The notes under the pieces were generated by a model, which saw nothing but the letters and a program-made list of their open reading frames with translations, was not told where the DNA came from and ran no database searches. Shown here in pieces: positions 1-64,000 of a DNA stretch of 64,000 nt. The position numbers and the translations under genes were made by a program. Each line of letters begins with the position of its first letter. Positions within the stretch are counted from its first letter, which is position 1. The DNA comes from Pontibacter coccineus (lineage in GTDB: Bacteria; Bacteroidota; Bacteroidia; Cytophagales; Hymenobacteraceae): the NCBI RefSeq assembly GCF_030546575.1, contig NZ_JAUOTN010000006.1:124001-188000 (forward strand), read 5' to 3'.

Positions 1-276
1 CCCGTCAGTGCCAGCCGTGAACTCAAGCTCATCTTCCCGGAGATAGAAAAGGTGGAGGTAGGGGAGATCGTATCGGTCGCCGAAAACAAGGCAAAACTCG
101 ATACAGTAATGTTGGTGATGATCGGGTGGAAAAAGCCGAAGCCTGCCAATCCGGCTAAAAATACCAGTGCCGTATTTGTAGATCCGGCCAGGGTACCTGA
201 ATATGAACAACGTATAAAGCAGTATATGGCCAGCCGCTTTCGCCGCGATTCAGTGAGAGTTTCATCTTCCTTATAA
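1..276 (+). CDS. C-terminal part of an unknown protein (5' end outside window)
   Basis: The reading frame is open from base 1 to the TAA at 274-276, so this is the end of a gene that starts upstream; the GTG at 52 is only an internal candidate. About 91 residues are visible. They contain a short hydrophobic stretch (TVMLVMIGW), a KKPKPANPAK segment and a basic, Ser-rich tail. I do not recognise the family. The next gene begins 8 bp after the stop on the same strand, so the two may be co-transcribed. Confidence 0.55.
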   Translation, partial: PVSASRELKLIFPEIEKVEVGEIVSVAENKAKLDTVMLVMIGWKKPKPANPAKNTSAVFVDPARVPEYEQRIKQYMASRFRRDSVRVSSSL

Positions 277-284
277 ACAGTAGT

Positions 285-1112
285 ATGGTAAGTCAGAAAA
301 ATGACTCTTTGAAACGAAAACTCTACAGCATCATTTTTGAAGCTGAAACAACCGCTGGCAGGACATTTGACATTATCCTGCTGATCATAATTGTGGCCAG
401 TGTCGTGGTGGTTTCGCTGGAGAGCGTTGTTTCGCTGAGGAGGGACCACCTGCAATTATTTCAAACACTAGAGTGGTCCTTTACTATCCTTTTTACAATA
501 GAATATTTCGTTCGTATCTACAGTTCGCAAAAGCCTGTTAATTACATATTCTCCTTTTTCGGGATCATAGACTTTCTGGCTATTATTCCGACATACCTAA
601 GCCTGTTCGTGATAGGTTCTCAATACCTCTTGGTGATCCGCGTTTTTCGCCTGCTGCGAATTGCCAGGGTATTCCGCCTCACCAGATTCGTTAATGAAGG
701 CCAGGTTCTATCCAGAGCCTTGAATGCCAGCATTACCAAAATCACCGTATTTTTGGGCGTTGTGTTGATGATGGTGATCGTAGTAGGCACTTTGATGTAT
801 GTCATTGAGGGCAGAGAAAGCGGATATACCAGCATTCCCATCAGCATTTACTGGGCCATCGTGACGCTCACGACAGTGGGGTTTGGCGATATAACACCTG
901 CTACCCCCCTGGGCCAGTTACTGGCCAGTTGCCTGATGATCATGGGCTATGGCATCATTGCGGTTCCCACCGGCATCGTATCAGTGGAGCTGTCCAGGGC
1001 TGATAAACTGGATGCCACGTCACGTGTCTGCCCGAATTGCCACAAGGAAGGGCACAGTTCCGACGCCAAATACTGCGATAACTGCGGCCATCTACTGAGA
1101 GGAAAAGCATAG
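285..1112 (+). CDS. Voltage-gated-type potassium channel with C-terminal zinc ribbon
   Basis: A 275-residue integral inner-membrane protein of the ion-transport (Kv/KvAP) family. It has hydrophobic segments from about residue 28, an S4-like helix rich in regularly spaced Arg (RVFRLLRIARVFRLTRF, about 111-127), and the K+ selectivity filter TTVGFGD at residues 196-202 between the last two helices. This shows a six-helix channel whose tetramer conducts K+. After the last helix there is a short C-terminal ribbon with two Cys pairs (CPNCHKEG...CDNCG), likely a Zn site, which is unusual for this family. ATG 285 follows the previous stop by 8 bp. The gene ends convergent with alr, 21 bp away. Channel identity is secure; gating and role are not visible. 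Confidence 0.9.
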   Translation: MVSQKNDSLKRKLYSIIFEAETTAGRTFDIILLIIIVASVVVVSLESVVSLRRDHLQLFQTLEWSFTILFTIEYFVRIYSSQKPVNYIFSFFGIIDFLAIIPTYLSLFVIGSQYLLVIRVFRLLRIARVFRLTRFVNEGQVLSRALNASITKITVFLGVVLMMVIVVGTLMYVIEGRESGYTSIPISIYWAIVTLTTVGFGDITPATPLGQLLASCLMIMGYGIIAVPTGIVSVELSRADKLDATSRVCPNCHKEGHSSDAKYCDNCGHLLRGKA

Positions 1113-1133
1113 TGTCGGATTGGGGAGTGGCCT

Positions 1134-2285
1134 TTAGTCGACGATAGTGCGGGGAATGTTCATCGGGAGTCTCGTCAGCAGTTCATAGTTTAGTTGCGTG
1201 CTCAGTTCGGCGAAGGAGGCTACGGTGATATGCTCATTGCCCTGTTTGCCAAGCAGCACCACCTCGTCTTTGAGTGCCACACCCGGTATACCTGTCACGT
1301 CTACCATCAGCACATTCATATTGACGATGCCCACCACCGGTGCTTTGTGCGACCTGATCAGCACCTGGCCCTGGTTGCTCAGGCTACGGCTATACCCCCA
1401 GGCGTAACCTACAGGTATAGCAGCGACCAGCATGTCGCAGCCAGCCTGAAAGCTTTTGCCATACCCTATAAATTCACCTGCCTTTACAAGCTTCAGGCTC
1501 ATCACGTGGCTTTTCCAGTTGATCAGCCGCTTCAAAGGATCTGCGCGATCGGTGCTTGCGCCCGTATAGCGCTGGTAAATCTCCGGGCTTGGCCAGAAGC
1601 CGTACTGCATGATTCCCACCCGTACCATATCCAGGTGTGTTTCAGGATACGCCATAACGGCTGCCGAGCAGGCCGTGTGCAGCGTCTTGATCTTGAGTCC
1701 CTTTTGCCGGAGAAAGCGTACGGCTTGGTGGTACTGCTCTAATTGCTCCGTTACCCGATCATGGTTTTCGCTGCTCTCGGCACCTGCATAATGCGTGGAA
1801 ACACCCACTACCTCAAATGCATCAGGTTGCTTCAGGATCATGTCAGCAGCTCGTTCTATTTCTTTGGTGTCGAGACCGATGCGGTTCATACCTGTCTCCA
1901 GATCAAGATGGATCCGGGCGGGCTTTTGTAAAGAGCGCGCAGCATTTGCCGCTTGCTCCAACCGATCGATCGAGAAAACATAGAACTCAATATCGTTAGT
2001 AATGGCCCATTTCAGTTCCTGTTCATCAATGTAGCCCATGACCATGATGGTGACCTTCTGTGGCAGCACCTGGTGCAGGCGGTAGGCTTCATCGGCACTG
2101 AAAACCGAGAAATGATCCACCCCACAGGTATAGGCCAGCTGCCCGAACTCCTCTATGCCATGCCCATAAGCGTTCCCTTTGATCACTGAAGAAAAACGGG
2201 TACCCGGTCTGAGCTGCGCTTTAATAAAGCGAATGTTATGTACTAAGGCTGAACGGCTTATTTCGATAGAGGAACTGTAAAACAT
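1134..2285 (-). CDS. alr: Alanine racemase
   Basis: PLP-dependent interconversion of L- and D-alanine, supplying D-Ala for peptidoglycan. The 383 residues match the usual family length. The PLP lysine lies in VIKGNAYGHG (Lys36), and a GYxxGY-type motif (VGYAWGYS) in the C-terminal half corresponds to the region of the second catalytic Tyr. The MNRIGL substrate-pocket motif is also present. In many Bacteroidota the racemase is fused behind MurF; this copy stands alone. It starts 7 bp after the M20 amidohydrolase stop, so both probably sit on one transcript, and a link to processing of N-acylated amino acids or wall peptides is possible but unproven. Confidence 0.93.
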   Translation of the reverse strand: MFYSSSIEISRSALVHNIRFIKAQLRPGTRFSSVIKGNAYGHGIEEFGQLAYTCGVDHFSVFSADEAYRLHQVLPQKVTIMVMGYIDEQELKWAITNDIEFYVFSIDRLEQAANAARSLQKPARIHLDLETGMNRIGLDTKEIERAADMILKQPDAFEVVGVSTHYAGAESSENHDRVTEQLEQYHQAVRFLRQKGLKIKTLHTACSAAVMAYPETHLDMVRVGIMQYGFWPSPEIYQRYTGASTDRADPLKRLINWKSHVMSLKLVKAGEFIGYGKSFQAGCDMLVAAIPVGYAWGYSRSLSNQGQVLIRSHKAPVVGIVNMNVLMVDVTGIPGVALKDEVVLLGKQGNEHITVASFAELSTQLNYELLTRLPMNIPRTIVD

Positions 2286-2292
2286 GAAATGG

Positions 2293-3480
2293 CTAAGGAT
2301 TTAGAATGGATTCCGCGATGCGATAGAACAAGGCGGCACCCACAGGTATAAGTTCGTCAGGAAAGTCATAATCGGCATGGTGTAACTGGGGTTGGTTTGT
2401 ACCGGATCCTAGTCCAAACAGAGCGCCGCTATACCTGTTGGTTAAATGTCCGAAATCTTCTGACCAGCGTACCGGCTGTGCGGCCTGCTTTATATCCATA
2501 CGCAGATACTGCGCCGCCTGCTCTATGCACTCCACCGCTTCTGCACTGTTGCGTGTAGCAGGAAACTCTTCCAACCATTCAAAATCATACCTTAATCCGT
2601 ACTTGAGCGAAACCAGCTTAACAGCTTCAAGGGCAAGCGATTTCAACTGGTTCAGATCTTCCTGCTCAAAAGCCCGGAGTGTGGCCATCACCATCGCAAA
2701 TCCCGGATTGGTTCCAAAAGCAACTTCCCCTAAACGGGCATGCACGACCGTGAGCAAGGTCAGGTCCTGAAAGCGTTGCTGATCCCGTACCAACGCATTA
2801 AAGGCCTGTATCAGTTCGCTCATACCTTCGCCTGGGTTCACCCCATTTTCAGGCTCTGCCGCATGCGACTCTTTTCCATATAGCTTTACTTGAAGCCCCA
2901 CTGAAGCCGCGGCAAATATCTCAGGGCGCACCAGTACCTGACCCATCAGTAAGCCCGGCATGTTATGCAGCGCAAAGACATGCTCAATCGCTATTTTCTG
3001 GAAGGCCGGTGTATGGAGTACCGCCCAGGCGCCGGCGCCGGTTTCCTCTGCGGGCTGAAACAGCAATACCACACGGCCTTTCGCCAACGGGTGATGGTGC
3101 AGCATGCTGGCGAGCCCGGCTAAAGTAGCCATGTGTCCGTCGTGCCCACACTTATGACTGACACCTTTTTGCAGGGAGGTATAGGGCAGCTCGTTTTGCT
3201 CAACAATTGGGAGGGCATCCAACTCTGCACGGAACAGTACGGTTGGCCCGGCACTAGATTCTTTTCCATGGAAGATAGCCGCGAAGCCGGTGCCGCCTAA
3301 CGCTGATACTATTTCATCAGGCTGATAACGCTGCAAAAAATTTTGAAGGGTATGACTTGTTTCATACTCCAGCCCGGAGAGTTCGGGATGCCGGTGCAAA
3401 TGGTGGCGCAACGCGATGATCTCTTCCAGATCAGGTATAGAAACGGAGGAAAGGGTAGGGGACATAGGGTGCATACGCAT
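2293..3480 (-). CDS. M20-family metal-dependent amidohydrolase
   Basis: A 395-residue peptidase M20 protein of the IAA-amino-acid / N-acyl-amino-acid amidohydrolase type (AbgA/HipO/CarboxypeptidaseSS1 group). Metal ligands are visible in CGHDGHM, in the following PAEETGAGA motif and in the ALHNMPG motif. The DALPI and HRHPEL signatures are present near the N-terminus. No signal peptide is seen, so it is probably cytoplasmic and releases an amino acid from an N-acylated or N-acetylated substrate. Met codons at residues 1, 3 and 6 are all possible starts. It is the first gene of a tight pair with alr. Confidence 0.85.
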   Translation of the reverse strand: MRMHPMSPTLSSVSIPDLEEIIALRHHLHRHPELSGLEYETSHTLQNFLQRYQPDEIVSALGGTGFAAIFHGKESSAGPTVLFRAELDALPIVEQNELPYTSLQKGVSHKCGHDGHMATLAGLASMLHHHPLAKGRVVLLFQPAEETGAGAWAVLHTPAFQKIAIEHVFALHNMPGLLMGQVLVRPEIFAAASVGLQVKLYGKESHAAEPENGVNPGEGMSELIQAFNALVRDQQRFQDLTLLTVVHARLGEVAFGTNPGFAMVMATLRAFEQEDLNQLKSLALEAVKLVSLKYGLRYDFEWLEEFPATRNSAEAVECIEQAAQYLRMDIKQAAQPVRWSEDFGHLTNRYSGALFGLGSGTNQPQLHHADYDFPDELIPVGAALFYRIAESILNP

Positions 3481-3521
3481 AGCTGTTAGTAGGGCTTACG
3501 GTTTTTTGGCCAAAACTTTAC

Positions 3522-3567
3522 AAAAAAGCCTGCCCTGCAACATCATCATGCTGGCAGGACAGGCTTT
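3522..3567 (-). terminator. Rho-independent terminator after the hybrid kinase
   Basis: An imperfect inverted repeat pairs AAGCCTGCCCTGC with GCAGGACAGGCTT (one mismatch) around a loop of about 18 bases. Read on the reverse strand it is followed by a run of T, so it fits the end of the kinase transcript that stops at 3589. Run-through in this direction would enter the M20-alr pair. Confidence 0.75.
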
Positions 3568-3588
3568 CAATTTATAAGTAGAAGTTAA

Positions 3589-6500
3589 TTACAAGCTCAT
3601 TTCGGCACAAATATCTTCCACAACCTGCAGCAACACTTGCCCTAGTTTATGTACGCCATTGCGTACCTCAGCCAGGTTGGTCTCCTGTTTGGCATTCAAC
3701 TCCACAAAGCGCACCACTTCTTTCAGGGACTCAATCTTCATGGTGTCGATGGTGGACTTTACCTTATGCGCCAGTGCGCTCACCATCTTCCAGTCTTCCA
3801 GCTCCATGGCCTTCTGCATTTCCCGCACGGTAACAGGTATGGTATCAGCAAAAAGCTGGCGTGCACGGTTCATAAAGGCCACATTGTTATGCGACATCTT
3901 CTGAATGACCTCCATGCTATAAAGCGGGACAGCATTTTCTTTCTCCTCTTTGGCGTAATGGGCCGTATTCCTGTTTCCTTTCCCACCTTCGTTTTGCTTT
4001 TTAGGCAACAGGTTGGAGATTTTAGTATATAGTACCTCCGCTTCAAAAGGCTTCGAGAGGTAATCACTCATACCTGCGCTCAGGTATTTTTCAGCATCCC
4101 CCTTCAGGGCATTGGCGGTCAGGGCGATGATCGGGACAGCAGCCTTTACCTGGTCGCTCAGAGACCGGATCTGCATCGTCGCATCAATACCGCTCAGTTC
4201 CGGCATCTGGATGTCCATCAACACGATATCGTAGTCGGAATGCTTCACCATATCGACAGCTTCAAGGCCATTGTAGGCCACGTCCAGCCGAAAGCCCCAT
4301 TCCTCCATGATCGCCTGCGCCAGGAAGACGTTTACTTCATTGTCCTCCGCCAGCAGCACCTTCACGGCACCCAGGCTGCTAAAGTCGATGGCGACGGCTT
4401 CCTTTTCCTCCAGTTGCCCCTCTTCGCTTTTGGGGTAGGTGATCATAAAGCGGAAAATACTACCACCCTCCGGATTGTCTTCTACCCAGATATCGCCGCC
4501 CTGCCGCTCGACCAGGTTTTTGCAGATGCTGAGTCCGAGTCCGGTGCCTCCATACTTGCGCGTAATGCTGGAGTAAGCCTGCGTAAAGCCTTCGAAAATC
4601 AGTTCTTTTTTATCAGCCGGCACGCCTATACCTGTATCAACTACCGAAATCTCCATGGTGAGGGTAGCAGGCGTTTCTTCCAGTGTTCTGGCATGCAGGG
4701 TAACGCTTCCTTCCTCTGTGAACTTGATGGCGTTGTTCAACAGGTTAAGCAGGATTTGGTTCAGGCGGAACGGATCGCCTTGCAGCAAGGTATGCGGAAG
4801 GTCCAGTTCGCCAAGCCGTAGGGCAATTTCTTTTTCTTCTGCCTTGTACTTCAGTGTCTGATAGGCCGTCTGCACCGTCTCTTCAATCCTGAATGGAATG
4901 GATTCGAGCTCCAGTTTGCCGGCTTCGATCTTAGCCACGTCCAGAATATCGTTGATGACCACCAGCAGGTTGTCAGCCGACTGGTTAATGATCTTGAGGT
5001 AATTGAGTTGCGTTTCGTCCAATTGGGTTTTGTGCAGCAGGCCACTCATGCCAAGTATACCGTTGAGCGGGGTCCTGATCTCGTGGCTCATGTTGGCCAG
5101 GAAATTTTCTTTCACACGGGCCGATTCTTCTGCCGCCTCTTTCGCATTTTTGAGCTCATGCTCGGTTTGGATGCGGTCAGTCACATCCTGCGCAAAACCG
5201 ATCACATAAGGCTCCTGCCCATCCTCCCTTACCTTGTAATTCTGATAACTGAGGAAGCGCTCTTCCTTGTCCTTGCGCAACACGCTCAGTATACCTTTGA
5301 CCACCGTCTGGTTCTCAAATTGCTTCAAGTAATCCGGGAAATTCTGACGGTGCAGCAGCGGAAAAAACTGCTTCATTGACTTGCCCAGAATCTCCTCTTC
5401 TCTATAGCCCAGCATTTCGACCAGGTAGGGGTTAACGGACAGGATAACACCCTGCAGATCGTGCGTACACATGTAGGCCTGGCTGTACTGGATCAGGTCA
5501 CGGTATTTTTTTTCACTCTTCCTGAGCGCTTCATCCGCCAGGCGACGCTCGCTGATATCACGCGAGGAGGACTGGAACTTAACTACGTTGCCGGAACTGT
5601 CTATGATCGGCTTGATGCTGGTCTCCACCCAGATGTAATAGCCGTCGCGGTGTTTTTGGCGGTGCTGCACGGTTGTATTGTTTCGCTGCTTCAGAGCTAC
5701 CTGCTGGCCCATGATCTCTATCTTAGTGACATCATCCGGGTGTATGAAATCAGCGGCGAAGGCACCGATCAGCTCCTCCGGTTTGTAGCCGAGCATTTCT
5801 TCCACGGCATTCGACACATACGTGTAGCGGACCTCCGCATCGTAGAGACAAACCAGGTCGCGTGAGTTCTCTGACAGCAGCCTGTGCAGTTCCTCGCTTT
5901 CCTCCAGTCTTTTATTGGCGTTGTATTGCTCCGTCACGTTGTCAGAAATGCCAAGCACGTGCACTTCCCCACCTTTTGTGATCAGTGGCTTTTTAATGGT
6001 GTTGAACCACTCCACCCGGCCGTCGAGCAGGGTAAACTTTTCCTGCAAACGCAGTTCCTGACCTGTCTCAATTACTATCTGATCAATCCGGTTGAAGTGA
6101 TGCAGTTCCTGCTCTACATCATGCAGATCACGGTTATTCTGCTCTATCACATCTTCTGGGGTAAGGCCGAACAAAGCTGCGAACTCCTGATTAGCCAATT
6201 TGAAGTTGCCCTCACCATCCTTCACGTAAATCAACGAAGGACTCGTATTGAGCACCAGTCTGATAAAGTCATTTTTCTCTTTTACTTCAAGGGCAGCCTT
6301 GCGCTCTTCGGTTACGTCGCGCACTATGGTGAGCACCTTTTCATCATTGTACTTCACGATACGTCCTTCGAAGTAGCGATCGTACAGTTCATAGTTTATA
6401 GAATGCAGTTGCCCGGTTGCCAGCACCTCTTGCAGCAGTTCGAATGTTTGCTCGCTAAGAGGAGCAGGCAATAGATCGGAGAGCGTTTTGCCGACTACAT

Positions 6501-7551
6501 CGGCAGGAATTTCCAAATTGCCCTGCAGGTGCTCGTTGTGCATCTCCAGGTATACCCCTTGTTTGTCTATAATAAACATAAGGTCAGGTATGGCATCCAG
6601 AATAGCCCTGATTTTGGCTTCGCTGTTCCGTATCTCCTCCTGAGCGCGATGCAGATCGGTGATGTTGAGTCCATGCCCGATGATCAGCCTTACTTCACCC
6701 TGCTCGTCCAGCACCGGATTCAGTTTGCGGATATGGTAATTTTCGTTGCCCTGCTTGTCGACCAGCCTTTCCTCAAACGCCACCTGGCGGCGCTCATGCA
6801 AAGCCCTCAGCAGGTGCTTGCCTCGGCTTTCGATGCGGTGCAGCGGCACATTGCGGTAAGCGCAGTACTCCTCATTTGTTTTGTTGATGATCCACTCCCG
6901 CAGGTGGGGGGCCGACACGGCAATCGGGTTCACGAAAATGTATCGCAGCCTGCTGTCGTAAACGGCCACGTCGGAGGGAAGATTATTCAGGATGGCTTCG
7001 TAGAACTCCTTCTGCTCGGCAAGCTCCTGGTTTTTCTGATGCAGCCTGGTGATGTCTTCGGCTGACCCGATAATCTGACTTACTTTGCCATCGGCATTAC
7101 GCCTGTAAACGGACTCTCGGCAGAATAGGACTCTGCTGGAGCCATCACTGGCCCGCACACTGTACGTAATTTCGCGTACTTCGCCATCCAGGGCACTGAG
7201 CATACCAGAGGAATGCTGCAGCAAAAGCGGCTTGTCCTCGTCATCCACAACGGACATGAAGAAGTGCCCATCCATTGCATCCAACTCCTGCTGCGAAAAC
7301 CCAAGGATAGTCTTTATGCAGTTGTTAAGGTAGATGCTTTTGTTTTGGTCCAGGTCATAGATGTAGATGATGCTCGGCACCATGTGCATGACGTTTAGCA
7401 CCAGCTCCGCCGTTGTATCAGACTGATTTGTACGGAGTAGCTGTAGCTCACAGGCAAATGAATCGGCCTTTACTTCGGCTTCCTGCCGTGCTTTTCTTTC
7501 TTTTTCGAGCTCCCGTTGCAGTGCCTGCAGCTCGTATGGAGTTTCCATCAT
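3589..7551 (-). CDS. Hybrid sensor histidine kinase, six PAS domains, receiver and HPt
   Basis: A soluble multi-sensor phosphorelay protein of about 1320 residues with no transmembrane segment. In order it shows a short N-terminal coiled coil, six consecutive PAS/PAC modules (about 45-800), HisKA with [11 protein letters not shown] (phospho-His823), HATPase_c ([10 protein letters not shown]), a receiver with LMDIQMPE (phospho-Asp1113), and an HPt domain with AHKVKS (His1262). A complete His-Asp-His relay in one chain implies a separate output regulator. The open frame extends to 7623, but the leader before MMETPYELQ looks unlike coding sequence, so I place the start at 7551 (or 7548). It is divergent from a second PAS kinase, and a sigma-54 regulator lies 3 kb away. 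The ligand is unknown. Confidence 0.9.
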
Positions 7552-8035
7552 GCAATCAATTAAATCCGGATAAAAAGGAAAGCGGATTTCCTTGCAAATT
7601 ATCGCTTTTCTGTAAGGTAACAATCAATGTGGGAAGATAATTTAAAGGACTGCCTATTAATTTATTCCCCAAACGCTGCCTGATTGTAGACATGACCGTG
7701 ACAGTCTAAAGATCATAATGAAAGCCTCTTTAAGTGTGCAAGCTGAGGGGATGATAGCATTTTTCTACAAAATACTCCCTGTGTTACGGCGTGCTAAAAC
7801 TGGAAGAATGCTATACCTGTCTCCATCAGAGACAGCCGCTCCAAGTGGGTATTAGCCCGTCCTATTTCGGGTCAAAAGATTACAGACGTGTTTATGGAAT
7901 GAACCGCTTATCAAAGCACGTCCTGAATATTGAATAAATCATACTTAATTACAATATTGTTTATTTCATATATTGAAAATTTGAGTATACTTTATATGCA
8001 GCAATGTCTGGTCTACCTCTACAACCCACCCGCCT
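7552..8035. other. Intergenic region between divergent kinases
   Basis: About 480 bp with no convincing gene. It must carry the promoters of both kinases. It holds one AGGTATA-family word (7812-7818). Near the rightward kinase there is an AT-rich block with a perfect 10-bp palindrome ACAATATTGT (7951-7960), flanked by related ATATTG words on either side. No -33/-7 promoter pair could be fixed with confidence. Confidence 0.5.
7951..7960. promoter_or_regulatory. Palindrome ACAATATTGT, possible operator
   Basis: A perfect 10-bp palindrome 75 bp before the start of the 4-PAS kinase, with partial ATATTG repeats about 15-20 bp to each side. The position suits a regulator-binding site, but short AT-rich palindromes also arise by chance. 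Confidence 0.3.
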
Positions 8036-10228
8036 ATGAAATTCGCCCGCCTGAAGGAAAGATTTATCAGTTCGATCATGGATAACAGCGCAGAGTTGTT
8101 TTCTGTGATCGATGCCTCTGGCAACTACCAGTTTGTCGGCGGCTCTATTCGGAACCAGCTGGGCTACCACCCCGATGAGTTGGTCTCACGATCGGCGTTT
8201 GAGTACGTACACCCGGAAGACAGGACTTTGATTGAGGCGGCTATTGGGAGCGCACTCTTCAGAAGAACAACCCACCTGCCTAATTTTCGCTTCAGGCACC
8301 AGAACGGAAGCTGGCGCTGGCTGCAGTGCCGCATTACCAACATGGCAGATAACCCGGAGGTGAGAGGGTATATCACCAATTCCATTGACATAACAGAGCG
8401 GGTAGAAGTGGAGGGGCATCAGGTGCGTTGCCAGGCACACTACGAGTCGCTGTTCCACAATCACCCGGATGCGGTATTCGAACTGGACCGCGGTGGCTTT
8501 TTCACACTCTTCAATAAAAACTTCCCAAAGCTGACAGGCTATGCTCCGGAAGAGATTAAAGGAGCCCATTTCCGTGAGTTGGTGCTGGAAAAAGACCTCC
8601 CGATCGCCATGAATACTTTTATAAGAGCGCTGGAGGGAAGCCCCCACCAGGTGGAGCTGTCTTTTGTAAAACCCGACGGGGAGGCGGTATACCTGACCAT
8701 AGCCATTGTACCGGTGGTGTTAGGAAACGACATTGTGAAGATTCAAGGTATAGCCCGCGACATCACGCTGCAGAAAAATTTAGAACGCTATGCGGATGCG
8801 CAAGCCAGGCAACTGCACCAGATCATGGAGCGTTTACCCCAGTCTTTTTACTCGCTCGACCGGGAGTGGCGCTATACCTATGTCAACAACTTTTACTGCC
8901 GGTACCTGGGCGTTTCTAAAAAAGAGTTGCTTGGCAAGAATATCTGGCACATGTTTCCGGGAGCGGTGAACACCGATTTTTACAAAACCTGCCTGCAGGT
9001 GGCACAGACAGGTATACCGGCCACCGCGGAAGCAAAGTCCCTTTACCAAAACGACACCACCATCCATTTGCAGATATACCCGACCGGCGAAGATATCTCT
9101 GTCCATTTTGTAGACATCACGGAAAAGAAAAAGGAGCAGGACCAGCTTGAAAAACTGTCCCTGGTTGCCAGCAAGACAAACACCTGTATCCTGATACAAA
9201 ACAAGCTGGGGCAGATTGAATGGGTGAACGAAGCCTTTGAAAACGTGACAGGCTATACCTTGTGCGAGGTGGCACTCCGGAATCCGACGGAGTTGCTGAC
9301 AGGGAAGGAGACCGACCCGAAGACAATGAACAGGATCCGGAAACGCGTCGCCGCCGGCAAGCCGTTCAGGGGTGAGGTACTCAATTACACGAAGGATGGC
9401 CGAGAGATCTGGTTTTACCTGGAGATCACCCCCGTCCATGCAGAGAACGGAGAACTCGTTAAGTTCATCTCGATCCGGACCGACATTACACAGCGAAAGG
9501 CCAGGGAACAAGAACTGGTAGAAGCGACCCGCGAACTATTCCGCCAAAACCACGACCTGCAGCACTTCAGCTATATGGTTTCGCACAACCTGCGGGCGCC
9601 GGCTGCCAACATCATGGGCCTCTCGAGCCTGATGACCCGGGTCGATAAAAAGGATGCGATGTATGATCAACTCGTACAGAAGATCAAACTATCAGCGCAC
9701 AACCTCGACACGGTTATTCGCGACATGAACCATGTCCTCTCCGTGCGCGAACAGCATGAGGACCTGCAACGCGAGGAGGTATACCTGGCAAAGGTGGTGG
9801 AAGAAGCCATCGCCGTGATGGACTACAAACTCAACCGCCAGGAATGTCGTCTCCATATTGCGGTAGCCCCAGAAATCGTGCTGTGTTCCAACAAAGCATA
9901 CCTGCTGGAAATATTCAAAAACCTGATCTCAAATGCCGTTAAGTTCAAACAGAAGGACAAGCCACTAGTGCTTAACATTGTCGCCAGTAAGGGAAAAAGA
10001 ACCATAACGATCAAGGTAAGCGATAATGGCATAGGCATGGACATGCAACGTGTGGGGGAAGACCTGTTCAAAATATACAAGAGATTTCATGTAGGCTACC
10101 AAGGCAGGGGCATCGGACTATTTCTGGTCAAAACCTACCTCGACATACTCAAGGGAAAGATCAGTGTGACATCAGAACCAGATAAGGGCACCAGTTTTAA
10201 GATTCAGTTTGAAGTCGGGGCCCGGTAA
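8036..10228 (+). CDS. PAS-domain sensor histidine kinase (four PAS)
   Basis: A 730-residue soluble kinase. Four PAS/PAC modules (about 10-125, 130-250, 258-370, 375-490) lead to a HisKA domain with MVSHNLRAPA (phospho-His517) and an HATPase_c domain with N box NLISNAVKFK, G1 DNGIGMD and G2 GRGIGLFLVK. No receiver, HPt or membrane segment is present, so it should phosphorylate a separate regulator. The fourth PAS resembles the LOV fold but lacks the flavin-binding Cys motif NCRFLQ, so light sensing is not supported. ATG 8036 begins directly with the first PAS helix. The divergent hybrid kinase and the sigma-54 regulator at 10575 are natural partners by position only. Confidence 0.9.
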   Translation: MKFARLKERFISSIMDNSAELFSVIDASGNYQFVGGSIRNQLGYHPDELVSRSAFEYVHPEDRTLIEAAIGSALFRRTTHLPNFRFRHQNGSWRWLQCRITNMADNPEVRGYITNSIDITERVEVEGHQVRCQAHYESLFHNHPDAVFELDRGGFFTLFNKNFPKLTGYAPEEIKGAHFRELVLEKDLPIAMNTFIRALEGSPHQVELSFVKPDGEAVYLTIAIVPVVLGNDIVKIQGIARDITLQKNLERYADAQARQLHQIMERLPQSFYSLDREWRYTYVNNFYCRYLGVSKKELLGKNIWHMFPGAVNTDFYKTCLQVAQTGIPATAEAKSLYQNDTTIHLQIYPTGEDISVHFVDITEKKKEQDQLEKLSLVASKTNTCILIQNKLGQIEWVNEAFENVTGYTLCEVALRNPTELLTGKETDPKTMNRIRKRVAAGKPFRGEVLNYTKDGREIWFYLEITPVHAENGELVKFISIRTDITQRKAREQELVEATRELFRQNHDLQHFSYMVSHNLRAPAANIMGLSSLMTRVDKKDAMYDQLVQKIKLSAHNLDTVIRDMNHVLSVREQHEDLQREEVYLAKVVEEAIAVMDYKLNRQECRLHIAVAPEIVLCSNKAYLLEIFKNLISNAVKFKQKDKPLVLNIVASKGKRTITIKVSDNGIGMDMQRVGEDLFKIYKRFHVGYQGRGIGLFLVKTYLDILKGKISVTSEPDKGTSFKIQFEVGAR

Positions 10229-10574
10229 AGTACACAATGGTGACGTCGGGGAGGCGTGATATACCTGATGACATCATCCGCTAGCGCATGAAGAACTCAT
10301 CACCAATTCTGTATATGACAAAGGCTTCGGGATGAACCTGTTTGGCATTGATAGGGAATTGATTCAGATACAGCGAAGCCTTGCGGCCAAAGTGCGGAAG
10401 GAAACGGGCTCGGTCGCTGCTTCGTGAACCGGCAGGTCAGGCTGCTGGACAGTCAGCTAAAAGTCGAAAGCCGGGTAGACGAATTATCTACTTTTACAGT
10501 TACACTACCTATAAACTAGCTCGCCTTATACCTGCACAAATCTGTGTGAGACACTTAATAGCACCATCCTATAC
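10229..10574. other. Intergenic region with a possible gene remnant
   Basis: About 345 bp between the convergent kinase and regulator genes. Three AGGTATA-family words lie here (10260, 10527, 10570). A forward-strand frame between stops at about 10270 and 10430 reads as plausible protein (including GFGMNLFGIDRELIQIQRS) with no proper start, suggesting a decayed fragment. No clear terminator hairpin was found. Confidence 0.4.
10275..10428 (+). pseudogene. Possible decayed coding fragment
   Basis: About 50 codons open between two stops. The encoded peptide has ordinary protein composition, including DKGFGMNLFGIDREL and a basic helix-like tail (LAAKVRKETG). It has no credible start and no match that I recognise. 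It could be the relic of a gene lost between the kinase and the regulator, or a chance frame. Confidence 0.2.
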
Positions 10575-11933
10575 CTATTTAACCGTAAGTTCGTGGCTCT
10601 GGATCATCCGGTAGATCGTGGATTTGCCGATGTCTAGTTTGTCAGCTACTAGCAGCACGTTGTAATCATACCTGTCCAGGAACCGCTGAATGATGGCCGT
10701 GGTATACTCTTTAAGGCTGCGTTCTTCGGCCAGAAAATCCTTCTCGGTGTGACTGGCCGAAAAATTGATGTCCTGTTCCTGTATCATATCCTCATCCGCC
10801 AGCACGACGGCCAATTCTACCAGGGCTTTTAATTCGCGTACGTTACCCGGGAAAGCATAAGAGAGGAGTTTCTGCTGCGCCTCCGGTGACAATTGTTTGC
10901 GGCCAAGCCCGTTTTCCTTGGCGAAGGCATCAATGAAAAACTTGGCCAGTACCAGAATGTCGCTGCCCCTTTCGCGCAAAGGTGGCAATTGGATAGGCAA
11001 GCCCAACAGGCGGTAATACAAGTCCTCCCTGAACCGGCCTTTCTTCACTTCCTCCGCCAGGTTTTTGTGCGTGGCCACAATAATGCGCACGTCAACCGGC
11101 ACCACCGAGTTGCCGCCAACCCGTGTAATCTCCTTTTCCTGGAGTACACGCAGCAGTTTGGATTGCAAGCTAATTTCCAGTTCGCCGATCTCGTCCAGAA
11201 AAATGGTGCCCTTGTTCGCTTCTTCAAACTTACCCAGTCGGCGTGATACGGCCCCCGTAAAAGCGCCCTTCTCGTGCCCAAACAGTTCGCTCTCAATCAG
11301 TTCTCGAGGTATAGCCGCCACGTTTACAGCCACATAAGGCGCCTTTTTACGTGTACTGTTATAATGTATCGCCTTGGCAACCAGTTCCTTACCCGTACCC
11401 GTCTCACCGTGTACTGATACCGTGATATTGGTTTTGGTAGCTTTATCCATCAGGTTGAACACCTTTCTGATGGCATCGCTGTTGCCAATGATCACTTTAC
11501 CGAAATCGTACTTCTGTCCGATCTCTTCTTTCAGGTGGTCGATCTCTTCCCGCAACGACACGTTCTCCCGTATCTTATTGATGGTGTTCCAGAGGCGTTC
11601 CGGGGTGTCTTCGTCCTTTACGATATAGTCGTAAGCGCCCAGTTTGAGCAGGTCCACAGCCGTGGCCACATCTTCCTGACCTGAAATCACTACCACTTGC
11701 ACATCCGGGCTCTGCTCTTTGATGCGTTTGAGTACCTCCGATCCGTTTTTGTCTGGCAATGAATAGTCAAGCGTCACCACATTGGGGCGCAGGTGCATGT
11801 TGGCAAGGCAATCGTTGGCTGAATGAAACTTACGGATCTCATAGTCCGGGTTCAGCGAGAGGTGGTACTCAAGCAGTTCGCTATACCAGATATCATCATC
11901 CAGGATAAATATTTTAAAAGAACCGTTTGTCAT
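10575..11933 (-). CDS. Sigma-54-dependent response regulator (NtrC family)
   Basis: A cytoplasmic transcription activator of about 452 residues. It has an N-terminal receiver (FILDDDIW; phospho-Asp56 in LDYSLPD), an AAA+ domain with Walker A GETGTGKE, the sigma-54 contact loop GAFTGA, Walker B FLDEIGE and the arginine-finger region LRERGSD, and a C-terminal Fis-type helix-turn-helix ending in GKSTIYRMIQ. It drives RpoN-dependent promoters after phosphorylation. The frame opens further upstream, but MTNGSFKIF at 11933 starts cleanly at the receiver fold. It has no adjacent cognate kinase in an operon; the two PAS kinases at 3.6-10.2 kb are the nearest candidates. Three TAACATT half-sites upstream may be its own control region. 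Confidence 0.92.
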   Translation of the reverse strand: MTNGSFKIFILDDDIWYSELLEYHLSLNPDYEIRKFHSANDCLANMHLRPNVVTLDYSLPDKNGSEVLKRIKEQSPDVQVVVISGQEDVATAVDLLKLGAYDYIVKDEDTPERLWNTINKIRENVSLREEIDHLKEEIGQKYDFGKVIIGNSDAIRKVFNLMDKATKTNITVSVHGETGTGKELVAKAIHYNSTRKKAPYVAVNVAAIPRELIESELFGHEKGAFTGAVSRRLGKFEEANKGTIFLDEIGELEISLQSKLLRVLQEKEITRVGGNSVVPVDVRIIVATHKNLAEEVKKGRFREDLYYRLLGLPIQLPPLRERGSDILVLAKFFIDAFAKENGLGRKQLSPEAQQKLLSYAFPGNVRELKALVELAVVLADEDMIQEQDINFSASHTEKDFLAEERSLKEYTTAIIQRFLDRYDYNVLLVADKLDIGKSTIYRMIQSHELTVK

Positions 11934-12363
11934 CAGGTGGTCGGGTAAATGCAATTTGAAGTCAAATATAACTGAAATGTTATATCCTGATAACAGATTC
12001 CTGGTCAATTTTGGTTTAACCGTACTGATAAATTAACATTTCAAAAGAATGTTATAATTCGCCATGGTTCAGTACTTTGCATGACGCAATGGTGCCTACC
12101 CGACCTAATGCAGCAATGTCTCTAATCAAGCGGTGAGTATCGAATAATTTACACAGCTACTCAGCATCAAATCTTGCACCGCAGGGCACTCTGTAACCGG
12201 GTTGATGATTACGACGAAATGGGTCGGTTCTGACAGGTATAGCCAGATATAAATTACTGGCTCGCACAGGAATATTTTAGTGCTGAATGCCGGGTCTAAG
12301 CTGTAACGTCAGTAGGAAATTACATGTTAAAGGTCCGATACCGAAAAAACGAAAAAGGGTTGG
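11934..12363. other. Intergenic region upstream of the sigma-54 regulator
   Basis: About 430 bp without a credible gene. The half nearest the regulator contains three copies of TAACATT/AATGTTA (11974-11982, 12034-12042, 12048-12054). One AGGTATA word is at 12235-12241. The remaining sequence shows no hairpin, RNA gene or open frame that I can support. Confidence 0.45.
11974..12054. promoter_or_regulatory. TAACATT repeat sites, candidate operator
   Basis: GAAATGTTA (11974-11982), TAACATTTC (12034-12042) and AATGTTA (12048-12054) occur 41-121 bp before the regulator start. The last two form an inverted repeat with a 5-bp gap. The arrangement resembles a paired activator site plus a distal half-site, suitable for binding by an NtrC-type dimer. 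Confidence 0.35.
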
Positions 12364-13206
12364 CTATACCTTCGCGCTGATCACCTCACACTTAGCCCGC
12401 ACAAACATAAATACGCCGTAGCAAATCAACCCCAGGGCTAGTATTCCCAGCAGGTAGGAGCCATAAGATGCCTCCTCTAAGAATTGGAAGGCCTCCGAAC
12501 TACTGCCCGCCTCACGGGAATTGGAAGTCAGGGCGGCACGTAAGAGCAAATAGCCAATGATCAGCCAGACTACGCCGCGGGCAATGTAGCCCACCAGTCC
12601 GGCGCGTACGAGCGAAGTTCTTAGCTCTGGTTTCAGCTGCTGCGCCTGCACTTTGCTCATGTACTTACCGGAATAGGCGCGGTAAAACTGGTAAATCCCC
12701 ATGATCATCGTGCCAACTGCCACAGCTCCCAGCAGCCACTGCCCAAAAGGCTGTGACAGCAACTCACGGGCCAGCGATTGACGTGAATCACCATTGCCTC
12801 CGCCACCGTTGCCCAATAGCAACTGGGCGGCTGTAAAAGCAAGCACACCATAAACAGCACCGCTAAATGCGTAGCCGATGCGCTTTCCTATACCTTTTGC
12901 GTCAGAGCCTTTCTCTTCTGTATCACGGAAGGCCTGGATAAAGCGCCACAAGGTATAGCACAGCATACCTGCCGCCACTATGGCCAGCAGTACTTTGCCA
13001 TAGGGTTGCTCCAGGATGAACTGAAAAACACCGGTCTTGCCGGCCTCTTCTGTTGTCTGACCACCCAATTCGAAGGCCGCCATAAAGGCGAGCGCTCCAA
13101 CCAGGCAGTACACGACTCCTTTAGCGATCAGACCAACGCGAGCGAATCGCACGACCCATTCCGGACGGGGGGTAGGTATACGGGAAGGTGAAATTGAAAT
13201 ATCCAT
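12364..13206 (-). CDS. DUF1206 family membrane protein
   Basis: An inner-membrane protein of about 280 residues built of three similar two-helix units. The units begin near residues 18, 105 and 195, each with a V.R.GL..(R/K)GVVYxLVG-like opening. This is the DUF1206 family, of unknown function. The frame reaches 13239, but MDISISPSR at 13206 is the better start. The stop codon lies inside the iterated word, since the last codons read AAG GTA TAG. It lies 60 bp downstream of the CoA-transferase gene on the same strand. Confidence 0.85.
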   Translation of the reverse strand: MDISISPSRIPTPRPEWVVRFARVGLIAKGVVYCLVGALAFMAAFELGGQTTEEAGKTGVFQFILEQPYGKVLLAIVAAGMLCYTLWRFIQAFRDTEEKGSDAKGIGKRIGYAFSGAVYGVLAFTAAQLLLGNGGGGNGDSRQSLARELLSQPFGQWLLGAVAVGTMIMGIYQFYRAYSGKYMSKVQAQQLKPELRTSLVRAGLVGYIARGVVWLIIGYLLLRAALTSNSREAGSSSEAFQFLEEASYGSYLLGILALGLICYGVFMFVRAKCEVISAKV

Positions 13207-13266
13207 AAGGCAAGTATAGTAACCTTCCCATACACGCAAACCTCTAACTAAGGTTTAGTATCGTAG

Positions 13267-14556
13267 CTATAAGTTTTTGAATCGCTTGAAGGCCTCTTCC
13301 TCCAGGCGGGCACGGTGGTCCGGGTGCGCGATCTCGATCAAGGCCTTTGCACGCTGCCGCAGGTTTTTCCCGTACAGGTAAGCCACACCATATTCCGTCA
13401 CCACATAATGCACGTGCGCGCGCGTTGTCACCACACCTGCTCCCTGGTTGATGTAGGGCGTGATACGCGATATGCCTTTGTTCGTCACCGACGGCAGCGC
13501 AATGATCGGCTTCCCACCATCGGAGAGGGCCGCCCCGCGGATAAAGTCCATCTGGCCGCCTATACCTGAAAACTGGTACGTACCGATGGAATCAGACACT
13601 ACCTGGCCGGTGAGGTCAATCTCAATGGCGCTGTTGATGGCGGTCACTTTCGGGTTGGAGCGGATGACCGTCACATCATTCACATAGTCGGAGCTGAGCA
13701 TCGTAATCAGTGGGTTGTCATCCACAAAGTCATAAAGCTCGCGGTTGCCCACGATAAAGCCCGTCGCAATACGGCCCCTGTGCTTCTTCTTGAACTCGTT
13801 GGTAATAACACCTTGCTCTACCAGCGGCAGCACCCCGTTAGAGAACATCTCGGTATGGATGCCCAGGCCTTTGTGGTTGGTCAGGCTTCGGAGCGTGGCG
13901 TCCGGTATACCGCCAATGCCCATTTGCAGGGTGGCGCCGTCTTCTACCATTTCGGCAATGTAGCGGCCTATGGTTTCCTCCGTCTGGGTGATGCGCGGAC
14001 CATAGTCCACTTCCGGAAGCGGCTCGTTCACCTCTACCAGCGCATTAAAACGACGGATATTGATCAGGGCATCGCCGTGGGTGCGGGGCATCTGGGGGTT
14101 TACCTGCGCGATGACGTGCTTGGCACTAATAACCGCCTGGCGGGCAATATCCACAGAAACTCCCAGCGAGCAGAAACCGTGTCGGTCGGGTGGCGACACG
14201 TGCACAATGGCTACATCCAGCGGCATGATGCCGGAGCGAAACAGGTTCGGAATTTCGCTCAGGAAAATGGGCACATAGTCGCCGCGGCCGCTGTTAACCG
14301 CCTCCCGCACGTTAGCAGATACGAAAAGAGAATTGATATAAAAAGCGTCGCTGCAGCGTTCATCGGCGCAGGGCATGTCGCCAAAAGTGGAGATACTCAC
14401 CAGCTCCACATTTCGAAGCTCATCAGCACGCTCAGCCAGTTTATGCATTAGATACTGTGGTGTGGCGGCACTGCCATGCACAAACACACGATCTCCTGAT
14501 TTGATAGCAGAAAGGGCTTCTTCGGCTGAAGTGTACTTCAATTGGGCTTGATTCAT
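13267..14556 (-). CDS. Acetyl-CoA hydrolase / CoA-transferase family protein
   Basis: A 429-residue class I CoA-transferase of the acetyl-CoA hydrolase / 4-hydroxybutyrate CoA-transferase type. Typical motifs are VHGSAATP near the N-terminus, GIGGIPDA, the GIHTEMFSNG segment, GIGGQMDFIRGA, and the C-terminal EYGVAYLYGKNLRQRA and IAHPDHR signatures. It would move CoA between acyl donors such as acetyl-CoA and a carboxylate, or hydrolyse acetyl-CoA; the sequence does not fix the acceptor. No signal peptide, so cytosolic. It is divergent from the DUF4136 lipoprotein gene 228 bp away. Confidence 0.88.
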   Translation of the reverse strand: MNQAQLKYTSAEEALSAIKSGDRVFVHGSAATPQYLMHKLAERADELRNVELVSISTFGDMPCADERCSDAFYINSLFVSANVREAVNSGRGDYVPIFLSEIPNLFRSGIMPLDVAIVHVSPPDRHGFCSLGVSVDIARQAVISAKHVIAQVNPQMPRTHGDALINIRRFNALVEVNEPLPEVDYGPRITQTEETIGRYIAEMVEDGATLQMGIGGIPDATLRSLTNHKGLGIHTEMFSNGVLPLVEQGVITNEFKKKHRGRIATGFIVGNRELYDFVDDNPLITMLSSDYVNDVTVIRSNPKVTAINSAIEIDLTGQVVSDSIGTYQFSGIGGQMDFIRGAALSDGGKPIIALPSVTNKGISRITPYINQGAGVVTTRAHVHYVVTEYGVAYLYGKNLRQRAKALIEIAHPDHRARLEEEAFKRFKNL

Positions 14557-14784
14557 GGTTTCTTTGTTTTTGAGTGTAAGCTTTGGGCGTATCGCTTAAC
14601 TTACGGCTTGCCAGACACTCGGTTTGAAATGCCTCCAAAATCGGGACGGCCTATTTATTTATTTGCAAAAGAATATATAAATTTGACAGCAAGCGATGAT
14701 AAATGTCACCCTTAAAAATAAGCACGCGTAAGGAGGGGAGGGGAGAAGCCCTTTACCTCCACCGGCCACACACCCACACCAACT

Positions 14785-15393
14785 ATGAAAAGCTTTAAAA
14801 ATCAACTGTCTTCGGCGCTATACCTCTTTCTGTGCGCAATTCTTCTCAGCTCATGCGTAGCCACTTCCGGCATCGACCACACCAACACGATCAGCTCATC
14901 AGAAGGCGTTCTGGCTAAAAAAACGACCTATGCCTGGTACCAGCCCACACCGGCTACGCAGCCTGCTTACGGAACCGACTTTGACGCCAGCCTGCACAAG
15001 CACTTGCTGAAAGCGATAGAGGAAGAACTGGAGCGCAAGGGCTACACCAAAACCACCGTGAACCCGGATATGCTGGTAGCCTATGATGTGAGCGTGTCGG
15101 TGCCGGACGCCATGGATAAACCGGAACTGTATGGTCCTGGTTTCGGGTATAGCTACGCCTATATGAGTGGCTACAGGTATAAGTATAGCAACGCAGAGCT
15201 ACCTGGTTACCGTGCCGTGGACCTTTTCAAGCAGGGGACGCTGATTTTAGACGTCATCGATCCGAAAACCAAGCAGCTGCTCTGGCGCGGCTGGACCGAA
15301 GGGGCGATCAAAGACTTTGGTGCAGGCTATGGCACCGTGAAAAGCCAGGTGCAGCGGATCGTAAACCGTATGCCGGCCAGCGTTCAGCCTTAA
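14785..15393 (+). CDS. DUF4136 lipoprotein
   Basis: A 202-residue secreted lipoprotein. It has a positively charged start, a hydrophobic core and the lipobox LLSSC (Cys at about residue 24). The mature part begins with the TYAWY motif and contains LLKAIEEELERKGYT followed by PDMLVAYDV, the hallmarks of DUF4136, a family of small envelope lipoproteins of unknown role. The C-terminal block (LLWRGWTEG) is also conserved. The gene is monocistronic and is followed at once by a hairpin terminator. Confidence 0.88.
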   Translation: MKSFKNQLSSALYLFLCAILLSSCVATSGIDHTNTISSSEGVLAKKTTYAWYQPTPATQPAYGTDFDASLHKHLLKAIEEELERKGYTKTTVNPDMLVAYDVSVSVPDAMDKPELYGPGFGYSYAYMSGYRYKYSNAELPGYRAVDLFKQGTLILDVIDPKTKQLLWRGWTEGAIKDFGAGYGTVKSQVQRIVNRMPASVQP

Positions 15394-15398
15394 ACAGA

Positions 15399-15425
15399 AA
15401 ACCCCGCCATGAACGCGGGGTTTCT
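15399..15425. terminator. Bidirectional terminator between DUF4136 and CPA2 genes
   Basis: AACCCCGC pairs with GCGGGGTT around ATGAAC, flanked by A-rich and T-rich sequence on the two sides. It sits between convergent genes and can serve both. Confidence 0.85.
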
Positions 15426-15430
15426 TATAC

Positions 15431-17425
15431 CTAATCTGCCCTTACAACATTATGAAAGCGCATCACGTCGGCAGGCTTTCCAACCACATAGATGACGTCT
15501 CCCCGTTTTAGTCTGGTCTGAGCATTGATCTCTAACAATGTATCGCCATCTCGCTTTATACCTACCACTGTAATGCCGAAGCGATTCCGCACATCGGTTT
15601 CTATCAGCGTTTTACCGATCAGCGTGTCGTCTTTGGTAAAGATCCGCAGGCTGGCCACCTCAATATCAGGCAGCTCCTGCGAAAAATTGCCGCCATTGGT
15701 TTTGCTGCCTCCCATGCTGCGGAGCATTTCATAGTTGTCGGCCCGGATACTGTTAGTAAAATTATCGATTTCGTCGCGTGGCATCAGGTACTTGGAAAGC
15801 ACGCGCGTGAAAATCTCGATCGAAGTTTCAAACTCCTCAGGTACAACCTCATCGGCTCCCAGCCGGTAGTTCTCTTCCATTTCCTGCACAAAGCGGGTCC
15901 TGACGATAATGTGTACTTTAGTGCTGACTTCTCTAATACTGGAGACAATTCGCCTGGTCGCTTCAGGGTCTGATATGGCGATCACCGCAACCCGTGCCTT
16001 GTGTATGTTGACGTGTGACAAAATAACGCCATGCACTGCATCGCCATAAAGGATAGGCTCTCCATGAAGGCGCTCTACTTTTACAGTGACGGCATTGAGT
16101 TCCACAATCACATAGGGTATGCTGGCGTGTCGGGCCGCTTTGGCCACATTCCGACCGTTTATACCATAGCCGATGATCACGATATGGTCCTCCAGATGAT
16201 GCATCTCGTCTGCAAATTCAGGGATGGCAGGCGCATTGGGCAGCTGGTTGTTTGCAGGCACCCAACGGGCGCTCAGTTTATTGGCAATGGTGTGAAATGA
16301 GTTAATCACAAAAGGGGTGATGGCCATCGTGAGCAACGAAACGGAGAGGAAATACTGGTAAACCTCCAGCGAAAGCAGCCCATTCTTGCTTCCTGTCTTT
16401 GAGAGAATGAACGCAAACTCACCAACCTGAAAGAGCGAAAGCCCCACCAGAATGGAGGTACGCAATGGGTACTGCAAAATTCGGGCTGCCATGGCGGCTA
16501 TCAACCCTTTCAAGATGAAAGTACAGAATGTCAGCAGCAGAATCAGAGGCAAGTGCTGCAGCATAAAACCGAAGTCGAGCAGCATACCGATCGACACAAA
16601 AAAGAAACTGGTGAAAATTTCCCGGAAGGGAAGGATGTTGCTGGTAGCCTGGTGGCTGTACTCCGACTCTGAAATTATAAGACCGGCCAGAAAAGCACCC
16701 AAAGCAAGAGACAAACCAAGGCTCTGCGTCATCCAGGCTACTGCAAAACAGATCACGACGATGCTGAGAATGAAAAGCTCTTTGCTCTTGGTTTGAGCCA
16801 CTACAAACAAGAGTCTAGGTACTAGATAGCGGGCGCTGATCAAAACAAACACAATCACAAAAGCCCCTTTTAGCACCATTAGCAGCAACTCCACCACGAT
16901 ATTTTCTGAGCCGACTGCCATCAGCGGGGCTACCAACATCATGGGCACAACGATAATATCCTGGAAGATCAGAATGCCCAGCACCACCTTCCCGTGCGGA
17001 CTGTTGATCTCGCCTTTGTCCTGCAAGAGCTTAAGTACAATGGCTGTACTACTCAACGCAAACAGGAACCCGACGAAGAAACCCTCCGCTGCCGAGAAAT
17101 TAAACATCATCAGGACCAGGCCTACGAGCAGGATCGTGACCAGTACCTGGGTAGCACCTCCTAAAAGTATCGTTCGTTTGATCAGCGCAAGGTTACGCAG
17201 CGAAAACTCCATCCCGATAATGAATAGGAGAAGGATGACACCAATCTCGGCCAGTATCTCAATGTCGTGTACGTCTGCGCTCACGTTGAGCCCATGCGGA
17301 CCGGCGATCATACCTGTCATTAGGAAACCCAGAATGGTAGGTAGTCTGAAACGCTGAAAGAGCAAAATCACGACAACGGCCAATCCCAGTATGATAACAA
17401 CGTCAGAAAGTAGAGGGATTTCCAT
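15431..17425 (-). CDS. CPA2 family cation:proton antiporter with RCK domains (KefB-like)
   Basis: A 664-residue inner-membrane exchanger. The first 385 residues hold about twelve hydrophobic helices, with the family's GFLMTGMIAGPHGL and ALGAFLAGLIISESEY motifs. An RCK_N domain follows (Rossmann motif IGYGINGRNVAKAA, about 415-530), then an RCK_C/TrkA-C domain (about 575-660). This is the layout of K+/H+ antiporters controlled by bound nucleotide. No KefF/KefG-type ancillary protein is adjacent. It reads convergent to the DUF4136 gene and divergent from thyA. Confidence 0.9.
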   Translation of the reverse strand: MEIPLLSDVVIILGLAVVVILLFQRFRLPTILGFLMTGMIAGPHGLNVSADVHDIEILAEIGVILLLFIIGMEFSLRNLALIKRTILLGGATQVLVTILLVGLVLMMFNFSAAEGFFVGFLFALSSTAIVLKLLQDKGEINSPHGKVVLGILIFQDIIVVPMMLVAPLMAVGSENIVVELLLMVLKGAFVIVFVLISARYLVPRLLFVVAQTKSKELFILSIVVICFAVAWMTQSLGLSLALGAFLAGLIISESEYSHQATSNILPFREIFTSFFFVSIGMLLDFGFMLQHLPLILLLTFCTFILKGLIAAMAARILQYPLRTSILVGLSLFQVGEFAFILSKTGSKNGLLSLEVYQYFLSVSLLTMAITPFVINSFHTIANKLSARWVPANNQLPNAPAIPEFADEMHHLEDHIVIIGYGINGRNVAKAARHASIPYVIVELNAVTVKVERLHGEPILYGDAVHGVILSHVNIHKARVAVIAISDPEATRRIVSSIREVSTKVHIIVRTRFVQEMEENYRLGADEVVPEEFETSIEIFTRVLSKYLMPRDEIDNFTNSIRADNYEMLRSMGGSKTNGGNFSQELPDIEVASLRIFTKDDTLIGKTLIETDVRNRFGITVVGIKRDGDTLLEINAQTRLKRGDVIYVVGKPADVMRFHNVVRAD

Positions 17426-17581
17426 TCGATTTTAATTAGACACAGGTCCTTTTTTGTATTCGTGTTTCAGTCCGATCGGGTTGAAATCTGGAACAATTTA
17501 GTGAAGTATTAAAAGGAATATGTTATAAAATTGGAAGGAATGAGAGATTCGTGAAATGTTTTTATAAAACTGCCAGCAGGT

Positions 17582-17612
17582 TTTTAGCCGGATGATTTTT
17601 ACGCTATATTTA
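17582..17612 (+). promoter_or_regulatory. Possible Bacteroidota-type promoter for thyA
   Basis: TATATTTA (17605-17612) resembles the lineage -7 element TAnnTTTG and lies 19 bp after a TTTT tract (17582-17585) at the -33 position. It ends 33 bp before the thyA ATG. The last base of the -7 element deviates from consensus. Confidence 0.35.
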
Positions 17613-17645
17613 GGGTCCGAAGAGACTAGAAAAGCAATATACCTT

Positions 17646-18440
17646 ATGAAACAGTACCTGGACCTGATGCAGCACATCCTTGACAAGGGGGTGAGAAAAG
17701 AAGACCGTACCGGCACCGGTACCCTGAGCGTATTCGGACACCAGATGCGTTTCGACCTGTCCAAAGGCTTTCCGCTGGTGACGACCAAGAAGGTGCACCT
17801 GAAATCCATCATCCACGAATTGCTTTGGTTCCTGAAAGGAGACACCAATATTTCCTACCTCAAAGAAAATGGGGTCACCATTTGGGATGAGTGGGCGGAT
17901 GAGAACGGGAACCTGGGCCCGGTCTATGGTTCGCAATGGCGCAGCTGGCCTACGCCAGACGGTCGCCACATTGACCAGATCAGCCAGGTGGTGAACCAAT
18001 TAAAGCGCAACCCTGATTCGCGCCGTATCATTGTGAGCGCCTGGAACGTGGCCGAGATCGAAAACATGAAGTTGCCGCCTTGCCACGCTTTCTACCAGTT
18101 TTATGTGGCCGAGGGTAAACTAAGCTGCCAGCTATACCAACGCTCAGCCGATGTGTTCCTGGGTGTGCCGTTTAATATCGCCTCATATGCCTTGCTAGTG
18201 CTGATGATGGCGCAGGTGACGGGCCTGGAGCCGGGTGAGTTTATCTGGACCGGTGGCGACACGCACCTATACCTCAACCACCTGGAGCAGGCACAGTTGC
18301 AGCTAACACGTGAACCCCATGCACTGCCCACCATGCGTCTGAACCCAGATGTAAAGGATATATTCGACTATACATACGAAGACTTTAAGCTGGAAAATTA
18401 CGTTTCGCACCCGGGTATAAAAGCGCCTGTTGCGGTATAA
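17646..18440 (+). CDS. thyA: Thymidylate synthase
   Basis: Makes dTMP from dUMP using methylene-tetrahydrofolate. From ATG 17646 the protein is 264 residues, exactly the common ThyA length. The catalytic Cys146 sits in [10 protein letters not shown], and RKEDRTGTG, the [17 protein letters not shown] block and the C-terminal IKAPVAV are all present. The frame is open from 17592, but the extra 18 codons lack homology to the family. An iterated word (TATACCT) ends one base before the ATG. No dihydrofolate reductase gene follows; a strong hairpin closes the transcript. Confidence 0.97.
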
Positions 18441-18468
18441 GTTTTTCAGGTATGGCGCCTTAAAACAA

Positions 18469-18497
18469 AATGCCCGAAGCTTAACTTCGGGCATTTT
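18469..18497. terminator. Bidirectional terminator between thyA and SDR
   Basis: A perfect hairpin, AAATGCCCGAAG / CTTCGGGCATTT with a five-base loop, followed by T on the forward strand and A-rich upstream. It lies between convergent genes. Confidence 0.9.
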
Positions 18498-18500
18498 TCG

Positions 18501-19217
18501 TTAGGGATTGGTTGACCAGATACCGGCTTCCTTGATGAAGACGCGGCGGTTTAGTTTGAGCTGCGCCACGATCAACTCGGCAAAGTCCTCCGGTTGCATC
18601 ACGCGCTCCGGATTGCCATCGGTCAGCTTCAGATTGATGGCCATGTCGGTGGCCACGGTGCTTGGTGTAAGTGTGCTCACACGGATATTGTGCTTGCGCA
18701 CTTCCTGCATCAGCGACTCTGACAGGCCAATAAGCGCAAATTTGGAAGCACTGTAAGCACTGGTAACCGCAGCGCCTCTTTGTCCCGCTGTGGAGGAGAT
18801 GTTGACGATATCGCCTGTCTGACGCTCGATCATTTCCGGCAACACCGCGCGGGTTACATAGTACACGCCCATCAGGTTCACCCGGATGATGTTTTCCCAC
18901 TCGGCCGGCTCCAGCTCCAGGAACTTGCCAAACTTACCTATTCCTGCGTTATTGATCAGGATATCAATCGGGCCGAGCTCAGCACCAATTTTCTTCACCG
19001 CTTCGTTCACTGAGTTTATATCCGTCACATCAGCCGGCGCAATCGCCGCTTTTACCCCAAGTGCTTTAAGTTCGGTAGCAACCTCTTCTAACTGTGATTT
19101 GGTGCGGGCCAGCAATCCTACGTTTACACCCTCTTTGGCCAGCGCGATCGCAATGGCTTTGCCTATTCCTTTTCCAGCACCCGTGATTAGGGCGCTTTTT
19201 CCTTTTAATGATTCCAT
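18501..19217 (-). CDS. SDR family oxidoreductase (3-ketoacyl-ACP-reductase-like)
   Basis: A 238-residue classical short-chain dehydrogenase. The cofactor motif [12 protein letters not shown] is near residue 12, NNAGIGKFG near 90, a catalytic Ser in [10 protein letters not shown] near 140, and the YSASK catalytic Tyr-Lys near 155. The Arg/Thr pattern after strand 2 (ARTKSQLE) suggests NADP(H). The substrate cannot be read from sequence; FabG-like reduction of a 3-oxo group is the usual annotation. It is monocistronic between terminators and the MocA gene. Confidence 0.88.
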
Positions 19218-19309
19218 GTTGTAAGCAAATAATGTTTGTAGCTACAAATATACAATAGAAACGTTTGAAAGTTTAACGCAATTAAAAGAGGGGAGACCAA
19301 AAGAAAAAC

Positions 19310-20374
19310 TCAATGATAAGTTACTACCTTCTTTTCTTTGCTGCTTTGCATGGCCAGTTCTATCACCCGGATCGTGATTCGGGCCTGTTCCGGTTTTACC
19401 TCCAGCTCCGCTATACCTAAGACGGCGTCCCGCACATTTTCATAAAAACCGCGGTAGTCGCCCCGTTCGCTTTTAATTTTGCCGATGAGGTGCTGTCCGT
19501 TGATTTCTGTATCCAATTTGCCCCAGATCGCTTCCGGCTCAACGCCCCAGTCTGGCCCTACGGGGGAGAGACCTGCCTTGAGTGCCGCTTCCTGCACATC
19601 CAGGCCATATTTAACGAAAGAACCTTTGTCGCCACAAAGGTTAAAGCGGGGACCTGGCTGCTTCACGAGCATACCTGCTTTCAATATCGCCTTCAGTCCA
19701 TTAGCATAAAAGAGGGTGAGGTCAAAGTTGTCGATGATTCGGCCGCCGCTACGCTGGGTGCGCAGGTCGGCGTAAACTTGCTGCGGCGTCCCAAATAGAA
19801 CGAGTGCCTGGTCGATCAGATGCGCGCCCAGATCATAGAGTATCCCTGAACCCGGCAACTCTTCCTCTTTCCAGGTTTCCGCAGCAGGTATGGGGCGGAA
19901 GCGGTCAAAATGCACTTCGTACTCTACTAAGCGGCCGAGCATTTCATTCTCAAGCAGCTTCTTCACCGTTTTAAAATCACTGTCCCAGCGGCGGTTCTGG
20001 TAGACAGTCAGCAGCTTTCCTTTTGAACGGGCTAGTTCTATCAGTTCGCCAGCCTCAACAGAGGTGACTGTAAATGGCTTTTCAACGATCACATGCTTGC
20101 CGGCAAGTAGGGCTGCTTTGGCCAAGGTATAATGCGTGTCGTTGGTGGTGGCCACAATGACCAGGTCGATCTGATTGTCCTCCAAAATGCTGGCGGTATC
20201 AGACACAACTGCTGCCTCAGGGTATAGCTGTCGGGCAAAAGCAATGCTCTCGGGTCGATTTGCCTTTATTTTGTTGAGTCTCAAGCCCTCCACGGAAGAT
20301 ACGATCGGTGCGTGAAAGACCCGCCCGGCTGCGCCGAAGCCCAAAAGGCCGATGTTTATAATTTTGTTTGTCAT
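19310..20374 (-). CDS. Gfo/Idh/MocA family oxidoreductase
   Basis: A 354-residue NAD(P)-dependent dehydrogenase. The Rossmann motif GLLGFGAAGRVFH starts near residue 7; the EKPFTVT motif (conserved Lys) is near 95 and a GSGILYDLGAHLIDQ block is near 170. Members oxidise or reduce sugars and inositols; the substrate here is unknown. The frame runs to 20413, but MTNKIINIG at 20374 fits the fold. Its start is 126 bp from the divergent SusC-like receptor. Confidence 0.87.
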   Translation of the reverse strand: MTNKIINIGLLGFGAAGRVFHAPIVSSVEGLRLNKIKANRPESIAFARQLYPEAAVVSDTASILEDNQIDLVIVATTNDTHYTLAKAALLAGKHVIVEKPFTVTSVEAGELIELARSKGKLLTVYQNRRWDSDFKTVKKLLENEMLGRLVEYEVHFDRFRPIPAAETWKEEELPGSGILYDLGAHLIDQALVLFGTPQQVYADLRTQRSGGRIIDNFDLTLFYANGLKAILKAGMLVKQPGPRFNLCGDKGSFVKYGLDVQEAALKAGLSPVGPDWGVEPEAIWGKLDTEINGQHLIGKIKSERGDYRGFYENVRDAVLGIAELEVKPEQARITIRVIELAMQSSKEKKVVTYH

Positions 20375-20500
20375 TTCGGGTTCTTTACGGGAAATTATCA
20401 TTGCGGCATTCATTTGTCTACGAAGGGCAAACCTATTTGCTGCACAACAATAAGGAATCTACTATATTTAGCTTCTACTTCCATCAACCATACTTGCAAT

Positions 20501-23143
20501 TTGAAACAAATTTTACCCCAAACAATTAAGTTTTTAAGGTATAGCTCTGTCGCTTTTGGCTTACTCACCATAACCTCTGCTGCTAGCTTAGGTCAGAATC
20601 AGCCATCTGCCGACTCTACCAGGTTTGCCTCCGTTACAGTACAGGTCGCATACAAGCCCTACGAATTAAGCGCATCCGATCTCAACAAAGGAGTTGTCAC
20701 CTCTGTGGAACATGCGATCATCGGCAGGTTTGCAGGTCTGCGGGTGGTGCCAGCCGGAGGTGCGCCCGGTACAGGAGCAGAGATGGTGCATCGATCTGGT
20801 ACTTCTTTATTTGGTAACAACAGTCCATTGGTAGTAATTGATGGCGTTCTGCTCGATATTTTCAGTCATTCCCTTCATGCCAGTAACCTGAGTTGGCTCA
20901 ATGCTGATGATATTGCCTCTGTTTCGCTGCTGAAGGATGCCTCCGCAACAGCCCTTTATGGTGGTGCCGCCGCAAATGGAGTTTTGGTGATCACGACGAA
21001 AACAGGAAACGCGGGTGATAAAATACAGCTGCAATACAATGCGACAGGCGCAGTTTCAAGTCTGCGGAAAAAAGCTGATATATTTTCTGCAGAAGAATTC
21101 AGAAGTCTGATACGCGAGCGATATCCTAACCAGCAAAGGCTGTTAGGTGAACACGACACAGACTGGCAAGATGAGATCTATCGTACGGGCTTTGGATTGA
21201 CCAACAAGCTAAGTGTGAGTGGCGCAATGGGGCCAGTACCATATCGGGTGTCTGTCGGACAGCTGAAGCAAAACGGGATTTTGGAAACCTCCGGGTATAA
21301 GCGCAACACACTGTCCGTCAACCTCCAACCCAGTCTGTTTCAGAAACACCTGACTTTTAAACTGTCCCTGCATAATACCCGGCAGGAATTGCAACTGGCC
21401 GATGAACGGGCTATACCAGCTGCCATGGCTTTTGACCCTACGCAGCCTGTGCATGCTGATAATAAATTTGGAGGGTATTTTGCTCATACTAGGCCGGATG
21501 GCTCTTTGCTGGTGAGCCAAATCAACCCAGTTAGTCTGTTGGAGCAGAAGGAAAACCGGGAGAACATCAGAACACTTTCCGGACAGGCACATGTACAGTA
21601 CAAGCTCCACTTCCTACCCTCACTCACGGCCAATTACAGGTATGCTTATCTCAAATCTGATAGCGACTACAGCAGTAGCTGGCCATTTGAGATGGCATCG
21701 GGCCAGTGGATCCCTATTGATTTAATTACGCACCGTTTGGCTTCCAGCATTACGCACTCAGAGGGTTTTGTTTCCATGTACCAGGCTATACCGTCCTTGC
21801 GCGGCAAATTCGACCTGACGGTTGGCACGCTGAAGACAGGGCGGGAAATTGAATCTGGGTCTAAAGAAGGCAAACGAGACGAAACCTTTTACTCGAGGGG
21901 CAGAACCTTCTGGTCCAAGGAGAAAAACTTCAGCTACTATGGCAGCCTCGGCTATAACTTGCTGGACCGCTTTACCTTCAAGGCCTCTTTCCGAAGCCTG
22001 TCAGACTTGAACTACAATGCGGATGAGCTCAGGCATCAGTCAAAGGCAATTGGAATAGGCTGGGACATCGGTAAAGAGTCGCTTATGGTTAAGTCGGATT
22101 TCGTTTCCCACCTGAAACTTAAGGCGGACATTGGCAGATTCAGCAGGATGGACGAGCCTAACAGATTCAGAACTGTGATCTGGACACCAGTGCAGGGCAG
22201 GGTATTGGAATATGGCTTCACTAGCCCTCAACCCAGGATTGTAACTGAAAAAACACTTCAGAAGAGCCTGGGACTCGAGTTTGGTCTGCTGCAAAACAGG
22301 CTAATGGGCAACCTAAGTCTTTTTCAGAACAGGTCCAGCGATCTCCTCATGTTCGTTCGGACAGCATCTGGAAGTGGCACAACAATCAGATACCAGAGCA
22401 CAGGTGGCCTGCAGGTTGCCGGGTTGGAGACTTCACTACAATACACGCTGGTCCAGCGGGAAAGTGTGCATTTGAAGGTAGGAATGAATGCTACATTTCT
22501 CAGAAACCGGGTTACCAGCATGGGGGATTTGCAAGTGTATACTTTCTCTGATAATGATTATGGCCTCCGTTTAGCTGTTGATGAACCGGCACAGGTTTTC
22601 AATCTATTCAATCAGTTGTATGATGCGTCTGGAAAACCACTACAAGGTGGGTATGAGAAAAATGAATATGGCTATGCTGAAAGAAAACCCATGGGCACCA
22701 ACCAGCCCAATACTTTTTTTGGTATCAGTTCAAATGGCGGCTATCGGAAATGGGAAATGTCATTCTTAGTGCGTGGCTCGGTCGGACAACAGGTGTTCAA
22801 TCAAGCGGATGCCAATCGCAGCTGGCTATATGCAAATGATCAATATGCGTATTTATCGAATGCGACCCGAAGCTATCTGGAAAACGGCTTTATTAGTTCC
22901 CACTCAGAGTCCAGCCACTTCCTCGAGAATGCCTCTTTTCTCCGCCTGGAGTATCTGCAACTTGGCTACAATGCCGGGAAAATATTGGGCAGTAAACTTG
23001 ATATGAAAGTCAATGCCACGGTACAAAACGCCTTTGTTATAACCAGGTATAGCGGCCAGGATCAAGAAGTTGCAAATGGGATTGATAGAGGAAATTATCC
23101 TCAGCCCCGTACATTCTCTCTGGGTTTAAATCTGAGTATTTGA
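20501..23143 (+). CDS. SusC/RagA-like TonB-linked outer-membrane receptor, without SusD partner
   Basis: An outer-membrane beta-barrel importer of about 880 residues. I use the TTG at 20501, which gives a signal peptide (MKQILPQTIKF, then a hydrophobic core ending SAASLGQ). The open frame back to 20312 overlaps the divergent gene and is not credible. The plug contains VVIDGVLLD, the SVSLLKDASATALYGG motif and GVLVITTKTG, hallmarks of SusC/RagA. The usual N-terminal carboxypeptidase-regulatory-like domain is missing, and no susD gene follows. The barrel ends in FSLGLNLSI. Apart from the first codons and the last 100 bp, no iterated AGGTATA word occurs in it, and the DNA looks more AT-rich than the neighbours, which may indicate recent arrival. 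Confidence 0.85.
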   Translation: MKQILPQTIKFLRYSSVAFGLLTITSAASLGQNQPSADSTRFASVTVQVAYKPYELSASDLNKGVVTSVEHAIIGRFAGLRVVPAGGAPGTGAEMVHRSGTSLFGNNSPLVVIDGVLLDIFSHSLHASNLSWLNADDIASVSLLKDASATALYGGAAANGVLVITTKTGNAGDKIQLQYNATGAVSSLRKKADIFSAEEFRSLIRERYPNQQRLLGEHDTDWQDEIYRTGFGLTNKLSVSGAMGPVPYRVSVGQLKQNGILETSGYKRNTLSVNLQPSLFQKHLTFKLSLHNTRQELQLADERAIPAAMAFDPTQPVHADNKFGGYFAHTRPDGSLLVSQINPVSLLEQKENRENIRTLSGQAHVQYKLHFLPSLTANYRYAYLKSDSDYSSSWPFEMASGQWIPIDLITHRLASSITHSEGFVSMYQAIPSLRGKFDLTVGTLKTGREIESGSKEGKRDETFYSRGRTFWSKEKNFSYYGSLGYNLLDRFTFKASFRSLSDLNYNADELRHQSKAIGIGWDIGKESLMVKSDFVSHLKLKADIGRFSRMDEPNRFRTVIWTPVQGRVLEYGFTSPQPRIVTEKTLQKSLGLEFGLLQNRLMGNLSLFQNRSSDLLMFVRTASGSGTTIRYQSTGGLQVAGLETSLQYTLVQRESVHLKVGMNATFLRNRVTSMGDLQVYTFSDNDYGLRLAVDEPAQVFNLFNQLYDASGKPLQGGYEKNEYGYAERKPMGTNQPNTFFGISSNGGYRKWEMSFLVRGSVGQQVFNQADANRSWLYANDQYAYLSNATRSYLENGFISSHSESSHFLENASFLRLEYLQLGYNAGKILGSKLDMKVNATVQNAFVITRYSGQDQEVANGIDRGNYPQPRTFSLGLNLSI

Positions 23144-23148
23144 TAAAT

Positions 23149-23183
23149 AAAAAGGCTGCTCTCTACTAAGGGCAGCCTTTTCT
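23149..23183. terminator. Bidirectional terminator between SusC-like and aminotransferase genes
   Basis: AAAAGGCTGC pairs with GCAGCCTTTT across a short loop. It is placed between two convergent stops, with A- and T-tracts on the respective sides. Confidence 0.85.
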
Positions 23184-23997
23184 ATACCTGTAAACCAGCT
23201 TTAATGCCCTGCAGCCAAGCATTATTGATTTGCAGCTGTTGATCTACCAGTCTCTCTATACCTCGTATGCCTGTGACATTGGCCCCAAACACGCAATCAG
23301 CTTGATTTAACTCTTCCGGTTTAGCTAAAACCTCCCGTACCGCTATACCTTGCTGCAGACACCAGCGCGTAAGGCCGCGTCTCATAATTCCGTTCACACA
23401 TCCTGTTTCCAGGGCAGGAGTACACAGCGCCCCCTCTGTCACCCAGAAAATATTGGAAGAGATCAATTCAGATACATGCCCCTGTGTATCCAGCACCAGC
23501 ATATCATCAAACCCAGTGGCTTGCTTCTCTATACCTGCCAACACATAAAGCGGCGCTTGAGGGCCTTTGAAATGGGAGAGGGGGGAGAAACAGGTGCGTA
23601 CGCCCAGACAGATGCCGACAGAAACACCCGCCTCAGGTATAGGCTGCGCAATATCTACGGTCGCCAACCACTCTATTTCGTTTGTTTGCGGGGTATACAA
23701 ACCGTCCCCAGCACGCCATACCTTCAGTTTGATGCGTCCGTACTTGATCGCGTTGCGCTGTTTAGCCAGTTGCAACAATTTCTCCTCGAGCTCTCCCTCC
23801 CAAAAGTATGCAGGTATAGCCAAGTGCAGCGCAGCGGCCGCTTCATTCATGCGCGATTGATGATCTGCCCAAAAACGAAACTTTCCATTTACCACGATCA
23901 TCGTCTCAAAAAAGCCATCGTTGTACTGAAAAGCCCGGTTTGTGACAGAAAGCTTTAGATCTTGTAGCGGCAGGAAGTGGTTGTTGTAGAGAAGCAA
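23182..23997 (-). CDS. Class IV aminotransferase family protein (PabC/IlvE-like)
   Basis: A 271-residue fold-type IV PLP enzyme. It has FQYNDGFFETM near residue 24, the PLP-lysine region SHFKGPQAP near 138, and the VSELISSNIFWV motif near 173. Length and motifs fit 4-amino-4-deoxychorismate lyase or a D-/branched-chain aminotransferase; the sequence does not decide between them. No pabA/pabB is near. The last codons read CAG GTA TAG, so the stop lies inside the iterated word. Six copies of that word lie within about 815 bp here, one of the densest stretches in the window. Confidence 0.82.
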   Translation of the reverse strand: MLLYNNHFLPLQDLKLSVTNRAFQYNDGFFETMIVVNGKFRFWADHQSRMNEAAAALHLAIPAYFWEGELEEKLLQLAKQRNAIKYGRIKLKVWRAGDGLYTPQTNEIEWLATVDIAQPIPEAGVSVGICLGVRTCFSPLSHFKGPQAPLYVLAGIEKQATGFDDMLVLDTQGHVSELISSNIFWVTEGALCTPALETGCVNGIMRRGLTRWCLQQGIAVREVLAKPEELNQADCVFGANVTGIRGIERLVDQQLQINNAWLQGIKAGLQV

Positions 23998-24053
23998 ATT
24001 GAGTTAGAAAATTAGTGAGGTTGGAAGTTAGAAAACAGAAATTCAATACCTGT

Positions 24054-24129
24054 TGTCATCTTGTAAAGATCTTAGTGGCGAGCTGCCTAATGCTTCGGAG
24101 CTAGTAAACAAGATTCCTCCTGAATGACA
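24054..24129. repeat. Inverted-repeat intergenic element
   Basis: About 76 bp starting TGTCATCTTG and ending CTGAATGACA. The ends are imperfect inverted repeats (TGTCAT outside, AGATCTT / AAGATT inside). This TGTCAT...ATGACA form resembles the small non-coding repeats scattered in Cytophagales genomes. Only one copy is in the window, so its repeat status is inferred from form. Confidence 0.45.
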
Positions 24130-24147
24130 AAGTATGGTGAACTGGAA

Positions 24148-25269
24148 TCACCGAATCAAAGCAAAGCGTTTACCTGGCATTGCCTTTACCATCCCTTTAA
24201 ACTCCAGCGCTAACAATATCGAGGCCAACTGACTAACGGGCACCTGTGCTTTCCAGCCCAGGTTGTCCATTTGCTCTTCGCCGGACTGAATCAGCACCTG
24301 CAGCACCTGCATTTCTTCGGGTGTGAACTCAGCCGGGTCGAGGGCAGGTATAGCGGTGGCACGTTTGGAGGCCAGTTTGTCCTCCACATCCCAGTTCAGT
24401 AGCTCGATCAGGTCCTGTGTGGAGGTGAGCACGGCGGCTTTGTGAGATTTGATCAGCCAGTTGGTACCCTCCGACATAGGGGAGTTGATATTGCCGGGCA
24501 CGGCCATCACCTCCTTGTCATAACTGTGGGCAATGTCGGCGGTGATCAGGGTGCCGCTCTTAAAAGCCGCTTCCACCACAATCGTGCAGTCCGACATACC
24601 GGCGATAATGCGATTACGTGCCGGAAAGCGGGGCGCGTCGGGTTTCGTGCCAAAGGTGTTTTCGGTGATCACACCGCCTTGCTCGAGCATTTTCTCAGCG
24701 TACTTCTTGTGCACACCCGGGTAGATCGTGTCAGGTCCGGAGGCCATCACGCCAATGGTCGGCAATCCGGCCTGCAAAGCGGCACGGTGCGCGGCAATGT
24801 CGATTCCATAGGCCAGTCCACTGACGATCATCACATTGTAGGGCTTAAGCTCCTCCACGATCCGTTCGGTTACGGATTGTCCATAACTGGTTGGTTTACG
24901 TGTACCTACTATGCTGACGATACGGCGATGGTTTAAGTCCGTGTTGCCCCGGAAGTAGAGAAGGGGCGGAGCGTCAGGCAACTGCTTGAGCCGGTTTGGA
25001 TACCTGGACGAGGTATAGAAAAGAAGCTCCACACTTTTATCCGAAGCTTTCTTCAGCACATCATCCGCTTCTAACAAGGCCTGACGACCGTTGTCGCGAA
25101 TGCTTTTCGCCACTCTTTCGCCCACACCCGGCACTTTCATCAGCTTAGGCACAGGCGCCTCAAACACGGCTTTAGCAGAGCCGCAATAGCTCACCAGCAA
25201 CTTCGTCAGCTGATCGCCAACGTGGGGCAGAAATGAAAGGGCTACTTCAAACTGAGCTTCGTGTGACAT
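24148..25269 (-). CDS. dprA: DNA-processing protein DprA
   Basis: Loads RecA onto incoming single-stranded DNA during natural transformation. The 373 residues show an N-terminal helix-hairpin-helix region (MKVPGVGERVAKSI, about 45-60), the Rossmann-like DprA core with SIVGTRKPTSYG, VSGLAYGIDIAAHRAAL, FPARNRIIAG and the SGTLITADIAH motif, and a C-terminal winged-helix-like domain (about 310-373). It follows the MerR gene on the same strand (18 bp), so the two may be one transcript. Its presence is compatible with transformation ability but does not prove it, since dprA is widespread. An AIP tripeptide in its linker is encoded by the iterated word. Confidence 0.93.
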   Translation of the reverse strand: MSHEAQFEVALSFLPHVGDQLTKLLVSYCGSAKAVFEAPVPKLMKVPGVGERVAKSIRDNGRQALLEADDVLKKASDKSVELLFYTSSRYPNRLKQLPDAPPLLYFRGNTDLNHRRIVSIVGTRKPTSYGQSVTERIVEELKPYNVMIVSGLAYGIDIAAHRAALQAGLPTIGVMASGPDTIYPGVHKKYAEKMLEQGGVITENTFGTKPDAPRFPARNRIIAGMSDCTIVVEAAFKSGTLITADIAHSYDKEVMAVPGNINSPMSEGTNWLIKSHKAAVLTSTQDLIELLNWDVEDKLASKRATAIPALDPAEFTPEEMQVLQVLIQSGEEQMDNLGWKAQVPVSQLASILLALEFKGMVKAMPGKRFALIR

Positions 25270-25287
25270 GCACCAAGGTACGCAGGC

Positions 25288-25635
25288 TTAGCTTTTGGTG
25301 TTCAGCTGATCTTTTATACCTACCAGGAAAGAACGCACTTTTTCCAGCGAATTGATGATCTCAATTTTGTCCTTCGTCTGCACCGATTTGTTCTTCAAAA
25401 CCTCTTTGGCGCCCTGTATCGTGAAGCCACGCTCTTTTACCAGGTGGTAAACCGAACGCAGTTCTTCAATGTCCTTGGCCGTGTACTGGCGGTTGCCTTT
25501 CTTGTTTTTTTTGGGCTTCAGCTGGTCAAACTCGGTCTCCCAGAAACGGATAAGGGAGGGGGCAACGTCAAAAATGGCAGCTACCTCGCCAATGGTGTAG
25601 TACTGTTTTTCGATTTCTTTTTCTTTATAAGGCAT
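25288..25635 (-). CDS. MerR-family transcriptional regulator
   Basis: A small regulator of 115 residues. The winged helix (YYTIGEVAAIFDVAPSLIRF, then a KPKKNKKGNRQY wing) occupies residues 10-60, followed by a dimerisation helix (LVKERGFTIQGAKEVL). No effector-binding domain is present. The start at 25635 (MPYKEKEIEK) is preferred over the longer frame to 25686. Such short MerR proteins commonly precede dprA or sit near M23 peptidases in Bacteroidota; the target is unknown. Confidence 0.87.
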   Translation of the reverse strand: MPYKEKEIEKQYYTIGEVAAIFDVAPSLIRFWETEFDQLKPKKNKKGNRQYTAKDIEELRSVYHLVKERGFTIQGAKEVLKNKSVQTKDKIEIINSLEKVRSFLVGIKDQLNTKS

Positions 25636-25838
25636 GGTGTCAGTTTCAGGGTATAGGGCCACAGCACTAATTTTCGGGTATAGCACGCATAATTACGGCT
25701 AAAATTGCTACTTTTGCCCATATACAGGACTGTGTAAGCATTGCCCGAAAGGGCTGTTTCTGTAAGGCAAAAATTCTATATTTTTTGTTATTAAACAACA
25801 AGTATAGCACATTGTATCTAAAGGCTTAATACTCATAG

Positions 25839-28469
25839 ATGAACTCAGCTGAGATTAGACAAAAATTTCTTGATTTCTTTGCTTCACGGCAGCACCAGAT
25901 CGTGCCGTCGGCACCCCTCGTGGTAAAAGACGACCCCACCCTGATGTTTATCAACTCAGGTATGGCGCCCTTCAAAGATTACTTCCTGGGCAACAAACCG
26001 GCTCCGTCTAAGCGCATCGCCGACACCCAGAAATGTCTGCGCGTATCGGGCAAGCACAACGACCTGGAGGAAGTAGGCTATGACACCTACCACCACACCA
26101 TGTTCGAAATGCTGGGCAACTGGTCTTTTGGCGACTATTTCAAGAAAGAAGCCCTGGCCTGGTCCTGGGAGCTGTTGACAGAGGTATACCAGCTGCCGAA
26201 AGACAGGCTGTATGTGTCCGTGTTCCAGGGCGATGCGTCTGAGAACCTGCCGATGGATCAGGAAGCCTTTGACATCTGGAAGTCTATGATTGCGGAAGAC
26301 CGCATTCTGATGGGCAACAAGAAGGACAACTTCTGGGAGATGGGTGACACCGGCCCTTGTGGTCCGTGCTCGGAAATACACGTGGACTTGCGGACAGACG
26401 AAGAGCGTGCGCAGGTGGATGGCAAAACACTCGTGAATGCAGACCACCCACAGGTAGTGGAGATCTGGAACAACGTATTCATGGAGTTCAATCGCTTGGC
26501 GGATGGCTCACTGGTAAAACTCCCTGCCCAGCACGTCGATACCGGTATGGGCTTCGAGCGTTTGTGCATGGCCATTCAGGGCAAGCGCTCCAACTACGAC
26601 ACCGATGTGTTTCAGCCGCTGATTCAATTCATCGCCAAAGAAGCGGGGGTTGTGTATGGCGAGAACGAGCAGGTAGACATTGCCATCCGCGTCATGGCCG
26701 ACCACATCCGCGCCATCGCTTTTGCGATCTCGGACGGACAGCTGCCATCGAACAACAAGGCCGGCTATGTGATTCGTCGTATCCTGCGCCGTGCGGTTAG
26801 GTATAGCTTCACCTTCCTGGACTTCAAAAAGCCATTCCTCTACAAGCTAGCCGCCGTGCTGGCCGACCAGATGGAGAACGTATTCCCGGAGCTGAAGCAG
26901 CAACTGAGCTTCGTACAGCGCGTGATCGAGGAAGAGGAAAACGCTTTCTTAAGAACGCTCGAAAATGGTCTGAAGCGTCTAGACGCTTTAGAAGCCAAAT
27001 TCAAAGAGAACAACAATACCATCGACGGCAAAACCGCCTTCGAACTATACGATACCTTCGGCTTCCCGCTGGACCTGACTGCCCTGATTGCCCGTGAAAA
27101 AGGCCTGAAGGTAGACGAGGCTGGCTTTGGCGTAGAAATGGAGCAACAGAAGAACCGCTCCCGCAACGCTTCGGCACAGGAGCAGAGCGACTGGGTGACT
27201 ATTCAGCCAGATGTGGAGACAGAGTTTCTGGGCTACGAGCACGACGTGGCTGATTCGCACATTGTGCGCTACCGCCAGGTAAAGACAAAAGCGAAGACCG
27301 AGTACCACATCGTGCTGGATCGCACCCCGTTCTATGCTGAAAGCGGCGGACAGGTAGGCGACACCGGTTACCTGATCTCTGATTCGGAGCAAGTTGAGGT
27401 GCTGGACACGAAGAAAGAAAATGATCTGATCCTGCACATCACTTCTAAATTGCCAACAAACATCGAGGCAACTTTCAGAAGCGAAGTGGACTTTGAGCGC
27501 CGCAACCTGATCCGTAAGAACCACTCGGCTACGCACTTACTCCATGCCGCTTTAAGGAAAGTTTTAGGCGAACACGTGCAGCAGAAGGGCTCTCTGGTAA
27601 ACGAGAAAGTGCTTCGTTTCGACTTCTCGCATTTCTCTAAAGTTACAGACGAACAGCTGCGTGAAGTAGAAACCATTGTGAACGAGCGCGTGCGTCAGGC
27701 GATTCCTTTGGAAGAGCAGCGCAATGTGCCGATTGCCCAGGCAAAAGAAATGGGTGCCATGGCGCTGTTCGGTGAGAAATACGGTGAGTTTGTGCGCGTG
27801 ATCGCGTTCGACCGTGACCACTCCGTAGAGCTTTGCGGAGGTACACACGTGTACAACACAGGTGAGATCGGTTATTTCAAAATACTTTCTGAAAGCTCAG
27901 TAGCCGCTGGTGTGCGACGTATTGAAGCCACCACGGCAGCGTCGGCTGAAGAGTATATGCAACAGCAGCTCAACGAGCTGAATGCCGTACGCGAGGTGCT
28001 GGGCACGCACAGCAACATGTCAGGTGCCGTGCAAAAACTGCAGGAAGACAACAAAGCCCTTCAAAAGCAACTAGAGCAATTTGAGCTGAAGCAGCTGACC
28101 AGCCTGAAAGAAAGCCTGGTGCAGAAAGCCCAGTCCATCGACGGTGTCAACTTCGTAGCCGAGAAAGTAGACGTTTCAACGGCTGATTACCTGAAGAAAC
28201 TGGCTTTCGATATGCGTCAGGCAGTTGACAGTCTGGTGCTGGTGCTGGCTGCTGAAATCGACGGCAAGCCACAAATTGCGGTGATGCTGTCAGACAACCT
28301 GGTTGCCGACCGTAAGCTAAATGCCAGCCAGATGGTGCGTGAATTGGCGAAGGAGATCAAAGGCGGCGGCGGCGGACAGCCATTCTATGCCACAGCAGGT
28401 GGTAAAGAAGTTGCAGGTTTGCAGGCTGTGCCAGCAAAGGCAGCGGAGTTGGTAAAGAGCCTGTTGTAA
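25839..28469 (+). CDS. alaS: Alanyl-tRNA synthetase
   Basis: Charges tRNA-Ala. The 876 residues are the standard length. The class II catalytic core begins at FLDFFASRQH and includes the GDTGPCGPCSEIH block, the editing domain carries HSATHLLHAAL and CGGTHVYNTGEIG (zinc/editing motifs), and the C-Ala domain ends with the glycine-rich GGGGGQPFYATAGG segment. Two copies of the iterated word lie in 2.6 kb, a lower density than in less conserved genes. The small membrane-protein gene follows by 14 bp. Confidence 0.98.
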   Translation: MNSAEIRQKFLDFFASRQHQIVPSAPLVVKDDPTLMFINSGMAPFKDYFLGNKPAPSKRIADTQKCLRVSGKHNDLEEVGYDTYHHTMFEMLGNWSFGDYFKKEALAWSWELLTEVYQLPKDRLYVSVFQGDASENLPMDQEAFDIWKSMIAEDRILMGNKKDNFWEMGDTGPCGPCSEIHVDLRTDEERAQVDGKTLVNADHPQVVEIWNNVFMEFNRLADGSLVKLPAQHVDTGMGFERLCMAIQGKRSNYDTDVFQPLIQFIAKEAGVVYGENEQVDIAIRVMADHIRAIAFAISDGQLPSNNKAGYVIRRILRRAVRYSFTFLDFKKPFLYKLAAVLADQMENVFPELKQQLSFVQRVIEEEENAFLRTLENGLKRLDALEAKFKENNNTIDGKTAFELYDTFGFPLDLTALIAREKGLKVDEAGFGVEMEQQKNRSRNASAQEQSDWVTIQPDVETEFLGYEHDVADSHIVRYRQVKTKAKTEYHIVLDRTPFYAESGGQVGDTGYLISDSEQVEVLDTKKENDLILHITSKLPTNIEATFRSEVDFERRNLIRKNHSATHLLHAALRKVLGEHVQQKGSLVNEKVLRFDFSHFSKVTDEQLREVETIVNERVRQAIPLEEQRNVPIAQAKEMGAMALFGEKYGEFVRVIAFDRDHSVELCGGTHVYNTGEIGYFKILSESSVAAGVRRIEATTAASAEEYMQQQLNELNAVREVLGTHSNMSGAVQKLQEDNKALQKQLEQFELKQLTSLKESLVQKAQSIDGVNFVAEKVDVSTADYLKKLAFDMRQAVDSLVLVLAAEIDGKPQIAVMLSDNLVADRKLNASQMVRELAKEIKGGGGGQPFYATAGGKEVAGLQAVPAKAAELVKSLL

Positions 28470-28483
28470 TTAACCGATAAGAA

Positions 28484-28807
28484 TTGGAAGCTCCTTATTT
28501 ATATAAAGCAAAGGCACTATACAAAGTAATCTGGTATACCTTAGGTGCTTCTATCCTGATGTCAATGGTAGTAAGGTTACTGGATTTGCGAGGATATTAT
28601 GTAGCTGACTTGCTGATAGGATTACCCGCTTTGCTAGCTTTTGCTATTTCGCCACTAGGGCTGGTTTATATTTTAAAGAGTTACCTGAAAAAGGAGAATT
28701 ATAAGAAACAGAAACTTTTATACCTGTTTGGTATGATATTCTTTAATCTTATCGTTGTCGCAATGGTTTTAGTTATCATTTCGGACATAAGTAAAATTTT
28801 CGCCTAA
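28484..28807 (+). CDS. Small hypothetical membrane protein
   Basis: A 107-residue protein from a TTG start 14 bp after alaS. It has three hydrophobic helices (about 15-30, 42-66, 83-106) separated by short charged loops (LKKENYKKQK). I do not recognise a family. The close spacing suggests that it is carried on the alaS transcript. The alternative start at MSMVVRLL would remove the first helix. Confidence 0.6.
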   Translation: MEAPYLYKAKALYKVIWYTLGASILMSMVVRLLDLRGYYVADLLIGLPALLAFAISPLGLVYILKSYLKKENYKKQKLLYLFGMIFFNLIVVAMVLVIISDISKIFA

Positions 28808-28863
28808 TTTTAGCGGAAGGAAACACCATTTCAATCTGATTAAGTGTTCTTGCTATAAGAATC

Positions 28864-30321
28864 ATGGATAAAGCAATAAGAGACAAATACCAGGCAATTA
28901 TCGGTCTGGAGGTACACGCCCAGCTGTTGACAGAAAGCAAAGCCTATTCGTCTGACTCGACGGAGTACGGCGTGCTGCCCAACACCAACCTGAGCGCCAT
29001 TACACTGGGGCACCCTGGCACTTTGCCGCGTATTAATAAAACTGTGGTGGAAATGGCCGTAAAAATGGGATTGGCTACCAACTGCGACATTACGCGCTAC
29101 AACATCTACGCCCGTAAAAACTATTTCTACCCGGATCTTCCGAAGGGCTACCAGATCACGCAGGACAAAACACCTGTCTGTACGGCTGGCTACCTGGATG
29201 TAAAAGACGCTGCGGGTAATGACAAGCGCATAGGCATCACGCGCATTCACATGGAGGAAGACGCTGGCAAGTCCATGCACCTGGCAGGCGAAACGGAAAC
29301 TCTGATTGACCTGAACCGTGCCGGCGTCGCGCTGATCGAGATCGTGTCTGAGCCGGATATCCGTGATTCAGAAGAAGCTTACAATTACCTGACCGAAATA
29401 CGCCGTTTGGTGCGTTACCTCGAAATTTGCGACGGTAACATGGAAGAAGGCTCGCTGCGTTGCGACGCCAACATTTCGGTGATGCTAAAGGATTCACCGC
29501 TTTGGGGTACCAAAGTGGAGGTGAAGAACATGAACTCCTTCCGCAACGTGCAGCGTGCCATCGAGCACGAGATCGAGCGCCAGATCATGGTGATTGAAAA
29601 CGGTGGCACAATTGATTCGGAGACTCGCAACTTCGATGCGAACACCGGCACGACCACAGCCATGCGTTCCAAAGAGACACTCAATGACTACCGTTACTTT
29701 CCGGAGCCGGACCTTCCACCGTTGGTAATAGAACAGGAGTGGATGGAGCGTATCAAAGCGACCATGCCAAGTCTGCCGCAGGAGCTGTACAAGCGTTTCA
29801 CGGAGGAGTTCGGTCTGTCTGACTATGATGCGGGTGTTCTGACGGATGCCAAAGAGATCGCACTCTACTACGAGGAGCTTTGCAAGCATACCAAAAACTA
29901 CAAAGGAGCCGCTAACTGGGTAACCGGTCCGGTGAAGTCTTACCTGAACGAATTGCAACTGCATATCAAGGATTTCCCGCTGCAACCGCATGCCATTGCT
30001 GAGATCATTGCGCTGGTGGACGAAAACAAGGTGAGTCACTCGGTAGCGGCCAAGAAGATCTTCCCTTTCATGCTCGAAAACCCAGGTATACCTGCGCATC
30101 AGGTAGCCGAGGAGCAGAACCTGCTACAGGAGTCAGATTCGGACTCACTCAAAGCCATTGTAGCTGAAGTGCTGGCTGCCAATCCGCAAAAAGTGGAGGA
30201 ATACAAGGCAGGCAAGCAATCGCTGGTGGGCATGTTTATGGGTGAGATCATGAAAAAGACCAAAGGCAAGGCAGACCCGAAGGTGGCAAACAAATTGCTG
30301 CAAGAAGGGTTAAAGGCGTAG
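28864..30321 (+). CDS. gatB: Asp-tRNA(Asn)/Glu-tRNA(Gln) amidotransferase subunit B
   Basis: Kinase-like subunit of GatCAB, which converts misacylated Glu-tRNA-Gln or Asp-tRNA-Asn. The 485 residues begin with the signature IIGLEVHAQL and include KNYFYPDLPKGYQI, the EMNSF-like KNMNSFRNVQRAI region and DYRYFPEPDLPP, then the C-terminal YqeY-like helical tail (about 330-485). gatA and gatC are not in the window. A perfect palindromic form of the iterated word, AGGTATACCT, lies in the tail-domain coding region (30084-30093). Confidence 0.97.
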   Translation: MDKAIRDKYQAIIGLEVHAQLLTESKAYSSDSTEYGVLPNTNLSAITLGHPGTLPRINKTVVEMAVKMGLATNCDITRYNIYARKNYFYPDLPKGYQITQDKTPVCTAGYLDVKDAAGNDKRIGITRIHMEEDAGKSMHLAGETETLIDLNRAGVALIEIVSEPDIRDSEEAYNYLTEIRRLVRYLEICDGNMEEGSLRCDANISVMLKDSPLWGTKVEVKNMNSFRNVQRAIEHEIERQIMVIENGGTIDSETRNFDANTGTTTAMRSKETLNDYRYFPEPDLPPLVIEQEWMERIKATMPSLPQELYKRFTEEFGLSDYDAGVLTDAKEIALYYEELCKHTKNYKGAANWVTGPVKSYLNELQLHIKDFPLQPHAIAEIIALVDENKVSHSVAAKKIFPFMLENPGIPAHQVAEEQNLLQESDSDSLKAIVAEVLAANPQKVEEYKAGKQSLVGMFMGEIMKKTKGKADPKVANKLLQEGLKA

Positions 30322-30396
30322 TTTAATGCTTTACGTATCAGGTCAAATGCGACTCAATTTGTGCTGCCCGATACGATCATCTAAACCAAAAAAGAC

Positions 30397-31506
30397 ATGA
30401 ACCTTAGAAATTATGTAGTACTGGCTTCAGCAGCTGCATTGATGGCCAGTTGCCAGGGCAACAAGACGGCTACCAACGGCAGCGCCTATACAATTGAAGG
30501 CAAGCTGCAGAATGCCACCCCAGGACAGATTTTTCTGTTCGAGTTGGGTGAACAACAGTTCATTGCCCGCGATACGGCTGACATTAGCCAGGATGGCACC
30601 TTTACTTTTCAGGGTGAGGTAACAGAGCCTACCCTGTATCGCCTCGGCCTCGATCAGCAGAATGCGATGATGATGGTATTGGAGAACAAAGCCATAAAGG
30701 TAGAAGCAGATGCCCGCGACCTGAACAATACCGCTAAGTTCGAGAACTCGGAAGACTCAGAGCTGTTCCAGCAGCTCAACAAGATGGTGAATGAAAACCG
30801 TCAGAAGGAAATGGCGCTGAGCGAGCAGTTTAACCGGGCCATGTCGGAAGGCAAAACGGAAGAGGCAGAAGGCTATCGTCAGCAGTATTTGAATTTACAG
30901 AAAGAGGTAAAGAATTTCATCGCCAAGCATCCTGGGTCCATTGTGTCGGCTTTTGGTACACTGAGCCTGGTAAACCCGCAGCTTGACTTCGCTTTTGCCG
31001 ACAGCATGCTGACGCTTTATACCCAGCACATACCTGAGTCGAAGTATACAAAAACATTGACCGATCGCCTGGCCGGCATGCGTACAACTGCCGTTGGCTC
31101 TGTTGCGCCGGACTTTAAGCTGCCGACACCGGAAGGTGGTGAAATAGCCCTGTCCTCACTCAGGGGCAAATATGTGCTGATCGACTTCTGGGCCAGCTGG
31201 TGCGCTCCGTGCCGCAAAGAAAACCCGAACGTGGTGAAGATGTACAACAAATACAAAGACAAGGGCTTTGAGATTTTCGGCGTGTCGCTTGACCAGTCGC
31301 GTGAAAAATGGCTGAAGGCGATTGCCGATGATAAACTGACCTGGCCACAGGTTTCGGATCTGAAAGGCTGGGAAAGTTCTGCCGCTCAACTATACCAGGT
31401 AGATGCCATCCCACAGACCATCCTGCTCGATAAAGAAGGAAACATAATCGCCAAAGGTTTGAGAGGAGAAGAACTGGAAGCGAAAATTGCCTCGCTTGTA
31501 CAGTAA
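30397..31506 (+). CDS. TlpA-like thioredoxin lipoprotein with DUF4369 domain
   Basis: A 369-residue envelope lipoprotein with lipobox LMASC near residue 18. An N-terminal DUF4369 domain (about 28-130) is followed by a helical linker rich in Glu and Gln, then a thioredoxin/AhpC-TSA-like domain with the redox pair WCAPC (Cys269/Cys272). Such proteins reduce disulfides of exported proteins or act in cytochrome c maturation in Bacteroidota. The gene is preceded by gatB (75 bp) and closed by a strong terminator. Confidence 0.9.
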   Translation: MNLRNYVVLASAAALMASCQGNKTATNGSAYTIEGKLQNATPGQIFLFELGEQQFIARDTADISQDGTFTFQGEVTEPTLYRLGLDQQNAMMMVLENKAIKVEADARDLNNTAKFENSEDSELFQQLNKMVNENRQKEMALSEQFNRAMSEGKTEEAEGYRQQYLNLQKEVKNFIAKHPGSIVSAFGTLSLVNPQLDFAFADSMLTLYTQHIPESKYTKTLTDRLAGMRTTAVGSVAPDFKLPTPEGGEIALSSLRGKYVLIDFWASWCAPCRKENPNVVKMYNKYKDKGFEIFGVSLDQSREKWLKAIADDKLTWPQVSDLKGWESSAAQLYQVDAIPQTILLDKEGNIIAKGLRGEELEAKIASLVQ

Positions 31507-31528
31507 GGTATTGCTATACCTTTAAGAT

Positions 31529-31564
31529 CAAAAAAGCCCTTCCGCACAGGAGGGGCTTTTTTTA
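31529..31564 (+). terminator. Rho-independent terminator after the TlpA-like gene
   Basis: AAAAGCCCTTCC pairs with GGAGGGGCTTTT (one G-T-type mismatch) over a short loop and is followed by seven T. The position is 23 bp after the stop. Confidence 0.88.
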
Positions 31565-31732
31565 TAAGTTAGGGTAATAGAATTCTGTTAGACTTTCGCA
31601 AGATGGGTCAAGGTATAGCGCACCCGATCTATGCTTTCATCAGATCACGAAAAATAAGTTTTCTTATTTCTTTCACTCCCGTCAAACTAAATAAGCCAAC
31701 TGCGGGGTTCCCGAATAGGCGAAACTTTGAAA

Positions 31733-32389
31733 TTACTTCTTAAAAACGCGTTGCAATGCTCCCCAAAGCAGCTTTTTCTGTTCCTGATCACCATCGAGCA
31801 CAGCCAAAGACTGGGAAAACACCACCGGCACACTGCCAACCAGCACCGGATTGTAAAGCGTGAACTTATCATGCGGCAGGTCAGTATCCAGGCGACTGGC
31901 GAAGCTGAGGATATAGCTGGTCTGCAAAGTGTCGCAGAGCGTTTCAAACCGGGTCGTGGCACCCGATACATTGTTCACAAAAGCAACATCGGCAGGTCCA
32001 AAGCCGATCGCAGCTAGTATCTTAATCAGGAAATCGGATTGCGGCAGCGCCTTAAAAGCCGGCTCCGGCAAGGTTACTAAGACAACCAGTCCTTTTCGGT
32101 TTTCACCGATCACCTCAAAGGACTTCGGCAGTGCTGTCTTTTCTACTTTCGGTAATTTAGGTATAGCTGCTGCTACCGGAGGGGAAGCCACTGGTGCAGC
32201 CTGTTCAGCAGGTATAGCCTCTGGTTTCGCCTTTTCATCAACAACAGGGATAACCACACTTTCAGTCGCTGGTTCAGCTGCAGGGGCACTGACTTTTGCT
32301 ACCTGCTCTTCGGGGATCAGGTATAGCGTCTCCGGCATGAAATGTCGGAGGAACTCACTGTTTAGTTGTTCTGGCGTCAGTGCTGTCAT
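31733..32389 (-). CDS. Unknown protein, possible DNA polymerase III psi (HolD)-like
   Basis: A 218-residue soluble protein with an N-terminal helix (LTPEQLNSEFLRHFMPETLY), a Pro/Ala/Glu-rich linker (about 30-95) and a compact C-terminal domain. The domain order resembles HolD: a short strand (LVVLVTLPE), helix (FLIKILAAIGFGPADVAF), later strand and a conserved-looking end VVFSQSLAVLDGD...KKLLWGALQ, comparable to the HolD pattern of a loop then LWxxL. This is pattern reading only; HolD is best known from Gammaproteobacteria. Two AIP tripeptides in the linker are written by the iterated word. It is 15 bp downstream of the thioesterase gene, probably one operon. Confidence 0.6.
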   Translation of the reverse strand: MTALTPEQLNSEFLRHFMPETLYLIPEEQVAKVSAPAAEPATESVVIPVVDEKAKPEAIPAEQAAPVASPPVAAAIPKLPKVEKTALPKSFEVIGENRKGLVVLVTLPEPAFKALPQSDFLIKILAAIGFGPADVAFVNNVSGATTRFETLCDTLQTSYILSFASRLDTDLPHDKFTLYNPVLVGSVPVVFSQSLAVLDGDQEQKKLLWGALQRVFKK

Positions 32390-32404
32390 CGTAGTAGGTA
32401 TAGC

Positions 32405-32935
32405 TTACTGCTGGTCTTCCTTCAAGTCAAAAATAGAGCGTAGTTCGTTTGCTTCACTCGGCTTCATACGGCCGGCCAGCACCAGGCGCAATTGGCGACG
32501 GCGCAGCGCACCGTCATAAAGCTTAATTTCTTCTTCTGTTTCAGGTATAGCTTCTGGCACATCGATCGCTTTACCGGACTGGTCAACCGCTACAAACGTA
32601 AAGAAAGCCTGGTTCGACATTACTTTCCTTCCGGAAGGAATGTCTTCGGCATACACCACGATATGCACCTCCATAGAAGAAGAAAAAGCGCGGGTTACTT
32701 TGGCCTCGAGGGTCACTACGTTGCCCAATTTTATGCTTTCAGCAAAAGACACGTTATCTACCGAAGCCGTCACCACAATGCGGTTGGAGTGGCGCTGCGC
32801 AGCAATGGCCGACACAATGTCCATCCAATGCATCATTTTGCCACCCATCAGGTTGTGCAGGGTGTTGGTATCGTTGGGCAATACCAGCTCGGTCATGATG
32901 ACGTATGATTCGCTTACTTTTTTCTGTTTACGCAT
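32405..32935 (-). CDS. Acyl-CoA thioesterase, hotdog fold (YciA-like)
   Basis: Hydrolyses acyl-CoA to free acid and CoA. The 176 residues have the single-hotdog pattern: LPNDTNTLHNLMGGKMMHWMD with the conserved Asn/His/Gly and catalytic-region Asp, then VDNVSFAESIKLGNVV and a long strand VHIVVYAEDIPSG. The acidic C-terminal tail (EETEEEIK) is extra. It starts 86 bp after the pcm stop on the same strand and precedes the HolD-like gene by 15 bp. Confidence 0.87.
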   Translation of the reverse strand: MRKQKKVSESYVIMTELVLPNDTNTLHNLMGGKMMHWMDIVSAIAAQRHSNRIVVTASVDNVSFAESIKLGNVVTLEAKVTRAFSSSMEVHIVVYAEDIPSGRKVMSNQAFFTFVAVDQSGKAIDVPEAIPETEEEIKLYDGALRRRQLRLVLAGRMKPSEANELRSIFDLKEDQQ

Positions 32936-33021
32936 GTCAGTTTTATAAATTCTGCCGCAAAGATAGGGGACGGAGGGCCAAACAAAAAGCCAGGTATAAA
33001 TTAAGATAGTTTTACTTGATC

Positions 33022-33684
33022 CTAAAAAGAAGGCTTGTCCCAGCCGGATTTACCAAGCAATGGCACAAATTTGAAGTCGGTGAAGGCCTCCTGCGCAAAT
33101 TCATTTTCGCTGGTACGCGTAATGCGCAGCATTTTCTGGCTCGACTCGCCCCCAACAGGAATTACCAGTATGCCACCGATGTTCAGCTGACTCACCAGCG
33201 TCTTGGGTATACCGGGTGCACCGGCCGTCACGATGATCTTGTCAAAAGGCGCGTGCGCTGGCAAACCCAGCGAGCCATCGCCATGGAAGGTATGCGGAAA
33301 GAGGCCGTAGGTTCTGAAAAACTTCACCGCCTTTTCGTAGAGGGGCTTGTTGTATTCGATAGTGTATACCGTAGGCGTGAGCTGCAACAGCACACAACAT
33401 TGGTAGCCGGAGCCGGTCCCGATCTCCAATACTTTGTCGGTAGGCTGCAGCCGCAAAAGCTCCGTCTGGAAAGCCACAGTATAGGGCTGCGAGATGGTCT
33501 GGCCCTCGCCAATCGGGAAAGCTTTGTCTTGGTAGGCCTGCTCGAGGAAAGCTTTCTCAAAGAAAAAATGCCGGGGTACTGTTTCGATTGCTGCCAACAC
33601 CCGTTCATCGCGTATACCTTTGTCTCTCAACTGTTTTACCAAGGCGCGGCGCATGCCTTTGTGCTTGTACAAATCTGTCTGCAT
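33022..33684 (-). CDS. pcm: Protein-L-isoaspartate O-methyltransferase
   Basis: Repairs isoaspartyl residues in aged proteins using SAM. The protein is 220 residues from ATG 33684 (MQTDLYKHKGM). The longer frame to 33807 adds an unrelated hydrophobic leader. Motifs are DERVLAAIETVPRHFF, the pre-SAM GQTISQPYTVAF, SAM motif VLEIGTGSGYQCC, IEYNKPLYEKA and DKIIVTAGAPGIP. Fits the family length and order well. Confidence 0.93.
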   Translation of the reverse strand: MQTDLYKHKGMRRALVKQLRDKGIRDERVLAAIETVPRHFFFEKAFLEQAYQDKAFPIGEGQTISQPYTVAFQTELLRLQPTDKVLEIGTGSGYQCCVLLQLTPTVYTIEYNKPLYEKAVKFFRTYGLFPHTFHGDGSLGLPAHAPFDKIIVTAGAPGIPKTLVSQLNIGGILVIPVGGESSQKMLRITRTSENEFAQEAFTDFKFVPLLGKSGWDKPSF

Positions 33685-33888
33685 TTCCCTCTGAATCTGT
33701 AAAATGTAAAAAAACAGGCTAAGCAGTTTCAGGTATAGGAATACCGCTATACCTTGTCTGAACTCCGCCTGAAAATAGTGTATGCGAAAATAAGCATACC
33801 TGCCCACAGTTACCTAACCGGATCGTAATTTAATCTTGCCTCCAACGGAATAACAGGTTGTAACCGTGCATTTGAGTGAAATCATGGT

Positions 33889-33896
33889 TAATTTTG
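33889..33896 (+). promoter_or_regulatory. Possible -7 element for riboflavin synthase
   Basis: TAATTTTG matches the Bacteroidota -7 consensus TAnnTTTG exactly and lies 26 bp before the ATG. A matching -33 element at the right distance is not clear. Confidence 0.35.
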
Positions 33897-33921
33897 TAAT
33901 CAGACAACAATTCAGAAAACC

Positions 33922-34509
33922 ATGTTCACAGGTATAATAGAAGGCATGGGCCAGGTGCAGGCCATTCGGGAAGAAGGCACCAACAAGCACTTCACCCTGT
34001 CATCCCCTTTCACGCACGAGCTGCAGATCGACCAGAGTGTGGCCCATAACGGCATTTGCCTGACGGTGATAAACATCACGGATGCTGGCTATACGGTCAC
34101 GGCCATCGACGAGACGCTGCAAAAAACCAACCTGAACAGTCTGCAAGTAGGCGACAAAGTGAACTTGGAGCGCTGCATGAGTGCCAACGGCCGCTTCGAC
34201 GGACACATCGTGCAGGGCCATGTGGACCAGGTGGCGGTGTGCGAGTCCGTGGAAGACCAGAACGGCAGCTGGGTGTTCACTTTCCGCTATGACCCAACAC
34301 TAGGAAATGTAACGGTGGAGAAAGGGTCTGTGACGGTAAACGGCATCAGCCTGACGGTTGTGAATTCAAAAGATGACCGTTTTTCGGTGGCGATCATTCC
34401 TTATACCTACGAGCATACCAACCTGCACCAGGTAAAGCCGGGATCCACTGTTAACCTGGAGTTTGATATTATCGGGAAGTATGTGGCGAGGTTGCTGGGG
34501 AAAGCTTAA
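33922..34509 (+). CDS. ribE: Riboflavin synthase alpha chain
   Basis: Dismutates two 6,7-dimethyl-8-ribityllumazine molecules to riboflavin. The 195 residues contain the duplicated lumazine-binding domain: first half from MFTGIIEGMG with SVAHNGICLTV and the ANGRFDGHIVQGHVD motif, second half with KGSVTVNGISLTVV and IPYTYEHTNL. This is the expected trimeric cytosolic enzyme. No FMN-riboswitch-like leader was seen upstream. It is monocistronic. Confidence 0.95.
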   Translation: MFTGIIEGMGQVQAIREEGTNKHFTLSSPFTHELQIDQSVAHNGICLTVINITDAGYTVTAIDETLQKTNLNSLQVGDKVNLERCMSANGRFDGHIVQGHVDQVAVCESVEDQNGSWVFTFRYDPTLGNVTVEKGSVTVNGISLTVVNSKDDRFSVAIIPYTYEHTNLHQVKPGSTVNLEFDIIGKYVARLLGKA

Positions 34510-34917
34510 TTGCTTGTGCTAATATAGCTACTGCCGTTGCAGGTATAGAAACCAGTATTGTGTTATAGCCTCGCCTGTGCGGCGGGCACTCACTTTTTTC
34601 CTTGATGAAAAAAGTAAGCAAAAAAATCAATACGCTCCAAACTCGCTGAACGCTCAAACAGTGGAGCGCCGAAAAGTGCACCTGGCTAAGGCTATTTGTT
34701 TCATTGCTTCCGGGGCAAGTTAGTCCTGCTATACCTGCCAGTGGTCTGTGTGGTCTCTACTACCAGACTTATACCTTGAAATGGCAGTTACAGATTCCCC
34801 GCCTTGGACTACTGAGAACGAGAGTTCGAAAGTAGCGAGCGTAGCTCTGAGGGGTTAGGGGTGGTTGGACCCGGAAACAGTGAAAATTCTGTCAATTCTT
34901 AAATCCTGATTCAAATT
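34510..34917. repeat. Gene-free stretch with several intergenic-repeat-like segments
   Basis: About 400 bp with no credible gene. It holds three AGGTATA-family words (34541, 34730, 34770) and a perfect inverted repeat ACTTTTTT/AAAAAAGT (34592-34615). Near 34845-34870 the phrase GAGGGGTTAGGGGTGG occurs, and near 34880-34915 an ATTCTGTCAATTCTTAAATCC phrase in shortened form. These phrases resemble widely scattered non-coding repeats of Cytophagales. No second copies lie in the window, so this is recognition from form. Confidence 0.45.
34592..34615. repeat. Inverted repeat ACTTTTTT...AAAAAAGT
   Basis: Eight-base perfect arms around CCTTGATG, set in sequence continuing AAGCAAAAAAATCAA. The same hairpin theme is familiar from Bacteroidota intergenic repeats. 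It could act as a weak bidirectional terminator. Confidence 0.45.
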
Positions 34918-35850
34918 TTACTTCACCACAATCCGATGGTAGGTAACCCCGTAACCGCCCCATACGCCTAGTCCGCCGTTGATATTTGACCGCGTGGTAT
35001 TGGGTGAGCCAATGGGACTGCCGTTGTTGTTGCGCTCGTTCTCCAGGGTATACCAGAAGCGGTAATGCTCAATATCGATGGCGCCCCAGCGCACCACGAT
35101 CGTGTCTCCCTTCCCGAAGTAGCTGTAGGTATTCAAGTCCACATCCTGACCACGGGGCTCGCCACGGTCTAGCGGGAAACTTAGGTTCCGCACGCCGTTG
35201 ATCAATTCGTCATTGAAGACGGAAGCAAAATAGCCCGGATAAAAAGGTTCGCTGTTGCGCCTCGTAAAGTACCGCACGCTGTTTCCCAACGTGTCGGGGT
35301 CCTGGTAACGGTAGAAGAGTGTGAACAAACTGTCCTGACTCGGGTCGGGGTGGGGTTGCAGAAACAGCTCCTGCAGCGGGTTCAGGTGGGGGATGGTGGT
35401 AGAGGAGGTCAGCACGCGCCCTTCGTGACTAATCCGCAATTGGTAGCTTTTACCGACTTCGCCCAACAATTCTTCGGAGGTATAGACATAAAAGATAAAG
35501 TTGCTGCTGCCGGTCAGTTGTGTTTCAGGTATAGCATATTGCTCCGAAACCACCCGCCGCAGTTCGGGCCAAAAGGTGGCGGCAGGCACTTCTGTTAAGG
35601 TATAGCTTTTACCGGCTGAGCTCACCACTACCTGCGCTCCGTGCACAAAACTGTCTTCGATATCGGCAGGAGAGAAGCCCGCAAAGACTGGCCTGCTTCG
35701 CGTGAGCACCACCACGGGCGGAGCCCCTTGCTCTATATGCCCTTCCACCACCAATTGCTCCTGTCCGGCAGGTATGTCAAGGGTCAGGTTCTCTTCGCAG
35801 GAGGCAAGGGATGAAAGCAACAGCAAAAGCAGGATATATTTCAGTCGCAT
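34918..35850 (-). CDS. DUF4249 outer-membrane lipoprotein
   Basis: A 310-residue lipoprotein with a poly-Leu signal and lipobox LASC (Cys near residue 18). After it the typical DUF4249 opening LTLDIPAGQEQLVVEGHIE appears, followed by several beta-rich segments. It ends with a conserved-looking block around HYRFWYTLENERNNNGSP. DUF4249 proteins are regularly encoded beside TonB receptors and are thought to act as surface or periplasmic partners. Here the start lies 4 bp after the receptor stop, so the two form one operon. The ligand is unknown. Confidence 0.9.
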   Translation of the reverse strand: MRLKYILLLLLLSSLASCEENLTLDIPAGQEQLVVEGHIEQGAPPVVVLTRSRPVFAGFSPADIEDSFVHGAQVVVSSAGKSYTLTEVPAATFWPELRRVVSEQYAIPETQLTGSSNFIFYVYTSEELLGEVGKSYQLRISHEGRVLTSSTTIPHLNPLQELFLQPHPDPSQDSLFTLFYRYQDPDTLGNSVRYFTRRNSEPFYPGYFASVFNDELINGVRNLSFPLDRGEPRGQDVDLNTYSYFGKGDTIVVRWGAIDIEHYRFWYTLENERNNNGSPIGSPNTTRSNINGGLGVWGGYGVTYHRIVVK

Positions 35851-35854
35851 CTTT

Positions 35855-38227
35855 TCACCATTTAAAGTTCCAGGTAACAGAGGGCAGCGGGAAAGGGATC
35901 AGCGACACCTTTTTGGCCTGCACCTTTGTATTTGTGCCGTAAGGTGTTCCTTCGCTGTCGATGTAGTAGAGGAACGGATTGCGGCGGCCATACACGTTGT
36001 AGATCGCAAAGGTCCAGCTCGATTGCAGCCTTTGCCGGGCTTTTCCCTCCAGCGTGGCGGACAAGTCCAGCCGGTGAAAGGGCTCCATCCGGAAACTGTT
36101 GCGCTCGCCGTATTGGTAGTTTACCGTCCCTTCGATCAGGTAGCGTCGCTCAGGCATGGTAGTCGCCTGCCCCGTTCCGTAGACGAAGCTTCCTCCGAAT
36201 GTCCAGCGCGGATTGTAGGTATAGGTGGCCACTACCGACAAATCATGCCGACGGTCGAAGCGGGCAGGGAAGGTGCGGCCCCGGTTAATGTCGGGGAAGG
36301 TGCGCTCGGTCCGTGACAAGGTATAGCCGAGCCAGCCCTGCAGATCGCCGTAATTCTTACGAAGGAAAAACTCCGCCCCATAAGATTCGCCGCTGCCCCG
36401 CACAAACTCGTATTCCAGGTCGCGGTTGCTCGGACCGGCCACAAATCCCTCGCGATACTCCAGCTGGTTTTCCATCGTCTTATAATAGAGTTCCACAGAG
36501 CCTTCGTACATGTTCTGGCTGAAGCTCTGAAAGTACCCGATCGCATATTGGGTCGCCCGCTGCGGCTCTACAATCGCTGAGCTCGGCACCCAGACATCCA
36601 ACGGCAGGGTGGTATAGGCGTTGGAAACCAAATGGAGGTACTGCGCCGATCGGGTATAGCTGGCCTTGACAGACGAAGCAGCACCCAAGGTATAGCGCAA
36701 TGAAAAACGCGGCTCCAGTGCCTGAAAGACCTTCACCCGCTCTCCTTCGGCATACGCCACAGAATCAATAGCGCGTTGGTTTTGGTCGAATTCATAAAAA
36801 GTAAAAGGGCCAATCTGCGCAAAATAACTGCCGCGTATACCTAGGCTCAGCAAGAGCCGATCGGTTACGTTCCAGTCATCGGACAGGTAGAGGGCAGCTT
36901 CTTGAGCCGTTTTGGAAAGAACCCGATCTGTAGAGAACACATCGCCCTCGGCTGTTTCAGCGCTGCCCGTGCGGGGGCGCAGGGTATGGTGGGTGTACTG
37001 CACGCCGTATTCTAATTGGTGCCGTGCCGAGGGGGAATAGACAAAGTCAGTTTTGACTGTATAATCCCGAATGCCCGTCTCCACGGTCGTGGTGATGTCG
37101 GCAAAATCCCAGGAGAAATCAAAAGCATAGTGGGTCAGTATACCTGAAACATCTACAGAGTGCCTGTCCGAAAATTTGTGGTTCCAGCGAGCGGTGGCCG
37201 CGGCGTTGCCCCATTGGAAGTCAGCCTCAAAGCGCCCGGAAGAAAGGGTAAGCGTGCCCACATCCTTGCCATAGTATCCGCTCAGGTATAGCTTATCTTT
37301 GGGAGACAAGGTATAGGAGACTTTCCCGTTGAAATCGTAGAAGAAATAAGGCACGCCGCCTTGCTCGGTGTCTCGCAGAAAAGGGCCGAACAATACATCC
37401 ACATAGGTGCGGCGGGCCGAGAATATGAACGCAGCTTTGTCTTTTAACAACGGCCCCTGCACCGTCAGGCGGGAAGCGATCAGCCCGATACCGCCCTCGG
37501 CCTGGAGACTGTCAGCACTTCCTTCGCGCAGTTCCACATCCAGCACCGACGAGAGGCGCCCGCCATACCTGGCGGGCATGTTTCCTTTGATCATCGTAAC
37601 CCTGCCGATGGCATCGCTGTTGAAGACAGAGAAGAAGTTGAGCAAGTGCCCCGGATTGTACACCACCGCCTGATCGAGCAGAATCAGGTTCTGATCGGAA
37701 CCACCGCCGCGCACATAAAAACCTGTGTTGCCTTCGCCGCCGGATTGTATGCCCGGCATCAGCTGCACCGTCTTCATGATGTCGGTTTCGCCAAACAGCA
37801 CAGGCAGCGTCTTGACCGATTGCATCGGGATGTCGAGCTCGCCCATGGTGGCGGTTTGGGTAATGGGCTGGAGGCGTGTGCCGATGACTTCCACCTCGCG
37901 GGTGCTGTAGGTGGCTGGCGTGAGTTGTAGATCGAGCGTTTCGTTTCTGAAGAGCTGAAGCGGTGTTTCCTGGTTTTCGTAACCGATGTAGCGGATAACC
38001 AGGGTATAGTTACCGGGTGGGGCACTCAGGCTATACCTGCCGTCGGGCTCCGAGATGGTACCAATAGAGGGACGTTCCTTCAAGCTAATGGAGGCGCCAG
38101 CTAGTGTTTGGGCAGTGTTCGTGTCGAGCACCTGACCACGCAGTACAAAGCTGTCCTGCGCCCGCGCGGGGAGCACGTACAAGAGTAAAAGCGGCACAAA
38201 CAGGTATAAGAAATGTCGTAGTTGCAA
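35855..38227 (-). CDS. TonB-dependent receptor with carboxypeptidase-regulatory-like domain
   Basis: A 790-residue outer-membrane transporter. It has a signal peptide ending PARAQ, a CarboxypepD_reg-like domain (about 28-110; GQVLDTNTAQTLAGASI), a plug domain with MKTVQLMPGIQSGGEG, GFYVRGGGSDQNLILLD and YGGRLSSVLDV, then a 22-strand barrel ending TWNFKW with terminal aromatic. It is the first gene of a pair with DUF4249. The substrate cannot be inferred. Nine iterated words in 2.4 kb make it one of the denser genes, in contrast with the orphan SusC-like receptor. Confidence 0.92.
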   Translation of the reverse strand: MQLRHFLYLFVPLLLLYVLPARAQDSFVLRGQVLDTNTAQTLAGASISLKERPSIGTISEPDGRYSLSAPPGNYTLVIRYIGYENQETPLQLFRNETLDLQLTPATYSTREVEVIGTRLQPITQTATMGELDIPMQSVKTLPVLFGETDIMKTVQLMPGIQSGGEGNTGFYVRGGGSDQNLILLDQAVVYNPGHLLNFFSVFNSDAIGRVTMIKGNMPARYGGRLSSVLDVELREGSADSLQAEGGIGLIASRLTVQGPLLKDKAAFIFSARRTYVDVLFGPFLRDTEQGGVPYFFYDFNGKVSYTLSPKDKLYLSGYYGKDVGTLTLSSGRFEADFQWGNAAATARWNHKFSDRHSVDVSGILTHYAFDFSWDFADITTTVETGIRDYTVKTDFVYSPSARHQLEYGVQYTHHTLRPRTGSAETAEGDVFSTDRVLSKTAQEAALYLSDDWNVTDRLLLSLGIRGSYFAQIGPFTFYEFDQNQRAIDSVAYAEGERVKVFQALEPRFSLRYTLGAASSVKASYTRSAQYLHLVSNAYTTLPLDVWVPSSAIVEPQRATQYAIGYFQSFSQNMYEGSVELYYKTMENQLEYREGFVAGPSNRDLEYEFVRGSGESYGAEFFLRKNYGDLQGWLGYTLSRTERTFPDINRGRTFPARFDRRHDLSVVATYTYNPRWTFGGSFVYGTGQATTMPERRYLIEGTVNYQYGERNSFRMEPFHRLDLSATLEGKARQRLQSSWTFAIYNVYGRRNPFLYYIDSEGTPYGTNTKVQAKKVSLIPFPLPSVTWNFKW

Positions 38228-38270
38228 GTCCGGGAATCAGCTGTTCTAACAATACGACAGAAACAGCGGA

Positions 38271-38858
38271 TTATGCCAAAGGTTTGTGCTGAAAGCGGGT
38301 ATATTTTCGGAGCCAAAACTGGTAGCCCACCACAGCCAGCATGGCCGTGCCGGTGCCTACCAAAGCCCCGCCCAAAATGTCACCCGGATAGTGCACGCCC
38401 AGGTAGATGCGGCTATACGAAACCAGCACGGCCCAGAGCACCAGCACGATCTTAAAGATCAGGTAGCGGTCGGAGAGGATCAGGTTAAAAAAGACGGCCA
38501 GCGCAAAACCCGTGGAGGCGTGGGAGGAGAGAAAACCAAACTTCCCGCCGCAGCCCTGCACCAGGTTCACCATAGCCGAAAGCTCCGGATCGTGACAGGG
38601 ACGCAAACGGGCAAAATAAGGTTTAAAGATACCAGAAGCCACATAATCAGCCAGTCCGATACCTGCCACCGCCATCAGCAGCATGGGGATGCTCTGCATT
38701 TTATAGCGCCAGATAATGTAGCCGATCAGCAAAAGATAAAAAGGAATCCAGAAGTACTTATTGGAAACCGTAACCATAATAGCGTCCCAGAACGGACTCT
38801 GTTGCTCGTTCAGGTATAGGAACAGTTCCTGGTCCAGTTTCTCCAGTTGATCCAGCAT
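38271..38858 (-). CDS. PAP2-family membrane phosphatase
   Basis: A 195-residue inner-membrane phosphatase with about five to six helices. The three PAP2 motifs are visible: KPYFARLRP (K-x6-RP), SSHAST (PSGH type, catalytic His) and SRIYLGVHYPGD (SR-x5-H-x3-D). Likely substrates are undecaprenyl pyrophosphate or phosphatidic acid; the sequence does not decide. Its start is 2 bp after the hemF stop, so they are co-transcribed. Confidence 0.9.
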   Translation of the reverse strand: MLDQLEKLDQELFLYLNEQQSPFWDAIMVTVSNKYFWIPFYLLLIGYIIWRYKMQSIPMLLMAVAGIGLADYVASGIFKPYFARLRPCHDPELSAMVNLVQGCGGKFGFLSSHASTGFALAVFFNLILSDRYLIFKIVLVLWAVLVSYSRIYLGVHYPGDILGGALVGTGTAMLAVVGYQFWLRKYTRFQHKPLA

Positions 38859-38860
38859 GC

Positions 38861-39760
38861 TTATTGAACGTTGATCCAGTCGATTTCCTTCTTGAGATAG
38901 CCCAGCGTTTTTTCTTCTGGTCCGCCCGCTTCCGGCTGTTGGTTGTATACCCAGGAGGCATGCAGCGGCAAACTCATCAGGATGGACTCAATGCGTCCGT
39001 TAGTAGCCAATCCGAACTTGGTGCCACGGTCATAAACGAGGTTAAACTCCACGTAGCGACCACGGCGGATCAGTTGCCACTGTTTCTCGCGCTCCCCGAA
39101 AGGCAGATTGCGGTTCTGGTTGATGATAGAGGTATAGAATGGTGCAAAAGCATAGGCCACATCGCGCACAAAGGCAAAGCGCTCCGCCATACTGATCTCG
39201 TCGGTGGCCATCAAACGATCGAAGAAAATGCCGCCTACGCCACGTGTCTCGTTGCGATGTTCATTAAAAAAATAATCATCGGCCCATTTCTTGAACTCGG
39301 GGTAGTAGGATGGGTGGTGCTTGTCGCATACTTCCTTCATGGCCTGGTGGAATTCCCGCGCCTGTTTCACATCCACATAAATAGGCGTCAGATCAATACC
39401 GCCCCCGAACCAGGCCGTACCGTCACCCGCTTCGAAATAGCGCACATTCATGTGCGTGATCGGCACCATGGGGCTGTGCGGGTGCATCACCACCGAAACA
39501 CCCGTCGCAAAGAACTTAGGATCCGGCATCTGCAGCATTTTCAGGAATTGGGGAGAGAGCTCGCCCTGTACAGCAGAGAAGTTGACGCCACCTTTTTCGA
39601 GCACGTTGCCGTTTTCGATGATGCGGGAAATACCGCCACCGCCCTGTTCGTGCTGCCATTCGTCTTTCTGGAAAGTAGCACCGCCATCACAGTTTTCAAG
39701 GTCACGTACCAGGTCCAGCTGGAACTGGCGCATAAAAGCTTCAACTTCTTCTCTGAACAT
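38861..39760 (-). CDS. hemF: Oxygen-dependent coproporphyrinogen III oxidase
   Basis: Oxidatively decarboxylates coproporphyrinogen III to protoporphyrinogen IX in haem synthesis, using O2. From MFREEVEAF (39760) the protein is 299 residues. Signatures are GGGGISRIIENG, SVVMHPHSPMVPITHMNVRYF and AWFGGGIDLTPIY, plus the C-terminal FNLVYDRGTKFGL and LPLHASWVY blocks. The frame extends to 39790 but the added residues are not family-like. It is the first gene of an operon with the PAP2 phosphatase. Palindromes at 39809 and 39874 lie just upstream, in the region shared with the divergent E1 gene. Confidence 0.95.
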   Translation of the reverse strand: MFREEVEAFMRQFQLDLVRDLENCDGGATFQKDEWQHEQGGGGISRIIENGNVLEKGGVNFSAVQGELSPQFLKMLQMPDPKFFATGVSVVMHPHSPMVPITHMNVRYFEAGDGTAWFGGGIDLTPIYVDVKQAREFHQAMKEVCDKHHPSYYPEFKKWADDYFFNEHRNETRGVGGIFFDRLMATDEISMAERFAFVRDVAYAFAPFYTSIINQNRNLPFGEREKQWQLIRRGRYVEFNLVYDRGTKFGLATNGRIESILMSLPLHASWVYNQQPEAGGPEEKTLGYLKKEIDWINVQ

Positions 39761-39808
39761 TTTATAGACGTTAGATGTAAGACACAACACATTAGACTTT
39801 AAATATTA

Positions 39809-39824
39809 ATCTAATTAATTAGAT
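39809..39824. promoter_or_regulatory. 16-bp perfect palindrome upstream of hemF
   Basis: ATCTAATTAATTAGAT reads identically on both strands and lies 49 bp before the hemF start. It could be a repressor or activator site overlapping the hemF promoter. Chance is not excluded because the surrounding DNA is AT-rich. Confidence 0.4.
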
Positions 39825-39873
39825 AGATTCAGTCTTGAATTATGACACTCACTTAAAATTAAAAGATTGACAG

Positions 39874-39924
39874 TTACACAATACTGTATAAATACTTTTA
39901 CAACATTTACACAGTATTGTGTAA
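39874..39924. promoter_or_regulatory. 14-bp perfect inverted repeat, likely operator
   Basis: TTACACAATACTGT (39874-39887) and its exact reverse complement ACAGTATTGTGTAA (39911-39924) flank 23 bp. The right arm with one base more on each side is itself near-palindromic (TTTACACA-GTAT-TGTGTAAA). Two facing copies of a site between the divergent hemF and E1 genes are the layout expected for cooperative regulator binding. Confidence 0.55.
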
Positions 39925-40040
39925 ATCCCATCACAAAAGTGCCCAAAATTACCAAATAAACCCCGCTCTACCGAACATTCGTAAGGATTTCAGAAAAAGG
40001 GCTTTTTTGCTTAACTTCGGGCAATAACTACGCGCAACCT

Positions 40041-42119
40041 ATGTCAAAAGAACTGATGGAGGCATTTAAGATCGATACAGCCATTCTTAAGAAAGCCTAC
40101 CGACTCATGATAACTGCCAAGACGATGGCAGACACCTACGAAGAAAATAAAACCATTTGCAGCAAGTATGTGCACAGCACCTCGCGCGGACACGAAGCCA
40201 TACAACTGGCGGCCGCCTTTCAGCTAAAGCCTTACGATTTTGCCGCGCTCTACTACCGCGACGACTCCATGATGCTAGGTATTGGCATGCAGCCCTACGA
40301 ACTGATGCTGCAACTGATGGCCAAAGCCGATGACCCCTTTTCTGGCGGCCGCACCTATTACGGACACCCATCGCTGCGTCGCGAAGGCTTCCCGACCATA
40401 CCGCACCAAAGCTCGGCCACCGGTATGCAGGCTATACCTGCCACGGGCATGGCACATGCTATTTCCTATTTCGAGTCGCAGGGGTTAACCAACGGTGAGG
40501 AGAAGCCCGTGGTACTCTGCTCGCTCGGCGACGGTTCCGTGACCGAAGGCGAAGTTGCGGAGGCATTCCAGATGGCCGTGCTCAAGAATCTGCCGATCGT
40601 ATACCTGGTGCAAGACAATGACTGGGGCATTTCGGCCACGGGCAAAGAGATGCGCGCCATGGATGCTTATGAGTATGCGGCCGGCTTTAAGGGGATGGAG
40701 CGCCTGCGGGTGAATGGTTCTGACTTTACAGAGTCGTACGAAGGGATGCGGGTCGCCTTTGAGTATGTGCGGGAGGTGCGTAAGCCGATTCTGGTGCATG
40801 CCAAGGTGCCTTTGCTAGGCCACCATACTTCCGGCGTGCGCCGGGAGTGGTACCGCGGTAACAACCTGCAGGAACACAGCGTGAACGACCCGATCCCGAA
40901 ATTGCGCCAGGCGCTTCTGGAAGCGGATGTGACGTCCGAGGAAATACAGTGGCTGGAGCAGGAAGCTCAGAAAGCAGTGACTGAAGATTATCAACGTGCT
41001 TTGGATGCTCCTGTGCCTGACCCTATCACATTCGACCAGCACGAATTTGCCCCGACACCCGTAACTGAGGAAAAAGGCGAGCGCAGTCCTTCCGGTGCTG
41101 AAAAAACCATTATGGTGGACGCGGCCCTGCATGCCGTGGACGATATTCTGCGAACCTACCCCGAGGCGCTGTTTTATGGCCAGGACGTAGGAGGGGAACT
41201 CGGCGGCGTTTTCCGTGAGGCAGCTCTGCTGGCCAAGAAATACGGCGACGCCCGTGTGTTCAACACCCCAATTCAGGAAGCCTATATTGTAGGTTCTACT
41301 GCAGGTATGTCCGCCGTGGGAGCTAAAGCCATTGTCGAGATCCAATTTGCCGACTACATCTGGCCGGGTATGAACCAGCTAGTAGAGGAGCTCTCTAAGA
41401 GCTGTTACCTGTCCATGGGCAAATTCCCGGTGCAGTCGCTTATACGTGTGCCAATTGGCGCCTATGGCGGCGGCGGCCCCTACCATTCCGGCAGTATCGA
41501 ATCCACTTTGCTGACCATACGTGGCATCAAGGTGGTTTACCCGAGCAACGCCGCTGATATGAAAGGCTTGATGAAAGCCGCTTTCCTGGACCCGAACCCG
41601 GTGATCATGCTCGAGCACAAAGGCCTGTACTGGTCGAAAGTAGCCGGCACCGAAGACGCCAAGACCGTGGAGCCAGACGAAAACTACATACTGCCACTCG
41701 GAAAAGCGAATGTCGTGCAGCACGCCAGCGACGAAGAGATCCGCATGGGCAACTCCATGACGGTGATCACCTACGGAATGGGCGTATACTGGGCCAAAAC
41801 GGCCTCTAAAAAGTTCAAAGGCAGCGTAGAGATACTCGACCTGCGTACATTAAACCCATTGGATTTTGAGGCGGTAGTAGCTTCAGTTCGCCGCCATGGC
41901 AAAGCCTTGGTACTGACCGAAGAACCACTGATGAACTCCTTTGCCGAGTCACTGGCCGGTCGCATCTCCAAGGAGTGCTTCCAGCAGTTGGATGCGCCCG
42001 TCTATACCTTGGGAGCCGCCAACCTGCCGGCTATACCTTTGAATGTGGAACTGGAGAAGATGATGCTGCCGAACCCGGAGAAAGTGGCTGCAGCCATGGA
42101 GGAGTTGCTAAACTACTAA
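40041..42119 (+). CDS. 2-oxoacid dehydrogenase E1, fused alpha and beta subunits
   Basis: A 692-residue thiamine-diphosphate enzyme. Residues 1-330 are an E1-alpha domain with the ThDP motif GDGSVTEGE...QDNDWGIS, and residues 355-692 are an E1-beta domain (DVGGELGGVFREA, IQFADYIWPGMNQL, GAYGGGGPYHSGS). Such alpha-beta fusions are normal in Bacteroidota and act on branched-chain 2-oxoacids or pyruvate in a complex with E2 and E3. E2 and E3 genes are not adjacent. The acidic linker near 330-355 joins the two halves. Closed by a strong terminator. Confidence 0.93.
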   Translation: MSKELMEAFKIDTAILKKAYRLMITAKTMADTYEENKTICSKYVHSTSRGHEAIQLAAAFQLKPYDFAALYYRDDSMMLGIGMQPYELMLQLMAKADDPFSGGRTYYGHPSLRREGFPTIPHQSSATGMQAIPATGMAHAISYFESQGLTNGEEKPVVLCSLGDGSVTEGEVAEAFQMAVLKNLPIVYLVQDNDWGISATGKEMRAMDAYEYAAGFKGMERLRVNGSDFTESYEGMRVAFEYVREVRKPILVHAKVPLLGHHTSGVRREWYRGNNLQEHSVNDPIPKLRQALLEADVTSEEIQWLEQEAQKAVTEDYQRALDAPVPDPITFDQHEFAPTPVTEEKGERSPSGAEKTIMVDAALHAVDDILRTYPEALFYGQDVGGELGGVFREAALLAKKYGDARVFNTPIQEAYIVGSTAGMSAVGAKAIVEIQFADYIWPGMNQLVEELSKSCYLSMGKFPVQSLIRVPIGAYGGGGPYHSGSIESTLLTIRGIKVVYPSNAADMKGLMKAAFLDPNPVIMLEHKGLYWSKVAGTEDAKTVEPDENYILPLGKANVVQHASDEEIRMGNSMTVITYGMGVYWAKTASKKFKGSVEILDLRTLNPLDFEAVVASVRRHGKALVLTEEPLMNSFAESLAGRISKECFQQLDAPVYTLGAANLPAIPLNVELEKMMLPNPEKVAAAMEELLNY

Positions 42120-42137
42120 TTCAGGTATAGAATAATT

Positions 42138-42173
42138 AAAAAGCCCCGCCAATACATGGCGGGGCTTTTTTTA
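42138..42173. terminator. Terminator after fused E1
   Basis: AAAAAGCCCCGCC pairs perfectly with GGCGGGGCTTTTT around AATACAT and runs into T. It also has an A-tract on the other side, so it can serve the convergent Omp85 gene. Confidence 0.92.
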
Positions 42174-42184
42174 TGAAGCAGGTC

Positions 42185-44635
42185 TTAGAAAGGATATCCT
42201 ATACCTATGTTGAGGTTGGTCCTTCGCTCAGCGGGGTCCGTTTGACGGAAAAAGTCGGAGAAGCGGAAGTCACGGATCACAAACTTGTTGCCGTTGATAT
42301 CGCCTGCCGGATCATATACCTGTGTGGCAAAGTCAAAGCGCAGGATCACGACTGAAAAGTTGAGTCGCAAGCCAAAACCTGTTCCGACAGCCAGCTCTTT
42401 GTAAAAGCGGTTGAACTGGAACTCCGAGCCGGGGCGGCTATCAGGCTTGAGCATCCACACGTTGCCGGCATCAACAAACAGCGCCCCGTTCAGGAACCCA
42501 ACCATATTGAAGCGATACTCGGCACTGGCCTCCAGCAGTACTTCTCCCGGCTGCTCTGCCACGTATGGACGCTGTACGGTTTCTCCGTCTACTTCATCGG
42601 TACGCAATGTACGGTAGGAGCCAGGGCCCAAACGGCGGGCTGTCCAGGCGCGAACGCTCGCAGCACCGCCGGCAAAAAAGTACTTGTCGTAAGGCAGGGC
42701 GCTCGAGCCAAAAAGCGGGCCACCCACCCCCGCGTTAACCCTGTAAACAAAGTAACGCTGGCCACCCAAAGGAATGTAGCGGCGATAATCCGGGTTGATC
42801 TTGGCATATTGAAATTGACGCAAATTGCCAAATTCCGGCAAAATACCAAGCTTGGAAGAAAGTCCGCCCACCTCGCTGAGCACACGTATGTAGCGCGCGT
42901 TGCGCGACTGAATGAAATCGTTGGTGTTATAGATCAGGTTGAATCCGATAAAAGAAACAAAGCCGCTCCGGAAACTTTCAATGAAAGAGCGACTCAGGTC
43001 ACTCAACTCTCTCAGATCAGCTTCGAAGGTAGGGTCGATGCGACCAACCTGGATCACGTTCACGTTCACGGGTGAAAACACATACTGCACCGTAGGCGTT
43101 TGCAGCGGACGCGGGTATTTGTACCAGATATAGTCCAGGGAAGCCTCATAGAGCGTGCGCTGAAACTCCAAGCGGTTTACGTTGGTGTAACCAGCATACA
43201 GACGGGTGCGAGGATTGAAGTCCTGCAAAATGTTTTTGCCACCGAAAGGCAGAATGAACAATGGAAATGTCAGGGCGGCGTCACCACCAAACTCCCGTAT
43301 CATCACCGTCTTTTCCGGGTTGGATATGTTATACTGTCCTTCCAGACCACCCCGGATACCCAGCTCCAGGTTCTCGGCTCCCCCAAACACATTCCTTATT
43401 TTTAACCGGACGGTAGAAAAAGGTCCCGGACGACGCTCCGAATAGGTCAGTCCCAACTCGGTCGTTTCCTGAAACTTTTTTGAAGGAACGGCATTGACAA
43501 AGGCATTGAGCTGATTACCGGACAGCGAATCTGTCAGGTCTGTGATTTTGCTGTAACTGACGTTGTTAAACTGAAACACGTCCATTTCGGCCAGTCGCCT
43601 TTGCGTGAGCGAGGTCCTGAACTGGCTGTATCGCTGGCCAGGGTAGATGGATACCTTTTTGTCTAAAATGTTAGGCGAGAACTTCTGGTCATAGGCCAGG
43701 TATTTCACATTGTTGTACTCCAGCGTGTCCCGTACCAGGCCAAAGCGGTCTGCGTCAGTTTTGAAGTATACGTTCCGGATGGTATAGGCTTTATGGGCAG
43801 ACTGGTCTTCCGGGTTCTGGATGATGGTATTCACCTTAACCGTATTTCCTCCGAAACTGGTATCTACTTCAAACTCTGTATAGGCACGGGCAAAGTCAAA
43901 ATACCCGTTGTGGCGAATCATTTCGTACAGGCGGTCCCGCTCGGCGCTAATCACCTGCTCGTCATATACATCGCCGACTTTGAGCAAAGACCGGTCTTCA
44001 TACCGCTTCACGACCTTTAGCAGGGAATCATCGGGTATGGTGTAGCTGAACTCGCTGTAGCGGTAAGGCTCGTTTTCCTCGATGTTGAGCGTAATGTATA
44101 CCTTCTTGCCCTTTTCCTGCTTCTCATAGCTCAGTTCGTGATTAAAGAAGCCTTTGGTGTTCATGTAGATCTCGATCTGGTCCATGGTGCGCCCCATCAG
44201 TAGGGAGTCGTAGATGGCAGGGGGCTCGCCAATCTGCATGAGCAGGTTGCCTTCTTCCTTGCGATCGCGCTGCCGGGCGATGCGGCGGTCAAAGCGGTCT
44301 TGTATCCGGCGGGACTTGGTGGAATCACCACCTACCTCGGCTATTTTTTCAGCGCGTTTTGTGCGAAGCTCCTCAATTCGCTCGTCAATGCGCGAGGGAC
44401 TGTAAAACTTTTTACCGAAATTATAAATGGCCAGGTATGGGGTGGAAGCGAGGAAGGTGCGGTTCGGTTGCTGTTCGTAGAGCGCCTCAATATCAGTCTG
44501 GCTAACATGGTTTATCCCTTTGGGCTCTATACCTAGCAGGAGTTGCTCGTTCTCGCCCAGATTTTTGGTGGGCACACAGGCAGCTAAACTAATAATTGTA
44601 ATTACCAGCCCGAATATGTAACATCGTGTTCTCAA
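42185..44635 (-). CDS. Omp85/BamA-TamA family outer-membrane protein (lipoprotein-like start)
   Basis: An outer-membrane assembly-type protein of about 816 residues. From a TTG at 44635 it begins with a short signal and a lipobox (SLAAC) followed by VPTKNLGENEQLLLG, typical of the Bacteroidota BamA/TamA-like lipoprotein group. A charged helical insert is present near 90-125, POTRA-like repeats follow to about 420, then a D15/surface-antigen barrel ending NIGIGYPF. The open frame to 44764 overlaps the divergent methyltransferase and is not credible. The start lies only 15 bp from that gene. Confidence 0.85.
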   Translation of the reverse strand: MRTRCYIFGLVITIISLAACVPTKNLGENEQLLLGIEPKGINHVSQTDIEALYEQQPNRTFLASTPYLAIYNFGKKFYSPSRIDERIEELRTKRAEKIAEVGGDSTKSRRIQDRFDRRIARQRDRKEEGNLLMQIGEPPAIYDSLLMGRTMDQIEIYMNTKGFFNHELSYEKQEKGKKVYITLNIEENEPYRYSEFSYTIPDDSLLKVVKRYEDRSLLKVGDVYDEQVISAERDRLYEMIRHNGYFDFARAYTEFEVDTSFGGNTVKVNTIIQNPEDQSAHKAYTIRNVYFKTDADRFGLVRDTLEYNNVKYLAYDQKFSPNILDKKVSIYPGQRYSQFRTSLTQRRLAEMDVFQFNNVSYSKITDLTDSLSGNQLNAFVNAVPSKKFQETTELGLTYSERRPGPFSTVRLKIRNVFGGAENLELGIRGGLEGQYNISNPEKTVMIREFGGDAALTFPLFILPFGGKNILQDFNPRTRLYAGYTNVNRLEFQRTLYEASLDYIWYKYPRPLQTPTVQYVFSPVNVNVIQVGRIDPTFEADLRELSDLSRSFIESFRSGFVSFIGFNLIYNTNDFIQSRNARYIRVLSEVGGLSSKLGILPEFGNLRQFQYAKINPDYRRYIPLGGQRYFVYRVNAGVGGPLFGSSALPYDKYFFAGGAASVRAWTARRLGPGSYRTLRTDEVDGETVQRPYVAEQPGEVLLEASAEYRFNMVGFLNGALFVDAGNVWMLKPDSRPGSEFQFNRFYKELAVGTGFGLRLNFSVVILRFDFATQVYDPAGDINGNKFVIRDFRFSDFFRQTDPAERRTNLNIGIGYPF

Positions 44636-44650
44636 ACGATTCTCTGCTCT

Positions 44651-45403
44651 ATGTTGTCGAAAGCAATTGTAAAGTACGTAAACGCCCTGCAAGTAAAAAA
44701 ATACCGCAACCAACACCAAGCCTTTGTGGTGGAGGGAGCCAAAAGTGTGCTGGAGCTCCTTCACTCAGACTTTGAGCTGCAGCACCTTTTCATTACCGAG
44801 GAGTTCCTGCAGGAGCATGGCAACAGCCTGAGCAAAGGTACACGATACGAACTTGTTACGGAACAGGATTTAACAAAGGCAGGTACTTTTTCAAGTAATA
44901 ATGCCGGATTGGCCGTCGCCCACATGCGCCAGTTCCCCGGTTTTAGTTTCAAATCCGGTGATTTTACGATCGCACTGGACGATATACGCGATCCGGGCAA
45001 CCTGGGCACCATCATTCGTATTGCAGACTGGTATGGGATTCAAAACATCGTATGCTCCGAAACCTGTGCTGACTTTTACAACCCTAAAACTATATCGGCT
45101 ACCATGGGTTCTTTTACCCGTGTTAAGGCCTACTACCTTAATCTAGGTGCGTGGTTGCGCGAACTTCCGGACGGCATCGCCATATACGGAGCCTCATTGG
45201 AGGGCGAGAACCTGCACCGCATGCAACTGCAGCCGCAAGGCGTTGTGGTGATGGGAAATGAAGCCAATGGTATACGTGCTGAGGTCGCCGGCGAAGTGAA
45301 CCAGCTTATCAAGATACCTGCTTTCGGCAAAGCCGAGTCGCTGAACGTAGCCACGGCTACTGCCATCATCATCGACAACTTTATGCGCCATGCCGGGACC
45401 TGA
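44651..45403 (+). CDS. TrmH/SpoU-family RNA 2'-O-methyltransferase
   Basis: Methylates ribose of rRNA or tRNA. The 250 residues start MLSKAIVKYVNALQ, the usual N-terminal substrate-binding domain, with FVVEGAKSVLEL. The SPOUT knot motifs follow: DDIRDPGNLGTIIRIADW (motif 1), VVMGNEANGI (motif 2) and LNVATATAIIIDNF (motif 3). It is transcribed away from the Omp85 gene with 15 bp between start codons, so its promoter must lie inside the Omp85 reading frame. Confidence 0.92.
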   Translation: MLSKAIVKYVNALQVKKYRNQHQAFVVEGAKSVLELLHSDFELQHLFITEEFLQEHGNSLSKGTRYELVTEQDLTKAGTFSSNNAGLAVAHMRQFPGFSFKSGDFTIALDDIRDPGNLGTIIRIADWYGIQNIVCSETCADFYNPKTISATMGSFTRVKAYYLNLGAWLRELPDGIAIYGASLEGENLHRMQLQPQGVVVMGNEANGIRAEVAGEVNQLIKIPAFGKAESLNVATATAIIIDNFMRHAGT

Positions 45404-45410
45404 AACAAAT

Positions 45411-45438
45411 GAAGCCTCCGAACAGAGGCTTCTTTTGC
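45411..45438. terminator. Terminator after TrmH-family gene
   Basis: GAAGCCTC pairs with GAGGCTTC around CGAACA and is followed by TTTT. It lies between two convergent genes. Confidence 0.85.
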
Positions 45439-45468
45439 AAACAATATAATTGCCTAACAAACAGTCTA

Positions 45469-46596
45469 TTAATTGAACAGTCTTAAGCCAAAGCTGATCA
45501 CGTTGGCATCCGGGCCACGGTTATCCTTGAACAGGTCATTCATATTATACTTTACAAACAGGTCCAGGTTGCCGTAGCCTACCACACCGGTCAGGCCGTA
45601 CTGGAAGTCGCTCAGGTTGTAGCCGCTGCGTATCTTTTCCTTCTGCGTCTTGCCGCCATCTTCGAACTTGAACTTCGAGTGGGCACCTAGGCGATAGCCT
45701 GCAAAAGGTCCGGCACCGATCTTAAATCCTTCTTTTCCGTTCTGTCGCTTGAACTTCAGCATCGGCATCAGCGGTACGTTTACAGATGAGTGCGTTAGTT
45801 TGGACTTGTCATAATTGATCTCCATTTCGCGTCTGAAGTAAGTCACATCGTTCACATCCTCTTCGATCACAAAGTTGCGGTCGAACATGTAGTTGTTAAA
45901 AGCGAACTCCAGGCCTGACATCAGGTAAAAGGGGCTCTTGCGACCACCGATCTGCGAGTTGAGATGCCAGTTGAGGCTCACGTAGCGGGATCCGGTCGGC
46001 TTCAGGTCAGGAACCTGCTGGTTGTCGGCGTTCAGAAAAGTGTTCAGGCCCAGATCGAAGTCGAAATTATAACGGGTGGCTTTGTACTTCTTCTCTTCAT
46101 TGCGGGTGCGGATGCTATCGCGTTCGGCCCGGTTGGGCACATTCACGTCAACTTTGGTGTTACCATCCTCTTCTTCGATTTCCACATCGATCTTGATGTT
46201 CTTGTTGATGCGAATCTCGTGTTTTTCTTTCGTCACCTTGCCATCCTGATCCGTTTCCTGTACCGTAATGGTGACTGTTTCAGGATTTTTGTCATCCTTT
46301 CCAAACACTACCGTCGTTTCCTGCGACTTCAGCTCCTTGTTAGCGCCGTCCATGCGGTCCACTTGGTCTACATATTTGTTCAGGACGCGCATCAGGGAGT
46401 CGAGGCTGTAGTTTTCAAAAGCTTTGAGCTGCTCCATGTTCTGCAGGTATAGCACCATTTTGGCGCCGTTGGCCATTTTCACAACGATCGTGTCCTGCTG
46501 GCCGAGTCGCTCGCCTATGGTTTGACCGCCTTTGGCAGACGCACCGGTGGCTGCAGCCATGATGATGGCTGTTACGAGAAGTAGTAACTTTTTCAT
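45469..46596 (-). CDS. Outer-membrane beta-barrel protein of the ECF sigma operon
   Basis: A 375-residue exported protein with signal peptide (MKKLLLLVTAIIMAAATGASA). Residues 30-170 are a charged periplasmic-type region rich in Lys, Glu and Asp (IDVEIEEEDGNTKVDVNV). Residues 175-375 form alternating beta strands ending FGLRLFN, consistent with a small PorT-type barrel. The exact function is unknown. It is the third gene of an operon with an ECF sigma factor and a putative anti-sigma factor, 12 bp downstream of the latter, and may be the envelope reporter or output of that system. Confidence 0.75.
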   Translation of the reverse strand: MKKLLLLVTAIIMAAATGASAKGGQTIGERLGQQDTIVVKMANGAKMVLYLQNMEQLKAFENYSLDSLMRVLNKYVDQVDRMDGANKELKSQETTVVFGKDDKNPETVTITVQETDQDGKVTKEKHEIRINKNIKIDVEIEEEDGNTKVDVNVPNRAERDSIRTRNEEKKYKATRYNFDFDLGLNTFLNADNQQVPDLKPTGSRYVSLNWHLNSQIGGRKSPFYLMSGLEFAFNNYMFDRNFVIEEDVNDVTYFRREMEINYDKSKLTHSSVNVPLMPMLKFKRQNGKEGFKIGAGPFAGYRLGAHSKFKFEDGGKTQKEKIRSGYNLSDFQYGLTGVVGYGNLDLFVKYNMNDLFKDNRGPDANVISFGLRLFN

Positions 46597-46608
46597 GGTT
46601 TTAAAAGA

Positions 46609-47493
46609 TTAGAGTTGAATGACTTTTGATATTTTCTGTTTTCCAATTTGCGTTTCCAGTGCAATTCTGTCTGCGTTGATGCCGAGTTCCGACAGCTCCA
46701 CCCGTTCCCCGTTCGACAGGTTACGAACCTGCTTGAAGATGTTCTTGGCCAGTTTCTGCTTCTTTTCGAAGCCGTTTAGCTCTTCATTTGCTTCTACTTC
46801 CTGCACCGCGGCGGCGCGCTTTATTATAATTTCGACGGGTTGCGCATTCATATTCACTGTATTGGCAGCTATCGCTACCGGGGCGGTTTCTCCTGTGTTA
46901 TCAATAGTCGCTTTCTGTAACGTCTCAGGTATAGCGGGTTTCTCTGCCAGCGCTGCCAGCTGTTGAACAGGCACCGAACTTCTTGTACTGGTTTTCGGGC
47001 TGGCCTTCTTCACATCCGCTCCTGGTCCTGCTTTAGCGATCACTTGCTTCGTAACCTTTTCAGCCGGCTTGCTTACCGGGGCAGTAGTAGCGGTAGGCGT
47101 GGCGGGCTCAACCAATACTTCAGATGATGTGGCAGTAGTGGCCGGCTGCTCAGTTACTTGTGCCAGTTGCTCATCGGTCCTGGTGGGTTCTTTGATAAGG
47201 AGCGGCTGCTCGGGTTTCAGTCCGTTAACATCGGCCAGGCCGTCTCTATCAACTGGCACGGTGCCGTTTTGCACGTTGTAGAAGACAACACCTACGGAGA
47301 GCAGCAGCGCAATAGCCGCCGCAACGGAGTAGGAGAGCCACATAAAGCCCCGTGGCTTCGATTCTTCTTTGTTGGCGGCAGGCATTCCGGTCTCTATCCG
47401 GTCCTGCAGTCTGTTCCAAAGATCAGCAGGGGGTGTGGGCGACGAGGGTCCCAAACGCTCCTTGAATAGTTTGTCTATGTCTTCTGGTTTCAT
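46609..47493 (-). CDS. Putative anti-sigma factor, single-pass membrane protein
   Basis: A 294-residue protein with a short cytoplasmic N-terminus (EDIDKLFKERLG, LWNRLQDRIE), one transmembrane helix near 52-75 (WLSYSVAAAIALLLSVGVVF), and a long Pro/Ala/Thr-rich periplasmic part ending with an amphipathic helical segment. No ZAS Zn motif is seen. Position immediately after the ECF sigma gene (18 bp), the topology and the N-terminal helix support an anti-sigma role; sequence alone would not. A linker AIP is encoded by the iterated word. Confidence 0.7.
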   Translation of the reverse strand: MKPEDIDKLFKERLGPSSPTPPADLWNRLQDRIETGMPAANKEESKPRGFMWLSYSVAAAIALLLSVGVVFYNVQNGTVPVDRDGLADVNGLKPEQPLLIKEPTRTDEQLAQVTEQPATTATSSEVLVEPATPTATTAPVSKPAEKVTKQVIAKAGPGADVKKASPKTSTRSSVPVQQLAALAEKPAIPETLQKATIDNTGETAPVAIAANTVNMNAQPVEIIIKRAAAVQEVEANEELNGFEKKQKLAKNIFKQVRNLSNGERVELSELGINADRIALETQIGKQKISKVIQL

Positions 47494-47511
47494 GATTAAA
47501 CCTCCTTTTTA

Positions 47512-48045
47512 TCAGCTGGCGACTGCTTCCTGGCCGGTTAGTCTTCGCTGCAGCATAGCGCGTGCTTTGCTTAGCTGCGATTTCGAAGTACCTTCCGTTA
47601 TATTCAGCATATCGGCTATTTCTTTGTGGGAATATCCCTCAATTGCATACAGGTTAAAAACTGCCCTGTAGCCGGCAGGTAAAGTGCGCAACAATTCCAG
47701 CAGTTCGCCTTCGGCCAGATCGTGGTCGGCTGCCATGCCTCCCGCCACCTGTACGTGATCGTCTTCGATCGACAGGTATAGCGACTCTTTTTTCCTCAAA
47801 AATCCCAGTGCTTCATTCACCATGATGCGTCTTACCCAGCCTTCGAAGCTGCCCTTGCCCTCAAACTTGTCTATGTTCTGGTATACCTTCATAAACCCGT
47901 TGAGCAAAGCGTCCTCCGCGTCCATCTGGTTCTTGAGGTAACGCAGGCACACACCGTACATCGGCGAGGCAAAGCGCTCGTAAAGGCATTTCTGCGCTTT
48001 ACCTTCGGCCTTTTGGCAACCTGCTATTAACTCCTGTTCCGTCAC
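47512..48045 (-). CDS. ECF RNA polymerase sigma factor
   Basis: A 177-residue sigma-70 family factor of the extracytoplasmic type. Region 2 runs from LYERFASPMYGVCLRYLKNQMDAEDALLNGF to SFEGWVRRIMVNEALGFLRKK (shown here as separate segments), and region 4 contains LPAGYRAVFNLYAIEGYSHKEIADML and the recognition helix GTSKSQLSKAR. Regions 1 and 3 are absent, as expected. The downstream membrane protein and barrel suggest that it answers envelope signals. Its own upstream region (48046-48302) is shared with the divergent metal operon. Confidence 0.92.
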   Translation of the reverse strand: MTEQELIAGCQKAEGKAQKCLYERFASPMYGVCLRYLKNQMDAEDALLNGFMKVYQNIDKFEGKGSFEGWVRRIMVNEALGFLRKKESLYLSIEDDHVQVAGGMAADHDLAEGELLELLRTLPAGYRAVFNLYAIEGYSHKEIADMLNITEGTSKSQLSKARAMLQRRLTGQEAVAS

Positions 48046-48288
48046 GCTGGGTAAAATTTTATCAAATAATGTCGCTTATCCGGCCTTTTCTGAGCTGTTG
48101 TGCTGCTCTTTACCTCTTAGATGTGGATACGGGTCCAGAGGTTGCCTAAGCAGGAATAAATTTCTGATATTTTTTCAAGTATCAGGAATCATCCACTCTA
48201 AATATTTGATCATCAGCCAGATTTTATTTCAATTTCTCAAGAACTATTCTGAATTGGCACTAAAAGGGGCTTTTCTAGCGGAATACCT

Positions 48289-48296
48289 TATATTTG
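48289..48296 (+). promoter_or_regulatory. -7 element TATATTTG, possibly giving a leaderless mRNA
   Basis: A perfect TAnnTTTG match ends 6 bp before the ATG at 48303. If used, transcription would start at or next to the start codon. No good -33 element was found at the normal spacing. Confidence 0.35.
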
Positions 48297-48302
48297 TGAA
48301 AT

Positions 48303-48626
48303 ATGAAATTCGTGGCAATCCTTTTTTCTCTGTTCCTGTTCTGGACGGCCTGTCTGCCGTGCACGGATAAGATCATGGACAGCCACGAGCATCATCCAAA
48401 CCTGACGGATGTGGCTGACACGACTGGTGAATCGCCTTTTCACGAAGACACCTGCCCGCTGTTCTGCAGTTGCGGCTGCTGCGCTACGTTTACCGTTGCA
48501 GTAGAGCCGGAGCACATCGTGTTTCGTATACCTGTCATTCCACAGACCAAACCACTCATCTACCCCGAGTTAGGCGAAATCAAGATCGCCTCCACCTGGT
48601 GGCACCCGCCACGGCTGGTAGCCTGA
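48303..48626 (+). CDS. Small Cys/His-rich secreted protein upstream of metal efflux genes (DUF6660-like)
   Basis: A 107-residue protein with a signal peptide (MKFVAILFSLFLFWTACLPC). The mature part carries metal-ligand-like clusters: DSHEHHPN, HEDTC and CPLFCSCGCC. Proteins of this form occur just before CusA-type pumps in Bacteroidota and could bind incoming metal ions in the periplasm. The family name is from memory of the context and is not certain. The RND gene begins 105 bp downstream on the same strand. Confidence 0.7.
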   Translation: MKFVAILFSLFLFWTACLPCTDKIMDSHEHHPNLTDVADTTGESPFHEDTCPLFCSCGCCATFTVAVEPEHIVFRIPVIPQTKPLIYPELGEIKIASTWWHPPRLVA

Positions 48627-48731
48627 TTCCAGATCCCAGATAAAATGCAGTTTAAACTCAACCGCAAGCCCTGAAAGGCGCTTGCGGATTGGCTGCATAC
48701 CTATTCCATTGATTAAAAAATCAAGCTTACC

Positions 48732-51700
48732 ATGTTTAATAAGATCATCGATTTTTCGATAAACAATAAACTGGTGATCGGGCTGATGGTGCTGGCATTG
48801 ATCGTTTGGGGAACTTACTCCCTGACGCAACTGCCCGTAGACGCCGTTCCCGACATCACCAACAACCAGGTGCAGGTGGTCACCTCTTCGCCTACACTTG
48901 CTGCGCAGGAAGTAGAGCGTTTTATTACCACACCCATTGAAATGGCACTCGCCAACGTGCCGGATGTCGTTGAAATGCGCTCTGTGTCGCGTTTCGGGCT
49001 CTCTGTGATCACGGTCGTTTTCAAAGACGAAGTGGACCAATACCTGGCCAGGCAAATGATAACAGAACGCCTGGGCGATGCTGCCAGACAGATCCCCGAG
49101 CAGATGGGGACCCCTGAACTGGCACCCGTTACGACCGGACTGGGCGAGATCTACCAGTACGTGCTGGTGACCGATCCGGAAAGCGACAAAAAATACAGCC
49201 CCACCGAACTGCGTACCATCCAGGACTGGATCGTGCGTCGCCAGCTCCTGGGAACACCCGGCGTAGCCGATGTGAGTAGCTATGGCGGCTTTTTGAAAGA
49301 ATACGAAGTGGCGGTGGATCCGGCAAGCCTCCGCAGCATGAACCTGTCCGTGACGGACGTGATCGGGGCCCTGGAGCAGAACAACGAGAACACCGGAGCA
49401 GCCTATATTGAAAAAAATCAGAGCGCCTTCTTTATCCGTGGCCTCGGTCTCGTTAATACGCTGGAGGACATCGAGAAAATCGTCGTATCCAACCGAAATG
49501 GCCTGCCTGTGCTGGTGCGTGACGTGGCCAAGGTGCAGTACGGCCATCCGGTGCGTTACGGCGCGCTCACCCGCAATACCGAAGGCGAAGTGGTAGGCGG
49601 AATCGTGCTGATGCTAAAAGGTGCCAGCTCATCTGAGGTGATCAAGAATGTACAGGACAAAGTCGCCACCATTCAGTCTTCTTTGCCGGAAGGCGTCGTG
49701 ATCGAAGCCTACCTGGACCGGAGTGACCTGGTGAGTAAAGCGATCAACACTGTGGCGACTAACTTAATCGAAGGCGGCCTGATCGTGATATTTGTGCTGG
49801 TGCTTCTGCTGGGCAACCTACGGGCAGGACTTGTGGTGGCGTCTGTTATACCTCTATCGATGCTTTTTGCATTGGGTATGATGCATGTGTTCGGGGTATC
49901 CGGTAACCTGATGAGCCTCGGTGCCATTGACTTCGGTCTGATCGTGGACGGAGCTGTGATTATTGTGGAGGGCGTACTGCACTTTATCGTGGTAAAGAAC
50001 AAAGATCTACCACTCCGCCGCCTTACCCAGCGCGAAATGGACCTGGAAGTTAAGGAAGCGGCATCGAACATCATGAACTCGGCCGCTTTCGGAATGCTCA
50101 TCATCCTGATCGTATACCTGCCGATCATGGCCCTGGTAGGTATAGAGGGCAAGATGTTTAAGCCTATGGCACAAACTGTGAGTTTTGCCATTCTGGGTGC
50201 TTTCATCCTGTCCCTGACTTATGTGCCGATGGTGTCGACGCTGTTATTAAGCAAAACGACCAAGCACAAACCTAATATTTCTGATAGGCTGATGGGCTTT
50301 CTGGAGCGGGTATACCGTCCGGTGATTACGTTCGCCCTGCGTAGCAAGGCGCTCGTGATTGGTGCTGCATTGATCTTGTTTGCCTTCAGTTTATTTGTGT
50401 TCAGCCGGATGGGAGGCGAGTTTTTGCCTGATCTGGAGGAAGGTGACTTTGCCATGGACTTACGTCTGGTACCGGGTGCTTCCCTCAGCCAGACGATCGA
50501 AACAACTACCAAAGCCAGTGAAATCCTGCTGACCCAATTCCCGGAAGTGACCGAGGTGATCGGCAAGATAGGCACGGCCGAGATTCCTACTGACCCGATG
50601 CCGATTGAAGCGGCTGACGTGATGATCCTGCTCAAAGACAAGGACGAATGGACGAGCGCCAGCAACCGTCAGGAACTAGCCGCCAAAATGGACGAGGCCC
50701 TGAAAGTGCTCCCAGGCGTGAATTATGGATTTCAGCAACCGATCCAGCTGCGTTTTAACGAACTGATGACGGGTGCGCGACAGGACGTGGCTATCAAGAT
50801 ATTCGGCGAGGACCTGGACCAGCTTTCCGAACTGGCGGGCCAGGTAGATAAGTTGATTGCTCCCGTGGAAGGGGTGCAGGACATCTATGTGGAAGAGGTG
50901 ACTGGCTTGCCGCAGATTGTGGTGAACTACAACCGGGCCCGCATGTCACAGTATGGGCTGCAGGTAGCCGATGTGAACGCGGTGCTGCGAACGGCCTTTG
51001 CCGGGCAAACAGCAGGCGCTATCTACGAAGGTGACCGTCGATTCGATTTAGTCGTGCGTATGGAGGGCGGCTCCCGCAATGATCTGAATGACATTGAAGA
51101 CCTGTTTGTGTCGCTGCCACAGGGCGGACAAATACCGTTGCAACAAGTGGCTGACATCAGGTTTGAAGAGGGGCCGATGCAAATCTCCCGTGAGGAAGGC
51201 CGTCGCCGTATTGTGGTGGGCTTTAACGTGCGCGAGCGCGATGTGGAGTCCATTGTGTCGGAAATTCAGGACAAGCTGGACCGCGAACTGCCTCTTCCGG
51301 CTGGCTATTTTATTACGTATGGCGGACAGTTTGAGAACCTGGTGCATGCCAAGGAACGCCTGTCGGTTGCCGTGCCAGCCGCCCTGCTGTTGATCCTGTT
51401 GCTCTTATACTTTGCCTTTAAGTCAATCAAGCAAAGTCTGCTCATTTTCACTGCTATACCTTTGTCAGCTATTGGCGGCATCTTTGCGCTCTGGTTGCGT
51501 GATATGCCTTTCAGTATCTCGGCTGGCGTTGGCTTTATTGCCCTGTTCGGGGTGGCGGTGCTGAATGGTATTGTACTGATAGGCTATTTCAATCAACTCA
51601 AGCGGGAAGGGATGACCGATGTATACGAACGGGTGCTATTGGGAACCAGTGTGCGCCTTCGTCCTGTCCTGATGACAGCTTCTGTAGCAGCCCTGGGTTT

Positions 51701-53129
51701 CCTGCCGATGGCACTTTCGGGTTCTGCCGGAGCCGAGGTACAGCGTCCGCTGGCCACAGTAGTAATCGGGGGCCTGTTCACCTCTACCTTGCTGACGTTG
51801 GTGGTACTGCCTGTGCTTTACTACATTTTCTCCAACAATGAGAAACCTGCCCAGAAGGAGGCACACCGCAAGGCGGTACCGGCTCACATCATCACTCTGC
51901 TGCTGATCGCGGGCGGTGTGTTGTACGCCGGACAAGGTATGGCGCAGTCGGTACAGGGCCCATTGAATCTGGAGCAGAGTATCAACTATGCCAGGGAGCA
52001 CAATCTGGGCTTAAAGAGCGCCGCCTTCAGTGTGGAGCGCGAGCAAGCATTGCGCGGCGCGGCGATTGATCTCCCAAAGACTAACCTTTCCTACAGCCGC
52101 GGGCAGATCAGCACCACCAACCAGGACGAGTACATTTCCGCATCACAGCAGTTCGCCTTCCCGACGGTATACCGCGATCAGGCCAAACTGGCAGACGCCA
52201 CCATCCAACAGGCGGAAGCACAGAAGCTGATTGTGGAGCGGGAACTGATCCGCGATGTGAAGCAAGCCTGGTACCAGCTGCAGTACCAGAATGAGCGGCT
52301 GCACCTGCTTCAGCAGCAGGACAGCCTGTATGGTCGTTTCACCAGGGCGGCAACCATTCGCTTCAAAACTGGTGAGACGGGCTATTTAGAACAAGCTACT
52401 GCCGAGACACGCAGCCTAGGTATAAAAACTGAGCTTCAACAGGCAATGGCCGATCAGCAAATTGCAGAACGCCGGCTTCACCAACTATTGCAGGCACATG
52501 AGCCACTGCAGTTTGCAGAAGAGCGCCTAAGCAAGCGGGAGCTGCTTTTACAAGCCGATAGCACGGCCCTTGCTTCAAACCCATACCTGGCCTTTTTGCA
52601 GAGCACCACGCAGGTAGCCGAACGGCAGAAACAATTAGAGCAATCGCGTATTTTACCGGACTTTACAGTAGGGTACTTCAACCAAACCTTTAGGGGGGAG
52701 GCACCTCGGGACAATCCCAACCGGGTATATGGCGCAGGCGACCGCTTCACGGGGTATGAAGTAGGTATAGCTCTTCCGCTTTGGTTCGGGGCGCAGCGGT
52801 CACGCATCAAGGCAGCCAAAATGAACGAGGAAGCCGTGAAAAGTCAGGCGCGCTATCAGCAGCAACTGCTTTTGACTGAGTTGCAGAACCTGGCGCAGGA
52901 ACTCCAGAAGCACTCTAACACCCTTGCTTTCTTTGAGCAGGGCGCCTTGCGGCAGGCCGATCAATTGAACAAAGCTGCCGAGCTCAGTTTCCAGACCGGC
53001 GACATTGACTACGTGGAGTATGTGCAGGCGCTCGACCAGGCTTACCAGCTGCGCAGTAATTACCTCAACGCGCTCCGCGACTACAACCAAACCATTATCA
53101 GTTTAGAATTCACTGCAGGAATCGAATAA
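48732..53129 (+). CDS. CusA/CzcA heavy-metal RND pump fused to a TolC-type outer-membrane channel
   Basis: A 1465-residue fusion. Residues 1-1035 form a complete HME-RND transporter with twelve helices, the proton-relay motif DFGLIVDGAVIIVEG and the second repeat helix set after residue 880. A hydrophobic segment (about 1052-1072) ending GMAQS acts as an internal signal-like helix. Residues 1075-1465 form a TolC/OEP domain with two helical hairpin repeats (SINYAREHN opening, EQATAETR and YVEYVQALDQAYQLR). With the adaptor 1 bp downstream this gives a full tripartite efflux system for divalent or monovalent heavy metals. Such fusions are recurrent in Bacteroidota. The metal cannot be fixed from sequence. 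Confidence 0.93.
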   Translation: MFNKIIDFSINNKLVIGLMVLALIVWGTYSLTQLPVDAVPDITNNQVQVVTSSPTLAAQEVERFITTPIEMALANVPDVVEMRSVSRFGLSVITVVFKDEVDQYLARQMITERLGDAARQIPEQMGTPELAPVTTGLGEIYQYVLVTDPESDKKYSPTELRTIQDWIVRRQLLGTPGVADVSSYGGFLKEYEVAVDPASLRSMNLSVTDVIGALEQNNENTGAAYIEKNQSAFFIRGLGLVNTLEDIEKIVVSNRNGLPVLVRDVAKVQYGHPVRYGALTRNTEGEVVGGIVLMLKGASSSEVIKNVQDKVATIQSSLPEGVVIEAYLDRSDLVSKAINTVATNLIEGGLIVIFVLVLLLGNLRAGLVVASVIPLSMLFALGMMHVFGVSGNLMSLGAIDFGLIVDGAVIIVEGVLHFIVVKNKDLPLRRLTQREMDLEVKEAASNIMNSAAFGMLIILIVYLPIMALVGIEGKMFKPMAQTVSFAILGAFILSLTYVPMVSTLLLSKTTKHKPNISDRLMGFLERVYRPVITFALRSKALVIGAALILFAFSLFVFSRMGGEFLPDLEEGDFAMDLRLVPGASLSQTIETTTKASEILLTQFPEVTEVIGKIGTAEIPTDPMPIEAADVMILLKDKDEWTSASNRQELAAKMDEALKVLPGVNYGFQQPIQLRFNELMTGARQDVAIKIFGEDLDQLSELAGQVDKLIAPVEGVQDIYVEEVTGLPQIVVNYNRARMSQYGLQVADVNAVLRTAFAGQTAGAIYEGDRRFDLVVRMEGGSRNDLNDIEDLFVSLPQGGQIPLQQVADIRFEEGPMQISREEGRRRIVVGFNVRERDVESIVSEIQDKLDRELPLPAGYFITYGGQFENLVHAKERLSVAVPAALLLILLLLYFAFKSIKQSLLIFTAIPLSAIGGIFALWLRDMPFSISAGVGFIALFGVAVLNGIVLIGYFNQLKREGMTDVYERVLLGTSVRLRPVLMTASVAALGFLPMALSGSAGAEVQRPLATVVIGGLFTSTLLTLVVLPVLYYIFSNNEKPAQKEAHRKAVPAHIITLLLIAGGVLYAGQGMAQSVQGPLNLEQSINYAREHNLGLKSAAFSVEREQALRGAAIDLPKTNLSYSRGQISTTNQDEYISASQQFAFPTVYRDQAKLADATIQQAEAQKLIVERELIRDVKQAWYQLQYQNERLHLLQQQDSLYGRFTRAATIRFKTGETGYLEQATAETRSLGIKTELQQAMADQQIAERRLHQLLQAHEPLQFAEERLSKRELLLQADSTALASNPYLAFLQSTTQVAERQKQLEQSRILPDFTVGYFNQTFRGEAPRDNPNRVYGAGDRFTGYEVGIALPLWFGAQRSRIKAAKMNEEAVKSQARYQQQLLLTELQNLAQELQKHSNTLAFFEQGALRQADQLNKAAELSFQTGDIDYVEYVQALDQAYQLRSNYLNALRDYNQTIISLEFTAGIE

Positions 53130-53130
53130 C

Positions 53131-54303
53131 ATGACAGTAAATAAAATCAAAATCATCACCCTTTGCGGACTTATCAGTCTTTCGGCATGCTCCAAGCAAG
53201 CCCCGGCCGAAGAGCCGGATGTCGTAACAACTGAAACTCCCACAAACCCATCTCCCTTTGTTGTTACCTTTTCGGAATCACAGCAAAAAGTGGGCGGTAT
53301 CGAATTAGGCACAATTGAGAAAAAGCCCTTGTCAGCTCGCATCACAGCTAACGGGCAACTTCAGATACCGCCGCAGAACAAGGCCAGTATCAACCCTTTG
53401 ATGGGGGGGGTGGTGCGCAGTATACCTGTTAAAGAGGGCGAGTATGTGCAGAAGGGAAAAGTGCTGGCCACCATCCAGAATCCGGACCTGATCAAACTAC
53501 AGGAAGAGTACCTCACCACCCGCAACCAATTGCGGTTTGCCGAACAGGACTTCGAACGGCAGCGCACACTCAACGAAGAGCAAGTTGGCTCCCGAAAGCG
53601 CTTTGAACAAGCCGAGTCAGATGTACAGGTGCAGCGGGCCCGCCTCAAGGCTCTCGCGACGCACCTCTCCGCCATGGGTGTTTCGCCTAAGAACGTGGAA
53701 GCCGGGCAAATTACCTCGACCATGGCTATAACAGCGCCCATCAGTGGTTATGTGCGCGTCATCGACGTGAACATGGGCTCTTACGCGCAGCCGGGTCAAC
53801 AGATGTTTGAGTTAGTAGACAACCATCACCTGCATTTGGAACTCAGCGTGTTCGAGCGTGACTTCAATAAGATGAAAGAAGGGCAGAAGGTGCTGTTTAC
53901 CTTGCCTAACGTAGCAGGCGAGCCGCTGGAGGCGGAGGTCTTCGCTTTAGGCAGGGCTTTTGAGGGCGATTCCCGCATGGTGACGGTACACGCCGAGCTC
54001 AAGAATAACAAAAACACGAACCTGCTGCCGGGCATGTATGTGAACGCACAGATCCTGGCAGGCAAACAGGAGCTGCCAGCGCTACCAGAAGAGTCGGTTG
54101 TGCGCTACAAAGGCAAGCACTATGTTTTTCTGAAAGAAGGGCCAACTACATTCCGCATGCAGGAAGTGGAAACAGGTATAGCCGAGAATGGCTTTACGGA
54201 AGTGAAACCGTTAAAAGAACTGCCTGAAACCGCACAGGTCATCACCAAAGGCGCCTATTATGTACTGGCCGAGAAGATGAAGTCGGAGGTAGCCGAAGAC
54301 TAG
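53131..54303 (+). CDS. RND efflux periplasmic adaptor (CusB/CzcB type)
   Basis: A 390-residue membrane-fusion lipoprotein, lipobox SLSAC near residue 17. It has the biotinyl-lipoyl-like half motifs (INPLMGGVVRSIPVKEGEYVQKG split around the hairpin; second half APISGYVRVIDVNMGSYAQPG), an alpha-helical hairpin (LQEEYLTTRNQLRFAEQDFE, then ERFEQAESDVQVQRAR-like), and beta-barrel and membrane-proximal domains. It starts 1 bp after the pump stop, so translation is coupled. It bridges the inner pump part and the TolC part of the fused partner. Confidence 0.93.
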   Translation: MTVNKIKIITLCGLISLSACSKQAPAEEPDVVTTETPTNPSPFVVTFSESQQKVGGIELGTIEKKPLSARITANGQLQIPPQNKASINPLMGGVVRSIPVKEGEYVQKGKVLATIQNPDLIKLQEEYLTTRNQLRFAEQDFERQRTLNEEQVGSRKRFEQAESDVQVQRARLKALATHLSAMGVSPKNVEAGQITSTMAITAPISGYVRVIDVNMGSYAQPGQQMFELVDNHHLHLELSVFERDFNKMKEGQKVLFTLPNVAGEPLEAEVFALGRAFEGDSRMVTVHAELKNNKNTNLLPGMYVNAQILAGKQELPALPEESVVRYKGKHYVFLKEGPTTFRMQEVETGIAENGFTEVKPLKELPETAQVITKGAYYVLAEKMKSEVAED

Positions 54304-54331
54304 TCAGGTATAGCACCGATGTAAAAAAATA

Positions 54332-54374
54332 CAGCGCCGGCTCCAATGAAGGGACCGGCGCTGTTATTTTTTGA
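54332..54374 (+). terminator. Terminator of the metal efflux operon
   Basis: CAGCGCCGG pairs with CCGGCGCTG across a 14-base loop and is followed by TTATTTTTT. It is 28 bp after the adaptor stop. Confidence 0.9.
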
Positions 54375-54487
54375 AAGGATTAATTATTAATTAAACTTTC
54401 AACTTTTAGCCATGCTTTTATACGTGACAAAGGTTGAGTTTGGTTACAAATCCTTGAAAATAAATTAATTATTTTTCAAAAAGTGCC

Positions 54488-55207
54488 TCAGGAGGCTCTA
54501 TTGGCCACTAATATGGGTTCTAGCACTGTCCATACATTGTCCGCCAGAATGCGCTGCCCCTCTACAGTCGGGTGGATGCCGTCACCCTGATTCAGTGTCC
54601 GGTCACCGGCCACACCTTCTAACAGAAAAGGTATAAGCGCCACGTCTTTGTCCTCCGCAAGCCGGTTGTATACCTCCTCAAACTCTTTTGTAAAGCGCTG
54701 TCCCATGCTGGGCGGCATCTGCATACCTGCCAGGATGATCTCCGCATCCGGATTCTGCGCGCGTACCTTGTCGATGATGGCGACGAGGTTGTCGTAAGTG
54801 GAGGCGGGGTCTATACCTCTCAATCCGTCATTTGCACCCAGTTCCAGTACAAAAACATCGATCGGCTGCTTCAGCAACCAGTCAATGCGGCTTATGCCGC
54901 CAGCAGAGGTTTCGCCGCTCAGACCGGCATTGACGGCTTTGTAAGGCAATCCCAGCGAGTCGATGCGCTCCTGTAGAAGGGCTGGAAAAGCCTGGTCGGG
55001 CTCCAAACCATACCCGGCTGTGAGGCTGTTCCCGAAAAAAACGATGGTCTTGATGCGCTCGTTTTTCGGGGCTTCAGTTGTAAGGGTTGTGTCGTTTTGT
55101 ACCTGTTGCTCCGTTGCCACTTGCTCAGTCGTGCCAGCTTGTTCACAGCTTGTAAGAGTGAGGAAGAGGGCTAGAAAAAGGGAGATATAATGGCTCTTAT
55201 TGTTCAT
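54488..55207 (-). CDS. SGNH/GDSL hydrolase, TesA-like lipoprotein
   Basis: A 239-residue exported esterase/thioesterase. Lipobox LTSC is near residue 21. The SGNH blocks are in order: FFGNSLTAGYGL (block I Ser), GLSGETSAGG (block II), LELGANDGLRG (block III Asn), and DGIHPTVEGQ (block V Asp/His). This is the E. coli TesA (acyl-CoA thioesterase I / lysophospholipase L1) pattern. It is divergent from an ABC ATPase and FtsX-like permease gene pair, the same layout as E. coli tesA / ybbA-ybbP, supporting a shared role, perhaps in envelope lipid handling. Confidence 0.9.
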   Translation of the reverse strand: MNNKSHYISLFLALFLTLTSCEQAGTTEQVATEQQVQNDTTLTTEAPKNERIKTIVFFGNSLTAGYGLEPDQAFPALLQERIDSLGLPYKAVNAGLSGETSAGGISRIDWLLKQPIDVFVLELGANDGLRGIDPASTYDNLVAIIDKVRAQNPDAEIILAGMQMPPSMGQRFTKEFEEVYNRLAEDKDVALIPFLLEGVAGDRTLNQGDGIHPTVEGQRILADNVWTVLEPILVANRAS

Positions 55208-55354
55208 GTAGCTGATTTTTTTCCTAAATTTAGTTTTATCAATCTTAAAACCTATAACGACCGGTATAAGTTATTAGGTTCGGGAATAGCACTGCGCATA
55301 CCTATACCTGCGGTGCTATACCTGCCGTTTACTGTTCTTTAAAACACAAGCTAC

Positions 55355-56074
55355 GTGTCTACTATACTAGAAATCAACAACCTGAAGAAAACCTACGACA
55401 GCGGCGACCGGCACCTGACCGTGCTCGAGGGTATCAACTTTACACTGCAGGCCGGTGACACCTGCGCGATAGTAGGACCCTCCGGAAGCGGCAAAACTAC
55501 TTTGCTGGGCCTTTGCGCCGGACTCGACCGGGCCAGTAGTGGTTCTGTTATCCTGAACGGTGTGCAGCTCGATAATCTCAGCGAGGATGCCCGAGCGCAG
55601 GTACGCAACCAGTACGTGGGATTCATCTTCCAGAACTTTCAGCTTATACCTACGCTCACGGCGCTGGAGAACGTGATGGTACCGCTCGAACTACGGGGCG
55701 AAAGAAACGTGCAGCGCCAAGCCATGGATTTGCTGGCCCGCGTGGGCCTGGCTGAACGCCACGACCATTATCCGACGCAGCTGTCAGGAGGGGAGCAGCA
55801 GCGGGTTTCACTGGCAAGGGCCTTCTCTAACCGACCCACCATTCTGTTTGCCGACGAACCCACAGGTAACCTGGACGAGGAAACGGGTGATAAAGTAGAA
55901 AAGCTCTTATTTGAGCTGAACCGCGAGGCGGGTACCACGCTAGTGCTCGTCACCCACGACCTGGAACTGGCCGAAAAGACGCAGCGCATCATCCGCATCA
56001 AAGGTGGGCATGTGGTGTCCGATACGAGAACCTCTGAAAGGGTGCACCAGCCGGAAGACTCCAGCCTTTCTTAG
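55355..56074 (+). CDS. ABC transporter ATP-binding protein (LolD/YbbA-like)
   Basis: A 239-residue ATPase with Walker A GPSGSGKT, Q-loop FQNFQLIPTL, signature LSGGEQQRVSLARAF, Walker B ILFADEPTGNLD and H-loop VTHD. The FADEPTGNLD form and the NFQLIPTLTALENV segment are typical of LolD/MacB/YbbA ATPases that work with FtsX-type permeases. The start is GTG at 55355. The permease gene follows after 166 bp. Two iterated words 14 bp apart (55303, 55317) lie directly upstream. Confidence 0.92.
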   Translation: MSTILEINNLKKTYDSGDRHLTVLEGINFTLQAGDTCAIVGPSGSGKTTLLGLCAGLDRASSGSVILNGVQLDNLSEDARAQVRNQYVGFIFQNFQLIPTLTALENVMVPLELRGERNVQRQAMDLLARVGLAERHDHYPTQLSGGEQQRVSLARAFSNRPTILFADEPTGNLDEETGDKVEKLLFELNREAGTTLVLVTHDLELAEKTQRIIRIKGGHVVSDTRTSERVHQPEDSSLS

Positions 56075-56240
56075 GGCAGCTAAAAGGAGAGCTTTTGACT
56101 AAAGGCATTTGAGAAGGAAGCAGACGGAACACCAGGTATTACGCTTTGAAAGCGCTTTACCCATTTCAATTAACCTCTCGTCCTGTTCCCCATAAGTCGC
56201 AAGATTACAAAATCTTAAATAATTAAACATCACCTATACC

Positions 56241-58811
56241 TTGTCTGACAACAAGCCTAATCCGGATAAACCAAAACTGAACATACCCTGGCTTCTTAAA
56301 ATGGCTTGGCGCGATACCCGTCGCAGCCGGGGTAGGCTGTTGCTGTTCCTGTCGTCCATCGTGCTGGGTATAGCCGCCCTGGTGGCCATCAACTCGTTTC
56401 GGGACAGTCTGCAGTTAGCCATCGACGAGAAAGCCCGAACCCTGATCGGAGCTGATCTGGTGGTGGGCATGAATAAAGAACCCGACTCGCTTTCCCTGGC
56501 CATCATCGACTCCGTGAGCACACTGGGCAAGCGGTCGGACGAGAACCGCATGATGTCGATGGTGTATTTTGTGAAAAGCAACGACACCCGACTGGTACAG
56601 GTGCGCGCGCTGGAAGGTGAGTTCCCTTACTTCGGAGCCATCGAGACGGAGCCGGTAGAGGCAAGCCGCAGTTTCCGGGAAGACAAACGTGCCCTCGTTG
56701 ATTATAATCTGATGCTGCAGTACGAAGCCCAGATCGGAGACTCGATCCGGGTCGGCGCTATGACATTTGCCATCGAAGGAGCGTTGCACCGTATACCTGG
56801 TCAGACAGCCATGACCGCGGCTGTGGCACCTGTGGTGTACATTCCCAGACAATACCTGCCCGAAACCGGTCTGATCCAGCGCGGCAGCCGGGTTTCTTAT
56901 TATTATTACTATGACCTGAACGAGGCCGTACAGCCCGATACGCTGGGCAATAAACTGGACCCACGCTTAGAAGAGCTTGGGATGTTCTACGACACAGTGG
57001 AAACGCGAAAAGCGAGCATGGGCCGCTCTTACGACGAACTGGCTCGCTTTCTGGCGCTCGTGGGCTTTGTGGCGCTGCTACTGGGGTGCGTGGGGGTAGC
57101 CAGTGCAGTGCACGTGTACATGCGTGACAAACTGGCGACCATCGGTATTTTGCGCTGTCTGGGTATGAGTGGTAAACAGGCCTTTTTGGTATACCTGTTC
57201 CAGGTAATGGGTATGGGATTAATAGGCGGGATCGCCGGCGCGGCACTGGGCAGTGTCGTGCAACTGATACTACCGGAGTTGTTCAAAACCTTCCTGCCTG
57301 TCAGTGTGGATGCCTACTTCTCCGTAAGAGCCGCGGCGCAGGGCGTGCTAATGGGTGTGGTGGTGTCGGTGCTCTTTGCGCTTTTGCCATTATTGAGCAT
57401 CCGGCAGGTGTCGCCGCTGATTACATTGCGAGCTACTATAGAGCACCTGACTAACCAGAAAGATCCGCTCCGCTGGGCGGTATACGGTTTGCTGCTGGGC
57501 TTTATTGTCGTCTTCTCACGCTGGCAAATGGGTACCTGGTGGCAGGCGCTCTATTTTACGGGCGGTGTCATCGCGGCCTTCCTGGTGCTGGCTTTGCTCG
57601 CCAAAGGCCTGTCGTGGACTGTCAAACGCTTCTTCCCAACTCACTGGGGCTACGTATGGCGCCAGGGACTGGCCAACCTCTACCGCCCAAACAACCAGAC
57701 CTTGTTGCTGATGGTATCGATCGGATTGGGAACAGCCCTGATCGGCACGCTCTTCATGGTGCAGCGTACCTTACTGAGCGAGGTATCGCTCTCCGGCACC
57801 GAGAACCAGCCTAACCTAGTGCTCTTCGACATCCAGAACAGCCAACGGGACCAGATAGCTGATTTAACCAAAGCGGAGGGACTGCCGATCCTGTATTTTG
57901 ACCCGATTGTGACGGTGAGGCTGGAACAGATCAATAACCTGACGCTGGCAGATGTGCGCAAAGACACGACCCTAGAGATCAGACCGCGGAACTTCACCAG
58001 GGAATACCGGGTAACCTACCGTGACCACCTCAGTGACTCTGAGAAAACAGAAGCCGGTGAGTGGAGCGAGGGGCAGTACAAAGCTGGCGGCAGGGTACCT
58101 GTGTCATTGGAAGAAGGCTATGCGGAACGCATCAAGGTGAAAGTGGGCGATTCCCTTATTTACAATGTACAGGGCGCGACTATACCTGCACGGGTAGCCC
58201 ACATACGCCGTGTGGACTGGAACCGGGTACAGACTAATTTCCAGATGCTTTTCCCGAAAGGCGTACTGGAAGAAGCACCGCAGTTCCATGTGCTAATGAC
58301 GCGCAGCGATAACGAGCAACAGGCCGCGCAATTCCAGCGACGCGTTGTGGAAGCTTTTCCGAACGTATCTGCCATAGGCCTAGACCTGATCCTGCGTACG
58401 CTGGAGGAAGTGGTCAGTCAAATCTCGTTTGTAATTCAGTTTATGGCGCTTTTCAGCATTTTCACTGGATTGCTGGTGCTGGTGGGCTCTGTCAATGTCA
58501 GCAAATTCCAGCGGGTGCAGGAGAGCGTGCTATTGCGCACCTTAGGCGCTAACAAGAAACAGATACTAGGTATAACGCTGATGGAGTACGCCATGTTGGG
58601 CATATTGGCTGCCGCTGTGGGCTGTGTGATCGCCTTTGGCGCTGCCTGGGCCTTGGCGGTTTTCAGTTTCGAAATGGAGTTTGTGCCCGTGCTATGGCCA
58701 CTGCTGGTTATATTCGTGGTAGTTACTTTGCTGACTGTGGCAGTAGGCCTGCTCAATAGCCGTGGTGTGCTGAACAGGCCGCCGTTGGAAGTTTTGCGAA
58801 GGGAGGCATAA
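56241..58811 (+). CDS. FtsX-like ABC permease (YbbP-type)
   Basis: An 856-residue inner-membrane protein from TTG 56241, after a TATACCT word. It has one N-terminal helix (LLFLSSIVLGIAALVAI), a large periplasmic region, an FtsX core of helices near 270-400, two more helices, a second periplasmic part and a second FtsX core near 735-845 ending NRPPLEVLRREA. This 10-helix duplicated layout is the YbbP/ predicted lysophospholipase L1-export-linked permease, distinct from 4-helix LolC/MacB. It is partnered with the ATPase upstream and, by synteny, the TesA-like enzyme. Confidence 0.9.
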   Translation: MSDNKPNPDKPKLNIPWLLKMAWRDTRRSRGRLLLFLSSIVLGIAALVAINSFRDSLQLAIDEKARTLIGADLVVGMNKEPDSLSLAIIDSVSTLGKRSDENRMMSMVYFVKSNDTRLVQVRALEGEFPYFGAIETEPVEASRSFREDKRALVDYNLMLQYEAQIGDSIRVGAMTFAIEGALHRIPGQTAMTAAVAPVVYIPRQYLPETGLIQRGSRVSYYYYYDLNEAVQPDTLGNKLDPRLEELGMFYDTVETRKASMGRSYDELARFLALVGFVALLLGCVGVASAVHVYMRDKLATIGILRCLGMSGKQAFLVYLFQVMGMGLIGGIAGAALGSVVQLILPELFKTFLPVSVDAYFSVRAAAQGVLMGVVVSVLFALLPLLSIRQVSPLITLRATIEHLTNQKDPLRWAVYGLLLGFIVVFSRWQMGTWWQALYFTGGVIAAFLVLALLAKGLSWTVKRFFPTHWGYVWRQGLANLYRPNNQTLLLMVSIGLGTALIGTLFMVQRTLLSEVSLSGTENQPNLVLFDIQNSQRDQIADLTKAEGLPILYFDPIVTVRLEQINNLTLADVRKDTTLEIRPRNFTREYRVTYRDHLSDSEKTEAGEWSEGQYKAGGRVPVSLEEGYAERIKVKVGDSLIYNVQGATIPARVAHIRRVDWNRVQTNFQMLFPKGVLEEAPQFHVLMTRSDNEQQAAQFQRRVVEAFPNVSAIGLDLILRTLEEVVSQISFVIQFMALFSIFTGLLVLVGSVNVSKFQRVQESVLLRTLGANKKQILGITLMEYAMLGILAAAVGCVIAFGAAWALAVFSFEMEFVPVLWPLLVIFVVVTLLTVAVGLLNSRGVLNRPPLEVLRREA

Positions 58812-59557
58812 TATTAAGTCAGTATACTATGTATAGTAAGTAGCACCATTGGACCCATTAGGTAATTTTCACCTGAAGTGCATAGTGCAGGTAAAAAGAT
58901 TTGATATTGATTTATCTTTTTTTCAGTTGCTAAGCCTTTAACAACTTTGCCAGTACTCCAACTATAAAATAGGGGAACCTTATTCATTCATTTATGCCTA
59001 TCTGACAGATAGGTAATAGATGATAATTTTAAGATAATTACCATATCTATTCTAGCTATAAAATTATATTCAAAGCTTGTTGTAATTGCTGCATTTTCGA
59101 ATCCAGATGCCAGCAGTATAGTTACAAAATTTCAATTTAGGCTGTCATACCTTTATTGATTGACTGGAGCCTGATCTGCTAATTTTGGAAATAGAACCAG
59201 TACAATCCTCCTAGATTTTCCTTTGATCAGGATATTAGGCCCTTTATAAATCTTTGATAAGTTCAAATTGCTAGCAAAACTAAGGCATCAAAGCAGACTT
59301 ATTTAACACCTTTAATAACATTCTCTCTGCTATAAAATTGGCAAAAAATTATCTTAAAATATTCTAAATAATAAACAAAAAAACAGACAATAAATTAAAC
59401 AAAAAACAAATAAAGAAGTACATAGTTATACTATACCATTATTAATTATAATTATTATTCCATATACAAGATATAACAGAGTACCCCTTTGATGTATTGT
59501 TCAATACATTCATTAACAATTATTCGAGCTTCTAATTCACTACATAAAATTAATATA
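58812..59557. other. AT-rich gene-free leader of the low-GC island
   Basis: About 745 bp with no credible gene. The sequence turns sharply AT-rich near 58850 and includes A/T tracts near 59340-59420. No AGGTATA-family word is present, although about one is expected at the window density. No transposase, tRNA or attachment repeat was seen. The end of this stretch must hold the promoter for the ATP-grasp gene. Confidence 0.5.
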
Positions 59558-60472
59558 ATGGATTTAGGCAAACTCAACACTTCGCTATACAATATAAAGA
59601 ATATCCTATACGATAATATTAAGGCTGTACAGGGAAAGCCTATTAAAGGTCATGGCGAATTATCAAGGAGAATAAAACAGCGGCATCGAACCTTTTGGGG
59701 GCAGCCAGATTCAGAAATTGTTAGAAATACTAAAATGAATGCAAGTGATCCTATTGAAAAATGGAAGGATGTAACTAACTGGCAGCGCAAACTCAGTAAT
59801 AAGTATAATGCGAGAGAGTTTGCTAAAAAGCATGGTTGCCGTGTGCCAGATCTTTATTGGAAAGGAAGAAATATTGAGGCGATAGACTTCTCCAAATTGC
59901 CTGAACAATTTGTAATCAGGCCAACTATTGGACACTCCTCAAACAATGTATTTCTAATGAATAAGAATTATAATCAAATGGATAATAAATTTTATTCGGC
60001 AGAAGAAATTTCTAAAGTTATGGAGGCTGCCCTTAATAAAGATGCACGCTTAGAATTTCTGATTGAAGAATTTGTAAGGGACGAACAGGGGAATTATGTA
60101 ATTCCTGTAAACTATAAGATACATACCTTTAATGGGGAAATTGCCGGAATAAATGTTTTAAATAAAGTAGGTCCCAGAAAAGGCACTATGAGAGCTTATG
60201 ACGAGAATTGGAATATGATAAATAACATAGCATGTGATTTACCTGTCGCTCCTTATCAAAAGCCCCCTAACTGCATAAAGGAGATTGTAACACATGCGAA
60301 AATTCTCAGCAAAGCTTACGAGATTTATGTAAGAGTAGACTTTTTCGCTACTGACAAAGGTGCAGTTTTTAATGAATTTACACCTACCCCATCTGTAGGA
60401 GATTATTTTACACCAGAGGCTGATAAAAAATTTATCAGCTATTGGGATAAATATTGCAAAGGCCTGATTTGA
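59558..60472 (+). CDS. ATP-grasp protein, TupA-like (peptide/amide ligase candidate)
   Basis: A protein of about 304 residues from ATG 59558; the longer frame from 59489 adds a leader with no family likeness. It shows ATP-grasp features: FVIRPTIGHSSNNV (a nucleotide-binding loop region), FLIEEFVRD, the YKIHTFNGEIAGI strand pair, and the C-terminal metal-site block YVRVDFFATDKGAVFNEFTPTP. This arrangement matches the TupA (teichuronopeptide) type, which joins amino acids or peptides to polysaccharide carboxylates. The gene is clearly AT-rich (about 30% GC in sampled lines). It is followed by the acyltransferase after 126 bp. Confidence 0.8.
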   Translation: MDLGKLNTSLYNIKNILYDNIKAVQGKPIKGHGELSRRIKQRHRTFWGQPDSEIVRNTKMNASDPIEKWKDVTNWQRKLSNKYNAREFAKKHGCRVPDLYWKGRNIEAIDFSKLPEQFVIRPTIGHSSNNVFLMNKNYNQMDNKFYSAEEISKVMEAALNKDARLEFLIEEFVRDEQGNYVIPVNYKIHTFNGEIAGINVLNKVGPRKGTMRAYDENWNMINNIACDLPVAPYQKPPNCIKEIVTHAKILSKAYEIYVRVDFFATDKGAVFNEFTPTPSVGDYFTPEADKKFISYWDKYCKGLI

Positions 60473-60598
60473 TTATTCTACATTAATATGCACGCTGCCA
60501 TTCTTATTAATTGATTGAATTGTATCAGTCTAGCTAACAAGAATCCAAGATGTTGTAATCTAATAATGAAGAACCATTAACCGAGTAACTTTTCCGGT

Positions 60599-62218
60599 AT
60601 GAATTTATACGAAGGAGAAGACGTATATCAGCTTTTCACGAAAGAAAAGTTTTTAAGTGATTGGGATTCACTTTACAATGCATGTCCATGGGCCACGGCT
60701 TTTCAATCAAAAGAGTTCACTACTACGTGGTATAATATTCATCATGAAAAAATAACACCCATTTTAATCTTATCTTATGAAGGAGATAAGCTGGCTGGAC
60801 TTTTTGCTTTAGTCAGAAAAAGAGGCCGCCAAAAGATTTATGGAGCGGGTATTTATGATACTGAATATCAAACATGGCTTTCAACGACTGAATATTCAGA
60901 CAAATTCATAGCCAACGCCCTTCAGGTACTGCATAATAGGTTTAAAAAGTTTGAAATTGAACTGAAGTACATTCCTAAAGAATCACCATTGAAATGGACA
61001 AACGAAAATCAGGACCTGAAATATCATTGTTCAATACGAGAACGCCTTCGGCCTTTAATACAAATCAATTCTGACATCATCCTTAGAAACCTAAAGAAGA
61101 AAAATAGGAAGGAGAAAATAAACAGATTGAAGCGCTTAGGCGAACTGAAATTTGAGAAAATAATCGATTTAGAGAATTTTATTTTAACATTCGATACCAT
61201 AGCTGTGCATTATGCATTTAGAAAAGCTTCCAAGTATAATCGGAGTTTGGACAAAATTGATAGCATCAGCAAATCGTTTTACGTTGAGCTGTTTAAGTTA
61301 AACTTACTACATGTATCAGTTCTAAAACTTAATGATGAAATAATAGCGTCGAATGTGGGGATAGCTGGAAGAGGATGGGTGTATCTAAAAGGAATGAACA
61401 CTTGGTCTCCCTTCTATGCGAAGTATTCACCAGGTATTATCCATTTGCTAATGCTTTGTCATCAACTAGGATCAGAAGGCTTTGATGCTTTTGATCTTAC
61501 GCCGGGGGATGATGCATATAAAGAAACTATTGCAACGACATTTGATAAAGTATATGAATTCAGGTACTACAGTCAGAAAAAATCTTATTTGAAAAACCTA
61601 ATAAGAAGGGAACTATACTTTACGATCCTAAGAAAATTCAATTCAAACCCTTTAGCTTTTGAGCTAGAATTAAACAAAAGAAAGGAGAAACTGGGAACTC
61701 TGTTAAAGTCTTTATATACACTTAGACTAGATACATTCAAGTCTATGCTTGACAGAGGTACAAAAGCAGCTATTAGCTCGGAAATGTATCGGCTTGTAAT
61801 ACATAATTATGATACAAATCTGAATACATTTAGAGTCAGCAAGAACAATTTAAAAGATTTATTAGCATATGAACAACAAGAGGGATTGACTAAATATGAG
61901 TTTCTTATGGGTGCTGTTAAAAATTATGAAAAAGGCAAACACAGCTACACTATTACTAATGAAAAAAAGCTAGTTTGCTGTGTCTGGAAAGACACTTGGG
62001 AGGGAAGCCCCAAGCTACCGGAGGGAGCAATTGTGTTGACAGATATTTACTGTCACCCACAACGTAAGAATAAAGAGGGTGAATTCATTATATCAGCTAT
62101 TGATAAAATTTCGAAGGAAGAGAAACAGAACGAAGTATACCTTTATACAGCAAAAGAAGGAATAGTAAGTTCGCTCAAATCTAGAAACAACATTGATCTA
62201 TCACAGTCAATTCCTTGA
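60599..62218 (+). CDS. Two-domain GNAT/FemAB-like acyltransferase
   Basis: A 539-residue cytoplasmic protein with two parts. Residues 30-345 are a BioF2/CelD-type acetyltransferase domain (WATAFQSKEFTTTWY near the start; hallmark FDLTPGDDAYKETIAT near 298-313). Residues about 400-535 look like a second GNAT-type fold, with LTDIYCHPQRKNKEGEFI (strand then acyl-CoA loop-like region). A helical, Lys-rich bridge joins them. FemAB/BioF2 proteins transfer acyl or aminoacyl groups to cell-surface precursors. Paired with a TupA-like ligase it suggests modification of a surface glycan or peptide, but no glycosyltransferase is near. AT-rich, and the iterated word occurs once, at its 3' end. Confidence 0.75.
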   Translation: MNLYEGEDVYQLFTKEKFLSDWDSLYNACPWATAFQSKEFTTTWYNIHHEKITPILILSYEGDKLAGLFALVRKRGRQKIYGAGIYDTEYQTWLSTTEYSDKFIANALQVLHNRFKKFEIELKYIPKESPLKWTNENQDLKYHCSIRERLRPLIQINSDIILRNLKKKNRKEKINRLKRLGELKFEKIIDLENFILTFDTIAVHYAFRKASKYNRSLDKIDSISKSFYVELFKLNLLHVSVLKLNDEIIASNVGIAGRGWVYLKGMNTWSPFYAKYSPGIIHLLMLCHQLGSEGFDAFDLTPGDDAYKETIATTFDKVYEFRYYSQKKSYLKNLIRRELYFTILRKFNSNPLAFELELNKRKEKLGTLLKSLYTLRLDTFKSMLDRGTKAAISSEMYRLVIHNYDTNLNTFRVSKNNLKDLLAYEQQEGLTKYEFLMGAVKNYEKGKHSYTITNEKKLVCCVWKDTWEGSPKLPEGAIVLTDIYCHPQRKNKEGEFIISAIDKISKEEKQNEVYLYTAKEGIVSSLKSRNNIDLSQSIP

Positions 62219-62247
62219 TTATTAGACATTTAAAATAGATATAAAAA

Positions 62248-62280
62248 CAAAAAAGGGATCTCTTAAAAGATCCCTTTTTC
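62248..62280 (+). terminator. Terminator after the acyltransferase
   Basis: AAAAAGGGATCT pairs with AGATCCCTTTTT around a short loop and is followed by C and T. It closes the island's two-gene unit 30 bp after the stop. Confidence 0.88.
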
Positions 62281-62387
62281 TAAAGTTTCCATAGACAACA
62301 AATGCCATCTGCAAACTTTGATTATATTGGTTTATACGCCCGGTTTTTCCGGAGGTTACAGCACCCGGATAAAAATTATGGAAAAAT

Positions 62388-62750
62388 TTAATAGGTGCTG
62401 GAAGCCAGCATCACCAGCGTACAGTGGTGCATGGTTTCTATACCGGCATCCTCAGCCAGTTGCTCCAGTTCGCGGTTTTCGGTACCCGGATTGAAGATGA
62501 TGCGCTTCGGTTGCAGGGAGATTATGTAGTCATACCAGGTCGGCTGGTTCTGCGGACCCACATAAAGCGTTACCGTGTCAACGCCTTCAATTTTTTGTTC
62601 TTTATCCGTGATAATGGGTTGCCCGCCGACTTCTCCTTTGCGAATGCCCACCGGCACCACCTCGTGTCCGTGCTGTTGCAATCGGTGTATGGCCTTATAG
62701 GCAAAACGGGAAGGATTATCAGTAGCACCCAGTACAAGTGTCTTTTTCAT
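62388..62750 (-). CDS. CoA-binding domain protein (YccU-like)
   Basis: A 120-residue single-domain protein with a Rossmann-like CoA-binding fold: VLGATDNPSRFAYKAI, an HEVVPVG strand, VDTVTLYVGP and FNPGTENRELEQLA. It belongs to the small CoA-binding family (COG1832 type), whose function is unknown. The GC content and iterated-word density return to normal from here on. It is next to, and on the same strand as, the FAD-dependent dehydrogenase (about 90 bp away). Confidence 0.87.
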   Translation of the reverse strand: MKKTLVLGATDNPSRFAYKAIHRLQQHGHEVVPVGIRKGEVGGQPIITDKEQKIEGVDTVTLYVGPQNQPTWYDYIISLQPKRIIFNPGTENRELEQLAEDAGIETMHHCTLVMLASSTY

Positions 62751-62840
62751 GGCTCAGATATTTTGATCTCTCTATTTAACCCCGATTAGGACAGAAACGT
62801 TACAGCGCAATCAGGTATAAGCCAGGTGCAATACCATCGG

Positions 62841-64000
62841 CTATACCTGTCGCAGCACTTTGGCCGCGATCTTCTCGGCGCAACGCTCCCCATCCATGGC
62901 AGCAGACACAATACCCCCTGCATAGCCGGCACCCTCTGCGCAAGGGTATAGGTTCTTGATCTGCACATGCTCCAATGTCTCGCGGTCACGCGGTATACGG
63001 ACAGGGGAGGAGGTGCGGCTTTCCACCCCGATGATCTGAGCGTAGTTACTCAGGTAACCGCGCATTTTATTGCCAAACGCCTTAAAACCTTCCCGCAGGC
63101 GGTAGGCCATGGCAGGTGAGAATAGCTCATTCATATCCACAGGCGTCAGGCCGGGCTGATAGGATGTCTCCAGCAAGGTACCGCCTGTCTTCTTTTGTGT
63201 AAAGTCGAGGAGGAGTTGAGCAGGGGCTTTTTGCGTGCCGCCGGCCATTTCACAGGCTTTTCGCTCCAGGGCTTCCTGCATGCGCAATCCGGCAAGCGGA
63301 CCGTACTTATCAAGTTCCATGTCCTCCAACTCAATGGCGACTACTATACCTGAGTTGGCGAACTTAGAGTCTCGGCGGCTTGGCGACATGCCATTCACCA
63401 CTACTTCGCCGGGAGCCGTAGCCGAGGGCACAATAAAGCCACCCGGGCACATGCAGAACGAGAAAATACCACGCTGTTTGTTGTCGTATACCGTCTGGTG
63501 CACCAGCGCATACGAAGAGGCCGGCAGCCAACAACCGCGGTCCTCACACTTGTACTGTATGCTGTCGATCAGTTTCTGCTGGTGCTCCACACGCACGCCC
63601 ATGGCAAAAGGCTTAGCCTCAATGGTAATGCCTTTGTGGTACAGTAACTCAAATATATCGCGGGCACTATGACCAGTGGCCAGGATCACGGCTTCCCCCA
63701 TGTATTCTTGTCCGTCCTGCGTCACGACACCTTTCATCTCGTCCTGCTCCAAGATAAAATCTGTGACACGCTTGTCAAACAGTACCTCACCGCCAGCTGC
63801 TTCTATACTTTCACGAATAGCAGAGATGATGCGGGGTAATTTGTTAGTGCCAATATGCGGATGGGCATCGAATAGGATGTCGCGGGTGGCGCCGTGCTGC
63901 ACAAAGATTTCGAGAATACGCTGCAGATCACCACGCTTTTTGGAGCGGGTATAGAGCTTGCCATCGGAGTAAGTACCGGCACCGCCTTCCCCAAAACAAT
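62841..64000 (-). CDS. FAD-dependent dehydrogenase / NAD(P)/FAD oxidoreductase (5' end outside window)
   Basis: The reverse-strand frame is open from 64000 to the TAG at 62841-62843, so about 386 C-terminal residues are seen and the N-terminal dinucleotide fold lies outside. Visible motifs are GEGGAGTYSDGKLYTR, the VILATGHSARDI strand near the second FAD contact, FCMCPGGFIVPS with possible redox Cys, and the C-terminal YPCAEGAGYAGGIVSAAMDG flavin-binding block. This is the COG2509 type of uncharacterised FAD-utilising dehydrogenases. The last codons read CAG GTA TAG, so the stop is part of the iterated word. Confidence 0.88.
   Translation of the reverse strand, partial: CFGEGGAGTYSDGKLYTRSKKRGDLQRILEIFVQHGATRDILFDAHPHIGTNKLPRIISAIRESIEAAGGEVLFDKRVTDFILEQDEMKGVVTQDGQEYMGEAVILATGHSARDIFELLYHKGITIEAKPFAMGVRVEHQQKLIDSIQYKCEDRGCWLPASSYALVHQTVYDNKQRGIFSFCMCPGGFIVPSATAPGEVVVNGMSPSRRDSKFANSGIVVAIELEDMELDKYGPLAGLRMQEALERKACEMAGGTQKAPAQLLLDFTQKKTGGTLLETSYQPGLTPVDMNELFSPAMAYRLREGFKAFGNKMRGYLSNYAQIIGVESRTSSPVRIPRDRETLEHVQIKNLYPCAEGAGYAGGIVSAAMDGERCAEKIAAKVLRQV

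Follow-up and report, generated by a model that had tools for sequence, protein, structure and literature searches.

The Pasteurellaceae and Neisseriaceae take up DNA via type IV pili. The DNA uptake sequences (DUS) of the Neisseriaceae prefer gene ends, and the uptake word (USS) of the Pasteurellaceae, as in Haemophilus influenzae, is dense, balanced in orientation and flanked by AT-rich segments, in a genome with competence genes. The Chi sites known so far are short words, not palindromic, that are over-represented and polar with replication. Uptake words have been described in the Pasteurellaceae and the Neisseriaceae (PMC7811141). According to PMC3630211, DUS occur in thousands, as variants that differ by a few bases around a constant core and follow phylogeny, and one genome carries two dialects in near-equal numbers. 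HIP1 of cyanobacteria is also very abundant, with other words in its place in some relatives (PMC4390886).

The word AGGTATA of Pontibacter, analyzed here starting from a 64-kb window (the whole stretch of DNA, 64,000 nucleotides), has its nearest parallel in the DUS dialects. It shares with them copy numbers in the thousands, few-base variants that follow phylogeny, a constant core and genomes with two dialects in similar numbers. A preference for gene ends is also common to both. The words differ in length, at least 10 bases in Neisseriaceae and 7-8 in Pontibacter, and belong to different phyla; Neisseria has the ComP receptor, whereas Pontibacter has no type IV pilus ATPase match and hence probably no ComP-like pilin. 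Nine Pontibacter species lack a strong word, and uptake is a proposed role of the Pontibacter word. Like USS, the word is dense and orientation-balanced and occurs beside competence genes, but its sequence is unrelated and its flanks are nearly flat, with no AT-rich segments. Like HIP1, it is very abundant and replaced by other words in relatives; HIPs, however, are palindromic and linked to methyltransferases, and the Pontibacter words are mostly non-palindromic. With Chi it shares a short, over-represented, non-palindromic word and the presence of an AddB-type protein, but it lacks clear strand polarity and has dialects in one genus. No description of the word in Bacteroidota was found among the matches listed in open-licence PMC literature (titles and abstract openings).

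The word in the window and in its genome

By hand count, the preliminary description had put the word at about 117 copies, near-equal in the two orientations, where about 8 were expected. Exact matching finds 121 copies (57 on the + strand and 64 on the - strand), against an average of 4.84 in 100 dinucleotide shuffles of the window, none of which exceeds 13. AGGTATA is the top over-represented 7-mer of the window when ranked by dinucleotide z-score. The long form favored in the sequence logo is cAGGTATA(G>C>A)(C>G), beyond which the flanks are nearly flat, and CAGGTATAGC occurs exactly 22 times. The copies and the features around them are as follows.

1287-63351, both strands: AGGTATA, 121 copies by exact matching (4.84 expected), analyzed by logo, coding frames and density
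+ strand, 57 starts: 1413 2126 2344 3177 3433 6548 8746 9010 9777 11307 12235 12951 13174 15175 20125 20537 23045 23635 23812 24346 25011 26182 26799 30084 31611 32159 32210 32319 32396 32543 32992 33731 33930 34541 35478 35527 35598 36217 36319 36688 37284 37309 38202 38812 39130 42123 46445 46927 47774 50138 52418 52763 54174 54306 54629 58568 62813
Minus strand, 64 lowest coordinates: 1287 2430 4627 5290 7812 8688 8873 9254 9780 10260 10527 10570 12365 12889 13561 14819 15426 15557 17638 18268 19412 23183 23257 23344 23530 25315 28535 28719 30087 31515 33613 33748 34402 34730 34770 36836 37139 38032 40433 40600 42003 42032 42200 42315 44097 44528 47882 48527 49847 50113 51455 53421 54669 54812 55303 55317 55645 56235 56792 57190 58181 62136 62842 63345
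9777-9786, no strand: perfect palindrome AGGTATACCT from two overlapping AGGTATA copies
30084-30093, no strand: the same palindrome, again from two overlapping copies
33731-33754, no strand: inverted AGGTATA pair, start-to-start distance 17 bases
24148-25269, - strand: dprA (DNA processing protein of transformation), named by eye from its sequence
25839-28469, + strand: alaS, phylogenetic marker and anchor of orthologous loci
58575-62135, no strand: longest AGGTATA-free stretch of the window (no match between 58568 and 62136)
59489-60472: ORF inside the word-free stretch, by eye presumably ATP-grasp-like
60599-62218: ORF mostly inside the word-free stretch, by eye presumably GNAT-like

The word-free stretch is possibly a recent acquisition. 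The preliminary description had asked whether the genome-wide count would lie near background; the genome (4,655,665 bases) holds 4,247 copies of CAGGTATA (2183 forward and 2064 reverse), and AGGTATA is 24-fold over dinucleotide expectation in 204 kb of it (333 versus 14.0). The reversed word occurs only 22 + 22 times, a control that exaggerates the contrast because CAGGTATA also exceeds its reversed word outside the AGG clade described below, with 278-1,334 copies in 38 genomes of the genus. A weak excess of CAGGTATA is seen family-wide.

Dialects across the genus

AGGTATA is one of several dialects of a genus-wide system, which goes beyond what a single window could show. Among 50 species, 20 carry AAGTATAA (AAG), which is the widespread and probably ancestral form; one clade of 12, including the species of the window, carries AGGTATAG (AGG); five carry AACTATAG (AAC); two carry the AAG and AAC words together; two have further forms; and nine have no strong word. 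Genome-wide, AAGTATAA reaches 2,246-7,030 copies in the 20 AAG genomes and AACTATAG 6,288-8,208 in the five AAC genomes, while AAG and AAC words stand side by side in G012 (4,476/2,002) and G045 (3,911/2,617). The form of G035 is ATATATA. In a single gene tree of the alaS marker, the AGG clade is monophyletic (support 100/99) and AAG is paraphyletic; on this one tree the dialects track phylogeny, with the common core A-[AGT]-[GCA]-TATA. The order-wide survey used one degenerate pattern, so that words not of the AAGTA type would be missed; Rhabdobacter roseus, elsewhere in Bacteroidota, has a separate word, ARGTACCY. The proposal of a lineage-specific genomic word has thus held up, at an abundance like that of DUS or HIP1.

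At the alaS loci, AGGTATA is 32-fold over dinucleotide expectation in 11 AGG clade members, 3.2-fold in AAG genomes and 0.8-fold in AAC genomes. In the nine species lacking a strong word, AGGTATA is 2.7-fold and AAGTATA 2.4-fold at these loci, and six of the nine genomes have AAGTATAA at 2.0-4.8 times its reversed word. The idea that this excess represents relics of the word was demoted to a possibility, AGGTATA being equally raised there. Such relics are weak and non-specific, which counts against recognition of self-DNA and slightly lowered its odds.

Sites are partly respelled in place

AAG and AGG sites are, in part, respelled in place. In the 20 AAG genomes, 53 of 255 aligned cases at AGGTATA sites of the window read AAGTATA, spread over 10 of 35 distinct sites; this single G-to-A change occurs in 620 of 19,007 (3.3%) at other 7-mers sampled as background. 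Starting from AAG sites, the AGG clade has AGGTATA in 196 of 944 cases and AAGTATA in 109. Within the clade, sites are retained in 269 of 416 cases (65%), compared to a background of 27%. Old sites are little respelled in the AAC dialect (AAGTATA 169 and AACTATA 21 of 487), and the ATATATA sites of G035 show almost no respelling, with AAGTATA at 1 of 172 in AAG genomes. The scant respelling in these two cases counts against recognition of self-DNA. We rejected Vsr-like or deamination conversion of a single precursor as the source of the word: changing one position can enrich a word no more than about fourfold, and the one-base precursors at positions 4 and 5 lie near background, apart from one contrary case, AGGTCTA (5 versus 16.4 expected).

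Candidate reader genes

Across the 50 genomes we found no full-length type IV pilus ATPase (PF00437), the only pilus family searched, with 31 of up to 45 first-look candidates scored in most genomes. Among the matches listed, the short hits span at most 66 of 370 positions, and those of 3 of the 50 genomes lie just above the cut-off. PF00437 was therefore discarded as reader, and any reader would be something else; judging from these gene contents, the minor pilin known as the receptor for DUS probably cannot work in Pontibacter.

Competence genes by themselves do not follow the distribution of the word. comEC (PF03772) is matched in 50/50 genomes and uninterrupted in 9/9 of those lacking a strong word; it carries a stop in two word-bearing genomes (G020 and G040), and its frame is short (561 aa) in G038. 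dprA is matched at all 49 of the other alaS loci in the genus, those of wordless species among them, with the match in G040 covering <70% of its length. ComEC, present throughout and uncorrelated with the word, was set aside as reader. DprA and ComEC are fast-changing (DprA in 49/50 genomes, ComEC in 32), but other genes of the locus have similar ratios and nothing points to either.

Because competence in Riemerella requires a DUF5689 protein (PMC8459023), this domain (PF18942) was taken as a candidate. It occurs in 22/50 genomes, in a distribution that does not match that of the word. A short form (413-450 aa) is confined to 12 word-bearing genomes; it was dropped because in the six neighborhoods inspected it lies beside genes that we take, by eye, to be SusC/SusD-like. 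No gene tracking the word was found among the families searched (PF00437, PF03772, dprA, PF18942 and PF12705).

Alternative explanations

A HIP1-like origin, which we consider unlikely, would have the word or its core as the target of a methyltransferase, with mutations that create the word favored by a linked repair bias or function and with dialects arising from changes of the enzyme's specificity. In cyanobacteria, alternate HIP words occur together with methyltransferases whose specificity matches them, and one-base deviations are concentrated at the ends of the word (PMC4390886); deviations from the Pontibacter word are likewise commonest at positions 1 and 7. HIPs are palindromes, however, and in the AGG and AAG dialects G or A is preferred over the palindromic C at position 8; the AAC dialect is partly palindromic. 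A repair bias should also reach all DNA in the cell, yet in a small sample AAGTATA is scarcer on two presumed plasmids (2 and 11 per 20 kb) than at the alaS locus of the same genomes (32 and 35). The plasmids may simply have been acquired recently, and 11 copies are still present on one of them. A stretch with SusC/SusD-like genes has 0.45 copies per kb, in a set of few mobile-DNA cases in which one plasmid is only about threefold poorer. Finally, cytosine methylation cannot explain the ATATATA of G035, which contains no C or G, though adenine methylation could fit.

Considerably less probable is a Chi-like signal, read by the AddAB nuclease-helicase and selected for the repair of broken DNA. 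The word resembles known Chi sites in being short, non-palindromic and over-represented, and a PF12705 protein of 967-1018 aa, assigned to AddB by length and domain only, is present in 50/50 genomes. The same protein is kept in wordless species, and its presence in every genome led us to reject it as reader. Counted without reference to replication direction, the word has no clear strand polarity: the four pieces of the window's genome give 57/64, 20/22, 3/6 and 86/75, and the strongest skew is 293/248 in a 200-kb stretch of G025. Dialects inside one genus also go beyond known Chi behavior; we know of no Chi dialects on this scale.

Marginally less probable again is that a nucleoid-associated protein, or another protein of the chromosome, binds the word and that each site is selected in cis. 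The word's chromosome-wide spread, clustering and intergenic preference would suit such a role. In the window's genome, density per kb falls from convergent (4.18) through tandem (3.25) and divergent (2.38) intergenic DNA to coding DNA (1.32; ORFs of at least 120 aa), an order seen in 4/4 data sets. The spacing is clustered (CV 1.28), not even as would be expected for some uptake words; this clustering counts against recognition of self-DNA. A chromosome-protein site would, however, require each dialect change to rewire thousands of sites, and a strong word is missing from nine species of the genus.

An artefact of base composition or codon-pair preference, which the favored frame NNA GGT ATA (60/107 same-strand coding sites) and the family-wide CAGGTATA excess might suggest, is refuted: as the preliminary description held, sites lie in coding DNA of either strand and in intergenic DNA, every one of the six frames contains sites (same strand 21, 26 and 60; opposite strand 38, 44 and 40), 104/333 sites fall outside ORFs of at least 150 aa, intergenic density exceeds coding density, and sister species have no enrichment or another spelling.

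A proposed word for recognizing self-DNA

Composition, codon use, Chi-type polarity and single-position conversion fail as explanations. The dialects, the respelling in place, the lack of polarity and the gene-end preference together favor an uptake or self-DNA signal, so that the functions first proposed for the word (uptake, repair or nucleoid site, methylation) are narrowed but not settled. Uptake or self-DNA recognition is the best explanation, at a probability of about 0.52, with AGGTATA(G) as the clade dialect of a genome-wide word. We infer that selection acts at the step of DNA uptake or transformation, that the word has one specific protein as its reader and that the wordless species have lost the word; we know of no uptake experiment in Pontibacter. 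Matches to comEC and dprA throughout the genus speak for this reading, and the lack of a full-length pilus ATPase match, and of any gene that tracks the word among the families searched, speaks against it.

A word-binding protein would raise the chance of uptake of word-bearing DNA, or of its recombination once inside. Word-bearing alleles would then be passed on more often, and the word would therefore build up where coding and regulation permit. Drift in the specificity of the reader would cause sites to be respelled (AAGTATAA to AGGTATAG, partly in place) or newly grown (AACTATAG), and loss of the reader would let the word decay.

At slightly less than even odds, we further suggest that Bacteroidota possess a pilus-independent, sequence-specific recognition of self-DNA with a novel receptor protein. 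With at least four dialects and repeated loss in one genus, and a related word (ARGTA core) in Rhabdobacter, the co-evolution of reader and word would be traceable as replicate natural experiments. If this is true and a word system in Bacteroidota works without type IV pili, then sequence-specific recognition of self-DNA evolved more than once, by another machine. The genus supplies each dialect, mixtures and losses, which would make the spread, switch and decay of the word, and its reader protein, testable by genome comparison and transformation assays.

An over-represented word in the Pontibacter coccineus genome

The preliminary description had put the number of AGGTATA/TATACCT copies in the window at about 117, in balanced orientation and spread over intergenic DNA and genes on either strand. 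An exact count returned 121 copies (57 plus, 64 minus), compared to a mean of 4.84 and a maximum of 13 in 100 dinucleotide shuffles, and AGGTATA ranked first among the window's 7-mers for over-representation. Outside the seven letters, the logo was nearly limited to C at -1 and, after the word, G or C followed by C or G. In 204 kb of the same genome we found 333 AGGTATA sites against a dinucleotide expectation of 14.0, a 24-fold excess. Across the 4.66-Mb assembly, we counted 2183 + 2064 copies of CAGGTATA and 22 + 22 of its reversed form, a result far above background. This control flatters the contrast, because CAGGTATA also outnumbers the reversed word, more weakly, across the genus and family (355 versus 54 and 66 versus 30 in family genomes G050 and G060, for example). 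The AGGTATA word of the window is real.

The word has dialects across the genus

Counts of CAGGTATA split the 50 Pontibacter genomes into 11 with 3,241-4,671 copies, one with 2,225, and 38 with 278-1,334. We sought the top word of each genome around alaS, using 20 kb in 40 genomes and 13 to 20 kb in the other nine. AGGTATA(G) was the top word in twelve genomes, including that of P. coccineus (the AGG clade), AAGTATA(A) in 20 (AAG), and AACTATA(G) in five (AAC), while two mixed genomes had AAGTATA and AACTATA together. The top word of G041 was a diffuse GGTATA and that of G035 was ATATATA; with 90 copies in 60 kb of 52% GC (loci L144, L171, and L239) versus 2.7 expected, the latter is an AT-only dialect. 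At the alaS loci, AGGTATA reached 32-fold the dinucleotide expectation in the 11 other AGG-clade genomes, 3.2-fold in AAG and 0.8-fold in AAC genomes. Genome-wide counts concurred with these calls: AAGTATAA occurred 2,246-7,030 times in AAG genomes and 276-453 times in the AGG clade, and AACTATAG 6,288-8,208 times in the five AAC genomes, 2,002 and 2,617 times in the mixed ones, 907 times in the AAG genome G049, and fewer than 500 times in the remainder. The AlaRS tree makes G012 and G014 sisters (98/87), yet they have opposite balances (AAG 4,476 and AAC 2,002 in G012; AAG 2,125 and AAC 6,288 in G014) and are the best pair in which to search for a putative protein that reads the word.

Nine of the genomes had no strong word around alaS (G008, G013, G016, G027, G029, G033, G036, G037, and G047). 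These wordless genomes are mostly large, 4.9-6.5 Mb compared to 3.8-5.6 Mb for word-bearing ones. In six of them AAGTATAA was 2.0-4.8 times as frequent as the reversed word; in G008, G029, and G033 the ratio was 1.3 to 1.6.

Copies of AAGTATAA versus the reversed word in six wordless genomes
G016: 1,201 versus 252
G047: 509 versus 138
G013: 717 versus 289
G027: 762 versus 286
G037: 746 versus 299
G036: 688 versus 336

The excess could represent relics. It is unspecific, however, because AGGTATA is equally raised at the wordless alaS loci (2.7-fold, versus 2.4-fold for AAGTATA). At AAGTATA sites, wordless genomes retain AAGTATA in 91 of 673 cases, which is not above background. G037 perhaps has a weak word: AGGTATA was 4.0-fold enriched at its loci L158 and L169 (14 versus 3.5 in 40 kb), and CAGGTATA occurred 925 times genome-wide versus 42 for the control.

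Sites favor gene ends in both orientations

The even orientation noted for the window (57/64) extended to the other pieces of the 204 kb (20/22, 3/6, and 86/75) and roughly to the other dialects, the largest imbalance among long stretches being 293/248 (G025, 200 kb). AGGTATA sites occupy all six coding frames, and three of four P. coccineus pieces had 3.0-3.2 sites per kb outside ORFs of at least 150 aa versus 1.2-1.8 inside, so an explanation by codon-pair preference, confined to coding frames, fails. The piece with a SusC/SusD-like locus had 0.45 sites per kb overall and none outside ORFs. With ORFs of at least 120 aa, density fell from convergent to tandem to divergent gaps to coding DNA in four data sets (AGG, AAG, AAC, and Rhabdobacter), tandem and divergent gaps being about equal in Rhabdobacter (3.51 and 3.47 per kb). 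The spacing check proposed in the preliminary description revealed no even spacing; sites are clustered (CV 1.28). Among one-base variants, those at positions 1, 2 (A), 3 (C), and 7 (G) were enriched; those at positions 4 and 5 stayed close to background except AGGTCTA, which was low (5 versus 16.4). In the first 20 kb of the presumed plasmids of two AAG species (second contigs of 116 and 74 kb), we counted 2 and 11 AAGTATA, compared to 32 and 35 at their own alaS loci.

Sites were partly respelled in place

The history of the word was read from AlaRS of 50 species, rooted with three outgroups; this is a single-gene tree in which 21 of 50 inner branches have good support. The AGG clade came out as a single branch (100/99), AAC and mixed genomes together made up a second (100/100), and AAG was paraphyletic. 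Four changes were needed to account for the wordless label, and branches with good support forced three of these. This distribution fits a putative ancestral AAGTATAA that would later have been respelled and repeatedly lost. AlaRS of the window is 85-86% identical to those of P. silvestris and P. pamirensis, which places the window in Pontibacter, within Bacteroidota.

Where AGGTATA sites of the window aligned in AAG genomes, AAGTATA was found in 53 of 255 cases and AGGTATA in 13, and no other one-base variant exceeded 6, these and the following cases being non-independent site-by-genome pairs. AAGTATA appeared in at least one AAG genome at 10 of 35 distinct aligned sites, and other variants at three or fewer. 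For comparison, 7-mers other than the word that also have G as their second base showed the same single change in 620 of 19,007 cases, or 3.3% versus 21%. Conversely, when AAGTATA sites were taken from five AAG genomes, 196 of 944 AGG-clade cases read AGGTATA and 109 read AAGTATA. At AAG sites, AAC genomes had AAGTATA in 169 of 487 cases and AACTATA in only 21, and AAGTATA aligned with ATATATA sites of G035 in 1 of 172, indicating that the AAC and G035 forms arose mostly at new sites. Within dialects, 53-68% of cases retained the site, compared to a background identity of 20-30%.

Words outside Pontibacter

In 20-kb samples from 18 genomes, representing five further genera of the family, AAGTATA, AGGTATA, AACTATA, and AAGTACC each had at most 9 copies. 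A survey across the order covered 390 genomes (19 Pontibacter and 371 others). In it, the pattern AAGTAYMW was 3.8-6.8 times its control in the 11 AAG or mixed Pontibacter included; the top ratio among the 371 others, scanned by eye, was about 2.5 (G224). Rhabdobacter roseus (L028; L309-L318) was an outlier among 80 named Bacteroidota loci, with logo A[AG]GTACC[TC], 7,028 copies of AAGTACCT genome-wide versus 301 for the control, and 536 AAGTACC in 223 kb versus 22.9 expected. Its orientation was 224/240 across one stretch of 200 kb and 46/26 at the 22.7-kb locus. The ARGTA start it shares with the Pontibacter words may be a coincidence. Other over-represented words, in about 22.6 kb each, were AAAACCG in Larkinella rosea (L039; 64), ACCTAGG in Solirubrum (L010; 24), TCCGGAA in Siphonobacter (L027; 35), and GCTGGCC in Hymenobacter sp. 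M29 (L012; 69); some may be lineage words.

A putative uptake or self-recognition signal

By analogy, we give a slightly better than even probability (about 0.52) that the word is an uptake or self-DNA recognition signal, one that would work like a DNA uptake sequence (DUS). DUS dialects (PMC3630211) match more closely than HIP1 (PMC4390886) or Chi, because here too a dense, mostly non-palindromic word has phylogenetically ordered dialects, partial in-place respelling, two-dialect genomes, and a preference for gene ends. A methylation-linked word is an unlikely alternative. What probability remains falls to a chromosome-protein role, something we have not thought of, or a Chi-like role; for Chi, as for HIP1, the combined word and dialect features fit less well than for DUS dialects.

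The word is DUS-like and no more than a possible DUS member, because the type IV pilus feature fails in the 50 Pontibacter genomes searched with PF00437. Among the matches listed for the 50 genomes, PF00437 (type IV pilus/type II secretion ATPase) gave only short ones, covering at most 66 of 370 positions and just above cut-off in three genomes (31 of up to 45 candidates were scored in most). All 50 genomes had a comEC match and an AddB-type protein. The comEC frame was uninterrupted in all nine wordless genomes. Among word-bearing genomes, G020 and G040 each have a single stop codon within comEC, and the frame of G038 is short. dprA matched in all 49 other alaS loci, over less than 70% of its length in G040. 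None of these four tracked the word in the 50 genomes (49 other alaS loci for dprA), and the search yielded no reader protein. Near dprA in the window, an ORF at 23182-23997, class IV aminotransferase-like by eye, is strikingly variable, with 54-75% identity to AGG-clade members whose AlaRS are at least 95% identical.

Riemerella, a competent flavobacterium without recognizable pilus genes, uses ComEC, DprA, ComF, and RecA together with four proteins for which known transformation machinery has no homologs (PMC8459023), and is therefore a precedent for pilus-free uptake in Bacteroidota.
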